From: Alkalicoccobacillus plakortidis
Lineage (GTDB): Bacteria; Bacillota; Bacilli; Bacillales; Bacillaceae_D
Reading direction: 5' to 3'
Length of the DNA stretch: 64,000 nucleotides
Assembly (NCBI RefSeq): GCF_023703085.1
Contig: NZ_JAMQJY010000001.1
Location: forward strand, 992,001 to 1,056,000
The notes under the pieces were generated by a model. It did not search any database and was not told where the DNA came from. It saw only the letters and a list, made by a program, of their open reading frames with translations. Within the stretch, counting starts at the first letter, position 1. Every line of letters starts with the position of its first letter. Made by a program: the position numbers and the translations under genes. Shown here one piece after another: positions 1-64,000 of the stretch.

Positions 1-68
1 CAGAGCGTTTAACACCTCCACAAACAGCTGAAAAAATCGCAAAAACCATCCAATATGCAGACGCATAA
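1..68 (+). CDS. 3' end of an unidentified gene
   Basis: An open frame enters from the left edge and ends at TAA (66-68), giving a 21-residue tail that ends IQYADA. It is too short to identify. The stop codon lies inside the loop of a terminator-like hairpin, which fits a real gene end. It converges on aroD. Confidence 0.5.
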   Translation, partial: ERLTPPQTAEKIAKTIQYADA

Positions 69-80
69 GGGATGGTTTTT
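41..80. terminator. Bidirectional terminator between the left-edge gene and aroD
   Basis: AAAAACCATCC (41-51) pairs perfectly with GGATGGTTTTT (70-80), giving an A-flanked, T-tailed hairpin that can serve both converging genes. Confidence 0.75.
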
Positions 81-88
81 GTTAAAGT

Positions 89-853
89 TCAGCTTGTATA
101 ATGTTGGATATCTTTAATGACTTCAATTGGCACCTGACCAGGAGCCGAAGCCTGATGACCAACAGCAAACGTCATGGCGGAACCAAATTGGTCACCGATC
201 AACCTTGTTGAGACCCCAAGCTTACCCATAGACATTGTAATCACTGGAATATCGAGCTTGGCGGATGCTTCATTTGTTACAGAGAGAAGAGTAAGAACAT
301 CCTGTGATGATTGTGGCATCACAGCAAGTTTAACAAGGTCGGCACCTGCCGCTTGTCCTGCTTGTAGGAATTCAATCATCTGGTCAAAAGATGGCGTTTT
401 CTTAAAATCATGTGTAGAGACAATCCATTTAACATGATGTTTTGCTGATAATTGCTTTAGCAAATCCATGCCAATAAATTCCGACGCAAGTTCAATATCC
501 AAAAGGTCAATGAGCTCAGTTTCTATAAGTCGGCTTATTAACTCTTCTTGCTCTGCAATCGTTAAAGAAATGGGTTGGCCACCTTCTTGAACAGAGCGGA
601 TCGTAAACAATAGAACAGTATCACCTATCACTTCTCTTAATGATGTTGCAGTAGCTAATACAGCATCCAATTTGGCGAGATCCGCAAAAAAATCTGCTCG
701 CCATTCTAAAACATCTGGTTTTTTTTGCAGAATCATCTTAGCTTCTTCTACTAATTGAGAGGTAGTAGCGCCAATAAGAGACGAACAAAGGGCTGCAGGA
801 TGTTCGCTCCCAAATACCACTTTTCTTATCTGAACTTCTTTTGTTGTCGCCAT
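89..853 (-). CDS. aroD: Type I 3-dehydroquinate dehydratase
   Basis: The enzyme dehydrates 3-dehydroquinate to 3-dehydroshikimate, step three of the cytoplasmic shikimate pathway. The 254 residues cover the whole class I family. EWRAD is at 50-54, the catalytic His148 lies in STHDF, and the Schiff-base Lys175 lies in ADLVKLAVMP. B. subtilis carries an unrelated type II enzyme (aroQ) at this position, so a class I enzyme here is a non-orthologous swap. A GTGGTGA sequence precedes the ATG. The gene lies just downstream of efp, in the same direction, behind a terminator. Confidence 0.95.
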   Translation of the reverse strand: MATTKEVQIRKVVFGSEHPAALCSSLIGATTSQLVEEAKMILQKKPDVLEWRADFFADLAKLDAVLATATSLREVIGDTVLLFTIRSVQEGGQPISLTIAEQEELISRLIETELIDLLDIELASEFIGMDLLKQLSAKHHVKWIVSTHDFKKTPSFDQMIEFLQAGQAAGADLVKLAVMPQSSQDVLTLLSVTNEASAKLDIPVITMSMGKLGVSTRLIGDQFGSAMTFAVGHQASAPGQVPIEVIKDIQHYTS

Positions 854-883
854 GTATCTTCACCACTTTTCTACTTCGCTATA

Positions 884-920
884 AAAACATCCAGAACACA
901 CAATGTGCTCTGGATGTTTT
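884..920 (-). terminator. Terminator after efp
   Basis: A 17-bp hairpin with one mismatch (AAAACATCCAGA... against ...CTGGATGTTTT) lies between efp and aroD. Confidence 0.75.
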
Positions 921-926
921 GTTGAC

Positions 927-1484
927 TTAAGCTCTAGACATGTAAGAGCTGTTTCGTGTATCAATAAGAAGTCGATCTCCTTGATTCACAAAAAACGGCA
1001 CTTGAACCGTAATACCTGTTTCAAGAGTAGCTGGTTTTGTACCACCAGAAGCTGTATCCCCTTTAATTCCAGGCTCTGTTTCAACAACCTCAAGTTCAAC
1101 CGTATTTGGAACTTCTACTCCAAGTGTTTCAGCTTGGTAGCTAATAACATGGACTTCCATATTTTCTTTTAGAAACTTTAGCTCATATTCAATTTGACTT
1201 GATTGTAGTTCAAGTTGCTCATATGATTCTGTGTCCATAAACGTATGAGTATCTCCACTTGCATAAAGGTACTGCATACGTCTGTTCTCAATATGAGCTC
1301 TTTCTACTTTTTCTCCCGCACGGAATGTTTTCTCTTGAATGTTACCATTACGAAGATTACGGAGTTTAGAACGAACAAACGCCGCACCTTTTCCTGGCTT
1401 AACATGTTGGAAGTCCAACACTTGCCAAAGTCCATTATCTACTACAATCGTTAATCCAGTTTTAAAATCGTTTACTGAAATCAT
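927..1484 (-). CDS. efp: Translation elongation factor P
   Basis: EF-P relieves ribosome stalling at polyproline stretches by binding between the P and E sites. The 185-residue length is standard and the three-domain KOW/OB architecture is recognisable. The tip lysine is Lys32 in [11 protein letters not shown]; in B. subtilis the equivalent lysine carries a 5-aminopentanol group. GGAGG lies upstream of the ATG. papA lies upstream in the same direction, the usual papA-efp pair. The collagen-like proteins in this window are rich in G-P-T rather than polyproline, so no direct link is claimed. Confidence 0.97.
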
Positions 1485-1585
1485 TTTTATTTCCTCCGTA
1501 TTCGTATTCCCTCATAGTTCGCGGAATGTTTCCATCCATTACTATACCACAGCTTTGCAACTAGGTGGTTACCTAATCAGCAGGA

Positions 1586-2656
1586 TTATTCGCCTACGTG
1601 AATGAGTTCTTTAGGTGAAGACGTGAATGAACGATTACCTTCAGCAGTAATTAAAATATCATCTTCAATTCTTGTTCCACCCACACCATGCACATAAATG
1701 CCCGGCTCTACTGTGACAATCATGCCTGGTCTAAGTACTGTATCTGACTTAAATGATAAGGCTGGTCCTTCATGAACTTCCATCCCTAAACCATGGCCAG
1801 TTGAATGACCAAAGTTCTCACCAAAGCCTTTTTCCGTAATATAATCTCGTGTTAGGGCATCTGCCTCTTTACCCGTGATGCCTGCTTTAATTCCATTCAT
1901 ACCTCTTAGCTGAGCTTCCAATACCGTTTCGTATATATTCGTCAACTCATCATTAATCTGTCCAACAGCCAATGTACGTGTGATGTCAGAGCAATATCCA
2001 TTATAATAAGCACCATAATCAAGTGTCACTAGTTCACCTGATTCAATTAGCTTGCCACTTGCCACTCCATGTGGAAGAGCCGAGCGATAGCCAGATGCAA
2101 CGATCGTGTCAAAGGACGAGCTTTGCGCCCCCTGTTTACGCATAAAAAACTCAAGCTCATTGGAAACTTCTAACTCTGTTAAGCCTGGTCTAATAAATGA
2201 TGTAATATGCTTAAACGCCGCATCGGCAATATCTGCCGCATCCTGAATTAGTTGGATTTCACTCGCATCTTTAATAAGACGCACGCCTTCAACTAACCCA
2301 GTCACTGGAACTAGCTCTTGAGATTCTACTGTTTTTTGAAGCTGTTGAAATTGTTCGTATGTAACGTAGCTTTGTTCAAATCCTAACTTCTTAATCTGAA
2401 GCTTCTCTGCTTGTTTAGCAACCTCTTCAAGGATTGCTGCTTTATGCTGAACAATTGAAAAACCTTGGGCCTGTTCCTTTGCTTGTTCAACATACCTAAA
2501 ATCCGTAATAAAAATAGCATTCGTTTCAGTTAATAAAACAACCCCAGCACTGCCTGTGAATCCCGATATGTACCGGCGATTATAAGGACTCATTATCAAA
2601 AGACCATCTACTCCATGCTCTTTAAATTCACTACGAATAACTTCAATTCTGCTCAT
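1586..2656 (-). CDS. papA: M24 family Xaa-Pro aminopeptidase (YqhT)
   Basis: This cytoplasmic metallo-aminopeptidase removes an N-terminal residue preceding proline. Its 356 residues form a creatinase N-terminal domain (about 1-125) and a pita-bread catalytic domain. The dinuclear metal ligands can be read as Asp213, Asp224, His288 (in GHSTGHGLG), Glu317 and Glu331. AAGGAG precedes the ATG. It sits directly upstream of efp, as in B. subtilis. Confidence 0.95.
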   Translation of the reverse strand: MSRIEVIRSEFKEHGVDGLLIMSPYNRRYISGFTGSAGVVLLTETNAIFITDFRYVEQAKEQAQGFSIVQHKAAILEEVAKQAEKLQIKKLGFEQSYVTYEQFQQLQKTVESQELVPVTGLVEGVRLIKDASEIQLIQDAADIADAAFKHITSFIRPGLTELEVSNELEFFMRKQGAQSSSFDTIVASGYRSALPHGVASGKLIESGELVTLDYGAYYNGYCSDITRTLAVGQINDELTNIYETVLEAQLRGMNGIKAGITGKEADALTRDYITEKGFGENFGHSTGHGLGMEVHEGPALSFKSDTVLRPGMIVTVEPGIYVHGVGGTRIEDDILITAEGNRSFTSSPKELIHVGE

Positions 2657-2752
2657 ATAAACACTCCTTTTTATCGTATAAACCTTAGACCTTTTTACGC
2701 TTCTTTAGTTTACCATATACGCTTTAAGGAGCGAAGCAACACGTTCGACACC

Positions 2753-3238
2753 TTATTTATCTGAGTGCTGTTGCTGATATTCATAAGAAACAGAATAGCC
2801 AATAAAAAGTCCATACAATATAAAAAGACAGAAAGATGTAATGATTGAGTTTAAATCAAGGTTTTGTACGCTTTTTAACCCTGGAATAAATGGATTACAA
2901 ATATAAAATACAATAACCCACAATAAAGCTCCAAATCCAACTCCTGCCCACATCGTGTTCACTTTTTGAAAAAGCCACTTATATATAAATGCAACCAGAA
3001 TGGATACCACCGCAATAACAGCTACTCCAACCGCTTGCCCCGTATATGTCGTTTTCCAGTCACCCAACGCCCAAGGCATCAGAATTAATGCCGGACCAAA
3101 ATGCATAAAATTGAAAAAGAAGCCAAATAAAGCGACAAGAGACCAAATAAGTCCACCAAAAAATCCAATGAGGATTACCTTCGTATTATACCGCATTGGT
3201 TTTTCTGTTTGATTTTGTTCAAATCCCTGATTATCCAT
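2753..3238 (-). CDS. yqhR: YqhR family membrane protein
   Basis: A 161-residue integral membrane protein with about four hydrophobic segments (20-42, 66-90, 97-117, 131-151) and a polar N-terminus. The start MDNQGF is chosen because GAGGTGAT lies at the right distance; a longer frame from further upstream lacks a ribosome site. Gene position and sequence match B. subtilis YqhR, whose function is unknown. It is divergent from yqhQ. Confidence 0.85.
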   Translation of the reverse strand: MDNQGFEQNQTEKPMRYNTKVILIGFFGGLIWSLVALFGFFFNFMHFGPALILMPWALGDWKTTYTGQAVGVAVIAVVSILVAFIYKWLFQKVNTMWAGVGFGALLWVIVFYICNPFIPGLKSVQNLDLNSIITSFCLFILYGLFIGYSVSYEYQQQHSDK

Positions 3239-3390
3239 CACGATCACCTCATTAAAGTATATCCCTATTCCATTACATTTCATTCAACTCCACTAATTAA
3301 TCTAAACCTAGATGATTTGTCATAGAGGAATTGCTTCGTTTCATGTAGAATAGTGAGTATACAGAACAATGAAGAATAGGTTGGTGTTTT

Positions 3391-4337
3391 ATGGAAAAGT
3401 CAACAAAACCAGCATATGGCGGTCAAGCCATAGTTGAAGGTGTTATGTTCGGTGGAAAGCACACAACCGTCTCAATGATTAGAAGAAAAGATGGAAGCTT
3501 AGATACGTTTGAGGTTAAGCGTCAGTCACCAGCTTGGATCACAAAAGCAAAAAAGATTCCTTTTATAAGAGGAATTGCTGGCATTGTTGAAGCAAGTATA
3601 AATGGATCAAAGCATTTAAATTTTTCAACGGATCGTTATGATGTGGATCCTTCTGAGGATGATTCAATTGCCCCAAGCAGAGAAATCATCAAAATTAAAT
3701 TTGATACTTGGTGTTGCAGCAGTCGCTGTTTTATCATTTATCTTCAGTAAGTTAATCTTTACATTAGTTCCAAGCCTTTATAGCCAATCTGTTTACGCCT
3801 ATTTTCCCTGGCCACGTAGCTCAGAATCTATTAGAAGGTGGATTTAAGTTAATCTTATTACTTGGCTATATTTATATTTTATCGTTTACACCATTAATTC
3901 GCCGAGTCTTTCAGTATCACGGGGCAGAACACAAAGTGATCAACACTTACGAGTCCGGACTACCGTTAACTGTGAAAAATGTTCAGTCTCAGTCTAGACT
4001 CCATTACCGCTGCGGAAGTAGTTTCATTCTATTTACAGTAATTGTTGGTGTTGGAATTTATCTTTTTCTTCCCTTTGATTCACTAATGGAGCGTATTTTA
4101 CAACGAGTCGTTTTCATTCCAGTTGTGCTTGGTGTTTCATTTGAAGTATTACAATTAACGAATCGTTTTCGAAACATACCTGTACTAAAATGGCTTGGGT
4201 ACCCCGGGCTTGCCCTTCAGCTATTAACAACAAAAGAGCCAAACGATGAACAAACAGAGGTTGCCATCGCATCCTTTGAAGAAATGCTTACACGTGAACA
4301 ATCATATACAAGCCCTGCAAAAGCAGACATCGTTTAG
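3391..4337 (+). CDS. yqhQ: YqhQ (DUF1385) membrane protein, two frameshifts as sequenced
   Basis: The DUF1385 protein is recognised from its start (YGGQAIVEGVMF), its middle (ILGVAAVAVLSF) and its end (VFQYHGAEHKVIN, LHYRCGSSFILFT, LLTTKEP). The three parts lie in three reading frames. Removing one A from CCAAGC at 3673-3678 and one from CCAAGC at 3770-3775 restores a single continuous frame of about 315 codons, including the bridging stretch VPAFIANLFTPIFPGHV. Both lesions fit the window-wide indel signature, so the gene is probably intact. Function is unknown. yqhP follows closely. Confidence 0.85.
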
Positions 4338-4364
4338 CTATTTGACATCTTGGAGGTGAATAGA

Positions 4365-4793
4365 ATGCGCCAATTCTTTAACATTGCCTTTCCAGTCATC
4401 ATTGTGTTGGCAGTTATCGGATTTGTCTTTTCGGTATTGAATGATCCGATGCAAGTCCTAAAGTCGATTCTTATACTTGCAGGTTTCATCGCGTTATTTT
4501 ATTTCATTTATCGCTTCTACTTGTCCAGAAAATACGGCATGCCTATTATGGGTTCTAGGTCCAAGGAAGGTCCTACACGAGCACAACTTAAAAAAGCAAA
4601 ACGAACAAGTACAGTGCGTTCGACTGGGCCAGGAAATCGAAACAAATTCAAACCCAATAGCACAAGCCAAATGAAAAGAAATCAAAAACCGCTAAAAAAA
4701 ATACCAAAAAAACGAAGCGGTCCAAATTTAACAGTTATTGAAGGCAAAAAAAATAAAATCAAACCCAAAAAGAAGAATCGTGCTTCCTACTAG
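4365..4793 (+). CDS. yqhP: YqhP small membrane protein
   Basis: 142 residues: two predicted membrane helices (about 4-25 and 32-53), then a very basic tail rich in Lys, Arg and Asn. ATG 4365 is preferred because GGAGGTGA sits 7-8 bases upstream; the alternative TTG 15 bases earlier overlaps that site. Order and sequence type match YqhP of B. subtilis (SA1362-like family, function unknown). It is probably co-transcribed with yqhQ. Confidence 0.85.
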   Translation: MRQFFNIAFPVIIVLAVIGFVFSVLNDPMQVLKSILILAGFIALFYFIYRFYLSRKYGMPIMGSRSKEGPTRAQLKKAKRTSTVRSTGPGNRNKFKPNSTSQMKRNQKPLKKIPKKRSGPNLTVIEGKKNKIKPKKKNRASY

Positions 4794-4811
4794 CACGATT
4801 CTTCTTTTTTT
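4773..4811. terminator. Bidirectional terminator between yqhP and yqhO
   Basis: AAGAATCGTGCT (4773-4784) pairs perfectly with AGCACGATTCTT (4792-4803), followed by a T run. It overlaps the end of yqhP and serves the convergent pair. Confidence 0.9.
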
Positions 4812-4819
4812 AATAATCT

Positions 4820-5710
4820 TCAATAGGTCCACCTACCAAGGAACTTGTTGGTTTTTGTTTCTCCAAGCGTAATTAAATCCTGTTTTTCTAAGGGGGTCAG
4901 ATCAAAATCTGTTGCTTTAATATCTGTTACAGGAATAAAGATGACATTCTCTGCATCCTCATCTTCAATATGACGCGTATCATGAGCTGTTGTCATTGTA
5001 TCAAAAACCGCTTTATACAAATCAATCGCATTTTTTATTTTATGAGGCGGTTGATCCTCAATTTTTGGCTTAAGCTGTAAACCAATTACGGGGCGTCTCC
5101 ATGAGTTTTTTTCGCCATCCCGAAATAACCAAATAGGAAAATTACTTAAAAGACCTCCATCAACAATATAAGAATAATGTCCTGCTCGATCATATAGTTT
5201 TACCGGTTCAAAGAAATAAGGAATACTGCAACTCATACGGATCGCTTTTGCTACAGAAAATGATTCCGCACGAATGCCATACTTTTCAAGGTCGTCTGGC
5301 AATACAATCATTTGACCTTTTGATAAATCAGATACAACCACCCTTAATGCTTTGTCAGGTAGATCCCCAAATGTTACAATACCTTTTTCCTTTAAAAGAT
5401 CTCGAATCCAGCTTTCTAATGCGTCACCGCGATACAAACCCAACTTAAAATACACATGCAACCACTTAATAACCGTTAGCGGCAAAAAGGACATTCGATC
5501 ATCCTTAAAGGATTCGATGTTTATCTGATCAAGTATATTCATCATCTCTTCACTCGTATACCCTGCCTTTACAAGGGCAGCCACAATTGAACCTGCACTA
5601 GTCCCTGCAACTCGTTCAAACTCATAGCCTCTTTTCTCTAAAACCCGCAAGGAACCTAGAAACGCAAAAGCTTTAACTCCTCCTCCAGCAAACACAGCGT
5701 CAATTTTCAC
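4820..5710 (-). CDS. yqhO: Patatin-like phospholipase (YqhO)
   Basis: A 296-residue patatin-fold serine hydrolase, probably acting on acyl lipids. The oxyanion loop GGGVKAFAFLG is at 9-19, the nucleophile Ser38 is in GTSAG, and the dyad Asp184 is in VDGG. The start is GTG 5710, preceded by AGGAGG. It sits between yqhP and mntR as in B. subtilis. The physiological substrate is unknown. Confidence 0.9.
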   Translation of the reverse strand: MKIDAVFAGGGVKAFAFLGSLRVLEKRGYEFERVAGTSAGSIVAALVKAGYTSEEMMNILDQINIESFKDDRMSFLPLTVIKWLHVYFKLGLYRGDALESWIRDLLKEKGIVTFGDLPDKALRVVVSDLSKGQMIVLPDDLEKYGIRAESFSVAKAIRMSCSIPYFFEPVKLYDRAGHYSYIVDGGLLSNFPIWLFRDGEKNSWRRPVIGLQLKPKIEDQPPHKIKNAIDLYKAVFDTMTTAHDTRHIEDEDAENVIFIPVTDIKATDFDLTPLEKQDLITLGETKTNKFLGRWTY

Positions 5711-5781
5711 TAGAATCTCCTCCTGCCATCATGTTATGTATCAAAACATCGGCATATGTTTAAGGCAGTTAGGGTTTAGAC

Positions 5782-5818
5782 AAAAATAGCACCAAAAAGC
5801 TATATAGCTTCTTGGTGC
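5782..5818 (-). terminator. Terminator after mntR
   Basis: On the minus strand the stem GCACCAAGAAGC...GCTTTTTGGTGC (5789-5818) is followed by TATTTTTG. Confidence 0.85.
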
Positions 5819-5823
5819 CTTTG

Positions 5824-6258
5824 TTAATTCTGCTTTGGTTCTTCTTCGTTTTTCTTTTGAACCTCACGTAACTCGTTAATTCGCTCTTGTTTCTCAGTAA
5901 AAAACTGAACAACATCACCAATTCGGTCAATGGCATCCCAACTAATATGATGTTCAATACCTTCAACGTCTTGATAGATATGCTCTTTGTCCACACCAAT
6001 AATGGTCATAAACTCTTCAAGTAACTCATGTCGGTACACAAGCCTTTTTCCAATTTTGTTTCCTTTTGCAGTTAAAATTAATCCTCTATAACGCTCGTAG
6101 ACAAGATATTCACTTTTATCTAACTTTTGGACCATTTTTGTAACGGAAGAAGGATGTACCTCAAGCGCCTCAGCAATATCCGATACTCTGGCATAGCCTT
6201 TCTCTTCAATTAATATATAAATTCGCTCCAGGTAATCTTCCATGCTTGGTGTAGGCAT
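5824..6258 (-). CDS. mntR: Manganese-responsive repressor MntR
   Basis: A DtxR-family metalloregulator that represses manganese uptake genes when loaded with Mn(II). The 144 residues hold an N-terminal winged helix followed by a dimerisation domain. All the metal ligands known from B. subtilis MntR are present at identical positions: Asp8, Glu11, His77, Glu99, Glu102, His103. The C-terminus is rich in Glu and Lys. GGAGGGG precedes the ATG. It lies between yqhO and splB. Confidence 0.97.
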
Positions 6259-6386
6259 ATGGTCCCCTCCAATTTATCAACGAACAGGCACGTAAATGTG
6301 CAGCCGAACTTTTAGTAAAATACCACCATCTATTCTACTATACTTGAGGGTAAATAAACAGTCTAAATCCAGATTAGTCAAAACTG

Positions 6387-7412
6387 TTACGTGAAATACT
6401 CAAGTTTTGCTTCTGGAAAGTACTTATCAATATATGACTGGATCGTCTCTTTCAGTTGACCCGCTTCATCATCCTTATAAACATATTTTCCACGTCCATA
6501 ACGGCCCCATTTATACTTTCGCTCATCCTCGTTCATTTCAAGCTTTGATTTTGGATAGCGTTTTTCAATAATTCGTTTCGCTGTTTTTGTAAAACGATGC
6601 TGGATTAATTCGAAGGTCATATCCTTTTTAGCATACGTAGGCATAATCGATTCTAGACGCTCAAACAGTTCTAGGTAACCCTTCTCCCAACCTTCATACC
6701 AAACAATTGGCGCTACAATAAAACCTATTGGATAATCTGCTTTCGCTACTTTTTGTGCCGCTTCAATTCGTTCTAAAAAAGAAGACGTACCAGGCTCAAA
6801 ATGTTTAATGACATGATCAGAATTCACACTAAAACGGAAACGAGTATTTCCATTGTGCTTAGCATCTAACAGATGGTCCACATGGTGGAATTTTGTTACA
6901 AAGCGTAGGCGTCCCCACTCAGTCTGACCAATGTGTTCAATTGTTTTTTTAAGTGAATGAGTCAAATGATCAATGCCAACGATATCCGACGTACACGCTG
7001 CCTCAAATCGAGTTGGTTCAGGTGCTCTCTCCATCATGTATTTGTCTGCTGATTCAAAGATCTCATCTAAATTCACATACGTTCGAATGTACGGTTTATC
7101 TCCAAGTGTGGTTTGCAGGTAACAATAATGACAATGCCCCATACAACCTGTAGCTAGTGGAATTGCATATTCAGCTGATGGTTTTGAGGTATCAAACTTC
7201 AACGTTTTTCTCACACCAATAACAAGGGTTGATTTGGCATTTCGATACTTCTGAAACTCATTATCCCCAGGTATATTCCTTACTTGATTATGAGAAGTAG
7301 TTTCTCGAATTTCGACGCCTTCTTTTTCAAATTTCTCTTTTAACTGTCGCCCCAGTGGATATTCCAATGCACCAGGCTCAATATAAACTAATTGAGGATA
7401 AAAAGCTTTCAT
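6387..7412 (-). CDS. splB: Spore photoproduct lyase
   Basis: A radical-SAM enzyme that reverses the spore photoproduct thymine dimer during germination. The 341 residues match B. subtilis SplB in length. The [4Fe-4S] cysteines are Cys90, Cys94 and Cys97 (GCMGHCHYC). The H-atom donor cysteine is Cys140 in FEAACTSD, equivalent to Cys141 of B. subtilis. ATG 7412 is chosen because GGAAG lies upstream and the family starts here; the frame stays open about 60 codons further upstream without family similarity. No splA is seen upstream. The gene supports a spore-forming host. Confidence 0.96.
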   Translation of the reverse strand: MKAFYPQLVYIEPGALEYPLGRQLKEKFEKEGVEIRETTSHNQVRNIPGDNEFQKYRNAKSTLVIGVRKTLKFDTSKPSAEYAIPLATGCMGHCHYCYLQTTLGDKPYIRTYVNLDEIFESADKYMMERAPEPTRFEAACTSDIVGIDHLTHSLKKTIEHIGQTEWGRLRFVTKFHHVDHLLDAKHNGNTRFRFSVNSDHVIKHFEPGTSSFLERIEAAQKVAKADYPIGFIVAPIVWYEGWEKGYLELFERLESIMPTYAKKDMTFELIQHRFTKTAKRIIEKRYPKSKLEMNEDERKYKWGRYGRGKYVYKDDEAGQLKETIQSYIDKYFPEAKLEYFT

Positions 7413-7593
7413 GTCTGCACTTCCTTTCGTACTCTTAGGGTGCACATGAAAATAACAATCACTTGTGTAACATACTGGTAAATCTATAAATGACTTTTCA
7501 TTTAACAATAATGAGGGTAAAATGATTGACAATTTTTTTGGTTCATGTTCAGATTGTATGGAATTGATAAGAACGATAGCGGAGGTCAAACAA

Positions 7594-8418
7594 ATGAATT
7601 ATGTATTGGACAATATGAACATCGTGCCCGAAAGCGATGCTGTCATTCAGACAAATGACCGCTCCTACCATTTTGGTGATGGTGTATATGAGGTAGTAAG
7701 AGTTTATAATCAAACGCCATTCCAATTAGATGCCCACTGGGACCGCCTTTTTCAAAGCGCCCAAAAATTAGATATGAATTTTACGATCACAGCTGATGAA
7801 CTAACAAAAGCTACAATGGATTTACTCGAAAAAAATCAAGTGAAGGATGGTGCGATTTACATCCAGGTATCTCGCGGAGCCTCCCCTCGTAATCATCTTT
7901 ATTCACGTGAAGAAACTCCGATCATTACTGGTTTCACAATGAGTGCACCACCAAGTAAACAACAAGAAGGTATTGCTGCCTGGGTGACAGATGATATGCG
8001 CTGGCTTCGTTGTGATATCAAAACCGTCAACTTACTTGGAAATGTGATGGCGAAACGCGAAGCTGCTGATGCTGACTGTGCAGAGGCGATTTTGCACCGT
8101 GATGGATTAGTGACAGAAGGATCTTCATCTAATCTGTTTTTAGTTAACGATGGAATTTTGTATACACATCCTGCAACTAATTTAATTTTAAATGGGATCA
8201 CTAGGCAGGTTGTCATTAAATTAGCAACAGACGCTGGGTTTCGAGTTGTTGAGGAAGCTTTTCCAAAAGATGTACTTGATCATGCAGATGAAGCCTTTAT
8301 TACTAGTACAACCAGTGAAGTGACACCGATTGTTGAATTCAAAGGTCAAATTACAGCTCAAATGCCCATTGGACCGGTTACAAAAAAACTTCAAGCGCTG
8401 TTTAAAGAGCTTATTTGA
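7594..8418 (+). CDS. dat: D-amino acid aminotransferase
   Basis: A PLP class IV aminotransferase that interconverts D-alanine and 2-oxoacids to give D-glutamate and related D-amino acids for the cell wall. The 274 residues carry the PLP lysine Lys143 in CDIKTVNLL, Glu175 in VTEGSSSN, and the NGITR motif. ATG 7594 follows GGAGGT. The gene is divergent from splB and ends in a strong terminator. Confidence 0.93.
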   Translation: MNYVLDNMNIVPESDAVIQTNDRSYHFGDGVYEVVRVYNQTPFQLDAHWDRLFQSAQKLDMNFTITADELTKATMDLLEKNQVKDGAIYIQVSRGASPRNHLYSREETPIITGFTMSAPPSKQQEGIAAWVTDDMRWLRCDIKTVNLLGNVMAKREAADADCAEAILHRDGLVTEGSSSNLFLVNDGILYTHPATNLILNGITRQVVIKLATDAGFRVVEEAFPKDVLDHADEAFITSTTSEVTPIVEFKGQITAQMPIGPVTKKLQALFKELI

Positions 8419-8449
8419 TCAAAAGAATGATATGAATAAACACTATAAA

Positions 8450-8494
8450 GACGACCGGTTCTGAAATTCAGGACCGGTCGTCGTTTGGTTTTAA
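8450..8494 (+). terminator. Terminator after dat
   Basis: GACGACCGGT (8450-8459) pairs with ACCGGTCGTC (8473-8482), followed by a T-rich tract. Confidence 0.85.
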
Positions 8495-8519
8495 TAAGAA
8501 ATAGATAGGGAGAGAGCTG

Positions 8520-8640
8520 GCTCGTCGCTACCGGGATGCGGGGCACGCACCCGCGTGGGAGGCCGGTGAGCCTTCTTGTGCTGACGCACTGCGAAGTCTC
8601 ACCCAGACCTCTACTCCCACAGGAGCATTCCTGTGGGATT
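8520..8640 (+). repeat. Degenerate GC-rich intergenic repeat
   Basis: A structured, non-coding, GC-rich stretch reading CGTCGCTACCGGG, GGGGCACGC, GGTGAGCC, then ACAGGAG. The order of blocks (CGCT-TCCG, GGGCACG, GAGCCT, final CCCGCAGGAGTC) resembles a repeat family I recall from intergenic regions of many Bacillus genomes. It directly adjoins the IS110 element and may be its target. Exact ends are uncertain. Confidence 0.5.
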
Positions 8641-8720
8641 TCTTTTCGTCCTATTTACACAAAAAAAGCCCTCCGTTAAGATGCAATTGTACCCAAACAA
8701 CACATCGAGGAGGACTTACT

Positions 8721-10013
8721 ATGAATCATACGCGCAATGATCGATTAGATCAAGTTCAAGAGGATACATTGGTGATTGGCATTGATATCGCCAAATTCAA
8801 GCACTACGCATGTGCTGTGAATGATCGCAGCCGTGAACTTAGTGATGCCTTTCCGTTTCATCAATCAAGAAATGGGTTTCACCACCTCTATGACGAGCTT
8901 GAACAACTAAAGAAGGCTCATCAAAAAACAAACATCCTCATTGGCTTTGAACCAACCGGTCATTACTGGATGAATCTTGCGCAATTTTTAAACCATCATG
9001 GCATTCCTTTTGTCTTGGTAAGCCCGCTGCACGTCAATCGAGCCAAAGAGTTTGATGATAACCTACAAACGAAGAATGACCGTAAAGACGCTCGTGTGAT
9101 TGCGAAAATGGTCACTCAGGGATATTTTAGCTATCCGCGTTTCTTGACTGGCGTAGATGCAGAACTGCGTAATGGCGCAACCCTTCGAGACCGGTTAAAA
9201 AAAGATAGGGCGCGTGTGACCAACCAGATCATCCGTTGGATGGATCGGTATTTCCCAGAATTACATGGAGCCTTTAAAGCCATGGGGAAAACCCTTGTCT
9301 GCATCTTAAAGTACCGTCCCTTACCTGAGGAGTGGCATGATCTTGAGGTAGAGTCTTTTCTATCCGAGATCAAAGAAAAAGAAGCGATCAGGAGCCCCTC
9401 TAAAAAGAGATTGCACAACGTTCAAGTTTTAGCGTCTCAATCCATTGGGTTAACTGAAGGGAACGAGTTTGCGAGACAAGATATTCGTTCGCTCATTGAG
9501 CAGTATGAACGAACTTGTGCGGAGTTAGAAGAAACGAAAGAGACGATGCGAGAGCTCGCTCGACAAGTAGACGCCTATGAGAGTTTAATCTCTATCCCTG
9601 GTATTAGTGAAGAGACCGTTTGTGAATTACTCGCTGAAACGGGGCCACTCACCAACTACAGTCATCCACGCCAACTGACAAAATTAGCGGGATTGACGCT
9701 ATGTGAGAATTCTTCCGGCCAACATCAAGGACGAAAGAGGCTCTCTAAACGAGGAAGACGCCGCTTGCGTTCTCTGCTCTTTCGAGCGGTTCTCCCGCTC
9801 ATCCGGAATAACCAAGCTTTCTTAGATCTCTATACGTACTACATTTCAAGAAGTCAAAATCCGCTTCAAAAGAAGGATGCCTTGGTGGTTCTCTGTAGTA
9901 AGCTATTGAAGATCTTTTGGGGGTTAAGCCATCACCAGATGGCGTTTGATGCTGAAAAGATGAGGAGTGATAGCCCTCCTCTTCAAAAAGCACGATCCTC
10001 GCTCGCTTCATAA
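8721..10013 (+). CDS. IS110-family transposase (DEDD recombinase)
   Basis: A 430-residue IS110-type recombinase. The N-terminal RuvC-like DEDD domain is marked by VIGIDIAKFKH, GFEPTGHYW and TKNDRKDARVIA. The C-terminal Tnp_20 domain carries ISIPGISEETV and LTKLAGLTLCENSSGQHQG, including the serine region proposed to be the second catalytic site. GAGGAGG precedes the ATG. The frame is complete, so the element may be active. Members of this family are guided by a bridge RNA encoded in their non-coding end. Confidence 0.93.
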   Translation: MNHTRNDRLDQVQEDTLVIGIDIAKFKHYACAVNDRSRELSDAFPFHQSRNGFHHLYDELEQLKKAHQKTNILIGFEPTGHYWMNLAQFLNHHGIPFVLVSPLHVNRAKEFDDNLQTKNDRKDARVIAKMVTQGYFSYPRFLTGVDAELRNGATLRDRLKKDRARVTNQIIRWMDRYFPELHGAFKAMGKTLVCILKYRPLPEEWHDLEVESFLSEIKEKEAIRSPSKKRLHNVQVLASQSIGLTEGNEFARQDIRSLIEQYERTCAELEETKETMRELARQVDAYESLISIPGISEETVCELLAETGPLTNYSHPRQLTKLAGLTLCENSSGQHQGRKRLSKRGRRRLRSLLFRAVLPLIRNNQAFLDLYTYYISRSQNPLQKKDALVVLCSKLLKIFWGLSHHQMAFDAEKMRSDSPPLQKARSSLAS

Positions 10014-10215
10014 GGAAGCCTAAAGGAATATGAAAAATGGTGACTTGGAGAATCGGTAATAAAGACGACTTTTGACCTCGAGTCCATACAGGAGCATAAA
10101 TCCGACTCTGCCTTATGAAGAGACCCAACGAAGGAATGTGAGCGCACGACGCTAAGAGACATGGGAGGGTATGTCCACATAAGTTGAGCAGAGCTCATTG
10201 AAGCACCCATATCGT
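10014..10215 (+). other. Non-coding 3' part of the IS110 element, candidate bridge-RNA region
   Basis: About 200 bp after the transposase stop with no credible gene. It holds short hairpins, for example GACATGGGAGGGTATGTCC near 10162. In IS1111-type elements the bridge RNA lies downstream of the recombinase. The assignment here rests only on position and structure. Confidence 0.3.
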
Positions 10216-10596
10216 TATAATTGGATGAGATTCCCTACATCTATTAGCGTAGCGTACGCTCATATTCCTTTAATAAACATTATTGGAATGAATAACTTAG
10301 CGTAATCATAAAAAATATTTTTTAACCTGTTAATATAGCCTTTAAAACACTGATACATTAGGTTTTTCGGAGGGAGTCGGCCTCCCCATCCCGTCCGCTA
10401 GTTTGGAGCTTCTGAATTTTTACAGAGTATTGCTTGATATAATACCTGGAAAGAGCTTGCGACATATAAAAATAAATGAATATCACGACAAGCCGTTTCA
10501 ATCAATTTCACAACCACTTTATACATTCACTATTCTGTAAGTAACTTAATTCTGCTTTTCTAATAAATGAAGAGTTAGCCGAATTCTTTTATCAGT
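10216..10596. other. Gene-free interval between the IS element and the SDR terminator
   Basis: About 380 bp of AT-rich sequence without a plausible ORF or ribosome site. A short GC-rich hairpin (GGAGG...CCTCC, near 10371-10388) is the only structure noticed. Confidence 0.5.
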
Positions 10597-10644
10597 AAAA
10601 CCCGGAGCAATATGTGATGTAACCAACATATTGCTCCGGGTTTT
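10597..10644. terminator. Bidirectional terminator after the SDR gene
   Basis: A perfect 18-bp inverted repeat (AAAACCCGGAGCAATATG, 10597-10614, against 10627-10644) flanked by A and T runs. Confidence 0.9.
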
Positions 10645-10674
10645 GTGTCAGGTATAACATTTCTGTCTCAGCCT

Positions 10675-11511
10675 TTACTTCACCTTATTCATAACAACTC
10701 GTTCTATGATCGTCCATGGGAGTATGGTTTTGAGTAGGATTAGCATTCGTGAGCTTTTGCCTATTGGATATCGTAGTTTTGGTCGTCTAGCTGCCGCGAT
10801 TTTGAGTAGTTTCGTTACAACTTTTGCCGGATCACTTGATTTGGTTGCTGAGTGAGTTGCTGAAGACATTAATGTATGGATAAAAGGAAGGTAGTCCTCA
10901 TCCTCACCTACACTAGCTTCTTGCATGCCCTTCTCCCAGATCTTTGTTCGAAAAGGTCCTGGTTCAACTAAACTTACGTAGACCCCAAAGCGAAGCATCT
11001 CTAGTCGCAATGCTTCACTAAATCCTTCAAGTGCAAATTTAGAAGCCGAATACGGACCAAGAGCAGGAAAGCCGAAGCGACCACTAATACTTGAAAGCAT
11101 GATAATTTTACCTGAACGACGCGTTCTCATCTCGGGTAAAAACACCTTTGTTACAGCAATGGCACCTAACACATTTGTTTCGAACTGCTTACGCCACTTT
11201 TCCATTTCCACGCTTTCGGTTGGCCCTCCCTGACAATAACCTGCATTATTGATCAAGATATCAACCCGACATTGCTCCTGCTGTAATTGTTGCTTCAGCT
11301 GCACAATGTCCTTTTCTTCAGTAACATCCAGCTTCTTAACACGAATATTTTTTGCACAACCGTTTTCTGTAGCTTTATCTAATAACTCCTGTGATTGTGA
11401 AGGATCCCGCATTGTGGCAATGACCTCATAGCCTTTTTGAGCAAAAGCAATTGAGCTCAAGAACCCAAACCCACTGCTTGCTCCGGTTATCAATACACAA
11501 CCTTTTGTCAT
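10675..11511 (-). CDS. Short-chain dehydrogenase/reductase
   Basis: A 278-residue classical SDR oxidoreductase. The nucleotide-binding motif TGASSGFG is near the N-terminus, followed by NNAG, the catalytic Ser in MLSSISG, and YSASK. The PGPFRT motif follows. The substrate cannot be told. ATG 11511 follows GGAG, and the start overlaps the helD stop in ATGA, so the two genes are translationally coupled. A perfect hairpin terminator lies downstream. Confidence 0.9.
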   Translation of the reverse strand: MTKGCVLITGASSGFGFLSSIAFAQKGYEVIATMRDPSQSQELLDKATENGCAKNIRVKKLDVTEEKDIVQLKQQLQQEQCRVDILINNAGYCQGGPTESVEMEKWRKQFETNVLGAIAVTKVFLPEMRTRRSGKIIMLSSISGRFGFPALGPYSASKFALEGFSEALRLEMLRFGVYVSLVEPGPFRTKIWEKGMQEASVGEDEDYLPFIHTLMSSATHSATKSSDPAKVVTKLLKIAAARRPKLRYPIGKSSRMLILLKTILPWTIIERVVMNKVK

Positions 11512-13842
11512 GTTATCTCCTGATCCACTTGATAAGCACCTGGTGAAACCTGTTGTATAAATAAACATTCTTCTCCTAAAGAAAAAAGGACTAATTCATG
11601 CATAGCTCGAGTACAAACAGTATAAAACAACGTTCTCTCATGTTCATGCTTATATACATTTGTTGAAGCATCGTGAACAATCACTGCATCAAATTCAATT
11701 CCCTTAGATAAATAGGAAGGCAACACATGAAGACCGCGTTCAAATTCATATGAATCCTTGGTTAACAGCTTTATTGACAGATTATCTTTAAGTCTGTGAT
11801 ACACTTCTTCGCTTTCAGAGGCCGTTTTAGTAATAATTGCAATCGATTGATGTCCAGCCTGCTTTAACCGCTCAGCTTCTTGGATCATTCTTTGATCAAG
11901 CTTTTGTCTATCTTCTCCTTTAATTAGGAGTGGTTTCTCTCCCTTACGATTAAATGGTTCGATTTGTTCTCCATCTGTAATAAATTGTTTCGTGAAATCA
12001 ACAATGTCCTTTGTTGAGCGATAGCTTTTATTTAACTTCATAACATGATGTTGCTTTTCAGTGTGAAGAGATCCATCAAGCATGGTCAATTGATGTTGAG
12101 ATTGTGCGTAAACAGCCTGATTCACATCACCAAGAATCGTCATGCTTGCAGCTGGATAAATCATTTTTAGGTACTCAAATTGAAAAGGAGAGTAATCCTG
12201 CGCCTCGTCTATAAAAACATGCTGTATGACATGATTTGATTTTATACCCGCTAGCTGATCCTTCACATACAAATACGGGGTAACGTCTTCAAAGAGCATC
12301 GTTTTTTCATCGAGATGACTAAGAGTACGGCTACACATTTGCTCCCAATCAGTCGGAACCTCAGGATGAGATTGCTTAAATAAATTCCTAAACAAGCGAT
12401 CAACATGAATAAACGCCATCTTTTTTACAGCATTTTTTAGAGGCTTAAACTGCTTAGCGACAATCTTCTTAGCTAGCATTTTCCGTTCATACTTTGCCTC
12501 ATCAAAATCAGATTCTTGATCACCATGTTCACTTTGATATTGCTTTTGGACCTCTTGAAAAGCCTCAACACCTAATAATTCTATCTCATCCTCAACCCAA
12601 GCCATTACTTCGCTCAAGTACCTCTAATCGAGTTAACTTAATAAGCAACCAGTCAGCGGTAAGCTTCATTCGATTAGCCATAGAAACGGTTTGCTCTAAT
12701 GAATAGAAGTATGCACTAATGCGCGATGCGTCTATTAGTACCTCGCCCCGAAAACGCACCTGCTTAAATTGCAGTCCTTCTTTAGCTAAACGCTGCAAAT
12801 ACTGATCAATTAGCTCTTTAAAGGCTAAGCTAGATTTAAATTTTATACTAGAGACTTCTTGCTCATATTGTTCGGATGTGGTTACAGTGAGTAGCTTCTC
12901 TGTTTGTGAAAATGCATCCTCAACCTCATAAGCAGATCCAACTCTTTTTTGAACATACTGCTGAAATGTTGTTTGTTCCATATTCTCCTCACCAAGCTCC
13001 GGCAATACCTTTGCAACATAACTATTAAAAAGTGGATTTGGTGAAAAAAGAATCATATTTTTGGCGGCTAATGTTTCCATATGCCGATACAATAAGTAGG
13101 CGGCTCTTTGCAGGGCAGCAGAGGTTTTCCCACTCCCCGCAGCTCCTTGTACCACTAGATACCGGCTTGATTCATTTCGGATTAACTGATTTTGCTCTAG
13201 TTGAATTGTAGCTACAATACTTTTCATTTGAGAATTTGCTTCATTACCGAGAACTTCTTTAAGTAGATCATCACCAATTGTAAGACCTGTATCAAACATG
13301 CTTGTAATACGTCCATTTTGGATGATGAATTGACGTTTTTTTGTCATTTCTCCTTCAGTTGTACCCTCTGGTGATGTGTAATACGCTTCACCTGGTGAGA
13401 AATCATAATATAAGCTTGAAATTGGAGCTCGCCAATCATGAATGAGGAAATTCTGTTTTTGCTCATCTAATAAGGAGGCAACCCCCAAATAGATGGATTG
13501 TACATCCTCTTGACCATCTGCACAAAAATCTATACGTCCAAAGTATGGAGAGCTTTTTACACGCTCTAACGATTTAATTGTTTGGTCCATTTGACCGTGT
13601 GTTCGCTCGCGTTCTCCGAGTAATTCTGATTGCTGTTTAATACTGAACATTGTCTCTAACGCATCTTCAGGATTGTCCATATTTACTGTGACATCTTCCC
13701 AGAAGGTTTTGCGTAGATGAATAATCTCAGATTTAGTTTTTTGGTCATGCTGAGAGAGCGCGTCTATCTCACGTGCGACCTGCTCTTTTATTTGATCGAC
13801 TCTTTGTTGTTCAGCCTCTTTTGAATGAAATTGTTCCCCCAT
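11508..13842 (-). CDS. helD: HelD-like UvrD-family helicase, one frameshift as sequenced
   Basis: A superfamily 1 ATPase resembling HelD, which binds RNA polymerase and recycles stalled complexes. The coiled N-terminal arm (1-100) is followed by Walker A GAAGSGKT at 233-240. The C-terminal half carries HVFIDEAQDYSPFQ (Walker B), GDVNQAVY and SYRST. The halves lie in two frames. Dropping one T from GCTTGG (minus strand; 12597-12602) fuses them into about 777 residues, close to B. subtilis HelD, through the join RSNGWVEDEIELLG. The SDR gene overlaps its end. Confidence 0.88.
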
Positions 13843-14024
13843 CCACTCACGCTCCTTAAAAAGATACTTGACACCCCGAAAGATGTTTGATAAGATAAAA
13901 TAAAGAAATACGTATATACAATTTCAGTAAAGTTCCACCTCATATCGTATCATGTAGACGTTGCAATGGCAAGGTCTTTTTTGCATGGAATAATGATGTT
14001 AGGGTGGCCTTATACAAATAACTT

Positions 14025-14065
14025 AAACGACGAATATCCTTGTGATAAGGAATGTTCGCCGTTTT
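14025..14065 (-). terminator. Terminator after lipM
   Basis: An imperfect stem (AAACGACGAATATCCTT against AAGGAATGTTCGCCGTTTT) lies immediately downstream of lipM. Confidence 0.65.
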
Positions 14066-14077
14066 GTTATCTAATCG

Positions 14078-14917
14078 TTATTTTCGATAGTTCCATTCGT
14101 CCGTTCCGTACCTTCTGTCAATGATCGCTTGTACTTCTTGCTCTTCTGCTTCTGTTAATGTATAAGGTTCGAGCTGAATAGATAGACCACGTTCAAATCC
14201 AGTCTTAAATAGTTTACTCGCTTCTTCAACAGTTATTGGCGTTTCCTTTAATTCATTAATAGCAACTGCCTTTTGTTTAAAATTACGCTGCATCCGCTCA
14301 CGTAATCGAACGCTTGAATAACGAAATACATCAAATAACTTATCTTCATCTATATCGAGAATAATGGATCCATGTTGAAGGATAACACCCTTCTGTCTTG
14401 TTTGAGCACTTCCTGCCACCTTCCGCCCTTCCACAACTAACTCATACCAGGAAGGAGCATCAAAACATACCGCAGAACGAGGGGTTTTTAACGCTTGCTT
14501 ATCAGCATCTGTCGAAGGAATGGAAAAGTAAGCGTCTAGTCCCGCTTCCTTAAATCCTTCTAATAATCCCTCTGAAATCACTCGGTACGCTTCTGTCACA
14601 GATGCGGGCATGAACGGATGCGACTCAGATACAATCACACTGTATGTAAGTTCTTGATCATGCAAAACGCCTCTACCACCAGTTGGTCTTCTTACAAAAC
14701 CTAATTGATGGTGCTTTACTGCGTCCATATTAATTTCTTTTTCTACTTTTTGAAAATAACCAATTGAAAGAGTTGCAGGATTCCACCCATAAAAACGAAT
14801 GGTCGGGGGGATTTTCCCTTCACTATGCCAGTTTAAAAGTGCTTCGTCCAATGCCATATTATACTCAGGCGAACGTTTTCCAGAATCAATAAATCTCCAT
14901 ATTTCTGTGTTTTCCAT
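14078..14917 (-). CDS. lipM: Octanoyltransferase LipM (YqhM)
   Basis: It transfers octanoate from octanoyl-ACP to GcvH, the first committed step of lipoate assembly in Bacillus. The 279 residues match LipM (278 in B. subtilis). [11 protein letters not shown] is at 76-86 and the catalytic cysteine is Cys151 in [12 protein letters not shown] 14917 is preceded by AAAGGGG. It lies near the glycine cleavage genes, whose GcvH partner is the acceptor protein; gcvH itself is not in the window. Confidence 0.93.
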
Positions 14918-15065
14918 CTTTTGTTTGACCCCTTTCACTCACTTTTAGTGTATCAAATTCCAATACATTCAGCCAAGAAACAAGTGAACACGTTGCCAAA
15001 AAACGAATTGACCTTTATAATTTAGTAGAAAAGTTTTTTAGTTGAAGGAGAGTGCAACACCCGCC

Positions 15066-15449
15066 ATGGAATTGCAGTATATTATCATTGCCATTTTAGC
15101 AGCACTAATTGTTTACTTAGCGGTTAGACGTTTCTATACACCTAAGTATATTAAAAACTTAACCCAAGAAGAATTTATTCAAGGCTATCGCAAAGCCCAA
15201 TTAATTGATGTGAGAGAACCTCGTGAATATGATGGTGGCCATATACTCGGCGCAAGAAATATTCCGATGTCACAAATCCGTCAGCGCATTAATGAATTCC
15301 GCGCAGATCAACCTATTTATCTGTATTGCCAATCTGGAGCCAGAAGTAGACAAGCAGCAAGTATCATCCGAAAAAAACGTGGCGCTACCGAGATCTATCA
15401 GTTAAAAGGTGGCTTCCGTAAGTGGACAGGTAAAATTAAAAAGAAATAA
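15066..15449 (+). CDS. yqhL: Membrane-anchored rhodanese YqhL
   Basis: 127 residues: one N-terminal membrane helix (3-20), then a single rhodanese domain with the active-site Cys88 in YLYCQSGARS. IDVREPREY and the GGFRKW end are family hallmarks. ATG 15066 matches the family start. The nearest good ribosome site (GAAGGAG) is about 16 bases upstream, so a TTG at 15042 cannot be fully excluded, though it overlaps that site. Function is unknown; sulfur transfer is implied by the fold. It is divergent from lipM. Confidence 0.88.
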   Translation: MELQYIIIAILAALIVYLAVRRFYTPKYIKNLTQEEFIQGYRKAQLIDVREPREYDGGHILGARNIPMSQIRQRINEFRADQPIYLYCQSGARSRQAASIIRKKRGATEIYQLKGGFRKWTGKIKKK

Positions 15450-15460
15450 TGCTTCATAAT

Positions 15461-15496
15461 AAAAAGCTCTCTCACTTTATGTGAAAGAGCTTTTTT
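15461..15496. terminator. Terminator after yqhL
   Basis: AAAAAGCTCTCTCAC pairs with GTGAAAGAGCTTTTTT around a short loop, with a T run. Confidence 0.88.
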
Positions 15497-15584
15497 GTTG
15501 CAGACGGCCCACCAACTTGCGAAGATTAAGATCTCATTGTACAGTAACCTTAAAACAACCGACGTTTGGAAGGATTTGACGAGC

Positions 15585-16286
15585 ATGCCGGATGATAAAC
15601 GTATTTTAATTGTAGAAGACGAAGAGAAAATTGCTCGGATATTAAAACTAGAGCTTGAATATGAGGGGTACCAGACCGAAACAGCACATGAAGGAATAAC
15701 TGCCTGGGAGCTTCTCCAGAGTCAATCATGGGCTTTAGTTATATTAGACGTTATGCTACCAGGATTGAGTGGTATGGAGCTACTACGACGAATGCGAGAT
15801 CGCAAAGACCAAACACCTGTTATTATGTTGACTGCTAGAGACAACGTTGTCGATAAAGTATCCGGGCTTGATCAAGGGGCAAATGATTATGTAACAAAAC
15901 CTTTTGAAATTGAAGAATTATTGGCAAGAATTCGAGCAAATCTAAGACAATTGCCGAGTTCACAGCAAAAAGAAGATGAGAGTCTTCTAAACATAGCTGA
16001 CCTTGAAGTCCATACCGCCTCAAGAGAAGTGACACGAGCAGGACTTGAGGTTACATTAACAGCGCGCGAATATGATCTATTAGTATTTCTACTACACAAC
16101 CCTAATCAAGTACTAACAAGAGACCAGCTACTTCAACATGTATGGGGATTTGATTATATTGGTGACACAAATATTGTCGATGTCTATATCCGATACCTTC
16201 GTCAAAAAATGGATAAAGACTTTGAACCAAAACTACTTCATACAGTTCGTGGTGCAGGTTACATGCTGAAAGATCGTCGTTCATGA
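15585..16286 (+). CDS. OmpR-family response regulator (YkoG-like)
   Basis: A 233-residue two-component regulator. The receiver domain has acidic residues in VEDEEK, phosphoacceptor Asp55 in VILDVMLPG, and Lys105 in VTKPFE. The C-terminal winged helix carries LTAREYDLL and VDVYIRYLRQK. ATG 15585 is preceded by AAGGA; the frame is open upstream through the yqhL terminator, which argues for this start. The stop overlaps the kinase start (ATGA). With two downstream PepSY genes, the layout is that of ykoG-ykoH-ykoI-ykoJ in B. subtilis. Confidence 0.92.
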   Translation: MPDDKRILIVEDEEKIARILKLELEYEGYQTETAHEGITAWELLQSQSWALVILDVMLPGLSGMELLRRMRDRKDQTPVIMLTARDNVVDKVSGLDQGANDYVTKPFEIEELLARIRANLRQLPSSQQKEDESLLNIADLEVHTASREVTRAGLEVTLTAREYDLLVFLLHNPNQVLTRDQLLQHVWGFDYIGDTNIVDVYIRYLRQKMDKDFEPKLLHTVRGAGYMLKDRRS

Positions 16287-17633
16287 AACTTAATCGCCGA
16301 ATTATATTAGTAACAACTGTTTGGTTGTTTATCATCTTACTTGTCGTGAACAGTGCTGTTTATTTATTTTTCAAACAGTTTATGGAAGAATCGGAACTTA
16401 ATCAGATTAGTGATCAGGGGCAAGCAGCTATTGAGACGATAGGCAACCACCCCACCCCCAGTTTATTAATGGACAATTATTTAATTGGGGAAGGTATGCT
16501 ACGTGTTGTTCGTTCAGATGATCGTATCGGAAAAACACTCACAAAAAATCCAACATACAGGAACATCCAAGCCACATATACAACAAGTCAAGAAGCAGCT
16601 ATTGTGACGTATGAGAATGCAGAATATGCCATCTCTAGACAGCCACTAATATGGGATGATGGCTCCATTGTTACACTTGAGTTGGTCGAATCAATCGAAC
16701 ATTATTCCAATGCGCTCAGACTACTTCAAACGGTTCTATTAACAGCGTCGCTTCTTGTTTTAATTCCGTCCTTTATTGCGGGTCAGCTGCTAAGCCGATT
16801 TATCTTAACTCCTATTCGGACATTAATTGGCACAATGGATGAAATTAGCCGGAAAGGAACATTTAAAAAGATTAATGTCACATCTAAACAAACGGATGAA
16901 TTAGCTCAAATGAGTGCAACATTTAATCACATGATTGAATTACTTCAGCAAAATTTTGAAAAGCAGCAGCAATTTGTTTCAGATGCTTCACACGAATTAA
17001 AAACACCACTAACTGTTATTGAAAGCTATGCACGTCTTTTAAAACGTTGGGGTAAAAAAGACCCTGCTATATTAGATGAAGCCGTTGAAGCGATCTATTC
17101 AGAAGCTTTGAGGATGCGTGGTATGACTCAGCAAATGCTCGATCTTGCAATGGGGGATAATCAAACAGTTCAACCAATGTCGAGGCTTCATTTATCCAGG
17201 CATCATTAAGGAAACAGCAGAACGAATTAGTCATTCCTTTAATCGTGAAATACAGCTTTCGGCTGATGAGAATATATACGTTTTAGGTCATGAAAATACA
17301 ATAAAACAGCTGCTCTTTATTCTATTGGAAAATGGCATTAAATACAGTGAGCAAGCTCTTCATGTTCAATTATATTCAGATCAAAATCAAGCCACAATTG
17401 AAATAAAAGATACAGGGATCGGGATTCCCCTGCAGGATCAACCTCAAATCTTTGAACGTTTTTTCCGAGTTTCTGAAGACCGAAACCGACAATCTGGCGG
17501 CTCAGGATTAGGACTGTCCATCGCAAAAAAAATTGTAGAACAATACAGTGGCACGATTCGTGTTCATAGTGAACTAGGCAAAGGATCTACTTTTATTGTT
17601 AGCTTGCCAATCCATCAATCTGAGGAGGAGTAA
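16283..17633 (+). CDS. Sensor histidine kinase (YkoH-like), frameshifted as sequenced
   Basis: A membrane sensor kinase paired with the upstream regulator. A first helix (about 9-31), an extracytoplasmic loop, a second helix (about 150-172), HAMP, then the phosphoacceptor helix SDASHELKTPLTVIES. The ATPase domain (ENGIKYSE, DTGIGIP, GSGLGLSIA) lies in another frame starting near 17200. The break is between about 17165 and 17200. Deleting one T from GGCTTC at 17184-17189 gives a continuous protein, but the exact site is less clear than in other broken genes. GAGGAGG at its 3' end serves the next gene. Confidence 0.85.
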
Positions 17634-17637
17634 TATA

Positions 17638-18330
17638 ATGGCCAAATCACCAATACGTATTACCTTTTTTATCATTGCTCTTCTAATTGTTGGTATTGGA
17701 CTATTTTTCTTTTTTCGTTCTGAAGATCCTTCTCTAACTCTAAACGAGACCATTGAATTAATCGAAGCTCAATATGGTAGTGCACCAACAGAGATCACCT
17801 TAAAAGATGGCACGTATTATGCTGTCATAAAACGCGAAGATGGGCTCTATGAGATTGAGATTAGTGAGGAGACTGGGACGATCCTTTCTCTTGTGCCTGT
17901 AGAAGACAACTCTACAGAAGCTACTGATTTTCTAAGTGCAGGCGAGGCAAGAGAACGAGTTCTCCAACTTGTTCCAACTGATGCCGTTATTAAGGACCTT
18001 GAGCTTAAAGAAGACGTGACTCCACCAATATGGGCGGCCGAAGTGGAAAACACTGAAGGGGATGGTGAAATTGACATTCATGCCAAAACGGGCGAAGAGC
18101 TTCGTAATACGTTACAAACAGAAAATGGACAACAATCGAATTATATAACTGAACAAGAAGCCATCGATATTGCTTTACGTGAAATTAATGGCGTTGTAGA
18201 TGATGTTGATTTAGAGGACGCAGACGGACGAATGGTATACGAGGTAGAAATTGAAGATCAAGAAACGGATGAAGATGTGACTGTCATTATTGATGCGGTC
18301 ACCGGACAAATTATTCAATTTGAATATTAA
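17638..18330 (+). CDS. Membrane-anchored PepSY-domain protein
   Basis: 230 residues with one N-terminal helix (about 8-27) and an acidic extracytoplasmic part holding about two to three PepSY-like units (ITLKDGTYYAVI, ALREINGVVDDVD, VTGQIIQFEY). It follows the kinase by four bases behind GAGGAGGAG. PepSY domains are often linked to protease inhibition or to sensing at the cell surface. Here the link to the kinase suggests an accessory or output role, which is inference. Confidence 0.85.
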   Translation: MAKSPIRITFFIIALLIVGIGLFFFFRSEDPSLTLNETIELIEAQYGSAPTEITLKDGTYYAVIKREDGLYEIEISEETGTILSLVPVEDNSTEATDFLSAGEARERVLQLVPTDAVIKDLELKEDVTPPIWAAEVENTEGDGEIDIHAKTGEELRNTLQTENGQQSNYITEQEAIDIALREINGVVDDVDLEDADGRMVYEVEIEDQETDEDVTVIIDAVTGQIIQFEY

Positions 18331-18335
18331 TGAGT

Positions 18336-18353
18336 TTCTCATCAAATTCTCAT
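18336..18353 (+). promoter_or_regulatory. Direct repeat, candidate OmpR-type regulator site
   Basis: TTCTCAT occurs at 18336-18342 and again at 18347-18353, exactly 11 bp apart, the spacing typical of tandem OmpR/PhoB-family sites. It lies upstream of a TATACT -10 candidate (18386-18391) for the second PepSY gene, with no good -35 box, as expected of an activated promoter. Confidence 0.5.
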
Positions 18354-18427
18354 TTTAGATTCAGCGTCCTTTCATTTTGACTGTCTATACTATGGTTATA
18401 GTCAAACAAACGAAGGGATGATAAATC

Positions 18428-19177
18428 ATGAAAAAACCAATTGTATTTACATTAGCAGGAGCATTAGCCATCGGAGGAACATCAGTAGCATTTGCATCTA
18501 CAGGTAATCAAATTGCAGAAGCAGAACCAGCTTTAACATTACAAGCTTCAACTAATCCAATTACCGAGCAAGATGCAGTAGCCAAAGCAGAAGATTTTCT
18601 TGGTGGTGTAGTAACAGATATAGAAAAAGATACAGATGACGGTGTTGTCTACTATGAAGTTGAAGTTAAACTCGACGGACAAGAATTTGATCTAGATATT
18701 CTTGAGGAAAGCGGTCAGATCATCGATGTTGATGGTAATCTTTTAGGAACAGATGCCGCTAATGGAGCTGCCATTAACCAAGAAGACGCAGAAACCGCAG
18801 CAAAAGAAGCTGTACATTTGGATGATGTCATTAAGACTGAACTAGAGATTGAAAATGGACAGTATGTTTATGAAGTTGAGTTTAATGTGAACGGTGAAGG
18901 CGAAGATGTAAAAGTCAATGGCGAAACAGGTGAGATCCTCTCAATCGATGACGACTTTGCTATTGATATCCCACAATCCGGTGATCTGATCTCAGCAGAT
19001 GATGCAAAAACACTAGCAATAACTGAAGTTGGTGAAAATGCCAAAGTAACCGATATTGAATTAGATACAGACGATCGTGTTTCTGTTTATGAATTAGAAT
19101 TAGTGCTAGATGGTGCTGAATATGATGTTGAAATCGACGCTGTAACAAAAGAGATTTTAAAAAGTGAAAGAGATTAA
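18428..19177 (+). CDS. Secreted protein with three PepSY repeats
   Basis: 249 residues. A signal peptide covers about 1-24 (lysines, hydrophobic core, VAFAS), then three similar acidic units near 45-95, 115-170 and 180-248, each with the VYYEVEV/YEVEF/YELEL strand followed by a turn and ILSID- or IDV-type strand. The mature part is strongly acidic, as in secreted proteins of salt- or alkali-tolerant bacilli. It has its own candidate regulated promoter, so it may be the main target of the upstream two-component system. Substrate and function are unknown. Confidence 0.85.
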   Translation: MKKPIVFTLAGALAIGGTSVAFASTGNQIAEAEPALTLQASTNPITEQDAVAKAEDFLGGVVTDIEKDTDDGVVYYEVEVKLDGQEFDLDILEESGQIIDVDGNLLGTDAANGAAINQEDAETAAKEAVHLDDVIKTELEIENGQYVYEVEFNVNGEGEDVKVNGETGEILSIDDDFAIDIPQSGDLISADDAKTLAITEVGENAKVTDIELDTDDRVSVYELELVLDGAEYDVEIDAVTKEILKSERD

Positions 19178-19235
19178 TTAGGAGTAGCTTCAGGAAAACG
19201 CGGATTTACAATGTTAAACAAATTCAAAGATTAAA

Positions 19236-19283
19236 AAAAGCCTAATTTCTCGGTATTATTAGCGAGGAATTAGGCTTTAATTC
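19236..19283. terminator. Terminator after the PepSY genes
   Basis: AAAGCCTAATTTCTCG pairs with CGAGGAATTAGGCTTT (one mismatch), with A and T runs on either side. Confidence 0.88.
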
Positions 19284-19324
19284 TATCATTAATGTGCCCA
19301 ATTCTTGAATAAGCATGAAAAAAA

Positions 19325-20176
19325 TTAGTTGATCCAATGAGAAGGTCGATGTATATGAGAAGGCAATGTTGTCTTTACATTACCTTTAGCTGAATTAATT
19401 TGCATTTGGGTCAAAAACATGCCAGTTGACAGATCAGCACCACAGAAATTAACATCTCGCAAATCCGCACCAATAAAATCGACTGCTCTTAAATCCGTAT
19501 TTCTCATGTCCGCGGCAATCAAATAGGCTCCCCTAAAATCAGTTGCTCTTAAATCTTTTCCCTTTAACTTTTTCCCCATCCAATTAGCTCTCTGATGGTC
19601 AAATTCTTTAATTTTTCTAACACCAGGCATTTTATTAATTGTTTTTCTCCTAACAAAATCACTTGCTAAAGTAAGCAGCTCGTTTGAAGAAAATCGGTAC
19701 ATTACTAGATCAAGTGACAATAAATTATCTGCATCTAACTTCGTTAAAGCCTGCAATTCCGTTAACTGTTTTCCCAACTTGTCAGCTAAATCAATCGGTA
19801 TATCGTAAGACAGAGCTTCTGCCACGTAAGCAATTATTTCATGAATTTGCTCCATGATGGGAAACACTCGAAACATTTTCTTCCCAATGTCAGGGTTTTC
19901 TCGCCAACTCTCACCGTTAAAAGTAACTTGAGAAACGACTTGTCCCGCACCCAAACAATCAAATACTGTACAGCCTTTGAAACCTTTATCCCTTAACTGA
20001 CTATGAATTTGGCAACTGTAATCGGATTGCAAATTCATACAAGGAGTACCTGCTTGTTTGTTAATCGGAAAATCACTTGATGCTACAATAGTAAGCGCTG
20101 TGCAACAAAGTCCAAAGCACTTCGAACAATCAGCCGTTAAATTCCCTCTAATATTTCTGGCTGTCTCATTATCCAT
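19325..20176 (-). CDS. Cys-rich pentapeptide-repeat protein
   Basis: 283 residues. The N-terminal part has eight cysteines (17, 20, 24, 25, 46, 55, 69, 74), including CSKCFGLCC, suggesting a metal or Fe-S site. A helical middle follows, then a run of pentapeptide repeats (about 205-255: DLRATDFRGAYL, DLRAVDFIGADL). Pentapeptide proteins form right-handed beta-helices, some of which mimic DNA at gyrase, but this short run with a Cys-rich head is a different architecture whose function I do not know. AGAGGG precedes the ATG. Stand-alone gene between two terminators. Confidence 0.85.
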   Translation of the reverse strand: MDNETARNIRGNLTADCSKCFGLCCTALTIVASSDFPINKQAGTPCMNLQSDYSCQIHSQLRDKGFKGCTVFDCLGAGQVVSQVTFNGESWRENPDIGKKMFRVFPIMEQIHEIIAYVAEALSYDIPIDLADKLGKQLTELQALTKLDADNLLSLDLVMYRFSSNELLTLASDFVRRKTINKMPGVRKIKEFDHQRANWMGKKLKGKDLRATDFRGAYLIAADMRNTDLRAVDFIGADLRDVNFCGADLSTGMFLTQMQINSAKGNVKTTLPSHIHRPSHWIN

Positions 20177-20305
20177 TTTTTACCCTCTATCTGAAAAAAA
20201 CTTTTGAGTTTATTATACAATATTCCTAAACAAACTGGTCTTATAATGGAGTAAAGAAGGACTATTTGTGTCCTTCTTATAGCTTTCTATATATTGAAGC
20301 TCTTA

Positions 20306-20342
20306 CAAAAAAACAAGGCGGGATAACCCTCCTTGTTTTTTA
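20306..20342. terminator. Terminator after gcvPB
   Basis: AAAACAAGG...CCTTGTTTTTT hairpin with T runs on both strands, just downstream of the glycine cleavage operon. Confidence 0.85.
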
Positions 20343-20350
20343 ATCATAAC

Positions 20351-21815
20351 TTATTCCGCTTTTTCATAGCGTAAAACTGGTTTACGTGCAGCCAATGTTT
20401 CATCTAGTCTGCCGATCACCGTGTGATGCGGAGCTTCTTGAACAATCTCTGGATTCTCTTCTGCTTCTTTTGCAATTTGAATCATAGCATCAATAAACTC
20501 ATCTAATGTTTCTTTCGACTCAGTTTCGGTCGGCTCAATCATCATACATTCCTCAACATTTAGTGGGAAGTAGATAGTTGGTGGATGATACCCAAAGTCG
20601 AGTAATCGTTTGGCAATGTCTAGTGTACGAACGCCAAGCTTCTTCTGACGTTTACCTGAAAGAACAAATTCATGCTTACAATGCTGTGTGTATGGCAAGT
20701 CATAATGAGGAGCCAAGCGACGCATCATATAATTCGCATTTAACACGGCATATTCAGAAACCTGACGTAATCCTTCTGGTCCCATTGTTCGAATGTACGT
20801 ATAGGCACGTACGTTAATTCCGTAGTTACCATAATAAGGTTTAACACGTCCAATTGATTTAGGACGATTATAATCAAAGTCATAGCCATCCACCGTCTTC
20901 ACTAAAATAGGCTTAGGTAAGAAGTCGATCAAGTCTTTTTTCACACCTACCGGACCAGATCCTGGGCCACCACCACCGTGTGGTCCTGTAAATGTTTTGT
21001 GTAAGTTCAAATGAACCACATCAAAGCCCATGTCTCCTGGTCTTGCGATACCAAGGATAGCATTTGAGTTAGCTCCATCATAATAAAGTTTTCCGCCAGC
21101 CTCGTGGATAATTGAAGCCATTTCAATAATATAGCTTTCAAATAGGCCTAGTGTGTTTGGATTTGTTAGCATTAAAGCTGCTGTTTCATCACTGACAACC
21201 TCACGTAAATGCTCCAGATCCACAAGACCATGTTCATCTGTGCGTACAGTTACAGACTCAAAACCAGCAACCGTTGCTGATGCAGGATTTGTACCATGTG
21301 CTGAATCAGGAACAATGACTTTCGTCCGCTTGGAATCATTTCTTGCTTCATGATACGCACGAATCATCATCAAACCAGTCCACTCACCATGGGCACCTGC
21401 CGCTGGTTGAAGGGTCACTTCATCCATTCCAGTAATCTCAGCAAGAGACGTTTGCAGGTTATGAAGTAACTCAAGTGAACCTTGAACCTGAGCTACAGGC
21501 TGATAAGGATGAACATTTGCTAGTCCATCAATACGCGCAACATCTTCATTGATTTTCGGGTTGTATTTCATTGTGCAGGATCCAAGTGGATAAAAACCTG
21601 AATCAACACCGTGATTACGCTTCGACAATGCTGTATAATGACGCATGATTTGCAGCTCTGATACTTCAGGAAGTTCAGGCTCATTCACTCGAACATATTC
21701 ATCTGGCAGTAATGAACCTAGATCCAAGCTCTGGAATATCAAGATCAGGCAGGCTATGTCCAACTCGACCAGGTTTGCTTAATTCAAAAATCAACGCTTG
21801 ATTATCTGTGCTCAT
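20351..21815 (-). CDS. gcvPB: Glycine dehydrogenase (decarboxylating) subunit 2, frameshifted as sequenced
   Basis: The PLP-bearing half of the glycine cleavage P protein. Its start ([19 protein letters not shown]) and the remainder are in different frames. Removing one T from GCTTGG (minus strand, 21724-21729) gives [14 protein letters not shown] and about 487 residues, as in B. subtilis. The PLP lysine lies in [17 protein letters not shown]. The ATG overlaps the reconstructed gcvPA stop in ATGA, showing coupling. It is the last gene of the riboswitch-controlled operon. Confidence 0.93.
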
Positions 21816-23165
21816 TGTAATGCCCCCAATTCACTCGCAAATGCATCCAAGCTCTTCTTTTGTACGAACTTCTGTTACACAAATCAACATCTGTCCTAAA
21901 AACGCCTCATCATCACGCTCTAGTTCGTATCCTCCAATAAATCCTTTTTCCAGAAGTTTTTCATTAACGGTTTTTGCCGATTGATCGAGTTGAATCACAA
22001 ACTCATTAAACGTTGGTGATTCATTTACAAGCTTTATACCTTGCTCTTTCAGCTTATTTTTTAAGTACGCAGCCTTTTGGATATTCTGGTACGCCATATC
22101 TTTTACACCTTTTTTGCCAATTGCGGTCATTGCAACGGAAGCCGCTAGTGCATTTAACGCTTGGTTTGAACAGATATTAGAAGTCGCTTTATCTCGACGA
22201 ATATGCTGTTCACGAGCTTGTAAAGTTAGTACAAAACCGCGTTGCCCTTGATCATCAACTGTTTGACCAACTAAACGACCTGGCACTTTACGCATTAACT
22301 TTTTGGTTGTTGCAAAATATCCACAGTGAGGACCACCATATTGCATAGAAATACCAAAAGGCTGTGCATCTCCAACAACAATATCCGCTCCAAATTCACC
22401 AGGTGACTTCAACAAACCTAACGCAAGTGGATTACTTGATACAGCTAATAAAGCCTTACCTTGATGCGTAATTTCTTCGATTTCCGCTAATGGCTCAATG
22501 TGCCCAAAGAAGTTAGGATATTGAACGAGTACACAAGCAGTATCATCGTTATACTGTTCTCTAAGCTGGTTTACGTCCGTTACACCATCTTTTGTATCAA
22601 TCTCAACGACTGTTAAACTTTGTCCATACGCATTTGTTTTTAAAACCGCACGAGCTTCCGGATGAACAGCTTTGGAAACCAGGATTGTTTTCTTTTTAGT
22701 ATGACCACAGCTCATCATTGCGGCTTCCGCAAGCGCGGTTGGACCATCATACATAGAGGAATTCGCTAAATCCATGCCAGTTAGTTCACAGATCATACTT
22801 TGAAATTCAAAAATTGCTTGTAGTTCTCCCTGTGAGATCTCAGGCTGATACGGTGTATACGCCGTGTAAAATTCCGAACGCGAAATGACGTGATTCACAA
22901 TCGATGGAATATAATGATCGTAAACTCCCGCCCCTAAAAACGACGGCGTGCTTTTTACGGAAACGTTTTTTGCTGCAAGCCCTTGGAAAAATTTAATCAG
23001 CTCGGGTTCTTTTAATGCTTTTTCAATATCAAGCTGTCCCTTAAAGCGAATTTCCTTTGGGATATCAGCAAACAATTCTTCAATTGATTCAACACCAATT
23101 GCTTCAAGCATCTCTTTGCTATCGGTTTCTGTCATTGGTAAATAACGATTATTCATCTTCAACAA
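21812..23165 (-). CDS. gcvPA: Glycine dehydrogenase (decarboxylating) subunit 1, 3' end frameshifted as sequenced
   Basis: Partner subunit of the P protein, catalysing glycine decarboxylation and transfer of the aminomethyl group to Gcv[25 protein letters not shown] and GRLVGQTVD are typical. As written the frame stops at 21831 after [10 protein letters not shown]. Removing one T from GCTTGG (minus strand, 21847-21852) gives [16 protein letters not shown], ending at 21812 in ATGA overlap with gcvPB, about 450 residues. The defect sits in the same GAGCTTGGAT context as the one in gcvPB. Confidence 0.93.
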
Positions 23166-23173
23166 ATCCTTCC

Positions 23174-24277
23174 CTATGAACGTGGTCGTTTGTAAAATGG
23201 AGTGGCTACTACAATAGCTGCAATACGTTTTTTACGGACTTGAACTTCTACTTTTGTTCCAAGTTCTGTATGGTTTATATCAAGTAAGGCAAGTCCAACA
23301 TTTTTCTTCAACGTTGGTGATTGCGTTCCGGTTGTTACAAAGCCAATCGACTCTCCGTCTACAAACACTTCATAACCCGCACGTGGAATACCCTTATCTA
23401 GCATTTCAATTCCAACAAGCTTACGAGAGAGCCCCTCTTCCTTCTGCCGCTTAAGAGCATCTTGTCCAATGAACGGATCCTCTTTGTTCACCTTCACAGC
23501 AAATCCAATACCTGCTTCAAGTGGTGAAATGTCTTTTGTAAGCTCTTGTCCGTATAATGCTAGCTTTGCTTCAAAGCGCAATGTATCGCGCGCACCAAGT
23601 CCAGTAGGAACAAGTCCATCTTCCGCACCTTCTGTAAGAAGCTGACCCCATAATGACGGTGCATCCGCTGATTTCACATAAAGCTCAAAGCCATCTTCCC
23701 CTGTATAACCTGTTCGGGAAACTAACGCTTTTACTCCTGCCACTGTACTATTATCTTTAAAACGAAATGGACGGATGTCTGCAAGATCCTCATCTGTTAG
23801 TTTCTGAAGAATGTTTTCTGCAAGTGGCCCTTGAATCGCCAATAGTGCTGTGTCATCTGAAATATTGTTCATAGAGACTGATTCCGGCTTATACTGAACC
23901 ATCCAATCCCAATCTTTTTCTATGTTGGACGCATTAACAACAACCAAATATTGTTCATCTGCTTTTCTGTAGACTAGCAAATCATCTACTGTACCACCAT
24001 TTTCATAACACATCGCCGTGTAAATCGCCTGACCATCAACAAGCTTCGAGAGATCATTTGTTAGAAGCTTCTGCAAAAAAGCCAGTGATCCAACTCCTTC
24101 AACTTCAAACTCACCCATATGTGATACATCAAATAAACCGGCTTGAGTACGCACAGCCTCGTGTTCAGCTTTGATACTACTAAACTGAACAGGTAAATCC
24201 CAGCCTCCAAAGTCAATCGTTTTTGCATTGTGTTCCTGATACAACTCAAATAAAGGTGTTCGTTTTAAGTCAGCCAT
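23174..24277 (-). CDS. gcvT: Aminomethyltransferase (glycine cleavage T protein)
   Basis: The T protein releases ammonia from aminomethyl-GcvH and passes the carbon to tetrahydrofolate. 367 residues; [26 protein letters not shown] and [11 protein letters not shown] mark the folate-binding and catalytic parts. ATG 24277 is preceded by AGGAGGAG. First gene of gcvT-gcvPA-gcvPB, controlled by the riboswitch just upstream. LipM, encoded nearby, modifies the GcvH partner. Confidence 0.96.
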
Positions 24278-24315
24278 GCTTCTCCTCCTGATGAACGAAT
24301 AGTTTGAACTATTAA

Positions 24316-24362
24316 ACAAAAAAAGACAGACTGATACACGCAAATGGTGTATCACCCTGTCC
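24316..24362 (-). terminator. Expression-platform terminator of the glycine riboswitch
   Basis: GACAG-ACTGATACAC (24324-24338) pairs with GTGTATCACCCTGTC (24348-24362); on the minus strand a run of T residues follows. Confidence 0.8.
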
Positions 24363-24530
24363 TTGAACCAGAAAGTTTCACTCGGGCTTTTGCCGAATTG
24401 TCTTCGTGGGTGGCTTGCATAGCAAGCTCTCTCCAGAGTTGCGTCACGTAAAAGTCTTTTTGCCTGAGAGATTCACATCACTGCTTGCTCCTTCGGCGCC
24501 GGGCAGTGCCCGATCTCTCCCTTTACCTTC
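24318..24530 (-). ncRNA. Tandem glycine riboswitch upstream of gcvT
   Basis: Read on the minus strand: aptamer 1 shows GGGAGAGATC, GCGCCGAAGGAGCAAGC and AATCTCTCAGGCAAAAAGAC. A linker follows, then aptamer 2 with CTCTGGAGAGAG, CCACCCACGAAGACAAT and CGAGTGAAACTTTCTGG. These are the conserved blocks of the two-aptamer glycine riboswitch. It ends in an expression-platform hairpin and T run. Glycine is expected to switch the gcv operon on. Confidence 0.95.
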
Positions 24531-24686
24531 ATCCGCAAAAGATTGTATTATGTTTTGTGAAAATTGGTACATACTAGTAATAGATGTTGATACTCTTTAC
24601 ACTGTATATCCTATCAATAGTCCAAGTAAGGCGCAACTATATTTTCAAAGTTACTTTAAATTTTCAGGCAAAGGAGACGACAAATC

Positions 24687-26357
24687 GTGACTGTTCCTAT
24701 ACATTTTGACGATTCATGGCGCACAGAATTTCTTCAACGACTTGATTCAGATGGTCAATGGGCAAGCTTGGAAAATTATTGTTTAGCCTATGAAGCCCAT
24801 CAACACCAAAAAGTTTCTGATTTCCATGGCTTGTTGGCTCCTGCCCACTTACCACAGCTTGAACCTTTTCCACATCAATTAGAAGTAGCAAAAACGGTCA
24901 TTGAAGAAATGAACGGAAAAGCCATATTAGCTGATGAAGTTGGTCTAGGTAAAACCATTGAAGCTGGTTTGATTCTCAAAGAATATATGATTCGTGGTCT
25001 AGCAAAAAAAATCTTAATCCTAGTTCCTGCTTCCCTTGTTTCACAGTGGGCGGTTGAACTAAATAGCAAATTCTATATCCCTGCTATTCCGCAAAAGAAA
25101 TCGTATGTATGGGAACAGTGTGATGTCGTTGTAGCTTCGATTGATACTGCTAAACGTCAGCCACACCGTGACCTTGTCCTTGCACAATCATATGATCTCG
25201 TTGTCATTGATGAAGCACACAAGCTTAAAAATCCAAACACAAAAAACTATGAATTCATTCGTAGCTTAAAAAAGAAGTTCTGTTTGCTCCTAACAGCGAC
25301 ACCTGTACAAAATAAACTAGAGGAAATCTTTAATCTTGTTTCTCTATTAAAACCAGGACATCTAGGTGACCTAACAAGCTTCGAAAAAGAATTCCGTTCT
25401 AATGGTCGCTCACCACGTAATGACGAAAAACTTCGTGCACTTGTTAACAAAGTGATGGTGCGAAACCGCCGTGAAGAGACGGGTATTAAGTGGACAAAAC
25501 GTATTGTGGAAACGGTACCGATCACGTTTAGTCAGCAGGAACGAGCGCTATATGATGCGATCTCTGAACTTGGAACAAATCACTTTGCACTACTTACACT
25601 AAAACGAGAGATTTGCTCAAGCCGAGAAGCGACTTTTATGACTTTAAAAAATATCATTGAAAAAGCCGAAGCCGAAGGGCGAGACAATCAAGAGGCCATA
25701 GCTCTACTTGAACAAGCAGCCAAGGTAGAACATCACGCCAAGGCTGAAAAAGCATTAGAATTAATCAAAGGCATTGACGGGAAAGTCATTATCTTCACTG
25801 AATACCGGGCCACACAATTGTATCTACAATGGTTTCTTAAACAAAATGGAATTACGTCGGTTCCTTTTCGTGGAGGGTTTAAGCGGGGTAAAAAAGACTG
25901 GATGCGTGAGTTATTCAAAAATCACGCGCAGGTACTAATTGCAACAGAAGCTGGTGGCGAAGGAATTAACCTTCAATTCTGCAGTCACATTATCAACTAC
26001 GATCTTCCTTGGAATCCAATGAGAATTGAACAACGGATCGGTCGAATCCACCGACTTGGTCAATTAAAAGATGTTCATATTTATAATTTTGCAGTTCAAG
26101 ATACAGTAGAACAAAAAATTCTCGAGTTACTTTATGATAAAATCAATCTTTTTGAGAAGGTCATAGGACAACTAGACGAGATTCTGACACGTATCCACCT
26201 ACCGAATGTAGACGAGTATGTAAAAGACGTGATTCTTCATTCAGACTCGGATGGCGAAGTGAAACTAAAGCTATCTCATCTTGCAAATATTATGAATGAT
26301 GCGGCCCAAGCAGATTCCGAAGAGGAGGATTATAATGAATCAATCCGAAGTTCGTAA
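24687..26357 (+). CDS. yqhH: SNF2-family helicase YqhH
   Basis: A 556-residue superfamily 2 ATPase of the SNF2/RapA type. Walker A ADEVGLGKTIEAGL, DEAH box VIDEAHKLKN, motif III LTATPVQN and the C-terminal motif MRIEQRIGRIHRLGQ are all present. The start is GTG 24687 behind AAAGGAG. It overlaps yqhG by 23 bp. The pair sits opposite the gcv operon as in B. subtilis. Targets are unknown; RapA relatives act on RNA polymerase. Confidence 0.92.
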   Translation: MTVPIHFDDSWRTEFLQRLDSDGQWASLENYCLAYEAHQHQKVSDFHGLLAPAHLPQLEPFPHQLEVAKTVIEEMNGKAILADEVGLGKTIEAGLILKEYMIRGLAKKILILVPASLVSQWAVELNSKFYIPAIPQKKSYVWEQCDVVVASIDTAKRQPHRDLVLAQSYDLVVIDEAHKLKNPNTKNYEFIRSLKKKFCLLLTATPVQNKLEEIFNLVSLLKPGHLGDLTSFEKEFRSNGRSPRNDEKLRALVNKVMVRNRREETGIKWTKRIVETVPITFSQQERALYDAISELGTNHFALLTLKREICSSREATFMTLKNIIEKAEAEGRDNQEAIALLEQAAKVEHHAKAEKALELIKGIDGKVIIFTEYRATQLYLQWFLKQNGITSVPFRGGFKRGKKDWMRELFKNHAQVLIATEAGGEGINLQFCSHIINYDLPWNPMRIEQRIGRIHRLGQLKDVHIYNFAVQDTVEQKILELLYDKINLFEKVIGQLDEILTRIHLPNVDEYVKDVILHSDSDGEVKLKLSHLANIMNDAAQADSEEEDYNESIRSS

Positions 26358-27153
26358 CTATGTGGAGAGGTACTTTTCAGCAAATGACTGCCCTACTGTG
26401 GAAAGAAAACCAAATTATATGACCGTACAATTATCTGTTGAAATGGATAAATTATTAATGAATCGTCCTTTCTATTGGCATTATTTAGAGAAGACTGGTG
26501 GCATACCTAATCCATTGACAATGACGTTGATAACGGATCATCAAACAAACAATGATCTAAAAGGGGAATATATACACTTTGGTTCGCCACGGCTTCATCA
26601 ACTATTTCAATCGACTACGTCTCTAGGTTCGTATATCCGTATGTATGAGAATGTGACTGTTCATTCAGGACAGTCCATTCCTTTACAGCCTTGGATTAAT
26701 ATAAATGCAAAGGTGTCCTTTCAATGTGACCGAAAAAAAGATGTTCTTTTATCATTAGGACTAAACCTGATACACGGTCAAATCGTTAGTGATTTTCATT
26801 TAAAAATGATGCAAACACCACTTACGCCAAAGTTACCTGACTACTGTTTTACACTTGCTTCACTCATTAAGCCAGCTAGTGGGTTAATTAGGCTACAAAA
26901 GATGGTCCAGACATTTGCAAACAATGAACCTGATGATTGGGCAATACGAGCAAGAGAACGATGGAAGCAGGATCTGGAACTATTGGAGAGCTTTTATGAA
27001 GAATACGAGGAAAAACCTGAAAGCTATGAGCTGGAGAAGCAAGCACTCAAAGAACAATATGAACCGCGAATTGAAGTGGAGATCATTAATGGCGGGCTTT
27101 TCTTTTTACAAAAACAAGTTTTCACCGAAACAAATGGACATCCCGCTCACTAG
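26335..27153 (+). CDS. yqhG: YqhG family protein
   Basis: 272-residue soluble protein of unknown function. The start ATG 26335 lies behind GAGGAGGA, inside the end of yqhH, so the genes are coupled. The C-terminal third is a charged, Glu-rich helix (WAIRARERWKQDLELLE). Order and sequence match B. subtilis YqhG. A partner role with the YqhH ATPase is plausible but unproven. Confidence 0.85.
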   Translation: MNQSEVRNYVERYFSANDCPTVERKPNYMTVQLSVEMDKLLMNRPFYWHYLEKTGGIPNPLTMTLITDHQTNNDLKGEYIHFGSPRLHQLFQSTTSLGSYIRMYENVTVHSGQSIPLQPWININAKVSFQCDRKKDVLLSLGLNLIHGQIVSDFHLKMMQTPLTPKLPDYCFTLASLIKPASGLIRLQKMVQTFANNEPDDWAIRARERWKQDLELLESFYEEYEEKPESYELEKQALKEQYEPRIEVEIINGGLFFLQKQVFTETNGHPAH

Positions 27154-27173
27154 TAGCGTGGATGTCCATTTCA
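27131..27173. terminator. Terminator after yqhG
   Basis: AAATGGACATCC pairs with GGATGTCCATTT around the yqhG stop codon. Confidence 0.75.
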
Positions 27174-27187
27174 TTTGATTCTACATA

Positions 27188-27379
27188 TTAGTGTGTAGTA
27201 ACAGGGGCTCCTTCACCGGTTGTTATGAGTGAATACAACGTCATAACGGAGAAGAATCCAAAGACGACAACAGTAACAAACGAAAAGCCTACTGCAAATA
27301 AGTTCATTCGTTTCATTTCACGAATGCCACCAATGACAGCAAGAATGGTGATGATTAAAAATACAATAGCCAGAAACAA
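27188..27379 (-). CDS. Small membrane protein, DUF2759 (YqgW-like)
   Basis: 63 residues with two hydrophobic helices (about 2-18 and 28-52) and a central IREMKRMN turn. The start is TTG 27379 behind AAGGAGGG. Size, layout and position next to yqgX suggest the DUF2759 family (B. subtilis YqgW). Function is unknown. Confidence 0.7.
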   Translation of the reverse strand: MFLAIVFLIITILAVIGGIREMKRMNLFAVGFSFVTVVVFGFFSVMTLYSLITTGEGAPVTTH

Positions 27380-27494
27380 AAGAATCCCTCCTTCTACTCT
27401 ACTTTTTTACGTACAAATAAAGTGAATGTTTTGATCGAGCCTCTAAAAAAGGATATGATACTCATACAATATCATTTTTATAAGGAGGATCAAC

Positions 27495-28129
27495 ATGGCT
27501 TGGACACAGATTCCGCTTGGACCGATCCAAACAAATGCATATGTTCTTACAAATTCAGAAGGTGACGCACTAATTTTTGATCCAGGTGGTGACGCAGATA
27601 CACTCATTCATTGGTTAAACGAAAACCAACTAAAACCACTGGCGATTTTACTGACACATGCCCACTTTGACCATATTGGCGCAGTAGACGATGTACGGGA
27701 TGCTTTTTCCTTACCAGTCTATCTACACAAGGAAGAAGAAAACTGGTTAGGTGATCCAGAGCTGAATCGCTCCACTGCATTTCTTGGGCGGACAAAGGTA
27801 ACAGCAAAGCCAGCAGAGCATATTCTCACAAAGGAACAACCGTTACAGATCGGCTCATTCACATGTGATGTGCTTGAAACACCTGGACATTCACCTGGTA
27901 GTGTCTCCTTCTACTTTAAAGAAGAAGACATTGTCTTTTCAGGAGATGCCCTTTTTTTGGAAGTGTTGGACGCACTGATTTGCCAGGTGGAAACCACCAA
28001 CAACTCATCGCAAGCATCAACTCAAAATTAATGGAATTACCCGAGGAAACGATTGTGGCATGTGGCCACGGTCCAACAACAACAATCTCAGCTGAAATGG
28101 ATTCAAATCCTTTTCTAAATGCCTTGTAG
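27495..28129 (+). CDS. yqgX: Metallo-beta-lactamase-fold hydrolase (YqgX), frameshifted as sequenced
   Basis: A glyoxalase II-like metallohydrolase. The metal motif THAHFDH (His55, His57, Asp59, His60) and [13 protein letters not shown] are clear. As written the frame fails at a run of seven T (27952-27958); one more T restores [16 protein letters not shown] and the end [20 protein letters not shown], giving about 211 residues. This is an ordinary homopolymer slip, unlike most other lesions in the window. AAGGAGG precedes the ATG. Confidence 0.9.
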
Positions 28130-28139
28130 TTTCATCATC

Positions 28140-28173
28140 AAAACCGGTTATGCTCTTGAGCTGACCGGTTTTT
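28140..28173. terminator. Terminator between yqgX and yqgY
   Basis: AAAACCGGT (28140-28148) pairs with ACCGGTTTT (28164-28172); it serves the convergent pair and overlaps the yqgY stop. Confidence 0.85.
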
Positions 28174-28417
28174 AGTGTCCACCAAAGCTTGGTACAAGTA
28201 CAAACGTTGAATAATACGTAAATCCGACAAAAAAGATGGTTAGATACGCGCCAAATATGTAGATATACACTCGCTCAGATAAATACAAATAACTTAAAGC
28301 AAGCAGGATTGCTGTTTGTGCGAAGAAAAGCAAAGCCATTTCGTACATATCTCCAGCAAAAAACAATACAGCAAATATCCCTGTCCAAAAAGCGAGCACA
28401 CGATACATCCGTTCCAT
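28172..28417 (-). CDS. yqgY: Small membrane protein YqgY (DUF2626)
   Basis: 81 residues with three predicted helices, starting MERMYRVLAFWTG behind AAGGAGG. The sequence and the position beside yqgX match DUF2626/YqgY. Function is unknown. Confidence 0.82.
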   Translation of the reverse strand: MERMYRVLAFWTGIFAVLFFAGDMYEMALLFFAQTAILLALSYLYLSERVYIYIFGAYLTIFFVGFTYYSTFVLVPSFGGH

Positions 28418-28503
28418 ATGCTGTGCCTCCTTCATTAATGTATGCGATTTCTAATGATTGCTCTTATATTATATACCCTAATTTTCCTGTTTGTAAATGC
28501 TTT

Positions 28504-28536
28504 CGCCGCTTCTGATATGCATTAATGGAAGCGGCG
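28504..28536. terminator. GC-rich hairpin downstream of the comG genes
   Basis: CGCCGCTTC (28504-28512) pairs perfectly with GAAGCGGCG (28528-28536). There is no strong T run on the minus strand, so termination is only suggested by position after yqzE. Confidence 0.5.
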
Positions 28537-28564
28537 TCATTAATCCATCCATTTTTAAGACGAT

Positions 28565-28747
28565 TTACTGTTTATTTCGTTTGAAAAACCAACCGATTGC
28601 CATTGGCACAACACCAAATGCCCGAAACGATAATGTGCCTTTGTCAGATTTCCTCCGCTTCCGTTCTTCTTTTCTGATGGTTGTCGGTTTATCCATTTGA
28701 ATCACAGCTTGCTGCGTAATAAATTTGACTAAATCTTGTAACGACAT
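28565..28747 (-). CDS. yqzE: YqzE-like small protein
   Basis: 60 residues: DLVKFITQQAVIQM, a basic central stretch (KEERKRRKSDK), then a hydrophobic end GVVPMAIGWFF. Sequence pattern and position after comGG match YqzE of B. subtilis. ATG 28747 is preceded by AGGGAAG. Function unknown. Confidence 0.75.
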   Translation of the reverse strand: MSLQDLVKFITQQAVIQMDKPTTIRKEERKRRKSDKGTLSFRAFGVVPMAIGWFFKRNKQ

Positions 28748-28804
28748 ATTCAACACTTCCCTGCACTCTTTTCCTCTAAGTGTGCCCAATCCCTCATGAT
28801 TAAA

Positions 28805-29176
28805 TCAATTCATATCCTGAAAGTAAATCATTGAGTCAGTATTAAGATTGTAATGAATAATTGACCATCTTTTGTGATGAGGACCAACTTTTGAATGTAA
28901 CTCCACTCGAACAACCTCATCAGTTTGTTTCCTTGTCGTAAAGGTAATAGATCCAACTTCATAATGTCGCTCTTCTATTCCTTCACTCTTTTCAGATTGC
29001 TTTATATAATCGATAATTCCCATTTGGACTAAATTGTCTAGTTGCAGTAACTTTTCTTGCTCAAGCACAAATCGTTTTTCAACTTCATACAGCTGTATGG
29101 TGTACAGACAGGATAATGTTAGTATAGCCACTATAATTAAGGTTAATGGATAGGCAAAGCCATGCTGATTTCTCAT
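28805..29176 (-). CDS. comGG: ComGG-like competence protein
   Basis: 123 residues with a short N-terminal segment, then a membrane helix (about 9-27), then an extracytoplasmic domain. It is identified mainly by position as the last com gene; ComGG is poorly conserved. It overlaps comGF by four bases. In B. subtilis ComGG is a minor pseudopilin needed for DNA binding at the surface. Confidence 0.75.
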   Translation of the reverse strand: MRNQHGFAYPLTLIIVAILTLSCLYTIQLYEVEKRFVLEQEKLLQLDNLVQMGIIDYIKQSEKSEGIEERHYEVGSITFTTRKQTDEVVRVELHSKVGPHHKRWSIIHYNLNTDSMIYFQDMN

Positions 29177-29610
29177 GATAAATCAGCCACTTTGCTGAAC
29201 ATACTACTCATTGAACGTTGAGCCGATAATCCATTTTGCAAAACAGTGTCACAGCTTAATCGGCTCTCCTCCACTGAACAAGAGAAGGATTGAACAGAAT
29301 GAAGCATCGGTACATATCCCCTACCTTGTACAAAACGTCGAATGGAACCTGAGATTATTTCGTAGCGTACCTCTTCATTATTAATCATTAGTGTTACCTT
29401 ATTCTTATCCACAACCATATCTCCTGATTCACGAACATCAACAGATAACTGATTTAGGAACACATTCAATTCAAGACTTGATTCATATCCAGAAAACGGA
29501 GACCACATGATGGTCTTAAATGCTAATGGAACAAGGCTGACGATTAGCATCGTGATACTGAACGCAATTAGTGCTTCTAGAAGCGTATAACCGCGTTTAT
29601 TTTTTAGCAT
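29173..29610 (-). CDS. comGF: ComGF minor pseudopilin
   Basis: 145 residues with a prepilin-like N-terminus (KRGYTLLEALIAFSITML), then a beta-rich domain with two cysteines (CSVEESRLSC). It overlaps comGE by 14 bases. Part of the competence pseudopilus. Confidence 0.85.
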   Translation of the reverse strand: MLKNKRGYTLLEALIAFSITMLIVSLVPLAFKTIMWSPFSGYESSLELNVFLNQLSVDVRESGDMVVDKNKVTLMINNEEVRYEIISGSIRRFVQGRGYVPMLHSVQSFSCSVEESRLSCDTVLQNGLSAQRSMSSMFSKVADLS

Positions 29611-29914
29611 AAAGACAACTTTTTTGATTTTTCAAACTCGCTCCTTTCCAGTTTAGACAAAATTGTGTGGAGTTATCAGGTAGTTCTGTTCTCTCCAAGT
29701 TATACAACGAGTGATTCAATTCCTGAAGGTTGCCCGTGTGAATATAATCGAGAACATAATCTTCAAGAATAAGCAGTGCCTCTTGCTGCTGCTTAATCAC
29801 AACTCGTTCCTGTTGGACTTTTATATACACAGGCAGGATAAACATAGCTAACACCGATAGAAGAAATAAGGACAGCATAACCTCTATTAATGTAAAGCCG
29901 TTATATTTCTGAAT
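29597..29914 (-). CDS. comGE: ComGE minor pseudopilin, probable ATT start
   Basis: The prepilin signature GFTLIEVMLSLFLLSVL starts upstream of the only ATG (29878), so that ATG cannot be the true start. The open frame reaches back to a TAG at 29933-29935 and holds no ATG, GTG or TTG before the signature. An ATT at 29914 sits eight bases after AAGGGGAG and gives MQKYNGFTLIE, a normal prepilin start, about 105 residues. It overlaps the comGD end by 14 bases. Confidence 0.78.
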   Translation of the reverse strand: MQKYNGFTLIEVMLSLFLLSVLAMFILPVYIKVQQERVVIKQQQEALLILEDYVLDYIHTGNLQELNHSLYNLERTELPDNSTQFCLNWKGASLKNQKSCLYAKK

Positions 29915-30332
29915 AGCGAATTCTCCCCTTCCCTAAGTGGAGAACATAAATAAACTCCCTTTTGTGAGTGCGTAAGAGAATCGTGCCTGCATATCTCGGA
30001 TTCCCATTCCGATTAAATGAGACATAATTGCCCGTTAGTGAAATGGGTGTAATCAACATATCGGCTGTGGAGAACTGTCTTTCAAGATATTTAGAGCCAT
30101 TCAAAAGCCTAATGTGATAAGAACTTGAGGTGCTCCTCAAACTAACCGATTCTCCTCTTGCCATAGCTGTATGTTGGGCTAACAAATAATCTTCTTTAAG
30201 TTGCCAAGATACGTAATTTGCTTCATGATGTTCACGGAAGTTTGAGAAGGTTAATATCGGAAGTAGGGTTAAGACAGAGAGGAGTGATAAAGTGATCAGT
30301 GTTTCGATCAATGTGTAGCCATTTTCGTTCAT
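29901..30332 (-). CDS. comGD: ComGD minor pseudopilin
   Basis: 143 residues beginning MNENGYTLIETLITLSLLS, a class 3 prepilin signal cleaved by ComC after the glycine. It overlaps comGC by four bases. Needed for assembly of the transformation pseudopilus. Confidence 0.88.
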   Translation of the reverse strand: MNENGYTLIETLITLSLLSVLTLLPILTFSNFREHHEANYVSWQLKEDYLLAQHTAMARGESVSLRSTSSSYHIRLLNGSKYLERQFSTADMLITPISLTGNYVSFNRNGNPRYAGTILLRTHKREFIYVLHLGKGRIRYSEI

Positions 30333-30637
30333 GAGGATCGTTCAAAAACAAGATCATCCAATTCTAACGTCTCTCCATTTGGGCAAGTTGCTGTATCGGC
30401 ATACCCGGCTTCCACTAAATCTGAGACAGAAGTAGGTGCATTACCTTCTTCCATTTCGTAAACGGACACTTGGCCCAGAAGAAGTTTCTTTGTAGCATCG
30501 CAGCCTTTTTCACCTGCGACTTCGTTGTTTTTTGTCATATTGGGGATCGCAATTAACAGAAGTATCGAAATGATCATAAGTACAACAAGCATTTCGACGA
30601 GGGTAAACCCTTTTTGAGAACGTAGGTATCTTTTCAA
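30329..30637 (-). CDS. comGC: ComGC major pseudopilin
   Basis: 102 residues beginning MKRYLRSQKGFTLVEMLVVL, with two cysteines (CDATKK and CPNGE) that could form the stabilising disulfide. The start is TTG 30637 behind AAAGGAG. Normally it follows comGB at once. Here it is separated from comGB by 2.9 kb containing cstA and nine tRNA genes, so it must rely on a different promoter or on long read-through past the tRNAs. Confidence 0.92.
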   Translation of the reverse strand: MKRYLRSQKGFTLVEMLVVLMIISILLLIAIPNMTKNNEVAGEKGCDATKKLLLGQVSVYEMEEGNAPTSVSDLVEAGYADTATCPNGETLELDDLVFERSS

Positions 30638-30786
30638 TGGAATCCGCTCCTTTAGATTAGAAGGGATTTGTGGCTACAAAGAGGAAAAGCTGAGGGAATG
30701 AAAAAAATTGATCTAGCCTCCTTTTTTAGGGAATAAGCTAATATTAGACATTAACCATCAACATTCCTGCCTAAGAAAAAAAATAC

Positions 30787-30799
30787 AAAATATTTTTTT
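30787..30799 (-). promoter_or_regulatory. Single AT-box resembling a ComK half-site
   Basis: One exact AAAA-N5-TTTT occurs on the minus strand about 150 bp upstream of comGC. ComK normally needs two boxes at set spacing and a second was not found, so this is weak. Confidence 0.2.
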
Positions 30800-30841
30800 G
30801 GTTATTATCATGTCTTTTTCACTTAAAATAACTTAAACTTA

Positions 30842-30857
30842 ATGTAAGCGCATTCAT
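30842..30857 (+). promoter_or_regulatory. CcpA cre site upstream of cstA
   Basis: ATGTAAGCGCATTCAT matches the cre consensus WTGNNARCGNWWWCAW at every position. It lies about 10 bp before the cstA ribosome site, a place where CcpA would block transcription. Confidence 0.75.
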
Positions 30858-30878
30858 AAATAAAGGAGGAATGGAATT

Positions 30879-32334
30879 ATGATTACATTTTTATGTGGCA
30901 TTATTCTTTTAATTATTGGTTATTTTACGTATGGAAAGGTGGTTGAACGCATTTTTGGTGTGAAAGAAGAAAGACCAACACCAGCTTATGTAAATGCAGA
31001 TAGCGTTGATTATGTACCAATGAGTACACCTAAAAATTCGCTCATTCAGCTTTTAAATATCGCCGGTACAGGACCTATTTTCGGTCCAATAATGGGCGCA
31101 CTTTATGGTCCAGTTGCATTCATTTGGATTGTAGTAGGTTGTATCTTTGCAGGTGCTGTTCATGATTACTTAACAGGTATGATCTCCATTCGAAACAAAG
31201 GTGCACACTTGCCTGAATTAGCTAGTAAGTTTTTAGGTAAAGCAATGAAACATGTTGTCAATGCTTTTGCTATTTTATTATTATTATTAGTTGGTACAGT
31301 TTTTGTTTCAACTCCAAGCTAGTTTGCTTCATCTCTTAATGAATGGTCGAATTGCTCTAGGTATACTAATTGCCGTCATATTCATCTATTACATCCTTGC
31401 AACCTTGTTACCTGTTGATAAAATCATTGGTCGAGTATATCCATACTTTGGCGCACTACTGGTTGTAAGTACGCTAGGAATTGGCATCGGCATGATTGTA
31501 ACAGGAGCACCTATTCCAAATATATCTTTAACAAATTTCCACCCAGAGAATTTACCAATTATGCCACTTATTTTCTTTACGATTACATGTGGTGCACTAT
31601 CTGGGTTTCACGCAACTCAAACACCTATCATCTCTAGGACAACAAAAAATGAAAAACAGGGTCGTAAGATCTTTTACGGCATGATGATTGCAGAAGGCAT
31701 TATCGCAATGATATGGGCTGCTGCAGCTATGAGTTTGGTAAATGGTTACGGTGGATTAAATGAGATGCTTGCAGCAGGAGGTCCAGGGGCCATTGTGACC
31801 GAAGTCTCAACGGTTATGCTTGGCGCAATTGGCGGCACAATTGCTGTTCTTGGTGTGGTTGTTCTTCCTATTACTTCTGGCGATACGGCATTTAGAAGCG
31901 CCCGGATGATCATCGCTGAATACTTCAATATTTCTCAGAAAAAAATATCCAAGCGATTTTTAATTGCTTTCCCTCTATTTGCGATCTCTGTTATGTTAAC
32001 ACAAATAGACTTTAATATATTGTGGAGGTATTTCAGTTGGGCTAATCAAGCGACAGCGGTCATAGCACTCTTTGTCGGGGCAATGTATTTATATATCGCT
32101 AAGAAAAATTACTGGATTTCATTAATCCCTGGAAGTTTTATGCTTGTTATGGTTATCACCTATATTCTAAATGCTCAGATAGGATTTAGAATGCCTATGA
32201 CAGCATCTTGGATTGGTGGATTAATTGGAGCAATTCTTCTAATTGCACTCTTTTTCAAAGCGGGTAATAAAGCTAGAGCTCGTAACATTCCGCTTGAAAT
32301 AGATGTTTCTTACTGGAAAAAAGATTCTGCGTAA
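30879..32334 (+). CDS. CstA-family carbon starvation transporter, frameshifted as sequenced
   Basis: A polytopic membrane transporter of the CstA/BtsT family (peptide or pyruvate uptake). IAGTGPIFGPIMGALYGP, FHATQTPIISRTTKNEKQGR and VVLPITSGDTAFRSARM are family signatures. The short form, about 484 residues, is reached by removing one A from CCAAGC at 31314-31319, giving VFVSTPASLLHLLMNGRIA. AAAGGAGG precedes the ATG, and a perfect cre site lies just upstream, predicting glucose repression. It is transcribed against the comG genes between which it lies. Confidence 0.9.
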
Positions 32335-32369
32335 AAAGTTGTTATTTATAAGATGACAGATTAAGTAAT

Positions 32370-32405
32370 AAAAGGCGGAGTGATTTCCATTCCGTCTTTT
32401 TTGTG
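32370..32405 (+). terminator. Terminator after cstA
   Basis: AAAAGGCGGA pairs with TCCGTCTTTT (one G-U pair), followed by T residues. Confidence 0.8.
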
Positions 32406-32470
32406 CGCTTCAACAGATAATAAAAAAACATGACCTTATCTACTGATAAAATCATGTCTCTGTGTTGTGA

Positions 32471-32552
32471 TGCGGGTGAAGGGACTTGAACCCCCACGTC
32501 ATAAGACACTAGATCCTAAATCTAGCGCGTCTGCCAATTCCGCCACACCCGC
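32471..32552 (-). tRNA. tRNA-Leu (UAG)
   Basis: Acceptor GCGGGTG/CACCCGC, class II long variable arm, anticodon loop TTTAGGA. Last gene of a nine-tRNA minus-strand cluster. Confidence 0.93.
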
Positions 32553-32570
32553 ATATTAAATTATTCAAAA

Positions 32571-32661
32571 TGGCGGAGAAGGAGGGATTTGAACCCTCGC
32601 GCCGCTTACACGACCTACACCCTTAGCAGGGGCGCCCCTTCAGCCACTTGGGTACTTCTCC
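32571..32661 (-). tRNA. tRNA-Ser (GCU)
   Basis: Acceptor GGAGAAG/CTTCTCC, long variable arm, anticodon loop CTGCTAA, encoded CCA end. Confidence 0.93.
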
Positions 32662-32703
32662 AAGAATCAAAAAGCATAGCTCTTATCTTTTTGAAGAGTA
32701 TGA

Positions 32704-32777
<74 letters not shown>

Positions 32778-32788
32778 ATACTCTATAA

Positions 32789-32859
32789 AGCGGGTGATGA
32801 GAATCGAACTCACATCATCAGCTTGGAAGGCTGAGGTTTTACCACTAAACTACACCCGC
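32789..32859 (-). tRNA. tRNA-Gly (UCC)
   Basis: Acceptor GCGGGTG/CATCCGC-type pairing, anticodon loop TTCCAAG, GAGTTCGATTC T arm, T at position 73 as usual for glycine. Confidence 0.93.
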
Positions 32860-32910
32860 ATATGAACTTCTTTGTTACGATATTTTGCTCTTTTGAGAAA
32901 GAAAAGCAAA

Positions 32911-32982
32911 AGCGGAAGACGAGATTCGAACTCGCGACCCCCACCTTGGCAAGGTGATGTTCTACCACTGAACTACTTCCGC
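32911..32982 (-). tRNA. tRNA-Gly (GCC)
   Basis: Acceptor GCGGAAG/CTTCCGC, anticodon loop TTGCCAA, GAGTTCGAATC T arm. Confidence 0.95.
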
Positions 32983-32986
32983 AAAA

Positions 32987-33062
32987 TGGCTGGGCTACCT
33001 GGGATCGAACCAGGGGAATGACGGAATCAAAATCCGTTGCCTTACCGCTTGGCTATAGCCCA
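32987..33062 (-). tRNA. tRNA-Gln (UUG)
   Basis: Acceptor TGGGCTA/TAGCCCA, anticodon loop TTTTGAT, GGTTCGATCC T arm, encoded CCA. A second, divergent tRNA-Gln lies at 35661. Confidence 0.94.
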
Positions 33063-33079
33063 ACAATAAAAAAAGGTAA

Positions 33080-33153
<74 letters not shown>

Positions 33154-33175
33154 TCGTTATAAAGTTAAATAAAAA

Positions 33176-33268
33176 TGGAGGAGGAAGAGGGATTCGAACC
33201 CCCGCGCGGTTTGACCCGCCTGTCGGTTTTCAAGACCGATCCCTTCAGCCAGACTTGGGTATTCCTCC
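33176..33268 (-). tRNA. tRNA-Ser (UGA)
   Basis: Acceptor GGAGGAA/TTCCTCC, long variable arm, anticodon loop CTTGAAA. Confidence 0.93.
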
Positions 33269-33286
33269 GAGTAAAAAAGTATTAAG

Positions 33287-33359
33287 TGGAGCCTAGCGGG
33301 ATCGAACCGCTGACCTCCTGCGTGCAAGGCAGGCGCTCTCCAAGCTGAGCTAAGGCCCC
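33287..33359 (-). tRNA. tRNA-Ala (UGC)
   Basis: Acceptor GGGGCCT/AGGCTCC, anticodon loop CTTGCAC, GCGGTTCGATCCCGC T arm, A73. First gene of the cluster. Confidence 0.95.
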
Positions 33360-33510
33360 TCGAGTTGTTACTGTGTTGCTATGTATCTTGCCGTCTTCCG
33401 AATAACTATCGGCGACGTTTAATAATATAACATAGGTTCTTAAAATTAAGCAAGCCTTTTTCGAAAAAAAGTTTTTGAAGGAGAAAAAATCTTTTTTCCT
33501 CCTCCTTATA

Positions 33511-34551
33511 TTACCTTAAAGCCCCTATCATTTCAAACATCGGAAGCATGACGGATAAAAAAACAACGAAGATAAACCCACCCATGCCAATAAAAAATAC
33601 AGGCTGCAAAAGTGCCAAACATTTTTTTAAGGATTCCTCTAAATCTGCAAATAAAATCTGACTGTAATTTTGCAAATCTGAAGCCATATACCCCGTACGA
33701 TTGCCATTCTCTACAACAAAGGATAAATCTTTAGAAAAATAAGCACGGTTTAAAAGCATCTGATCAAGCGATTCCCCTTGTTGCAACTCAGCTTTCATTA
33801 AAACTGCTTCATGCTGAAAAAAGGGAAGATGAGTTTGCTGCTCAAATACTGACAAGGCGTTTTGTATCGACATACCTCCCTCAAGCAATCTACCTAACTG
33901 CAGCGAAAAATAATACGTAAGAATGCGGCGAGTAAAACCGGAGAGAATCCTATTTTTTAGTAACTTATTTATTTTCACATGCGCTGAAAGAGGTTTTATT
34001 TTTGTTCGATAGTAGATATATAAACCAATTATGATCACCAACAAAACGAGGACTAACAAAGGAAGGTTTTCTAAAAAACCGAAGAAAAACGCTGTTAATA
34101 CTGGAGGATTACTATCCATTGACACAAATAGCTTTTGAAAATGCGGCACGATAAATTGTTGCACGATAACTAAGACCATGATTCCTGCCAAGCCTAATAC
34201 GAGCGGATACCTTAATAGCTTATGAATTTGAACTTTTGTCTTTTCTCTGCCCTCAAACACAATACCTGCTTGGATTAATCCCTCAGCTACTTCTCCTTGC
34301 TCCTCATAAAAATAAATGAATGACAGAATATCTGCGGGTAGCTCTAAATGCAAAAAGGCTTCATGAATGCGCACTCCGTTTTGTAAATCTAATTGCACAT
34401 TTTTTAATTGCTCTTGAGCTTGTTCATTTACATGCAGTGCGATAAATGAAAGAGCCGCCTCCATGGAATATCCCTGTTTAAGTAATTGACCAATTCGAAT
34501 CAATCGTTTCGCTAGCTCTAGTTTATTCGTTTTTTTACGGAATAAGATCAG
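33511..34551 (-). CDS. comGB: ComGB pseudopilus assembly membrane protein
   Basis: A GspF/PilC-type polytopic membrane protein of the competence pseudopilus, about 346 residues with two F domains and hydrophobic segments near 150-170, 195-215 and the C-terminus. The start is unusual. GGAGGAG inside the comGA end favours CTG 34551, which overlaps the comGA stop as CTGA. GTG 34557 is in frame but touches the ribosome site. Immediately downstream come tRNA genes instead of comGC. Confidence 0.85.
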   Translation of the reverse strand: MILFRKKTNKLELAKRLIRIGQLLKQGYSMEAALSFIALHVNEQAQEQLKNVQLDLQNGVRIHEAFLHLELPADILSFIYFYEEQGEVAEGLIQAGIVFEGREKTKVQIHKLLRYPLVLGLAGIMVLVIVQQFIVPHFQKLFVSMDSNPPVLTAFFFGFLENLPLLVLVLLVIIIGLYIYYRTKIKPLSAHVKINKLLKNRILSGFTRRILTYYFSLQLGRLLEGGMSIQNALSVFEQQTHLPFFQHEAVLMKAELQQGESLDQMLLNRAYFSKDLSFVVENGNRTGYMASDLQNYSQILFADLEESLKKCLALLQPVFFIGMGGFIFVVFLSVMLPMFEMIGALR

Positions 34552-35549
34552 GTCCACTCCTCCATTCTTTTGACCATTGTCTCTGAAATAAAACCAAGAG
34601 CCCACGCTTTTTTAGCCGATCGTGTTAATTGGTAATAGACTGGGCGTGTACTAGTCAAAATAGCCGAAGTTAATAGAGGACCTTCTAGATATTCATAAAT
34701 AGCGCTTTGTTGGTCCAAATACGTTTTTACCAATCGTTGCGCCACTATCATTTTACACACCTCGGCAAATTCCACTTTTGAAAGCCCATATTCTTGAAAA
34801 CGCAAGATCGCTTGAAATGCATCTGTAGTATGGATGCTTGCTAGAACTAAGTGCCCTGTTAATGCAGCTCGAATCGCCAATGCTGCAGTTTGTTTATCTC
34901 GAATTTCACCAACAAGGATCACATCTGGATCATGTCGTAAGATTGCACGAAGACCGGTTTCAAACGTAAGTCCTGCTCGGTGGTTCACTTCTAATTGCAC
35001 AATAGATTCTAATGAGCGCTCAACTGGATCCTCAATAGTAATAAGTGACCTCGTTTGCTCTTGGATAATTTCTTCTGCCATTGCGTATAAGGTGGTTGTT
35101 TTACCTGAGCTTGTAGGACCACAAACTAAAATAAGCCCGTTACGAAGCTGTGTTACTTCTTGTAGTTTAGTGGATTGAGTTTGAATAAGGGGTAAGTCTT
35201 GTAGAGTTTGGAGTTTTTTTTGAGGTAATAAGCGAATTGCTAAACTTTCCATGTTAAGCGTTGGTAACGTAGATAGCCTGAGAGAATATAGACCTTCCTG
35301 AGATTGGATGGTCATTGCCATACTTTGTGGTTTACGACGTTCGCCAATATCCATTCCAGACATGTACTTAAAGTGACTTATCATTCGCTCGGCCAAATGG
35401 TGAGTCATACGTCTCTGTTCTTCCATCTCACCATGAATTCGATAATAGACAAAACAGTAGTCTTTTTGAGGAATAAAATGAATGTCTGTACCTTGCTTGT
35501 TGATCGCATCTTCTATTAAACGTGAACTTTCTTTGTCAATCTCGTACAA
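34548..35549 (-). CDS. comGA: ComGA competence ATPase
   Basis: Traffic ATPase (PilB/GspE family) that powers pseudopilus assembly and DNA binding. 333 residues; Walker A GPTSSGKTTT at 144-153, Asp box ITIEDPVERS and Walker B DPDVILVGEIRD. The start is TTG 35549 behind AAGGAAGG. First gene of the comG set; no clear pair of ComK boxes was found upstream. Confidence 0.93.
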   Translation of the reverse strand: MYEIDKESSRLIEDAINKQGTDIHFIPQKDYCFVYYRIHGEMEEQRRMTHHLAERMISHFKYMSGMDIGERRKPQSMAMTIQSQEGLYSLRLSTLPTLNMESLAIRLLPQKKLQTLQDLPLIQTQSTKLQEVTQLRNGLILVCGPTSSGKTTTLYAMAEEIIQEQTRSLITIEDPVERSLESIVQLEVNHRAGLTFETGLRAILRHDPDVILVGEIRDKQTAALAIRAALTGHLVLASIHTTDAFQAILRFQEYGLSKVEFAEVCKMIVAQRLVKTYLDQQSAIYEYLEGPLLTSAILTSTRPVYYQLTRSAKKAWALGFISETMVKRMEEWT

Positions 35550-35660
35550 TCATTCACCTTCCTTCTGTTTGTGCATTAACGAGTAAGATTCGACGTTTTT
35601 CTGTCTTTCCCTGCACATGCATAAAAAAAATTCACAGCACATACTTAATTTAGTGATCAT

Positions 35661-35730
35661 TGGGCTATAGCCAAGTGGTAAGGCAGCGGACTTTGACTTC
35701 GTTAGCGTTGGTTCGAATCCACTAGCCCAG
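35661..35730 (+). tRNA. tRNA-Gln (UUG), T stem one base short
   Basis: TGGGCTA/TAGCCCA acceptor, anticodon loop CTTTGAC. The T arm reads GTTGG-TTCGAAT-CCAC, where a CCAGC would complete the five-pair stem and normal length. The missing G lies in the CCAGC motif hit by most indels in this window, so it is probably a sequence error. If real, this copy would be defective while the cluster copy remains normal. Confidence 0.85.
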
Positions 35731-35734
35731 TAAC

Positions 35735-35775
35735 AAATAGACGAGCGCTCAATCCTATGAGTGCTCGTCTATTTT
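35735..35775. terminator. Bidirectional terminator, tRNA-Gln and HNH gene
   Basis: AAATAGACGAGCGCTCA pairs with TGAGTGCTCGTCTATTT (one mismatch). Confidence 0.9.
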
Positions 35776-36053
35776 GATTTTCTCGTTTTAGGAATGGTTT
35801 TTGATGGCTGTTTTCGAATCCATTTTAAAAACCGTCGCACCGCTTCGTCCTCTTGTAGTTGCTTAATACTTGAAAGTCTAATGGCAAGCTCTGAATTACT
35901 ATATAAAGCATGGATTTGCTTATGACACGGCATACATAACATCGCTGTATCAAGATGCGCGCCACCCTTTTGCCTAGGTGTTAAATGATGAACCGTTCTC
36001 TCAACATCCTCACGTAAACAAAGCTCACACCTACCCTCGTTCATTTTTGCCAT
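35769..36053 (-). CDS. HNH-type nuclease domain protein
   Basis: 94 residues with CELC, TVHHLTPRQKGG, CMPCHKQIH: the zinc-binding and His-Asn-His pattern of small HNH proteins such as B. subtilis YisB. AAAGGAG precedes ATG 36053. A lysine-rich tail follows. It is divergent from the UvrD-like helicase. The DNA target is unknown. Confidence 0.85.
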   Translation of the reverse strand: MAKMNEGRCELCLREDVERTVHHLTPRQKGGAHLDTAMLCMPCHKQIHALYSNSELAIRLSSIKQLQEDEAVRRFLKWIRKQPSKTIPKTRKSK

Positions 36054-36179
36054 CACGGTCTCCTTTCAACAAAAGATTTTGTTTACTGTCTAAATAACTT
36101 CCCTTTTTCACTATAAATTTGCTACGATTAATAGTATCTTTTTTAGAGATCGATTGATTGTCGCAAAGGATGTTTTGAT

Positions 36180-38523
36180 ATGCAAACAGCGTTTTATCAA
36201 CATAAATTAACGAATCTTATGACCACTGACCGCAGTGAGTGGCAGCGTATTTATCAAGCCTGCAAGCGTGGAGAAGTCACCTGTGCGCACTGTCAGGAGC
36301 CTGTACGTATGCATATGAGTATAAATAAGGCGCCTTACTTTGACCACCCAAAGTCCTTATTTGATTGTGCCAAACAAGTTCAGAAACTTGAGCAGACACG
36401 CGTTAATAAAGATCAACCCAAAACCGAAGCGGTTGGTACAAATGTGGGTGGATTTATTTTACCCAAAGGGCGCTCCATTGAGTCCACGTCCTCAACAGAA
36501 CCTGTATTATCCTGGAAGGACCCTGAACATATACGTGCCTTTCCCGATTTCACGAAGTCTGCGCCTCCTAGTAAAGATCATTCAGATTCATACAGGATCG
36601 TACTTGAACAATCTGGTGTCATCCTCGATTCCGCTCAGTGGCAGGCTGTTATTAAAACGGAAGGTCCACTTCAACTAGTTGCAGGAGCTGGCAGTGGGAA
36701 AACACGTGTATTAACAAGTCGTGCGGCCTACATGCTTAATCATGTGGGTATTCCTCCCGAGCAAATGATCCTTGTGACCTTTACAGCAAAAGCTGCACGT
36801 GAGATGAAAGAACGAATGCAGATCTATCCAGGTATTAATAAACCAACCTTACGAAAATTAATGATTGGAACGTTCCATAGTATTTTTTACAAAATGTTAA
36901 TTCATCATGAGCCTGAAAAATGGGATAGTCGTTACCTACTTAAGGAGTGGCAGCGATCTCAGATCATAAAAGAAGCAGGTCGCGAAATGGGTTTGGAAGA
37001 GAAAGAATTTGCATTTGATCAAGCTCTGACACAAATTAGCTTGTGGAAAAACCACTTAGTGAGTCCCGAGCAAGTAAAACCTGCTGATGTTTGGGAAGAG
37101 CGTTGTTCCTATTTATACAGCCGTTATGAAGAAACAAGGAAAAATCGTTCTGCATTTGACTTTGATGACATGTTAACAGGCTGCTATGACTTGTTAGTAC
37201 ATAACGACACGTTACTTAAACGATATCAAACTCGTTTTTCATATGTCTCAGTTGATGAATTTCAAGATATAAATAAAATTCAATTTAAACTCATTCAGCT
37301 TTTGTGTGAACCTCAGCGTAATCTATGTGTGGTTGGAGATGATGACCAATCGATTTATGCGTTCCGTGGAAGTGATCCTGAGTATCTACGTTCCTTCAGC
37401 TCCTTATATCCAGAAGGACAAACAATTATTTTAGACCAGAACTATCGATCTACTCATCCTATTGTTTCCCTTGCGAATAATGTCGTTACCAGTAACAAGA
37501 AGCGGATGAGTAAGCAGCTGGAGGCTCAGACTACTTCAGATACAGTTCCGTTCCTCTTTTTCCCATATGATGAAGAAGAGGAAGCTACAATGATTGTTAC
37601 GGATATTAAAGAACGAATCGAACAAGGGGCTAGCCCCTCAGAATTCGCCATTTTGTATCGAACAAATGTCCACTCGATGGCTTTGTTTGAGCGTCTAATC
37701 CAATCAAGCATTCCATTTGTCGTAGAACAAGATGGTGAGTCCTTTTACAAGAGAAAAGTAGTCAAGAAGGCTTTAGCTTACCTACGAATTTCTCAGCACC
37801 CTGACGACACTGACGCGATGTCTGATCTTATTGGTGCGTTATTTTTAAAACAAGAAAGACTAACGGAAATCAAACGACTTAGTATTATGCAAGATTGCTC
37901 ATTGCTTGATGCGCTTAAACACCTTGATGGACTTAAACCATTCCAAGCTAAAAAAGATGGAGGACCTGCAAGCTCAATGTTTGGATATTAGCAAAGCTAC
38001 TCCTGAGGCAGCATTAACTCTTATTGAAAAAGAGCTTGGCTTTAAAGACTACCTGAAGAAACAAGGAAACGAAGGAAATAAAATGGACAAAGGTAGCGAT
38101 GATCTCGCCAGACTTAAGGTATCGGCACGACAACATAACACCATTCACTCTTTTCTACAGCATGTGGATCATATGATTGCTAAACAAGAGGAACAACGCC
38201 AGCAGCCGGCAAGTTCAGATGCCGTTCAACTGATGACGATCCATCGCTCCAAAGGACTTGAATTCAATACCGTCTATATTTTAGGAGCTGTTGAAGGCTC
38301 GATGCCACATGATTATGCACTTGAAGCCTGGCGCGATGGTGACGATCAACCGCTTGAAGAGGAACGACGACTCATGTATGTAGCTATGACCCGTGCTGAA
38401 GAACATCTCGCTGTTTCTGTACCAATGATGTATAGAGGTAAACGAGCTCAACGATCACGTTTCGTTCGTGAAATGAGCAGACGGACTGCCCCACTAAACC
38501 GAACAGAGGTGAAAAACAGATGA
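36180..38523 (+). CDS. UvrD/PcrA-family helicase with N-terminal zinc-like domain, frameshifted as sequenced
   Basis: About 780 residues once one A is removed from CCAAGC at 37943-37948 (join KPFQLKKMEDLQAQ). Residues 1-75 resemble a CoiA-type zinc domain (CAHCQEPVRM, YFDHPK). The helicase core follows: LVAGAGSGKTRVL, VSVDEFQDINKIQ, VVGDDDQSIYAFRGS, DQNYRSTHPIV, LMTIHRSKGLEF, RLMYVAMTRA. This layout recalls B. subtilis YjcD. It overlaps the HD gene in ATGA, so the two are coupled. Confidence 0.9.
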
Positions 38524-39165
38524 ATCAATTGGCCTTACCACTAACGGAGGAATGGGTGCAGATTCAATTGGCTGGTGATACCACAGGACACGATTGGTAC
38601 CATATTAAACGAGTCACAACATTAGCTCAGCATCTCTCTTTGGATACAGATGCAAATTCGACTGTTGTTATTCTCGCTAGTCTCCTACATGATCTAGCGG
38701 ATGATAAAGTGGTCGCAAACGAGGCATCTGGACTTGTTTCTATTACTAATTGGCTAAATAAACTTGACGTTACAGCATCTGATATCGATCATATCTTGCT
38801 CATTATCACTACCATGTCTTTTAAAGCAGGCACCGGAAAGCCTATGCAGACCTTAGAAGGACAAATTGTACAAGATGCGGATCGGCTTGGATGCCCTAGG
38901 TGCGATAGGCATTGCAAGAACGTTTACTTACTCAGGTCATAAACAACAGTCCATGTATGATCCAGAGCTCTCTATCCGTGAAAATATGAGCGTTGAGGAA
39001 TACCGTCATGGCAAATCAAGTGCCATTCACCATTTTTACGAAAAACTGCTTAAGCTACCGGATCAAATGAATACGGTACAAGGCAGAAAATTAGCAGATG
39101 AACGAGCTACATATATGAAAACCTTTCTTGAGCAATTTTATTCTGAATGGTCTTTTGAAGGTTAA
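38520..39165 (+). CDS. HD-domain phosphohydrolase (YpgQ/YedJ type), frameshifted as sequenced
   Basis: About 214 residues. [17 protein letters not shown] and [17 protein letters not shown] fit the HD superfamily of nucleotide phosphohydrolases. The break is one extra T in GCTTGG at 38885-38890; without it QDADRLDALG is restored. It overlaps the helicase stop by four bases. Relatives remove pyrophosphate from nucleotides in vitro; the role next to a helicase is not known. Confidence 0.87.
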
Positions 39166-39210
39166 AAAAGAGCCGGAACCCTTTGTAAAAAGGAATTCCG
39201 GCTCTTTTTG
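39165..39210. terminator. Bidirectional terminator between the HD gene and glycerate kinase
   Basis: AAAAAGAGCCGGAA pairs with TTCCGGCTCTTTTT perfectly, with a 17-base loop. Confidence 0.92.
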
Positions 39211-39211
39211 A

Positions 39212-40355
39212 TTAGTTATTTCCAAGCTTCCAGGTCATCGCAATATTTCGCGATAGTTCTTCAAGGTAAACTAAACCATTTGTCATGGCGTCCTCAAGTG
39301 GTATCGCTCCTGGTACAAGTGAATATGCAGCATCTATCCCATGTTTGTAGATCACTTGATGTTCTTTACCAAGCTGTCCTGCAACCGCAATAGTTGGTAC
39401 TCCAAGCCTTCTTCGCTGCTTTAGCTACACCAATTGGCGTTTTACCGAAAATCGATTGATGATCAAGTCTTCCCTCTCCTGTTATCACAAGATCGGCTCC
39501 CGTTACTTTCGCTTCGAAATTTGTCAGCTCAAGTACCAATGTTATACCTGAAGCTAATCTCGGATTAAGGAAGGCTAATAATCCCGCACCTAGCCCTCCA
39601 GCTGCTCCTGCACCAGGTGTATCTCGAATCTCAATTCCAAGCTGTCTCTCCACAACTGCTGCATAATGTGTAAGACCACTTTCTAGTTTCTCTCTAATTT
39701 CAAGAGTTGTTGCTCCTTTTTGTGGTCCATAAATAGCAGTCGCTCCATTTTCACCAAGCAATGGATTGTCAACATCAGTTGCCACTTCAATGGATACTCC
39801 TGCTAGAAGCGGGTTCAATCCATCAGTTTGAATAGTAGTTAACGTATGTAAAGACCCTCCCCCGAAGGATATCTCCTGATTAGCAGAATCAAGTAGTTTT
39901 ACACCTAAGGCTTGTGCCATACCTGCACCACCGTCGTTAGTAGAGCTTCCTCCTAATCCAAGAATAATCCTTTTTGCTCCCTCTTGAAGGGCATTTGCGA
40001 TTAACTCGCCTGTTCCATATGTAGTGGTGATAAGTGGATTACGCTGATCTAATGGCACGTGATGAAGACCTGATGCTGAAGCCATTTCAATGACAGCAAC
40101 GCCATCTTCCTTTGACAATGCATAGACAGCCTCCACCTGATTTCCAAGTGGGCCAGTTACCGTTACATGTTTCAGCTTTCCTTGCAGTGCATCAGCTAAT
40201 GATTCAACAGTGCCTTCTCCACCATCCGCCATGGGGATTTTGAGATACTCAGCATCCGGGAAAATCTGCTTAAATCCATTTTCAATTGCTGTTGCAGCCT
40301 CCATAGCTGAAAAACTTTCTTTAAATGAATCTGGAGCAATGACAATTTTTCTCAT
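39212..40355 (-). CDS. Glycerate kinase, frameshifted as sequenced
   Basis: A GlxK/GarK-family kinase making 2- or 3-phosphoglycerate from D-glycerate. IVIAPDSFKES, MADGGEGTVE, GLGGSSTNDGGAGM and VITGEGRLDHQSIFGKTP are signatures. As written the frame derails at CCAAGC 39402-39407; dropping one base restores AAKKAGVPTIAVAGQLG and a normal C-terminus ending WKLGNN at 39212, about 380 residues. ATG 40355 follows GAGAGG. It lies in one direction with the GntR regulator and opposite the tartrate/malate dehydrogenase. Confidence 0.92.
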
Positions 40356-40378
40356 GATAAACATCCTCTCGAATACTA

Positions 40379-41053
40379 CTAAGTCTGACTTAATAACATT
40401 AACAAATGATCTAAATCACTCTGCAAATGCCTAAACATCGCATCAGCTGCTTTTTGTTTATCCTGTGCCTTTATGTACTTAAATACTTCTTGATGCTGTT
40501 CTAAAATTACTTTAGCTCGATTTAACCCAGTCAAATTATACACTCTAAATAAATAGATTAGAGAGTGAAGATCATCGATTTGTTTTTGCAGACGAGAATT
40601 CTCACAATATGTAACTAGCTTTAAATGAAATGTTTCATTTAAATTAATTAAATCCTCTGCCGTGTTTTCCTTTTGAATCGCAACAGCGGTTTCCTGAAGT
40701 AATTGTTCTAGCTCACCTATCTGTTGATCATTTGCACGTTCTGTTGTTAAAGCGACGGCAAACGGTTCAAGTGCCTGTCTGCATTGATAGATTTCTCTAA
40801 CATCTTTATGAGTGGGTTGGTAGACCCGGACCTTGGATTTATCATCAACAATTAACAAACCCTCACGCTCTAGTACACGTATTGCTTCTCTAACTGGACT
40901 TTTACTTACATTAAACGACTTAGCCAGCTGTGTTTCATTAATCCGGTCACCTGGTTTGAATTCACCTGAGAAAATCATCTGCTTAATTGAATGATAAAAT
41001 TGTTCATAATAAGGAATTGGTTTCTGTATAGAATGGTCTGGCAACTGTATCAA
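40379..41053 (-). CDS. GntR/FadR-family transcription regulator
   Basis: 224 residues. The winged helix (NETQLAKSFNVSKSPVREAI) is followed by an FCD ligand domain with metal-binding Asp/His residues (ETFHLKLVTYC, EQHQEVFKYIKA). The start is TTG: 41053 lies only three bases after AGGAGG, 41044 twelve bases after it, so the exact start is open. It probably controls the adjoining glycerate kinase and dehydrogenase genes; a palindrome before the dehydrogenase is the candidate operator. Confidence 0.88.
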   Translation of the reverse strand: MIQLPDHSIQKPIPYYEQFYHSIKQMIFSGEFKPGDRINETQLAKSFNVSKSPVREAIRVLEREGLLIVDDKSKVRVYQPTHKDVREIYQCRQALEPFAVALTTERANDQQIGELEQLLQETAVAIQKENTAEDLINLNETFHLKLVTYCENSRLQKQIDDLHSLIYLFRVYNLTGLNRAKVILEQHQEVFKYIKAQDKQKAADAMFRHLQSDLDHLLMLLSQT

Positions 41054-41207
41054 TTCCCTCCTAAAATAAAATGTAAGATAACGCTTTCTTGAAAATTGCT
41101 AGGATATCATGTACTCTATAATTGCACCAAATGTTTACCATTCAATCATACCTAAACAAAGAAACATGTACAAGAATCTGACCAAATGATTTACTATTAA
41201 GTTAAAC

Positions 41208-41222
41208 AGTCGACTGTCGACT
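41208..41222 (+). promoter_or_regulatory. Palindromic candidate operator of the GntR regulator
   Basis: AGTCGACTGTCGACT is a perfect palindrome about a central base, placed about 25 bp before the dehydrogenase start. Size and symmetry suit an FCD-GntR dimer. Confidence 0.6.
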
Positions 41223-41246
41223 AATATTTAAAAGGAGTGAATGAGC

Positions 41247-42307
41247 ATGAAAAATTTAAAAATAGCCTCTATTCCTGGGGATGGCGTTGGACGTGAGGTA
41301 GTACCTGCTGGCGAGCAAATCCTACATACAATCGCCGATCTCCATGGTGGTTTAGCATTTGAATTTACCCAGTTCCCTTGGAGCTGCAACTATTATCTTG
41401 AGCATGGTTCAATGATGCCAGAAGATGGACTCGATCAGCTTAAACCATTTGATGCAATCTTTTTAGGGGCAGTTGGTGACCTTAATCTTGTTCCTGATCA
41501 CGTCTCATTGTGGGGGCTTTTAATAAAAATCCGAAGAGAATTTGAACAATCGATTAATATGCGTCCGGCAAAACGATTAAAAGGGGTAACCTCTCCTTTA
41601 GCCAACCCCAAAGACTTTGATTTGTTAGTTGTCAGAGAGAATAGCGAGGGTGAATATAGCTCTATTGGTGGAAAAATTCATCAGGGTGAAGATGAAGTAG
41701 CGATTCAAAACGCTGTTTTCTCTCGTAAAGCGACCGAACGTGCCATGCGCTTTGCATTTGAATTAGCAGGGAAACGCCGCCAACACGTCACAAGCGCAAC
41801 TAAATCAAATGGCATTGTGTACTCCATGCCATTCTGGGATGATGTTTTTAAAGAGGTTTCAAAGGATTATCCTTCCATCCAAACAGACTCCAGCATATTG
41901 ATGCGCTAGCTGCTTTTTTTGTTACACAACCAGAACGGTTTGATGTGATTGTAGCCAGTAACTTATTTGGTGACATTTTAACAGATGTTGGCGCTGCTAT
42001 TATGGGAAGCATCGGTATAGCTCAAGCTGCAAATATTAATGTAAATGGTAAGTACCCTTCCATGTTTGAGCCCGTGCATGGTTCAGCCCCAGATATCGTT
42101 GGTAAGGGACTAGCCAACCCAATTGGTCAGATTTGGACTGCGAAAATGATGCTTGATCATTTTGGGGAGGTAGAGCTTGGAGCTAAATTATTAGATGTAA
42201 TTGAGGAAACGACAACTGCCGGAATGATGACTCCAGATATAGGTGGTCATCATTCAACTATAGAGGTCACAAATGAGATTGTTCGTCGATTAAAGTCTCT
42301 AACATAA
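41247..42307 (+). CDS. Tartrate/D-malate dehydrogenase family, frameshifted as sequenced
   Basis: A decarboxylating dehydrogenase of the isopropylmalate family, about 353 residues. IPGDGVGREV, RPAKRLKGVTSPL, VVRENSEGEYSSIGG, ASNLFGDILTDVGAA and FEPVHGSAPDI fit the tartrate/D-malate branch. The frame fails beside CCAGC at 41890-41894, where one base seems missing; restoring it gives QHIDALAAFFVTQPERFDV. ATG 41247 is nine bases after AAAGGAG. Tartrate dehydrogenases can yield D-glycerate, which the neighbouring kinase would use. Confidence 0.88.
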
Positions 42308-42308
42308 C

Positions 42309-42347
42309 AAAAAGCCATTCGCTTATTTGAGGCGAATGGCTTTTTTA
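42309..42347. terminator. Bidirectional terminator
   Basis: AAAAGCCATTCGC pairs with GCGAATGGCTTTT, flanked by A and T runs. Confidence 0.92.
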
Positions 42348-42348
42348 T

Positions 42349-43755
42349 TTATTTATCTGATTCTCTCTCTTCTACCCACGTATCTGCTCCCTTTAGACCA
42401 GGAATATTCTTTTGATAGAATACAGGGTCTTTACCTGCTTTTCGTTGTTGTTGATAATCTTTTATAGCAGCAAAGGCCACTTTACTAATGAGAAGTATAA
42501 CAACTAAGTTGACGGCCGCAGTTACAGCCATAAAGACATCCGCTAGACCCCATGCTAAACCAATCTCAATATACGATCCTACAATGATCATTACAACCAC
42601 TGCTAATCGATAAACTTGAAGCCAAACAGTTCCATTTTTAATGAATTGGATATTAGATTCTCCATAATAGTAATTACCAATTAATGAACTGAAAGCAAAA
42701 AAGAATATTGCTATAGCTACAAATCCAACAGCCCAGCTACCTAAATGCTCACTTAATGAAGCTTGTGTTAAAGCAACCCCATTTTCAGCCCCATTTTTAT
42801 AGACGTCTGATAAAAGAATAGCAAATGCTGTTGCCGAACAGATAATGATAGTATCAAAGAAAACACCTAAAGATTGGACTAATCCTTGTTTTACTGGATG
42901 ACTAACATGTGCCGCTGCTGCTGCATGAGGTACACTACCCATACCTGCTTCATTGGAAAATAACCCACGACGAGCACCTTCAACTAACGCACCTATCAAT
43001 ATACCTACACCTGCTTCTCTAAAGCCAAAAGCTTCTGTTACAATTAATCCTAATACTGAAGGAACCAATGTAAAATTTGTAAATACAACAAACCCAACAA
43101 CCGCAACGTAGAAAATCGCCATAACAGGAACAATAATCGACGTAATTTTAGAAATACGTTGTACTCCGCCAAAAATAATAACACCTGTTAATATAGCCAC
43201 AATTACGCCAACAATTAGTGGATTAAATTCAAAAGCTTCACCCAGTGCATTTGCAAGAGTATTCGCTTGAAGTGAGTTAAAGATAAGACCAAATGTAATC
43301 GAAATCAGTACTGCAAATAATACCGCAAGCCACTTTTTACCTAGCGCTGTTTGAATATAATAAGCTGGTCCTCCCCTAAAGTTATCTCCATCCTTCACCT
43401 TATAAATTTGTGCAAGCAAACTTTCAATTAATCCAGTTGCCATTCCTATAATAGCGACAACCCACATCCAAAAAACTGCACCTGGTCCACCGCCTGCAAT
43501 TGCCATTGCAACTCCTGCTATATTTGCTGCCCCAACTCTTGAAGCCGCACTAATAGAGAAAGCTTGGAATGCAGAAACCCCCTTCTCAGTCTCTGACTTT
43601 TCTGTTATAACCCTAAACATCTCAGGGAACATCCTAATTTGGATGAAATTTGTTTTGACAGTAAAATACAACCCTACTCCAACTAACAAAATAATTAATA
43701 TGTACGTATAAACGAAGCCATTTAATGTATCAATCCAATCAATTATCAAATCCAT
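42349..43755 (-). CDS. AGCS-family sodium:alanine/glycine symporter
   Basis: 468-residue polytopic membrane transporter that takes up alanine or glycine with sodium. AFSISAASRVGAANIAGVA, GGPGAVFWMW and GLFSNEAGMGSVPHAAAAA are the family signatures. AAGGAGGAAG precedes the ATG. It ends in a shared terminator. Substrate choice (alanine, glycine or glutamine as in AlsT) cannot be told. Confidence 0.92.
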   Translation of the reverse strand: MDLIIDWIDTLNGFVYTYILIILLVGVGLYFTVKTNFIQIRMFPEMFRVITEKSETEKGVSAFQAFSISAASRVGAANIAGVAMAIAGGGPGAVFWMWVVAIIGMATGLIESLLAQIYKVKDGDNFRGGPAYYIQTALGKKWLAVLFAVLISITFGLIFNSLQANTLANALGEAFEFNPLIVGVIVAILTGVIIFGGVQRISKITSIIVPVMAIFYVAVVGFVVFTNFTLVPSVLGLIVTEAFGFREAGVGILIGALVEGARRGLFSNEAGMGSVPHAAAAAHVSHPVKQGLVQSLGVFFDTIIICSATAFAILLSDVYKNGAENGVALTQASLSEHLGSWAVGFVAIAIFFFAFSSLIGNYYYGESNIQFIKNGTVWLQVYRLAVVVMIIVGSYIEIGLAWGLADVFMAVTAAVNLVVILLISKVAFAAIKDYQQQRKAGKDPVFYQKNIPGLKGADTWVEERESDK

Positions 43756-43899
43756 CTTTCTTCCTCCTTCTACGATGAATTTTCATCATACACCTATACT
43801 CTTATTCTAAGCAATTGATGTAAAAAATAACCACAAAAAAGAGAACGCTTTTATTCGCTCTCTTTGTGTTTTAAATCGCTAATTAACCTATCTATATTA

Positions 43900-44997
43900 C
43901 TACTCTAGACCTAATTCTGATTCCAGAAGCTTTTTATTTGCTAATATGGTTGTGTCTTTTGGACGATATTGCCTGGCAAGTTCATTTTTTTCGTATGATT
44001 TTTGTTTATCACCTGTGCGATAGTAGCAAACACAAAGCTGAAGATTAGGATACCATGTGGAATAGGCCGGATAACTGAAACTCCATTGATTTGGGTCTGG
44101 CTTTAAATCTGCTGAGAGTTCATACCAGAAGATTGCATCCAAATAAAATTCTCTCGTTTGATAGTTATAACCGATTCTAGAGCATGCTTCTGGTCTAGGC
44201 GAACGCGTGTAATAAAAAGACTGAAATAGCGCCTTTAATTCTTCTTCCGGTTTTTGAAGAGCGCGATAACAATCCGCTTTTCCAATACACGCATGGAATG
44301 TATCTTCAATCCACCCGTCACCTTTTTCTATGTGCAAATTATATTGTTCAATTGACTTTTCATATTTCCCTTTTTCTCTTAGTTCATTTCCATAATAGAA
44401 ATAGTCCCTAGCTGTAAATTCTTCTCCATCTTCTTCTTTTTGTTGAAAGATGGAGTAAATGACCCCTATATTACTACTAACTTTTTCAGGCGTGTATTCT
44501 TTTTTATGTGTAATGGAAATATCAGAATTAATGATGGTCCCAAATACATTAAGGTATTCATGGGCATCGCCACCCCACAAAAAATTCTTTGATCTTTTGA
44601 CAAGTCGATTCCTTCTATATCTAAGCGCTACATTTCCATCCTCATCAACACCATTATCATAATACATCGAGACAGAATCAACGGATGGATCAAGAGTTTC
44701 TTTTAACTTAAGTAGCTTCTCTTGATCTTCTTCGAGAAGCACATCATCAGCATCCAAATAGAGAATATATTCTTTTGTTGCATGTTTAAAGGCTTCATTT
44801 CTTGCTGCAGCATAGCTGTTCGTCCATTTATAGAAAAAAACACGATCCGTATACGTACGAGCCAAATCTTCTGTCCCATCCGTTGAACCTGTATCTAAAA
44901 TATTTATTTCATCTACAATATGCTTAACTGTATCAAGACAACGACCTAATAGCTTTTCTTCATTTTTAACAATCATACATAAACTAATCGTAATCAA
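43900..44997 (-). CDS. Family 2 glycosyltransferase with TPR-like tail
   Basis: About 365 residues. The N-terminal GT-A domain has SLCMIVKNEEKLLGRCLDT, DTGSTDGTED and the DXD motif in YLDADDVLL. The C-terminal half holds TPR-like helices (ARDYFYYGNELREKGKYEKS, KADCYRAL). This is the layout of SunS-type and spore-surface glycosyltransferases. TTG 44997 is preferred, nine bases after GGAG; GTG 45003 is too close to it. It lies just downstream of the giant collagen gene, so modification of collagen threonines is a reasonable guess. Confidence 0.85.
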   Translation of the reverse strand: MITISLCMIVKNEEKLLGRCLDTVKHIVDEINILDTGSTDGTEDLARTYTDRVFFYKWTNSYAAARNEAFKHATKEYILYLDADDVLLEEDQEKLLKLKETLDPSVDSVSMYYDNGVDEDGNVALRYRRNRLVKRSKNFLWGGDAHEYLNVFGTIINSDISITHKKEYTPEKVSSNIGVIYSIFQQKEEDGEEFTARDYFYYGNELREKGKYEKSIEQYNLHIEKGDGWIEDTFHACIGKADCYRALQKPEEELKALFQSFYYTRSPRPEACSRIGYNYQTREFYLDAIFWYELSADLKPDPNQWSFSYPAYSTWYPNLQLCVCYYRTGDKQKSYEKNELARQYRPKDTTILANKKLLESELGLE

Positions 44998-45065
44998 ATT
45001 CACTCACTCCATTCTAAAATCTCACCTTCTATCTGTATACTATGAAAGTGAAGGCTCTTCGTGAG

Positions 45066-45100
45066 AAAAAAACAGCCTCTCTAGAAAGAGAAGCTGTTTT
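45066..45100 (-). terminator. Terminator after the first collagen gene
   Basis: AAAACAGCCTCT and AGAGAAGCTGTTTT form an imperfect stem; on the minus strand T residues follow. Confidence 0.75.
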
Positions 45101-45108
45101 CCGAATCA

Positions 45109-49704
<4,596 letters not shown>

Positions 49705-49845
49705 TTATACGTATTCGAAAATCGTTTTAGCGAATTACTGTTTACCTACTTCAAACAAATAAAAACACTTGTCCAATCTTAATTAATGCAAGTTGTAGTA
49801 ATGCATTCATCATCTAAATAAAAAATTAAAACACACCCATACATC

Positions 49846-49879
49846 CCAAAAAATGCCTAAATCTAATGATTTAGGCATT
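49846..49879 (-). terminator. Terminator after the second collagen gene
   Basis: AATGCCTAAATC (49852-49863) pairs perfectly with GATTTAGGCATT (49868-49879), with T residues on the minus strand. Confidence 0.88.
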
Positions 49880-49903
49880 CATAAGTTACTATATATTCCC
49901 TGT

Positions 49904-51869
<1,966 letters not shown>

Positions 51870-51912
51870 TTTTAACCCCCTTAGCTTCTTCTCCTTAAAT
51901 TAGGAGCTTTTC

Positions 51913-51921
51913 TATTCTATG
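51913..51921 (-). promoter_or_regulatory. Candidate sigma-K -10 element
   Basis: CATAGAATA on the minus strand matches the CATANNNTA -10 of mother-cell sigma-K promoters, about 45 bp before the second collagen gene. No convincing -35 was seen, so this is tentative. Confidence 0.3.
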
Positions 51922-51995
51922 ATTTCATTAAGAATAGGAAGCTTCGTTAGCCTATAAATGAATTAAATAGATATTTTCATTATTATTTTATAGCA

Positions 51996-53681
51996 TTAAT
52001 GATGAATAATTGGTTCCTCTTCTAATACCGTATCAAGATTTATCTCGCTTTTTTGAATTCTTGAAGAAGAGATACATTCCTTTAAATACATTGTGCTTGT
52101 ATCCAGAATATCTCTTCTCCTTGCTCCGTCTGTAAACGCTCCTCTAGGTCCATACGACCGGATCCAATAATCAAAGCCTGTCAATAGAGATGATAAAAGC
52201 TCTTCTTGGTTGTTCTTCACAAAACTCATACTCTCAATATGAAGAGGTGCCGTCACTTGATATCCTTGTTCCAAAATCTTTATATGAGTCATACCTAAAT
52301 GTTGAAAAAATGGCTGATTTAACATAGATAAAACAGATCGTTTCATAGCAAAGGGAGGAATTAACAATGAAGAATTTTGAATAGAGTGATTACCTGCTGT
52401 AACATTTAATAATTTATTTCCAATATGAATCAGTTCCGTTTGCTCAATAGCTTGAAGATAACTCGATTGATCGTTTAAACATACATCAATTTTTATCTCT
52501 TCAATTTCACGAAAAAACATTTTAATCGAATTTGGATCTAATGGGATATCAGCCGTGTGAAAAAAAAGACTATTTCCTTGAGCAATCTGACTTCCAAGAT
52601 AAAAAACGTTACCTAATGAATACGTTTGATCAACGGATATACATGGAATCGCAAGCTCTTGGAAAATCTTACATGCACTCGTGTTCTCGTTATATAAAAT
52701 TGGAATAAACTCTGCATTGAAAGATTGAAACTGTTCATACAGCTTGATGACATCTATTCCGTTAGGTATAAAAATAATGACACTTCGTTCTTTCGCTTGA
52801 GAAAGAGCTTGCCACTTTAAACGAAATGAATAAGATAACGGCTTAATAAAGGATTGATTTGGATAATGCAAAGTTGGACCATACGTATCGAATAAATAAT
52901 CAAAAGCCTCTAACGAATCTCCATGCATACGCTGCATAGCTTCTCCCATGATTTCTCCAGGCTTTGGAATATGATTCGCACGCCTTTTATTTACAGCTAA
53001 TACATCGATAGAATGAGGAATTGAGAATTGAAGCCCTTTATCGATTGCAATTGAATGAGCCAGAACCGGATTTGCCAAAGCTGTTTTGCCTATGGCTATT
53101 AGAGCTTTATGACTAAATGCATGTGGAATGGTTAAAACGTTCTCTGCACGTATTTCATTTTTCTTTTGAATCGCATTCAAAAAATAACGTGCTAATGAAA
53201 TAGTATCTGCACTCTTTACCTTCGTAATCCAATCTATTGAATTGATACTAACATCTTTTCCGTTTTCTATGTCCTGAATAAAGGGTAAATAATCCTCTGC
53301 TTTTATCACAATATCGGCATCTGTAAATAAGTAAATATCAGCATTCGATTGAAGTGCGCCTAACGCTCGACCAAGATCATTGCCTAAAGGATACGAATAA
53401 TGAATAACATGTGCTCCATGTTGTTTCGCAATTTGAGCAGTACGATCCTTCGCTCCATTCACAACTACGATGACTCGATCTGGTTTGAAACGATTTATTT
53501 CGGAAAGAACTCCAGATAAAGTGTCCGCTTCATTCATAGCTGGAATAATAACGTTTAATTTATATTTGGGATTTCTTATAATTTCTGATGTTGGTAATGT
53601 TACTGATGAACTCTTACCATGTAATCGATTTAAATAGGCCTCTTTATCGTGAATAACCCTAAATGAACTACTATTTCTCAA
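51996..53681 (-). CDS. Two-domain glycosyltransferase
   Basis: 561 residues. Residues about 40-280 are a family 2 glycosyltransferase (VIIPAMNEADTLSGVL, VVNGAKDRT, LFTDADIVI). Residues about 320-520 resemble a second nucleotide-sugar transferase-like fold (SVIIFIPNGIDVIKL, LGSQIAQGNSLFFHTADIP), less well recognised. The start is TTG 53681 behind GGAGGAGG. It lies directly upstream of the second collagen gene, so it may modify it; that link is inference. Confidence 0.8.
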   Translation of the reverse strand: MRNSSSFRVIHDKEAYLNRLHGKSSSVTLPTSEIIRNPKYKLNVIIPAMNEADTLSGVLSEINRFKPDRVIVVVNGAKDRTAQIAKQHGAHVIHYSYPLGNDLGRALGALQSNADIYLFTDADIVIKAEDYLPFIQDIENGKDVSINSIDWITKVKSADTISLARYFLNAIQKKNEIRAENVLTIPHAFSHKALIAIGKTALANPVLAHSIAIDKGLQFSIPHSIDVLAVNKRRANHIPKPGEIMGEAMQRMHGDSLEAFDYLFDTYGPTLHYPNQSFIKPLSYSFRLKWQALSQAKERSVIIFIPNGIDVIKLYEQFQSFNAEFIPILYNENTSACKIFQELAIPCISVDQTYSLGNVFYLGSQIAQGNSLFFHTADIPLDPNSIKMFFREIEEIKIDVCLNDQSSYLQAIEQTELIHIGNKLLNVTAGNHSIQNSSLLIPPFAMKRSVLSMLNQPFFQHLGMTHIKILEQGYQVTAPLHIESMSFVKNNQEELLSSLLTGFDYWIRSYGPRGAFTDGARRRDILDTSTMYLKECISSSRIQKSEINLDTVLEEEPIIHH

Positions 53682-53772
53682 CGATTCCTCCTCCTTCTGT
53701 ATGAATGATCTGCATGTTCCAATTCATTTGGACATATACACTATTAAATAACTACTTAAAGAGGTGAACCTA

Positions 53773-54216
53773 ATGGACAAAAAGCCAACTACTTTTCGGA
53801 CGAAGTTAACACCTGTTCAACTACAACAACGGCTTATCTATACGCAATCTGAATTAAACAAATACAAGGCTCAAGTAGAAAGATACCAAAATGATTATTA
53901 TTACAATATGATTGATGAACTGAAAGAGAAAGAAGAACAATGGATCCGAGAAAAAAATCAAATGGAAGAAATACTTGAAACAACAAATCAAACACTTAAA
54001 AATCTTAAAGTTGAAGTCAACAAACTCAGACAACAAGAAAAGGCAGATCAATCATCTGCCACAAAAATAGAACATGAACCCAATCAAGGTTTAAACCATA
54101 ATTCGGAAAGTTCAACTTCAAAAGAGATAACCATTAACAAAGATCATACGTCAGAAACTCAAACCAAAAATCAAGATTGGTTCCTCCGCTCTGTAAAAAA
54201 TAAAAAAGAGGACTAA
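53773..54216 (+). CDS. Small coiled-coil protein of unknown function
   Basis: 147 residues with no recognised family. Residues about 14-100 form a strong coiled coil (SELNKYKAQVERYQNDYYYN, EKEEQWIREKNQMEE, LKVEVNKLRQQEK). The tail is polar, rich in Ser, Thr, Asn and Lys. ATG 53773 follows GAGGTG. It runs opposite to its neighbours, and its end overlaps the converging epimerase by four bases. It may be a spore-coat or filament assembly protein, judged by location only. Confidence 0.7.
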   Translation: MDKKPTTFRTKLTPVQLQQRLIYTQSELNKYKAQVERYQNDYYYNMIDELKEKEEQWIREKNQMEEILETTNQTLKNLKVEVNKLRQQEKADQSSATKIEHEPNQGLNHNSESSTSKEITINKDHTSETQTKNQDWFLRSVKNKKED

Positions 54217-55172
54217 ATTTTTTGATATTTGTTTAGTATTTCATTAATCCCATCTACTAAACGAGTATCAGGTACGTATCTTAATAATTTCCTGGCTTTT
54301 TCAATATGTGGTACTCTTTTTTTCATATCTTCAAATCCAGATCCATACGCTTGCTCATAAGGGATGTATTTAATTTCTGATGAGGAGTTTGTAGCTGCTT
54401 TTATCGTTTCAGCCAATTCTCGAATCGTAATGGAATGATTAGACCCTATATTAATAATTTCCTGGTTCGTTTCTCTTTTTAATACCAAGGCTGTTGCTCT
54501 TGCTGTATCTTTTACAAAAGTGAAGCAACGGCTTTGGTTACCATCTCCAAATACTGGAATCGATCTATTTTCCATAGCCGCTTTGACAAAAATCGGGACA
54601 ACTCCTCCGTATATGGTATCTGTGGCTCTTGGACCGTATGCATTAAAATATCGTAGGATTGTTACTGGCAAGCCTTCTTTTCCATAAGCGAGACAAAGAT
54701 GTTCTTCCATTGATTTGGCTGTTGAATAACACCACCTATGGACATCAGTTGAGCCCAATAACCGATCCCCATCCTCTTTAAATGGATAGTTTTCACTTTT
54801 TCCATATACTTCTGAACTTGAAGCAAAGATCACTTTTTTCTGATAAGCTGATGCACTTTTCAGCACAACTGATGTCCCGTCTAAATTCCCTTTAATTACA
54901 TTTAATGGAGAATCCACACAATGCTTTACACCTAAAATAGCAGCCAGGTGAAAAATTACATCATTTGCTTTAATGAGTGGATCTACGGTACTGAAATGAG
55001 TACAATCACCCTCAACAAATTGAAAGTTCTCATTTTCATGCAGATGAGCGATATTAGATGGTTTTCCATTTGAAAAGTTATCAAGGACCGTCACTTTATG
55101 ACCGTCTTTCATCAATTCTTCACAAAGGTGGGAACCAATAAAACCTGCTCCACCTGTAACCAGAAGATTCAC
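54213..55172 (-). CDS. NAD-dependent nucleotide-sugar epimerase/dehydratase
   Basis: 319-residue extended SDR. Rossmann motif TGGAGFIGSH near the N-terminus, HLAAILGV, and the catalytic YSTAK (in RWCYSTAKSMEE). LRYFNAYGPR and FTFVKDTARA are typical of UDP-sugar 4-epimerases or dehydratases. The start is GTG 55172 behind GAGGTGAG. It follows the UDP-sugar dehydrogenase by 12 bp, so the two supply activated sugars together. Confidence 0.88.
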   Translation of the reverse strand: MNLLVTGGAGFIGSHLCEELMKDGHKVTVLDNFSNGKPSNIAHLHENENFQFVEGDCTHFSTVDPLIKANDVIFHLAAILGVKHCVDSPLNVIKGNLDGTSVVLKSASAYQKKVIFASSSEVYGKSENYPFKEDGDRLLGSTDVHRWCYSTAKSMEEHLCLAYGKEGLPVTILRYFNAYGPRATDTIYGGVVPIFVKAAMENRSIPVFGDGNQSRCFTFVKDTARATALVLKRETNQEIINIGSNHSITIRELAETIKAATNSSSEIKYIPYEQAYGSGFEDMKKRVPHIEKARKLLRYVPDTRLVDGINEILNKYQKI

Positions 55173-55184
55173 ACTCTCACCTCT

Positions 55185-56441
55185 TTATAGTCGAATTACA
55201 TGATCAAATTCCTTTTTTATACGATTTCGCGTGTCTAACACTAAATTAGAGTGCTTAACTAAGCCGTCATAATCCAATTGACTATGATCTGTCAAAATGA
55301 CTGCTGCATCATAGTTTGCTAGGTTATCATAAATAAAACGAACACTTCTATATTTTTTCCCAAGTATTTGAATATCTTTTATATAGGGATCGTGAAAGTC
55401 TACTGTCCATCCACGATTAATCAATCGTTCCATAACAGGAATAGAAACGGATTCCCGCACATCGTTTACATCTTTTTTGTATGTTAGCCCCATTAATAGT
55501 ATACGTGGAGCTTTTTCTGGATATCCAAGCGCTTGCTCTAACCTCTCAACAACATACGATGGTTGTGCATCATTCACTTGTTTTGCCAAATCAATAAATG
55601 GGGTATCAAGATTTTCTTGATTCGCCTTCCATTTAAGATATAGTGGATCAACAGGAATACAGTGTCCTCCAATTCCTGGACCTGGATAATAAGGGGTAAA
55701 TCCATATGGTTTTGTACTAGCTGCATCGATAACTTGCCAGATATCAATTTTTAATTCATGACAGATTCGGCTCATTTCGTTCATAAATGAGATATTAATT
55801 AATCGTTGGGTATTTTCAAGTATCTTAGTCATCTCCGCTACACGAGTGCTATCAACTGGAACGAGCGACTTAAACGCTTTCCCATAGATTTTTTCAGCAA
55901 TTTTCAAACATTTTTTTGTTACGCCACTGACAACTTTTGGAATTTCGTGTAATGAGTAGTCTTGGTTACCTGGATCAATTCGTTCGGGTGAATACCCAAG
56001 AAAAATCTCTTCACCTACTCGTAAACCACTTTGCTCCAATAAGGGAACAAGAATATCTTCTGTTGTTCCAGGAAAAGTAGAGCTTTCCAAAACAACCAAT
56101 TGGCCTATACGCAAATGGGGAAGCATTGCTTTTGCCGCGGCCTCTAAATAACTCAAATCTGGATCTTGATGGTTACGTAATGGGGTCGGAACACAAAGAA
56201 TAACAGCCTCTACTGATTCAATCGCCTCAAAGGAGTCAGTAAAAACAAAACGTTTAGATGACGTTAATTTGATAATTTCTTTATCGGTGTAGTCTGATAA
56301 GTAGGATTTCCCATTTTCTAAACTCTCAATTTTTCGTTTATCTACATCAATACCAGTTACATGGTATCCACTTTTATGAAATAATGATGCCAATGGAAGC
56401 CCTACATATCCGAGTCCAATGACAGCAATCTGAATTGCCAT
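55185..56441 (-). CDS. UDP-N-acetylhexosamine 6-dehydrogenase (WbpA/TviB type)
   Basis: 418 residues. NAD-binding IAVIGLGYVGLPLA at 5-18, the active-site cysteine in GPGIGGHCIPVDP, and GLTYKKDVNDVRES. It oxidises C6 of a UDP-sugar to the uronate in two steps. The similarity is closest to UDP-GlcNAc/UDP-ManNAc dehydrogenases rather than plain UDP-glucose dehydrogenase. With the epimerase and the acetyltransferase it suggests an acetylated amino-uronic acid in the surface glycan. Confidence 0.88.
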   Translation of the reverse strand: MAIQIAVIGLGYVGLPLASLFHKSGYHVTGIDVDKRKIESLENGKSYLSDYTDKEIIKLTSSKRFVFTDSFEAIESVEAVILCVPTPLRNHQDPDLSYLEAAAKAMLPHLRIGQLVVLESSTFPGTTEDILVPLLEQSGLRVGEEIFLGYSPERIDPGNQDYSLHEIPKVVSGVTKKCLKIAEKIYGKAFKSLVPVDSTRVAEMTKILENTQRLINISFMNEMSRICHELKIDIWQVIDAASTKPYGFTPYYPGPGIGGHCIPVDPLYLKWKANQENLDTPFIDLAKQVNDAQPSYVVERLEQALGYPEKAPRILLMGLTYKKDVNDVRESVSIPVMERLINRGWTVDFHDPYIKDIQILGKKYRSVRFIYDNLANYDAAVILTDHSQLDYDGLVKHSNLVLDTRNRIKKEFDHVIRL

Positions 56442-56583
56442 TCCAGCAGCCCTTCTTTCAAATAATTAGAGTATCAATCTAACTATTGATATGTGGCTGA
56501 TCGTGGATTCGTTAAACCCAATAACCCTATTCATAAGAAGAAAAAGTAAATTAATGAACATGCCTACTAGACCAAAACTTTAT

Positions 56584-57279
56584 TTAACTTTTTACTCTTG
56601 CAGGATTTCCTACGGCCACTACTCGATCTGGAACATCTCTTGTAACAACTGCACCGGCTCCTACTACTGCATATTCACCAATCACAATGGCCGGTAAAAG
56701 GGTTGCATGATTCCCTATTTTTGCATGTGTCTTAATATGCGGACCTGTATGAGTTCCTTTACCACTCGCCATATATTTATCATTAGACATTGAACAACAC
56801 GGACCGATAAAGACATGGTCTTCGATAACGGTGTCAGCTGTCACATAACATCCAGTTTGGATCGTGACACTTTTTCCAATTCGTGTATTGGGTTCAATCA
56901 TTGCATGCCGCCCAATGATCGTAAAACGATCAATAAAAATTTGCTCACGGATACTGACATGATCTCCAATAAACACACCTTCTGCTAGTGAAAGGCCACG
57001 GTAAAGTGTGACATGACTACCTATCACAACTCCATTATCTATTAACAATGAAGGGAGATTTGTAGCAGGTTTTCTCGCCATCTTTTTATTCGAACCAGGT
57101 CTTTTCCCTAGGATGACGTGATCCCCTATTTCTACATCATCCCCAATGACTGTCCCCTCTTTAATAACGGCATGAGAACCAATTGTCACCCTATCTCCTA
57201 TTCGAACGCCCATTTCAATAACAGCATATTCTCCTACTTCAATATCTGTTCCAAAAATGACACTTGAATGTATCGCCAT
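56584..57279 (-). CDS. Hexapeptide-repeat acetyltransferase (WbpD/WlbB type)
   Basis: 231-residue left-handed beta-helix protein with many hexapeptide turns (VIEMGVRIGDRVTIGSHAVI, VIGDDVEIGDHVIL, ATLLPAIVIGEYAVVGAGAV). It resembles sugar N-acetyltransferases that acetylate 3-amino-uronic acids. It follows a glycosyltransferase by three bases. An aminotransferase and oxidoreductase expected for that pathway are not in the window. Confidence 0.85.
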   Translation of the reverse strand: MAIHSSVIFGTDIEVGEYAVIEMGVRIGDRVTIGSHAVIKEGTVIGDDVEIGDHVILGKRPGSNKKMARKPATNLPSLLIDNGVVIGSHVTLYRGLSLAEGVFIGDHVSIREQIFIDRFTIIGRHAMIEPNTRIGKSVTIQTGCYVTADTVIEDHVFIGPCCSMSNDKYMASGKGTHTGPHIKTHAKIGNHATLLPAIVIGEYAVVGAGAVVTRDVPDRVVAVGNPARVKS

Positions 57280-57282
57280 CGA

Positions 57283-58302
57283 TTAATCATTCCCCTTATA
57301 CACAGATTGATAAATCGTCGTTAATTTATTTATAACGGCACTAGAGTTGTGGTGTAATTCTACATATTCGCGCCCCTGTAAACCTAAAGCATGTCGTCTC
57401 CCTGAATCTATTAGCAACTCTTTTAGAATCGGTTTAATTGTATCTGGATTCGCTGATTGGATTGGAAGATCAGGTGGTAGCGTACTTAGCAAATCTGGAC
57501 GAATATAAGCAATGACCGGCTTTCCAAGCGCCATCGCTTCCACACTTAAATTGCCGTACATACCACACAGAATTTGATCAATAATGACGTCTGCATTTTG
57601 ATAAAGTCGAGTTGCTTCTTTGTGACTTGTATTCTCGATTAGTTGAAAGTCAAATTCAATCTCATTTTTCAGCTCCATAATCGCCTCTTCTATAGCAGAT
57701 GTTCCTTTGAATTCACGTTGTGACGGGGCATGCACAACTAAGGGGCGTGATTGATTGACGTCAGAATAGCGTGGAATATAATCATTCACATTACATAATC
57801 GTGGCAACACATATACAGGTACGCCTGTTTTCTCATAGTAAGGTTTTACGTATTTATACAGCTCATAATCCTGGACAATGGCCGCGTCAATCGATTGGGC
57901 AAATGTAATCAGATTGTCTTGAATCATATCATCTGGAAGAGATGACTCAGCGTTAACATATTGATTTTCATAGTCATCTCCTTTTTTGGCTAATACTCTT
58001 GTTCGAACATCGGTGCCTCTATGATGCATAATAACTTTTCCACCTTGTTCTTTAATCCATTTTAAGTCCCTGAAATCACCAATAAATGTACCGCTATTGT
58101 GGAAATGAAAAATATCAAAATACGAGATGGCTGCTAGTGCAACCTTTTGCATGTCATAGGAGTCAGTTGGGTACGTACCAGGATAGTCAAAGCTTGTTTG
58201 AAAGTAATTAAAGGCAGCTGAGATAAAGCCTTCCTCACGAAGTTTTGTGTTAATTAGACCTACTTGACCTGCAATTTCCATTGGCGCGTGGCAAATCTTC
58301 AA
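57283..58302 (-). CDS. Glycosyltransferase paralogue 1 (GT4-like)
   Basis: About 339 residues with a GT-B fold. Motifs shared with its two neighbours: MEIAGQVG, FHFHNSG, VIMHHRGTDVR, AIVQDYELY, VVHAPSQREFKGT and VIIDQILCGMYGNLSVEAMALGK. The start TTG 58302 is preferred because AAGGAGGG lies seven bases upstream and the paralogues begin at the same residue; an ATG nine codons earlier lacks a site. It is nine to ten bases downstream of paralogue 2. Confidence 0.87.
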   Translation of the reverse strand: MKICHAPMEIAGQVGLINTKLREEGFISAAFNYFQTSFDYPGTYPTDSYDMQKVALAAISYFDIFHFHNSGTFIGDFRDLKWIKEQGGKVIMHHRGTDVRTRVLAKKGDDYENQYVNAESSLPDDMIQDNLITFAQSIDAAIVQDYELYKYVKPYYEKTGVPVYVLPRLCNVNDYIPRYSDVNQSRPLVVHAPSQREFKGTSAIEEAIMELKNEIEFDFQLIENTSHKEATRLYQNADVIIDQILCGMYGNLSVEAMALGKPVIAYIRPDLLSTLPPDLPIQSANPDTIKPILKELLIDSGRRHALGLQGREYVELHHNSSAVINKLTTIYQSVYKGND

Positions 58303-58315
58303 TCTAGGTCCCTCC

Positions 58316-59302
58316 TTAAAGTTTTTCATAAATAACTTCTAAATTTTTGGCGATCTCATCTGCATTATGAAATGACTCTACAAATAAGCGAGATTGTTTA
58401 CCTGTCTCATGTCTAAGAACTGGATTAATGATGTATCTCTTTAATACATCGTATAAGGTTTCTGGCTTTGCTAAGACAATAGGGAAGTCTTCAGGTAAAT
58501 GACTGCGGACATCCTCTCGAATATTCGCCACAACGACCTTTCCAAGTGCCATGGCTTCCACACTTAACACTCCGTAAGTTCCACATAGTAGTTGGTCAAC
58601 AATAATATCCGCTTCTTTATAAAGTTCTAATGCTTCTTTATGACTTAGTTGTTCTACCTTTTTGTATTCAAAGTCAAAGCCTTCTAGTTTCAAACGATCA
58701 ATTGCTTCATGAACATATTTTGTGCCTTTAAACGCTTGATTGGTTGGTGCATGAACGATTAAAGGTCGTGTCTTTTCTACTGAAGGATAGTGAGGAGTAA
58801 ATTTTTCTGACTGACAGATAAGCGGAACGACGTGTACATTTTTATAATAATCCTTCACATAAGGTACCATTTCATAGTCCTGAACAATCGCTGTATCAAT
58901 AAATTGCGTGAGATACATCAGTCTTTCATGAATATATTCATCCGTATTGTAGCTAGGAGGAAGTGGATATGGGTTTAATTCGTTAACAGCTTTGACTGTT
59001 CTAACATCGTTACCCCAATGATGCATCACTAATTTCTTACCTAGTTTCTTTAACTGTGGCAGTTCTTCACCCTTAACAGTAAATGAGTTTCCATTATGGA
59101 AATGACAAACTTCTGCAAAGTTAACCAAAGGTAGCAGATGCTTATACAATTCATACGCATCAGTTGTCACAATATTATCTTGATAATTGAGGTACGTATG
59201 GAACCAATTAAATCCACTCACTTGATGACCATTTTTTCTTAACGCATCACACATCATGCCCATCTGTCCTGAGATTTCTGTTGGAATATGAACAATTCTC
59301 AA
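58316..59302 (-). CDS. Glycosyltransferase paralogue 2 (GT4-like)
   Basis: 328 residues. TEISGQMGMM at the N-terminus, CHFHNGNSF, LVMHHWGNDVR, AIVQDYEMV, LIVHAPTNQAFKGT, and the nucleotide-sugar site DIIVDQLLCGTYGVLSVEA. The start is TTG 59302 behind GGAGG. First gene of a minus-strand unit with paralogue 1 and the acetyltransferase. The HHWGNDVR motif seems to define this small family. Acceptor and sugar are unknown. Confidence 0.87.
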   Translation of the reverse strand: MRIVHIPTEISGQMGMMCDALRKNGHQVSGFNWFHTYLNYQDNIVTTDAYELYKHLLPLVNFAEVCHFHNGNSFTVKGEELPQLKKLGKKLVMHHWGNDVRTVKAVNELNPYPLPPSYNTDEYIHERLMYLTQFIDTAIVQDYEMVPYVKDYYKNVHVVPLICQSEKFTPHYPSVEKTRPLIVHAPTNQAFKGTKYVHEAIDRLKLEGFDFEYKKVEQLSHKEALELYKEADIIVDQLLCGTYGVLSVEAMALGKVVVANIREDVRSHLPEDFPIVLAKPETLYDVLKRYIINPVLRHETGKQSRLFVESFHNADEIAKNLEVIYEKL

Positions 59303-59454
59303 CGTACATTCCTCCGATCAATTTGCCTATATACCTTTTCTATGTCTATTCACTTACTGCATATTAGGTTAATGAAAGCTGTTATTCCATACGATTCATT
59401 TTTTTTAGAATGAATACATAAGCTGTAGGAGATATGAGGGAAGGTGGCGCGTAT

Positions 59455-60459
59455 ATGAGAGGTTTGTTAAAAGGAGAAAATATAGGAGTTCAAAATCATC
59501 TTGCGGTCATTAATATAGGAGGATTTGATGATCAGCAAACACGGTTGTGGAATGTGAAGGACCTTCGGCCAGCAGTGTCTTATCAATTAAACGGAGCAGA
59601 CGCAGGAGAAACGTATTTTAATGGTTTTATCTTTAGTCCTATTTCATCACGAGACGGTTCGTACATTCATCCCCTTTATGACGGATTTGGTGAGCGTTCA
59701 ATAGAACAGGACTGGCAACTATACCTAAATTATCTTTTTGAAAAAGAAACCAACCTTCACGCACTTGAATCCCTAGCTTCTACCAAGCTTGATATATGGA
59801 TTGGTTTACCTTATCCGCTAATAGGAGATACGATTTTTGGTACAGCAGGAACTGGTGTAGACATGGCTTTCGATTCGACGGCAACTCGTCTGACAGCGTT
59901 AAGTTGGTGGTATAAACAATTTGTTACTAAATGGCATGCTACTGGTTTTACAAAGCTTAAGCTTCAAGGATTCTATTGGATCAAAGAAGTGCTCAGTGAA
60001 AGTGACGAGGAATTAATTCAACAAATTAACAACCAAATCCATGCAGATGGATATAAAACGATGTGGCTACCTAATTACGGCGGATTCGGAGCCATGAAGC
60101 CTTGGAAAGGTGATCATCTAAAATTTGATGTGACGGCTGTAAACACTAATTATTATGGAAATACGATGATGGGAACCGAATGGATTAATCATGCTTGTAT
60201 GTTTTCAAATGTGTTTGGCTGTGGACTGCAATTGAACATTGGAAAAGGCTGGACGTTTAGTCCTTATCATGTGTATGATTTTTTGAATTTTGGCCTTCCA
60301 ACCCGCAATAACTATATAAACGATCATTTATTAGTTTTTTCTTTTTATAACTTAACCTTTAAGGAATTTGCTGAATCATCTCCAGCAGAATATCAACAAA
60401 TCCGCCATTTTATGAAAAAACAATATGTAGACCAAAGTTATCCTGGCAGGGCATATTAG
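59455..60459 (+). CDS. DUF4855 domain protein
   Basis: 334 residues without signal peptide or membrane helix. WQLYLNYLFEKETNLHALE, LDIWIGLPYPL, GFYWIKE, and GYKTMWLPNYGGFGAM recall DUF4855, a family of glycosidase-like barrels found in Bacillus surface and spore proteins. ATG 59455 lies seven bases after GAAGGTGG. It stands alone in the plus direction inside the glycosylation island. A role on the surface polymer is inferred from its location. Confidence 0.75.
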   Translation: MRGLLKGENIGVQNHLAVINIGGFDDQQTRLWNVKDLRPAVSYQLNGADAGETYFNGFIFSPISSRDGSYIHPLYDGFGERSIEQDWQLYLNYLFEKETNLHALESLASTKLDIWIGLPYPLIGDTIFGTAGTGVDMAFDSTATRLTALSWWYKQFVTKWHATGFTKLKLQGFYWIKEVLSESDEELIQQINNQIHADGYKTMWLPNYGGFGAMKPWKGDHLKFDVTAVNTNYYGNTMMGTEWINHACMFSNVFGCGLQLNIGKGWTFSPYHVYDFLNFGLPTRNNYINDHLLVFSFYNLTFKEFAESSPAEYQQIRHFMKKQYVDQSYPGRAY

Positions 60460-60513
60460 GAGACCGGAATAGCTTTTGTACTCAATAAAATAATAGAGTA
60501 ATGCCATCGCTCC

Positions 60514-60557
60514 GGACATACACTCCGCACCCGCAGGAGCAGTCTTCATGTATGTCC
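60514..60557. repeat. Inverted repeat, possible intergenic-repeat remnant
   Basis: GGACATACA (60514-60522) pairs perfectly with TGTATGTCC (60549-60557); the loop contains CCCGCAGGAG, a block also found in the larger intergenic repeat family. There is no T run, so it is not a standard terminator. Confidence 0.45.
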
Positions 60558-60839
60558 TACGCTTGTTTGGTTGATTCTTAAGTAAGGTAGAGTTATTTAT
60601 CGAATAGCGAAGTACCTTAAAAATTGAGTGTTTAATCCAAATTATTTGGCTTGATACTCATTCGTTTCGTAATGTAACAATTTCATTCCATGTTAATTTC
60701 CCAAAATGCTATTGATTTTTTTAAAAGTATAAATAAGTACATTTAGATTTTAAATATCTCCGTACCAAAACACTAAATTTAATAAGGTCGATAAAATATA
60801 CATTTATACACTATTAAAATTCTGAAACACTCTCTAAGC

Positions 60840-60985
60840 GGATGGGAAGGCAATGGCAGGTCGACTCCCTGTGAGAATTACAGGAAGGCTTGAAATGATT
60901 TAGCAAAGCCAAATTAGGCAGGCGACCGTCCAGCGAGACGTGCCCCATCCAAGGAGCGACTAGACTGCAGGTTCCCCTTCTTCTC
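60840..60985 (-). repeat. Degenerate GC-rich intergenic repeat, second copy
   Basis: On the minus strand it reads GTCGCTCCTTGGATGGGGC, ACGTCTCGC, GGTCGCC, then CACAGGGAGTCG. The start resembles the segment at 8520-8640 (CGTCGCTACCGGGATGCGGG), and the end resembles its GGAG block. GGATGGG and CCCATCC can pair. Confidence 0.45.
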
Positions 60986-61004
60986 ATATGTTTATGAAAA
61001 CCAA

Positions 61005-61041
61005 AAGACGGACGGTCCTGATGCGCAGGATCGTTCGTCTT
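61005..61041 (-). terminator. Terminator after the esterase gene
   Basis: AAGACGGACGGTCCTG pairs with CAGGATCGTTCGTCTT (two mismatches). Confidence 0.75.
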
Positions 61042-61081
61042 TATAATTTTATCCTTATATTTCTGTCCCAAGCTCAAATTT

Positions 61082-62039
61082 CTAGCATTCAAGCAGAAAT
61101 TGATAGATGAGATCTTGTTGACCTGGGAGGTGCTCGTGAGCAAAGTCAGGGTAGAGAACATAGCGTTTAGTACTTGTGATTTTATTGTAGGTTGCAAATT
61201 GAGTTGACGGTGGGCAGCTGTTATCCATTAACCCTACACCCATTAACACGTCTCCTTTTATTCGTTCAGCTAAGAATTGAATATCAATATATCCAAGTGT
61301 AGTAAAGAATTCTTTTTCACGTGAGTGTGTCGGATCAAATCGTCTGAAGTAGCTCTCAATCTCCTTATATGAGGAATTGGCTGCGTCAAGCTCCCACACT
61401 CTCTGATAATCACTTAAAAATGGATAATTAGGAGCTAACTTTTTAACAGAAGGTGCTAGTGCTCCACAAACTAGTGTTAATGCGCCACCTTGTGAGCTGC
61501 CAGTAGCCGTAATTCGTTCTGCATCAACTTCTTCAAGTTCCCCTGCAACACGTACTAATTGAGCCGTATCAAGAAAAACGTTTCGGAAAAATAATTGAGT
61601 TGGTTCTTGTACCCCACGAATAATGTGTCCATTTAAGGTATTACCTGTTACTTGTCCATTATCTTCAGATTTGCCCCCTTGGCCACGAACATCCATTGCA
61701 AGTACAGAAAAACCTGATGCTGCGTATCCTAATAAGCTTGACCACTCTGGTGAATGTCCAGAGTATCCATGAAAATGTAGAACAGCTTGGATGAGGTTCT
61801 TCAGAATGCAAAGGTTTTATGTATTTTGCATAAACTCGAGCCCCTCCCACTCCTGTAAAATAGAGATCATAGCATTCTGCGAGAGGTGTTTGGAACTCAC
61901 TCTTTTCTAATTTAACAGCAGGATCTGTTTGTTTTAGTTCGTCTAAGGCATCCTGCCAATATGTATCAAAATCGTCTGGACGTGGATTTATTCCTTTATA
62001 CACATTAAGTGCTTCAAGCGGCATATCTACAAATGACAT
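61082..62039 (-). CDS. CE7 acetyl xylan esterase / cephalosporin-C deacetylase, frameshifted as sequenced
   Basis: About 318 residues. An alpha/beta hydrolase that removes acetyl groups from sugars. HGYSGHSPEW, MDVRGQGG, the nucleophile serine in GSSQGGALTL, an Asp in GLMDNSCPPST and the His in FAHEHLPG are visible. Removing one base from CCAAGC (minus strand; 61785-61790) joins the halves via PHPAVLHFHGYSGHS. GGAG precedes the ATG, and a near-cre site lies about 20 bp upstream. Confidence 0.9.
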
Positions 62040-62060
62040 AGGTAATCATCTCCTTATTAT

Positions 62061-62074
62061 GTAAAGCGCTTTCA
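62061..62074 (-). promoter_or_regulatory. Near-cre site upstream of the esterase gene
   Basis: TGAAAGCGCTTTAC on the minus strand keeps the ideal cre core but ends AC rather than CA. It may allow CcpA control of the esterase. Confidence 0.5.
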
Positions 62075-62128
62075 ATAAAGTATAAACGAAACAGAGATAA
62101 ATGAGAACATTTTTCTCTGTTCAAAATT

Positions 62129-63118
62129 TTATAATGATGGAAGCGATTGATAAATGTCTAGGATCTGTTTGCTGACCACTTTACTGTCATGGTATTTCTC
62201 AACATACTCTCTTCCCTGTTGACCAATCTCTCCCCATTTTTGAGGAGACTCAACAAGTAATTTTATTTTCTCGTAGATGGTATCAGGATTTGCATTCACA
62301 ACTGGTGGAATCTCACTGAATTTTGATAAAAGGTCGTCTCGGACAAATGTGACAACTGGTTTTCCAAGTGACATGGACTCCACAGATAACAGTCCATACG
62401 AACCGCAAAGAATTTGATCTAAAATAATATCTGCTTCTTTGTATAACTCAACGGCTTTTTCATGATTCATATGTTCAATCCGTTTGTAACGGAAATGATG
62501 CGTTTCTTTTAATTTTTTTATCGCTCTTTCCACATGAACGGTCCCCTTAAAATATGGGTTTGTTGGTGCATGTACCAACAAAGGAATGTTCTTTGGTTTC
62601 GTTTCTACTTTTTGAATTTTTGATAAATCAATCGCAATTGGCACAACATGAACTCTTTTGTAATAATCCTTTACGTATTCATACACTTCATAATCCTGAA
62701 CGATTGCGTCCTCAATTACTGAACTAATTTGTTTTAATCGATAGTCCATTATGACGTTTGCAGGAGAATCCCCCGTATAGGCAAAAGGATTACGTTCTTT
62801 AGCCATTTCATGAAAACGTACATCATTGCCCCAATGGTGCATGACTGCTTTTTTTCCGCTCCCTTTTAATCTCTGGAGGTCACTATAATCTTCCTTTAGT
62901 GATTGTGCATAATGAAAATGGAAGAGATCATGATGGTCGATTAACTCATCTGATTTATTTGCTATTTGATGCTTCTCCATGTATTGAAGATGATCTTCAT
63001 AACCTAAATAAGATTGAAACGTATTGTAACTATTTACCTCGTGACCTAACTGTTTAAATTCGCCTGCCATAATTCCCATCTGACCAGCGATTTCGGTGAT
63101 CCCTTGAAGAATCTTCAT
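62129..63118 (-). CDS. Glycosyltransferase paralogue 3 (GT4-like)
   Basis: 329 residues. TEIAGQMGIM, FHFHYAQ, AVMHHWGNDVR, AIVQDYEVY, LLVHAPTNPYFKGT and DIILDQILCGSYGLLSVES match paralogues 1 and 2. The ATG follows AGGAGG and overlaps the epimerase stop. Its upstream partner is an NAD-dependent sugar epimerase, so it probably uses the product of that enzyme. Confidence 0.88.
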   Translation of the reverse strand: MKILQGITEIAGQMGIMAGEFKQLGHEVNSYNTFQSYLGYEDHLQYMEKHQIANKSDELIDHHDLFHFHYAQSLKEDYSDLQRLKGSGKKAVMHHWGNDVRFHEMAKERNPFAYTGDSPANVIMDYRLKQISSVIEDAIVQDYEVYEYVKDYYKRVHVVPIAIDLSKIQKVETKPKNIPLLVHAPTNPYFKGTVHVERAIKKLKETHHFRYKRIEHMNHEKAVELYKEADIILDQILCGSYGLLSVESMSLGKPVVTFVRDDLLSKFSEIPPVVNANPDTIYEKIKLLVESPQKWGEIGQQGREYVEKYHDSKVVSKQILDIYQSLPSL

Positions 63119-64000
63119 TCATGACCTCCTATCAACCAGTCATGTGTTTGTTTAATACCTTTTTCCATTGTGTATGCTGGTTTCCATTCTAATAATTGAG
63201 TTGTTTTTTTAATCTCAAGGCATCTTCTATCAATCGTATCAACGGTTCTTTTTGTGGCAAATTGCTGTTTTACATTTGTATCTCCAAACACTTTACCGAT
63301 CTCAGTTGATAGGGCAAGAATACTTGTTTCAATGCCTGTTGCTACGTTAAACGTTTCGCCTATAGCTTCTTGTCGTTCTGCAGCTAATAAAATAACCTGT
63401 ATTGCGTCTTCTATATAAGTGAAATCACGTGTTTGACTTCCATCTCCATAGATCGTCATGGGTAAACCAGCTAGTCTTGCCTCAAAGAACTTGGCAACTA
63501 CACCACAATACGGATTCGTCGCAACCTGACCAGGTCCATATACATTTGAAAGTCTTAAAATGGTTACAGGAACTTGATGTAGAGAATAGAAAACTTGTGC
63601 ATACTGCTCCGCGCCAAATTTGCTAGCTGCATAAGGCATGCGAATTTTAATCTTATCTAGTGGCGTAGGAAGCACATCCGCGTCACCATAAACAGAAGCC
63701 GTGGATGTGTACACAAATCGCGATACATTCTTTCCATTTTTTCGAATTTGTTCTAACAGCGTATAAGCTCCTCGTAAATTCACTTCAAAATCCTCTTTCA
63801 TATCGGTTACAGATAAGACCAAATTTCGGCAGGCAATATGAAAAACAGTATCAATATCTGGCAAGATTTTTTCTAATAGTTGTTCATTTAATATACTATC
63901 TTCAATAAACGTAATCTTAGGTGAATCAGGTATTTCCGCTTGATTTCCAGTTGATAAATCATCAATGATTGTTATTTTTTTTGCTTTATGAAGCAAGGCA
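63115..64000 (-). CDS. NAD-dependent nucleotide-sugar epimerase, cut by the window edge
   Basis: At least 294 residues of an extended SDR. The glycine-rich TGGAGFIG start is missing because the gene enters from the right edge; the visible part begins LLHKAKKITIIDDLSTGNQ. FVYTSTASVYGD, MPYAASKFGAEQYA (Tyr/Lys pair) and LRLSNVYGPGQ follow. A TTG near the edge could be read as a start, but the family needs about 20 more residues. It overlaps paralogue 3 by four bases. Confidence 0.88.
   Translation of the reverse strand, partial: ALLHKAKKITIIDDLSTGNQAEIPDSPKITFIEDSILNEQLLEKILPDIDTVFHIACRNLVLSVTDMKEDFEVNLRGAYTLLEQIRKNGKNVSRFVYTSTASVYGDADVLPTPLDKIKIRMPYAASKFGAEQYAQVFYSLHQVPVTILRLSNVYGPGQVATNPYCGVVAKFFEARLAGLPMTIYGDGSQTRDFTYIEDAIQVILLAAERQEAIGETFNVATGIETSILALSTEIGKVFGDTNVKQQFATKRTVDTIDRRCLEIKKTTQLLEWKPAYTMEKGIKQTHDWLIGGHE

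Follow-up and report, generated by a model that had tools for sequence, protein, structure and literature searches.

Frameshifts at CCAGC in the Alkalicoccobacillus plakortidis assembly as probable consensus errors at a putatively modified motif

Within a 64-kb stretch (hereafter the window) of the genome of Alkalicoccobacillus plakortidis, a harmless alkaliphile, a first-pass annotation listed fifteen small indels, thirteen of them at the motif CCAGC, raising the question of whether these genes are truly broken or whether the assembly misrecords one short word. Comparison with four congeners (G001-G004) and with repeated genes verified 14 of the 15 indels in the window, including all thirteen assigned to the motif, eleven of which show a one-base difference from every congener aligned at the site (two to four each); the fifteenth, in a kinase gene listed with no coordinate, could not be located. 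An extra base giving CCAAGC was found on the forward strand in yqhQ (DUF1385 by family search; 3673..3678 and 3770..3775, differing from the congeners at 3678 and 3773), a helicase gene with UvrD-type domains, called helD in the annotation (12597..12602, at 12599), the glycine dehydrogenase subunit 2 gene gcvPB (21724..21729, at 21726), the subunit 1 gene gcvPA near its 3' end (21847..21852, at 21849), a UvrD helicase gene (37943..37948, at 37945) and a glycerate kinase gene (39402..39407, at 39404). The same change is present on the reverse strand in an HD-domain gene (38885..38890, at 38889) and an acetyl xylan esterase-family gene (61785..61790, at 61787), and motif-associated indels thus occur on both strands.

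Bases are also missing. The tRNA-Gln(TTG) gene (35659..35732, forward strand) has one base fewer near its 3' end than three congeners, with the difference at 35722, a spot where one of the three carries CCAGC, and an isocitrate/isopropylmalate-type dehydrogenase gene, annotated as tartrate dehydrogenase (41890..41894, forward strand), lacks a base beside CCAGC, with the difference at 41891. The frame break at the CCAAGC of cstA (31314..31319, forward strand) was confirmed because the two halves lie end to end within one A. gibsonii gene. The collagen-like gene (51249..51260, reverse strand) carries an extra base beside GCTGG, and this break near 51252 was confirmed because two other copies of its 183-base repeat lack that base, the copies differing by one base beside GCTGG. 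The metallo-beta-lactamase-fold gene yqgX (27955..27970, reverse strand) had been placed outside the motif set; congener comparison showed that it is indeed one base short at 27962, but G003 reads CCAGC there, and the indel therefore probably belongs with the others.

Coding indels were also counted in 324 kb against the four congeners, of which 252,570 bases could be aligned with at least two relatives. This revealed 41 frameshifts in A. plakortidis, versus 0, 8, 0 and 2 in G001-G004. Twenty-nine of the 41 lie at most 8 bases from CCAGC or CCAAGC, compared with none of the 10 in the relatives and a chance rate of 2.1%. Most of the remaining 12, which lie more than 8 bases from the literal motif, look like sites where CCAGC itself has been altered, but at least one of them, at window position 17194, may come from faulty alignment where a gene ends. 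By extrapolation, motif-linked errors would number in the hundreds genome-wide. Tallies of motif outcomes at aligned sites comprised too few sites for use.

Word counts point in the same direction. The window holds 51 CCAAGC (26.2, sd 4.8, in shuffles) and 60 CCAGC (78.8, sd 9.4). The genome-wide count against relatives, proposed as a check in the first-pass annotation, gave 728 CCAAGC per Mb versus 507-544 in the four congeners, whose genome sizes were taken as rounded values, corresponding to a surplus of about 850 sites. In a five- to seven-mer enrichment analysis CCAGC was the most depleted 5-mer relative to the congeners, with differences in species composition blurring which flanking base counts. 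A first impression that only TCCAGC and CCCAGC are affected failed in a larger sample.

The ribosomal RNA copies provided the decisive control for an error at the motif. Across the 8 copies of 16S rRNA (columns 8-1545, including the copy on contig C8), 7 of 48 CCAGC site-copies are deviant, in five different ways, and the 5 other variable columns contain substitutions only. Across 7 copies of 23S rRNA (a 2690-column stretch, omitting the C8 copy, which is close to the end of its contig and has many scattered differing columns), 5 of 42 site-copies are deviant and no other column varies, giving 12 deviant CCAGC/GCTGG site-copies among 90 in total. Each deviation is limited to one to three copies, the GCTGG near 16S position 34 has three different readings among the 8 copies, and single-copy 16S differences fall within the highly conserved words GTGCCAGCAGCCGCGG and GGCTGGATCACC. 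As a negative control, the five genomic copies of an IS-type gene (8721..10013, forward strand) were compared; they are equal in length, contain no CCAGC and one unvarying CCAAGC, and no indels were found between them. The error class is wider than the extra A that had been taken as its main form: lost bases and substitutions occur as well.

We conclude, with a probability of roughly 0.94, that the indels arose in the assembly consensus rather than by mutation, the signal of CCAGC/GCTGG having been misread at a minority of sites. The breaks in the window almost certainly stem from misreading, and the cell is therefore likely to carry intact versions of these genes. True mutation at a CCAGC hotspot, for example through loss of repair at a methylated site, would also place indels in this assembly that the congeners lack, but is close to untenable, as it would require many core genes to be broken simultaneously (a decay already judged improbable in the annotation) and several different changes to have arisen in individual rRNA operons where the sequence is highly conserved, and as cytosine deamination yields C-to-T changes rather than an added A.

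A systematic error at CCAGC, as the first-pass annotation had proposed, is supported by the relatives, by the rRNA copies and by published nanopore errors at the same word. In the part of the 2023 report available (PMC10687267), GCTGG/CCAGC is a modification-caused nanopore error motif in Listeria monocytogenes ST1081 strain R20-0026, with a mechanism described as unclear. That case shares with A. plakortidis the identical 5-mer, strain specificity and resistance to polishing. It differs in genus, in that its excess consists of mismatches rather than indels whereas added and lost bases are prominent here, in a screen confined to indels, and in that its errors were demonstrated by amplification and Illumina sequencing whereas ours are deduced from relatives and repeated genes. 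Nanopore R10 assemblies of Neisseria meningitidis provide a second parallel, being strain-dependent with 74.76% of erroneous indels at or adjoining methylated sites, although the main text, as available, names no motif and contains neither CCAGC nor GCTGG (PMC12506013). The A. plakortidis assembly itself, with 9 contigs and 8 resolved SSU copies, is consistent with long reads, and its platform would presumably be of this type; two nanopore papers naming the genus do not, in the text available, deal with this assembly.

Basecaller or polisher bias at CCAGC in the absence of any DNA modification is very improbable. CCAGC and GCTGG figure in a table of 5-mers that are apparently under-represented in early MinION data (PMC5093776, partial text), which speaks for such a bias, but in Listeria the GCTGG motif was seen in just 1 of 12 strains, and whole-genome amplification reduced the mismatches from 5670 to 16 (PMC10687267, same part). 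A modified base misread by a long-read platform, as the annotation suggested, is the likelier source, with the published case bearing on the misreading and the distribution of methyltransferases bearing indirectly on the modification.

Profile searches revealed the cytosine-5 methyltransferase family PF00145 in four places in A. plakortidis, in one place in G001 and in none in G002-G004; the strong methyltransferase matches in A. plakortidis are cytosine-5 enzymes. The presence of these enzymes here and in only one of the four congeners indirectly supports modification of a CCAGC base. PF02384 gave one match over the cut-off, with a similar score in all four congeners, and PF07669 gave matches only under the cut-off. 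No match was found for PF02086, for dndC (in a search where no control genome passed the cut-off either), or for the N6/N4 domain PF01555, which we take to be the family linked to type III Mod enzymes such as ModD1.

These absences bear on whether the mark is instead N6-methyladenine or another base or backbone modification, which we consider unlikely. ModD1 (M.Nme579I) of N. meningitidis, a type III enzyme, modifies the adenine of CCAGC (PMC13248616, partial text), and was the only characterised CCAGC methyltransferase in the accessible literature on CCAGC/GCTGG with nanopore, methyltransferase or REBASE. In the error-prone Listeria genomes, neither 5mC nor 6mA was called more often than elsewhere, as far as that report is available (PMC10687267). 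ModD1 thus shares the target, but is an adenine enzyme of a family without a match here, and in the available Neisseria R10 text almost all methylation-related mismatches are ascribed to 5mC (PMC12506013).

For 5-methylcytosine, the candidate writers are a tandem pair, M1/M2 (C1:2593245-2595666; L180:10500-11666 and L180:9245-10489), and two prophage-type genes. The pair lies on the same strand as the rest of a putative restriction cassette, comprising an McrB-like NTPase subunit (L180:5694-7178; about 40% identity over 73% to McrB family proteins among the best 120 of 7987 matches, Pfam AAA matches all being under the cut-off) and a PD-(D/E)XK nuclease subunit (L180:3875-5683; PDDEXK_7, E 1.5e-31, with DUF2357). 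This composition, a pair of C5 methyltransferases alongside McrB-like and PD-(D/E)XK proteins on a single strand, resembles LlaJI and BsuMI (PMC1459862; PMC2614495, partial text; see also PMC11779793, partial text), from which the cassette differs by a gap of 1.35 kb and by additional genes, for a 232-aa protein and of HNH type. LlaJI recognises the non-palindromic 5-mer GACGC/GCGTC with one methyltransferase per strand (PMC1459862), whereas CCAGC/GCTGG is a putative target of the A. plakortidis cassette, proposed from the asymmetry of the motif and the methyltransferase inventory. The spacer upstream of M1, inspected for a clue to self-regulation, contains no CCAGC, CCAAGC or GACGC.

In the proposed pathway, the cell would modify CCAGC/GCTGG through a cytosine-5 methyltransferase, most likely M1/M2 with one enzyme per strand, an assignment at about even odds. 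Judging from the literature, a nanopore-type platform would then misread the modified word such that polishing fails, so that the consensus gains a base (CCAAGC), loses one or carries a wrong one. Many open frames would thereby be broken on paper only; in the sampled 324 kb the breaks are motif-locked. That the artefact reads out CCAGC/GCTGG-specific cytosine methylation by this LlaJI/BsuMI-like cassette, which would also be a candidate writer class for the Listeria ST1081 mark, is a tentative proposal at somewhat less than even odds.

The writer could instead be a prophage-type C5 methyltransferase (C1:16932-17876, or the partial gene at C1:1647716), a possibility that is doubtful but substantial. 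Both genes match PF00145 and lie amid apparent phage genes, as read from translations, and the Listeria strain has no recognised R-M system in the available text, thus favouring an orphan enzyme (PMC10687267). A non-palindromic target, however, should call for a separate enzyme for each strand, as offered by the tandem pair and by LlaJI (PMC1459862), and the gene at C1:1647716 covers just half of the domain.

Extrapolated to the whole genome, which represents its species, several hundred genes would be recorded as broken and wrongly scored as pseudogenes or missing functions, with false bases reaching even the 16S copies. The genome also puts forward four C5 genes as candidates behind CCAGC errors, whose source the Listeria paper, as available, left unclear (PMC10687267). 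If assignment to the cassette is correct, M1/M2 gains a specificity and the Listeria ST1081 GCTGG mark a candidate writer class, and motif-locked frameshifts in other draft genomes could be used to learn which words uncharacterised methyltransferases recognise.

Among the best 10-15 of 746-5000 records, neither the phage relatives of the two prophage-type enzymes and M2 nor the plasmid relatives of M1 and M2 include a stated target or Listeria, and no Listeria name occurs among the best 120 of 6979 protein relatives of M2, which reach 87% in Bacillus among the matches listed. The nearest plasmid pair to M1/M2 among the records listed, on Lactococcus p275D (66% and 57% identity), adjoins a different, PLD-domain restriction gene, and the pair alone therefore does not define an LlaJI-like cassette.

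A 324-kb stretch of the Alkalicoccobacillus plakortidis genome (G000; 4,366,190 bases in 9 contigs), consisting of the window (C1:992001-1056000) and its flanks (together C1:972001-1296000), was aligned with four congener genomes (G001-G004), followed by screening for 1-2 base indels peculiar to one genome, with the surrounding frames open in all others. DNA identity to the congeners was approximately 71-77% in the stretches compared, and two or more relatives could be aligned over 252,570 bases of G000; the closest named contigs, from A. murimartini, A. porphyridii and A. gibsonii, encode proteins 90-95% identical to that of the window gcvPA. The screen revealed 41 coding frameshifts in G000, and 0, 8, 0 and 2 in G001 to G004, from 334 thousand aligned columns for G000 and 112, 331, 146 and 328 thousand for the congeners, some counted twice in overlapping chunks. 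A literal CCAGC or CCAAGC lay at most 8 bases from 29 of the 41, compared with 0 of 10 in the relatives, and a random G000 position has one within 8 bases 2.1% of the time. When non-coding indels of 1-2 bases are included, the motif is close to 47 of 110 in G000, and to 0/3, 0/81, 1/40 and 2/94 in G001 to G004. Comparison with the relatives suggests that at several of the 12 off-motif G000 coding frameshifts CCAGC itself was altered; at least one (window 17194) falls in a doubtful alignment. The congener screen and the rRNA copies described below thus uphold the systematic sequence error at CCAGC proposed in the first-pass annotation.

The excess of CCAAGC extends genome-wide: G000 contains it 3178 times, a density of 728 per Mb, compared with densities of 507-544 per Mb among the four congeners. 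By extrapolation, the surplus would be about 850 sites, and the screen rate of 41 in 253 kb would give about 700 broken frames. The forward strand of the G000 contigs carries more CCAAGC (1756) than the reverse (1422).

Motif listing located CCAAGC at ten of the window sites called earlier. Aligned by MAFFT against between two and four congeners, nine of these showed a one-base difference peculiar to G000, as did the tRNA-Gln and tartrate dehydrogenase sites. The cstA break, covered by none of the alignments, was checked by fragment placement, both fragments lying end to end within one A. gibsonii gene. In the second collagen-like gene (window 49904-51869), which contains a 183-base tandem repeat, the extra base beside GCTGG is absent from two of three repeat copies; a 1529-aa open frame at 45109-49698 is collagen-like according to the first-pass annotation. 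The yqgX indel is again peculiar to G000, but its earlier description as not fitting the motif is probably mistaken: congener G003 carries CCAGC opposite the G000 run of A, so the site was probably CCAGC as well. The kinase indel in the first-pass list could not be traced to a site. In a tRNA-Gln gene (window 32987-33062), the G run at 33013 is one base longer than in all four congeners; the nearby GCTGG is some 20 bases away, and the additional base could be either natural or a homopolymer error.

The search for SSU genes in G000 yielded eight. Of their 48 motif site-copies (8 copies, 6 sites), 7 depart from the motif, taking five forms: near position 34, GCTTG in three copies and GCTTGG in one; and, in one copy each, CCAGG in GTGCCAGCAGCCGCGG, which we take to be the 530 loop, CCAAGC near column 1469, and GTCGG in GGCTGGATCACC. 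The contig-end copy on C8 accounts for three of the seven. Non-motif variable columns number five, with substitutions only. For 23S, with the C8 copy set aside, a base is missing at four of the 42 motif site-copies and added at a fifth, and a 2690-column stretch contains no variable non-motif column. Such conserved rRNA positions are not known to differ in this way between operons in nature, while consensus errors do produce such differences, which makes the rRNA copies the decisive control. The C8 operon, which lies close to a contig end (L188, G000 C8:62001-68387), has many scattered 23S differences, resembling what a poorly covered contig end might give. An IS-type gene (window 8721-10013) is present as five equal-length copies of 1293 bases, all in contig 1, with no CCAGC, one invariant CCAAGC, and substitutions but no indels; the window copy differs from that in stretch L133 by 9 substitutions, and the remaining copies by 0 or 1.

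The indels are a real, strong and motif-locked artefact, of a kind and at a motif already published, since nanopore errors at GCTGG have been reported in Listeria: among 12 strains studied, every error in R20-0026 (ST1081) centred on GCTGG (CCAGC), and mismatches fell from 5670 to 16 upon whole-genome amplification, this 2023 account assigning no mechanism (PMC10687267). A 2025 study of Neisseria R10 assemblies placed 74.76% of erroneous indels at a methylated site or adjoining base and attributed almost all methylation-related mismatches to 5mC (PMC12506013). ModD1 of Neisseria, an adenine enzyme of type III, also targets CCAGC (PMC13248616, PMC13248682). The genus is new for this artefact, and the candidate writers can be narrowed to a few. 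Gene decay in the living cell should not be inferred from these indels.

The writer search in G000 covered PF00145, PF01555, PF02086, dndC, PF07669 and PF02384. PF01555 and PF02086 had no match; dndC had none either, at a cut-off that no control genome passed. PF07669 gave matches below cut-off only, and the one PF02384 match above cut-off scores similarly in all four congeners. PF00145 (C5 methyltransferase) occurs at four places in G000, one in G001 and none in G002-G004. A tandem pair, M1 (388 aa) and M2 (414 aa), within C1:2593278-2595615, belongs to a LlaJI/BsuMI-like restriction cassette outside the window (L180:3875-13107, G000 C1:2587875-2597107; L180 is C1:2584001-2604000), all on the minus strand, with an HNH protein, a 232-aa protein without family, a McrB-like ATPase (494 aa) and a DUF2357/PDDEXK_7 protein (602 aa). 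The layout matches that of LlaJI, in which two 5mC methyltransferases accompany McrBC-like restriction subunits and the recognised sequence is the non-palindromic GACGC/GCGTC (PMC1459862); LlaI, BsuMI and LlaJI are placed in one group in PMC2614495. By this analogy, the M1/M2 cassette is a candidate writer of the CCAGC/GCTGG mark, the whole argument being that C5 marking of this non-palindromic sequence would need two enzymes. Prophage-type C5 enzymes are possible writers instead: one gene lies at L181:6836-7897 (PF00145 at C1:16932-17876), and a partial one, whose open frame matches half of the domain only, at L182:7590-8264 (PF00145 at C1:1647716-1648231). Also against the cassette, Listeria R20-0026 is reported to lack a recognised R-M system (PMC10687267), and the nearest plasmid methyltransferase pair adjoins a different kind of restriction gene. 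The M1/M2 cassette stretch (9.4 kb) contains no intact CCAGC and six CCAAGC, although its 31% G+C would leave few to be expected. The gap between M2 and the restriction genes, L180:7893-9244, includes a broken stretch that, by our reading of its translation, resembles an IS21-type ATPase.
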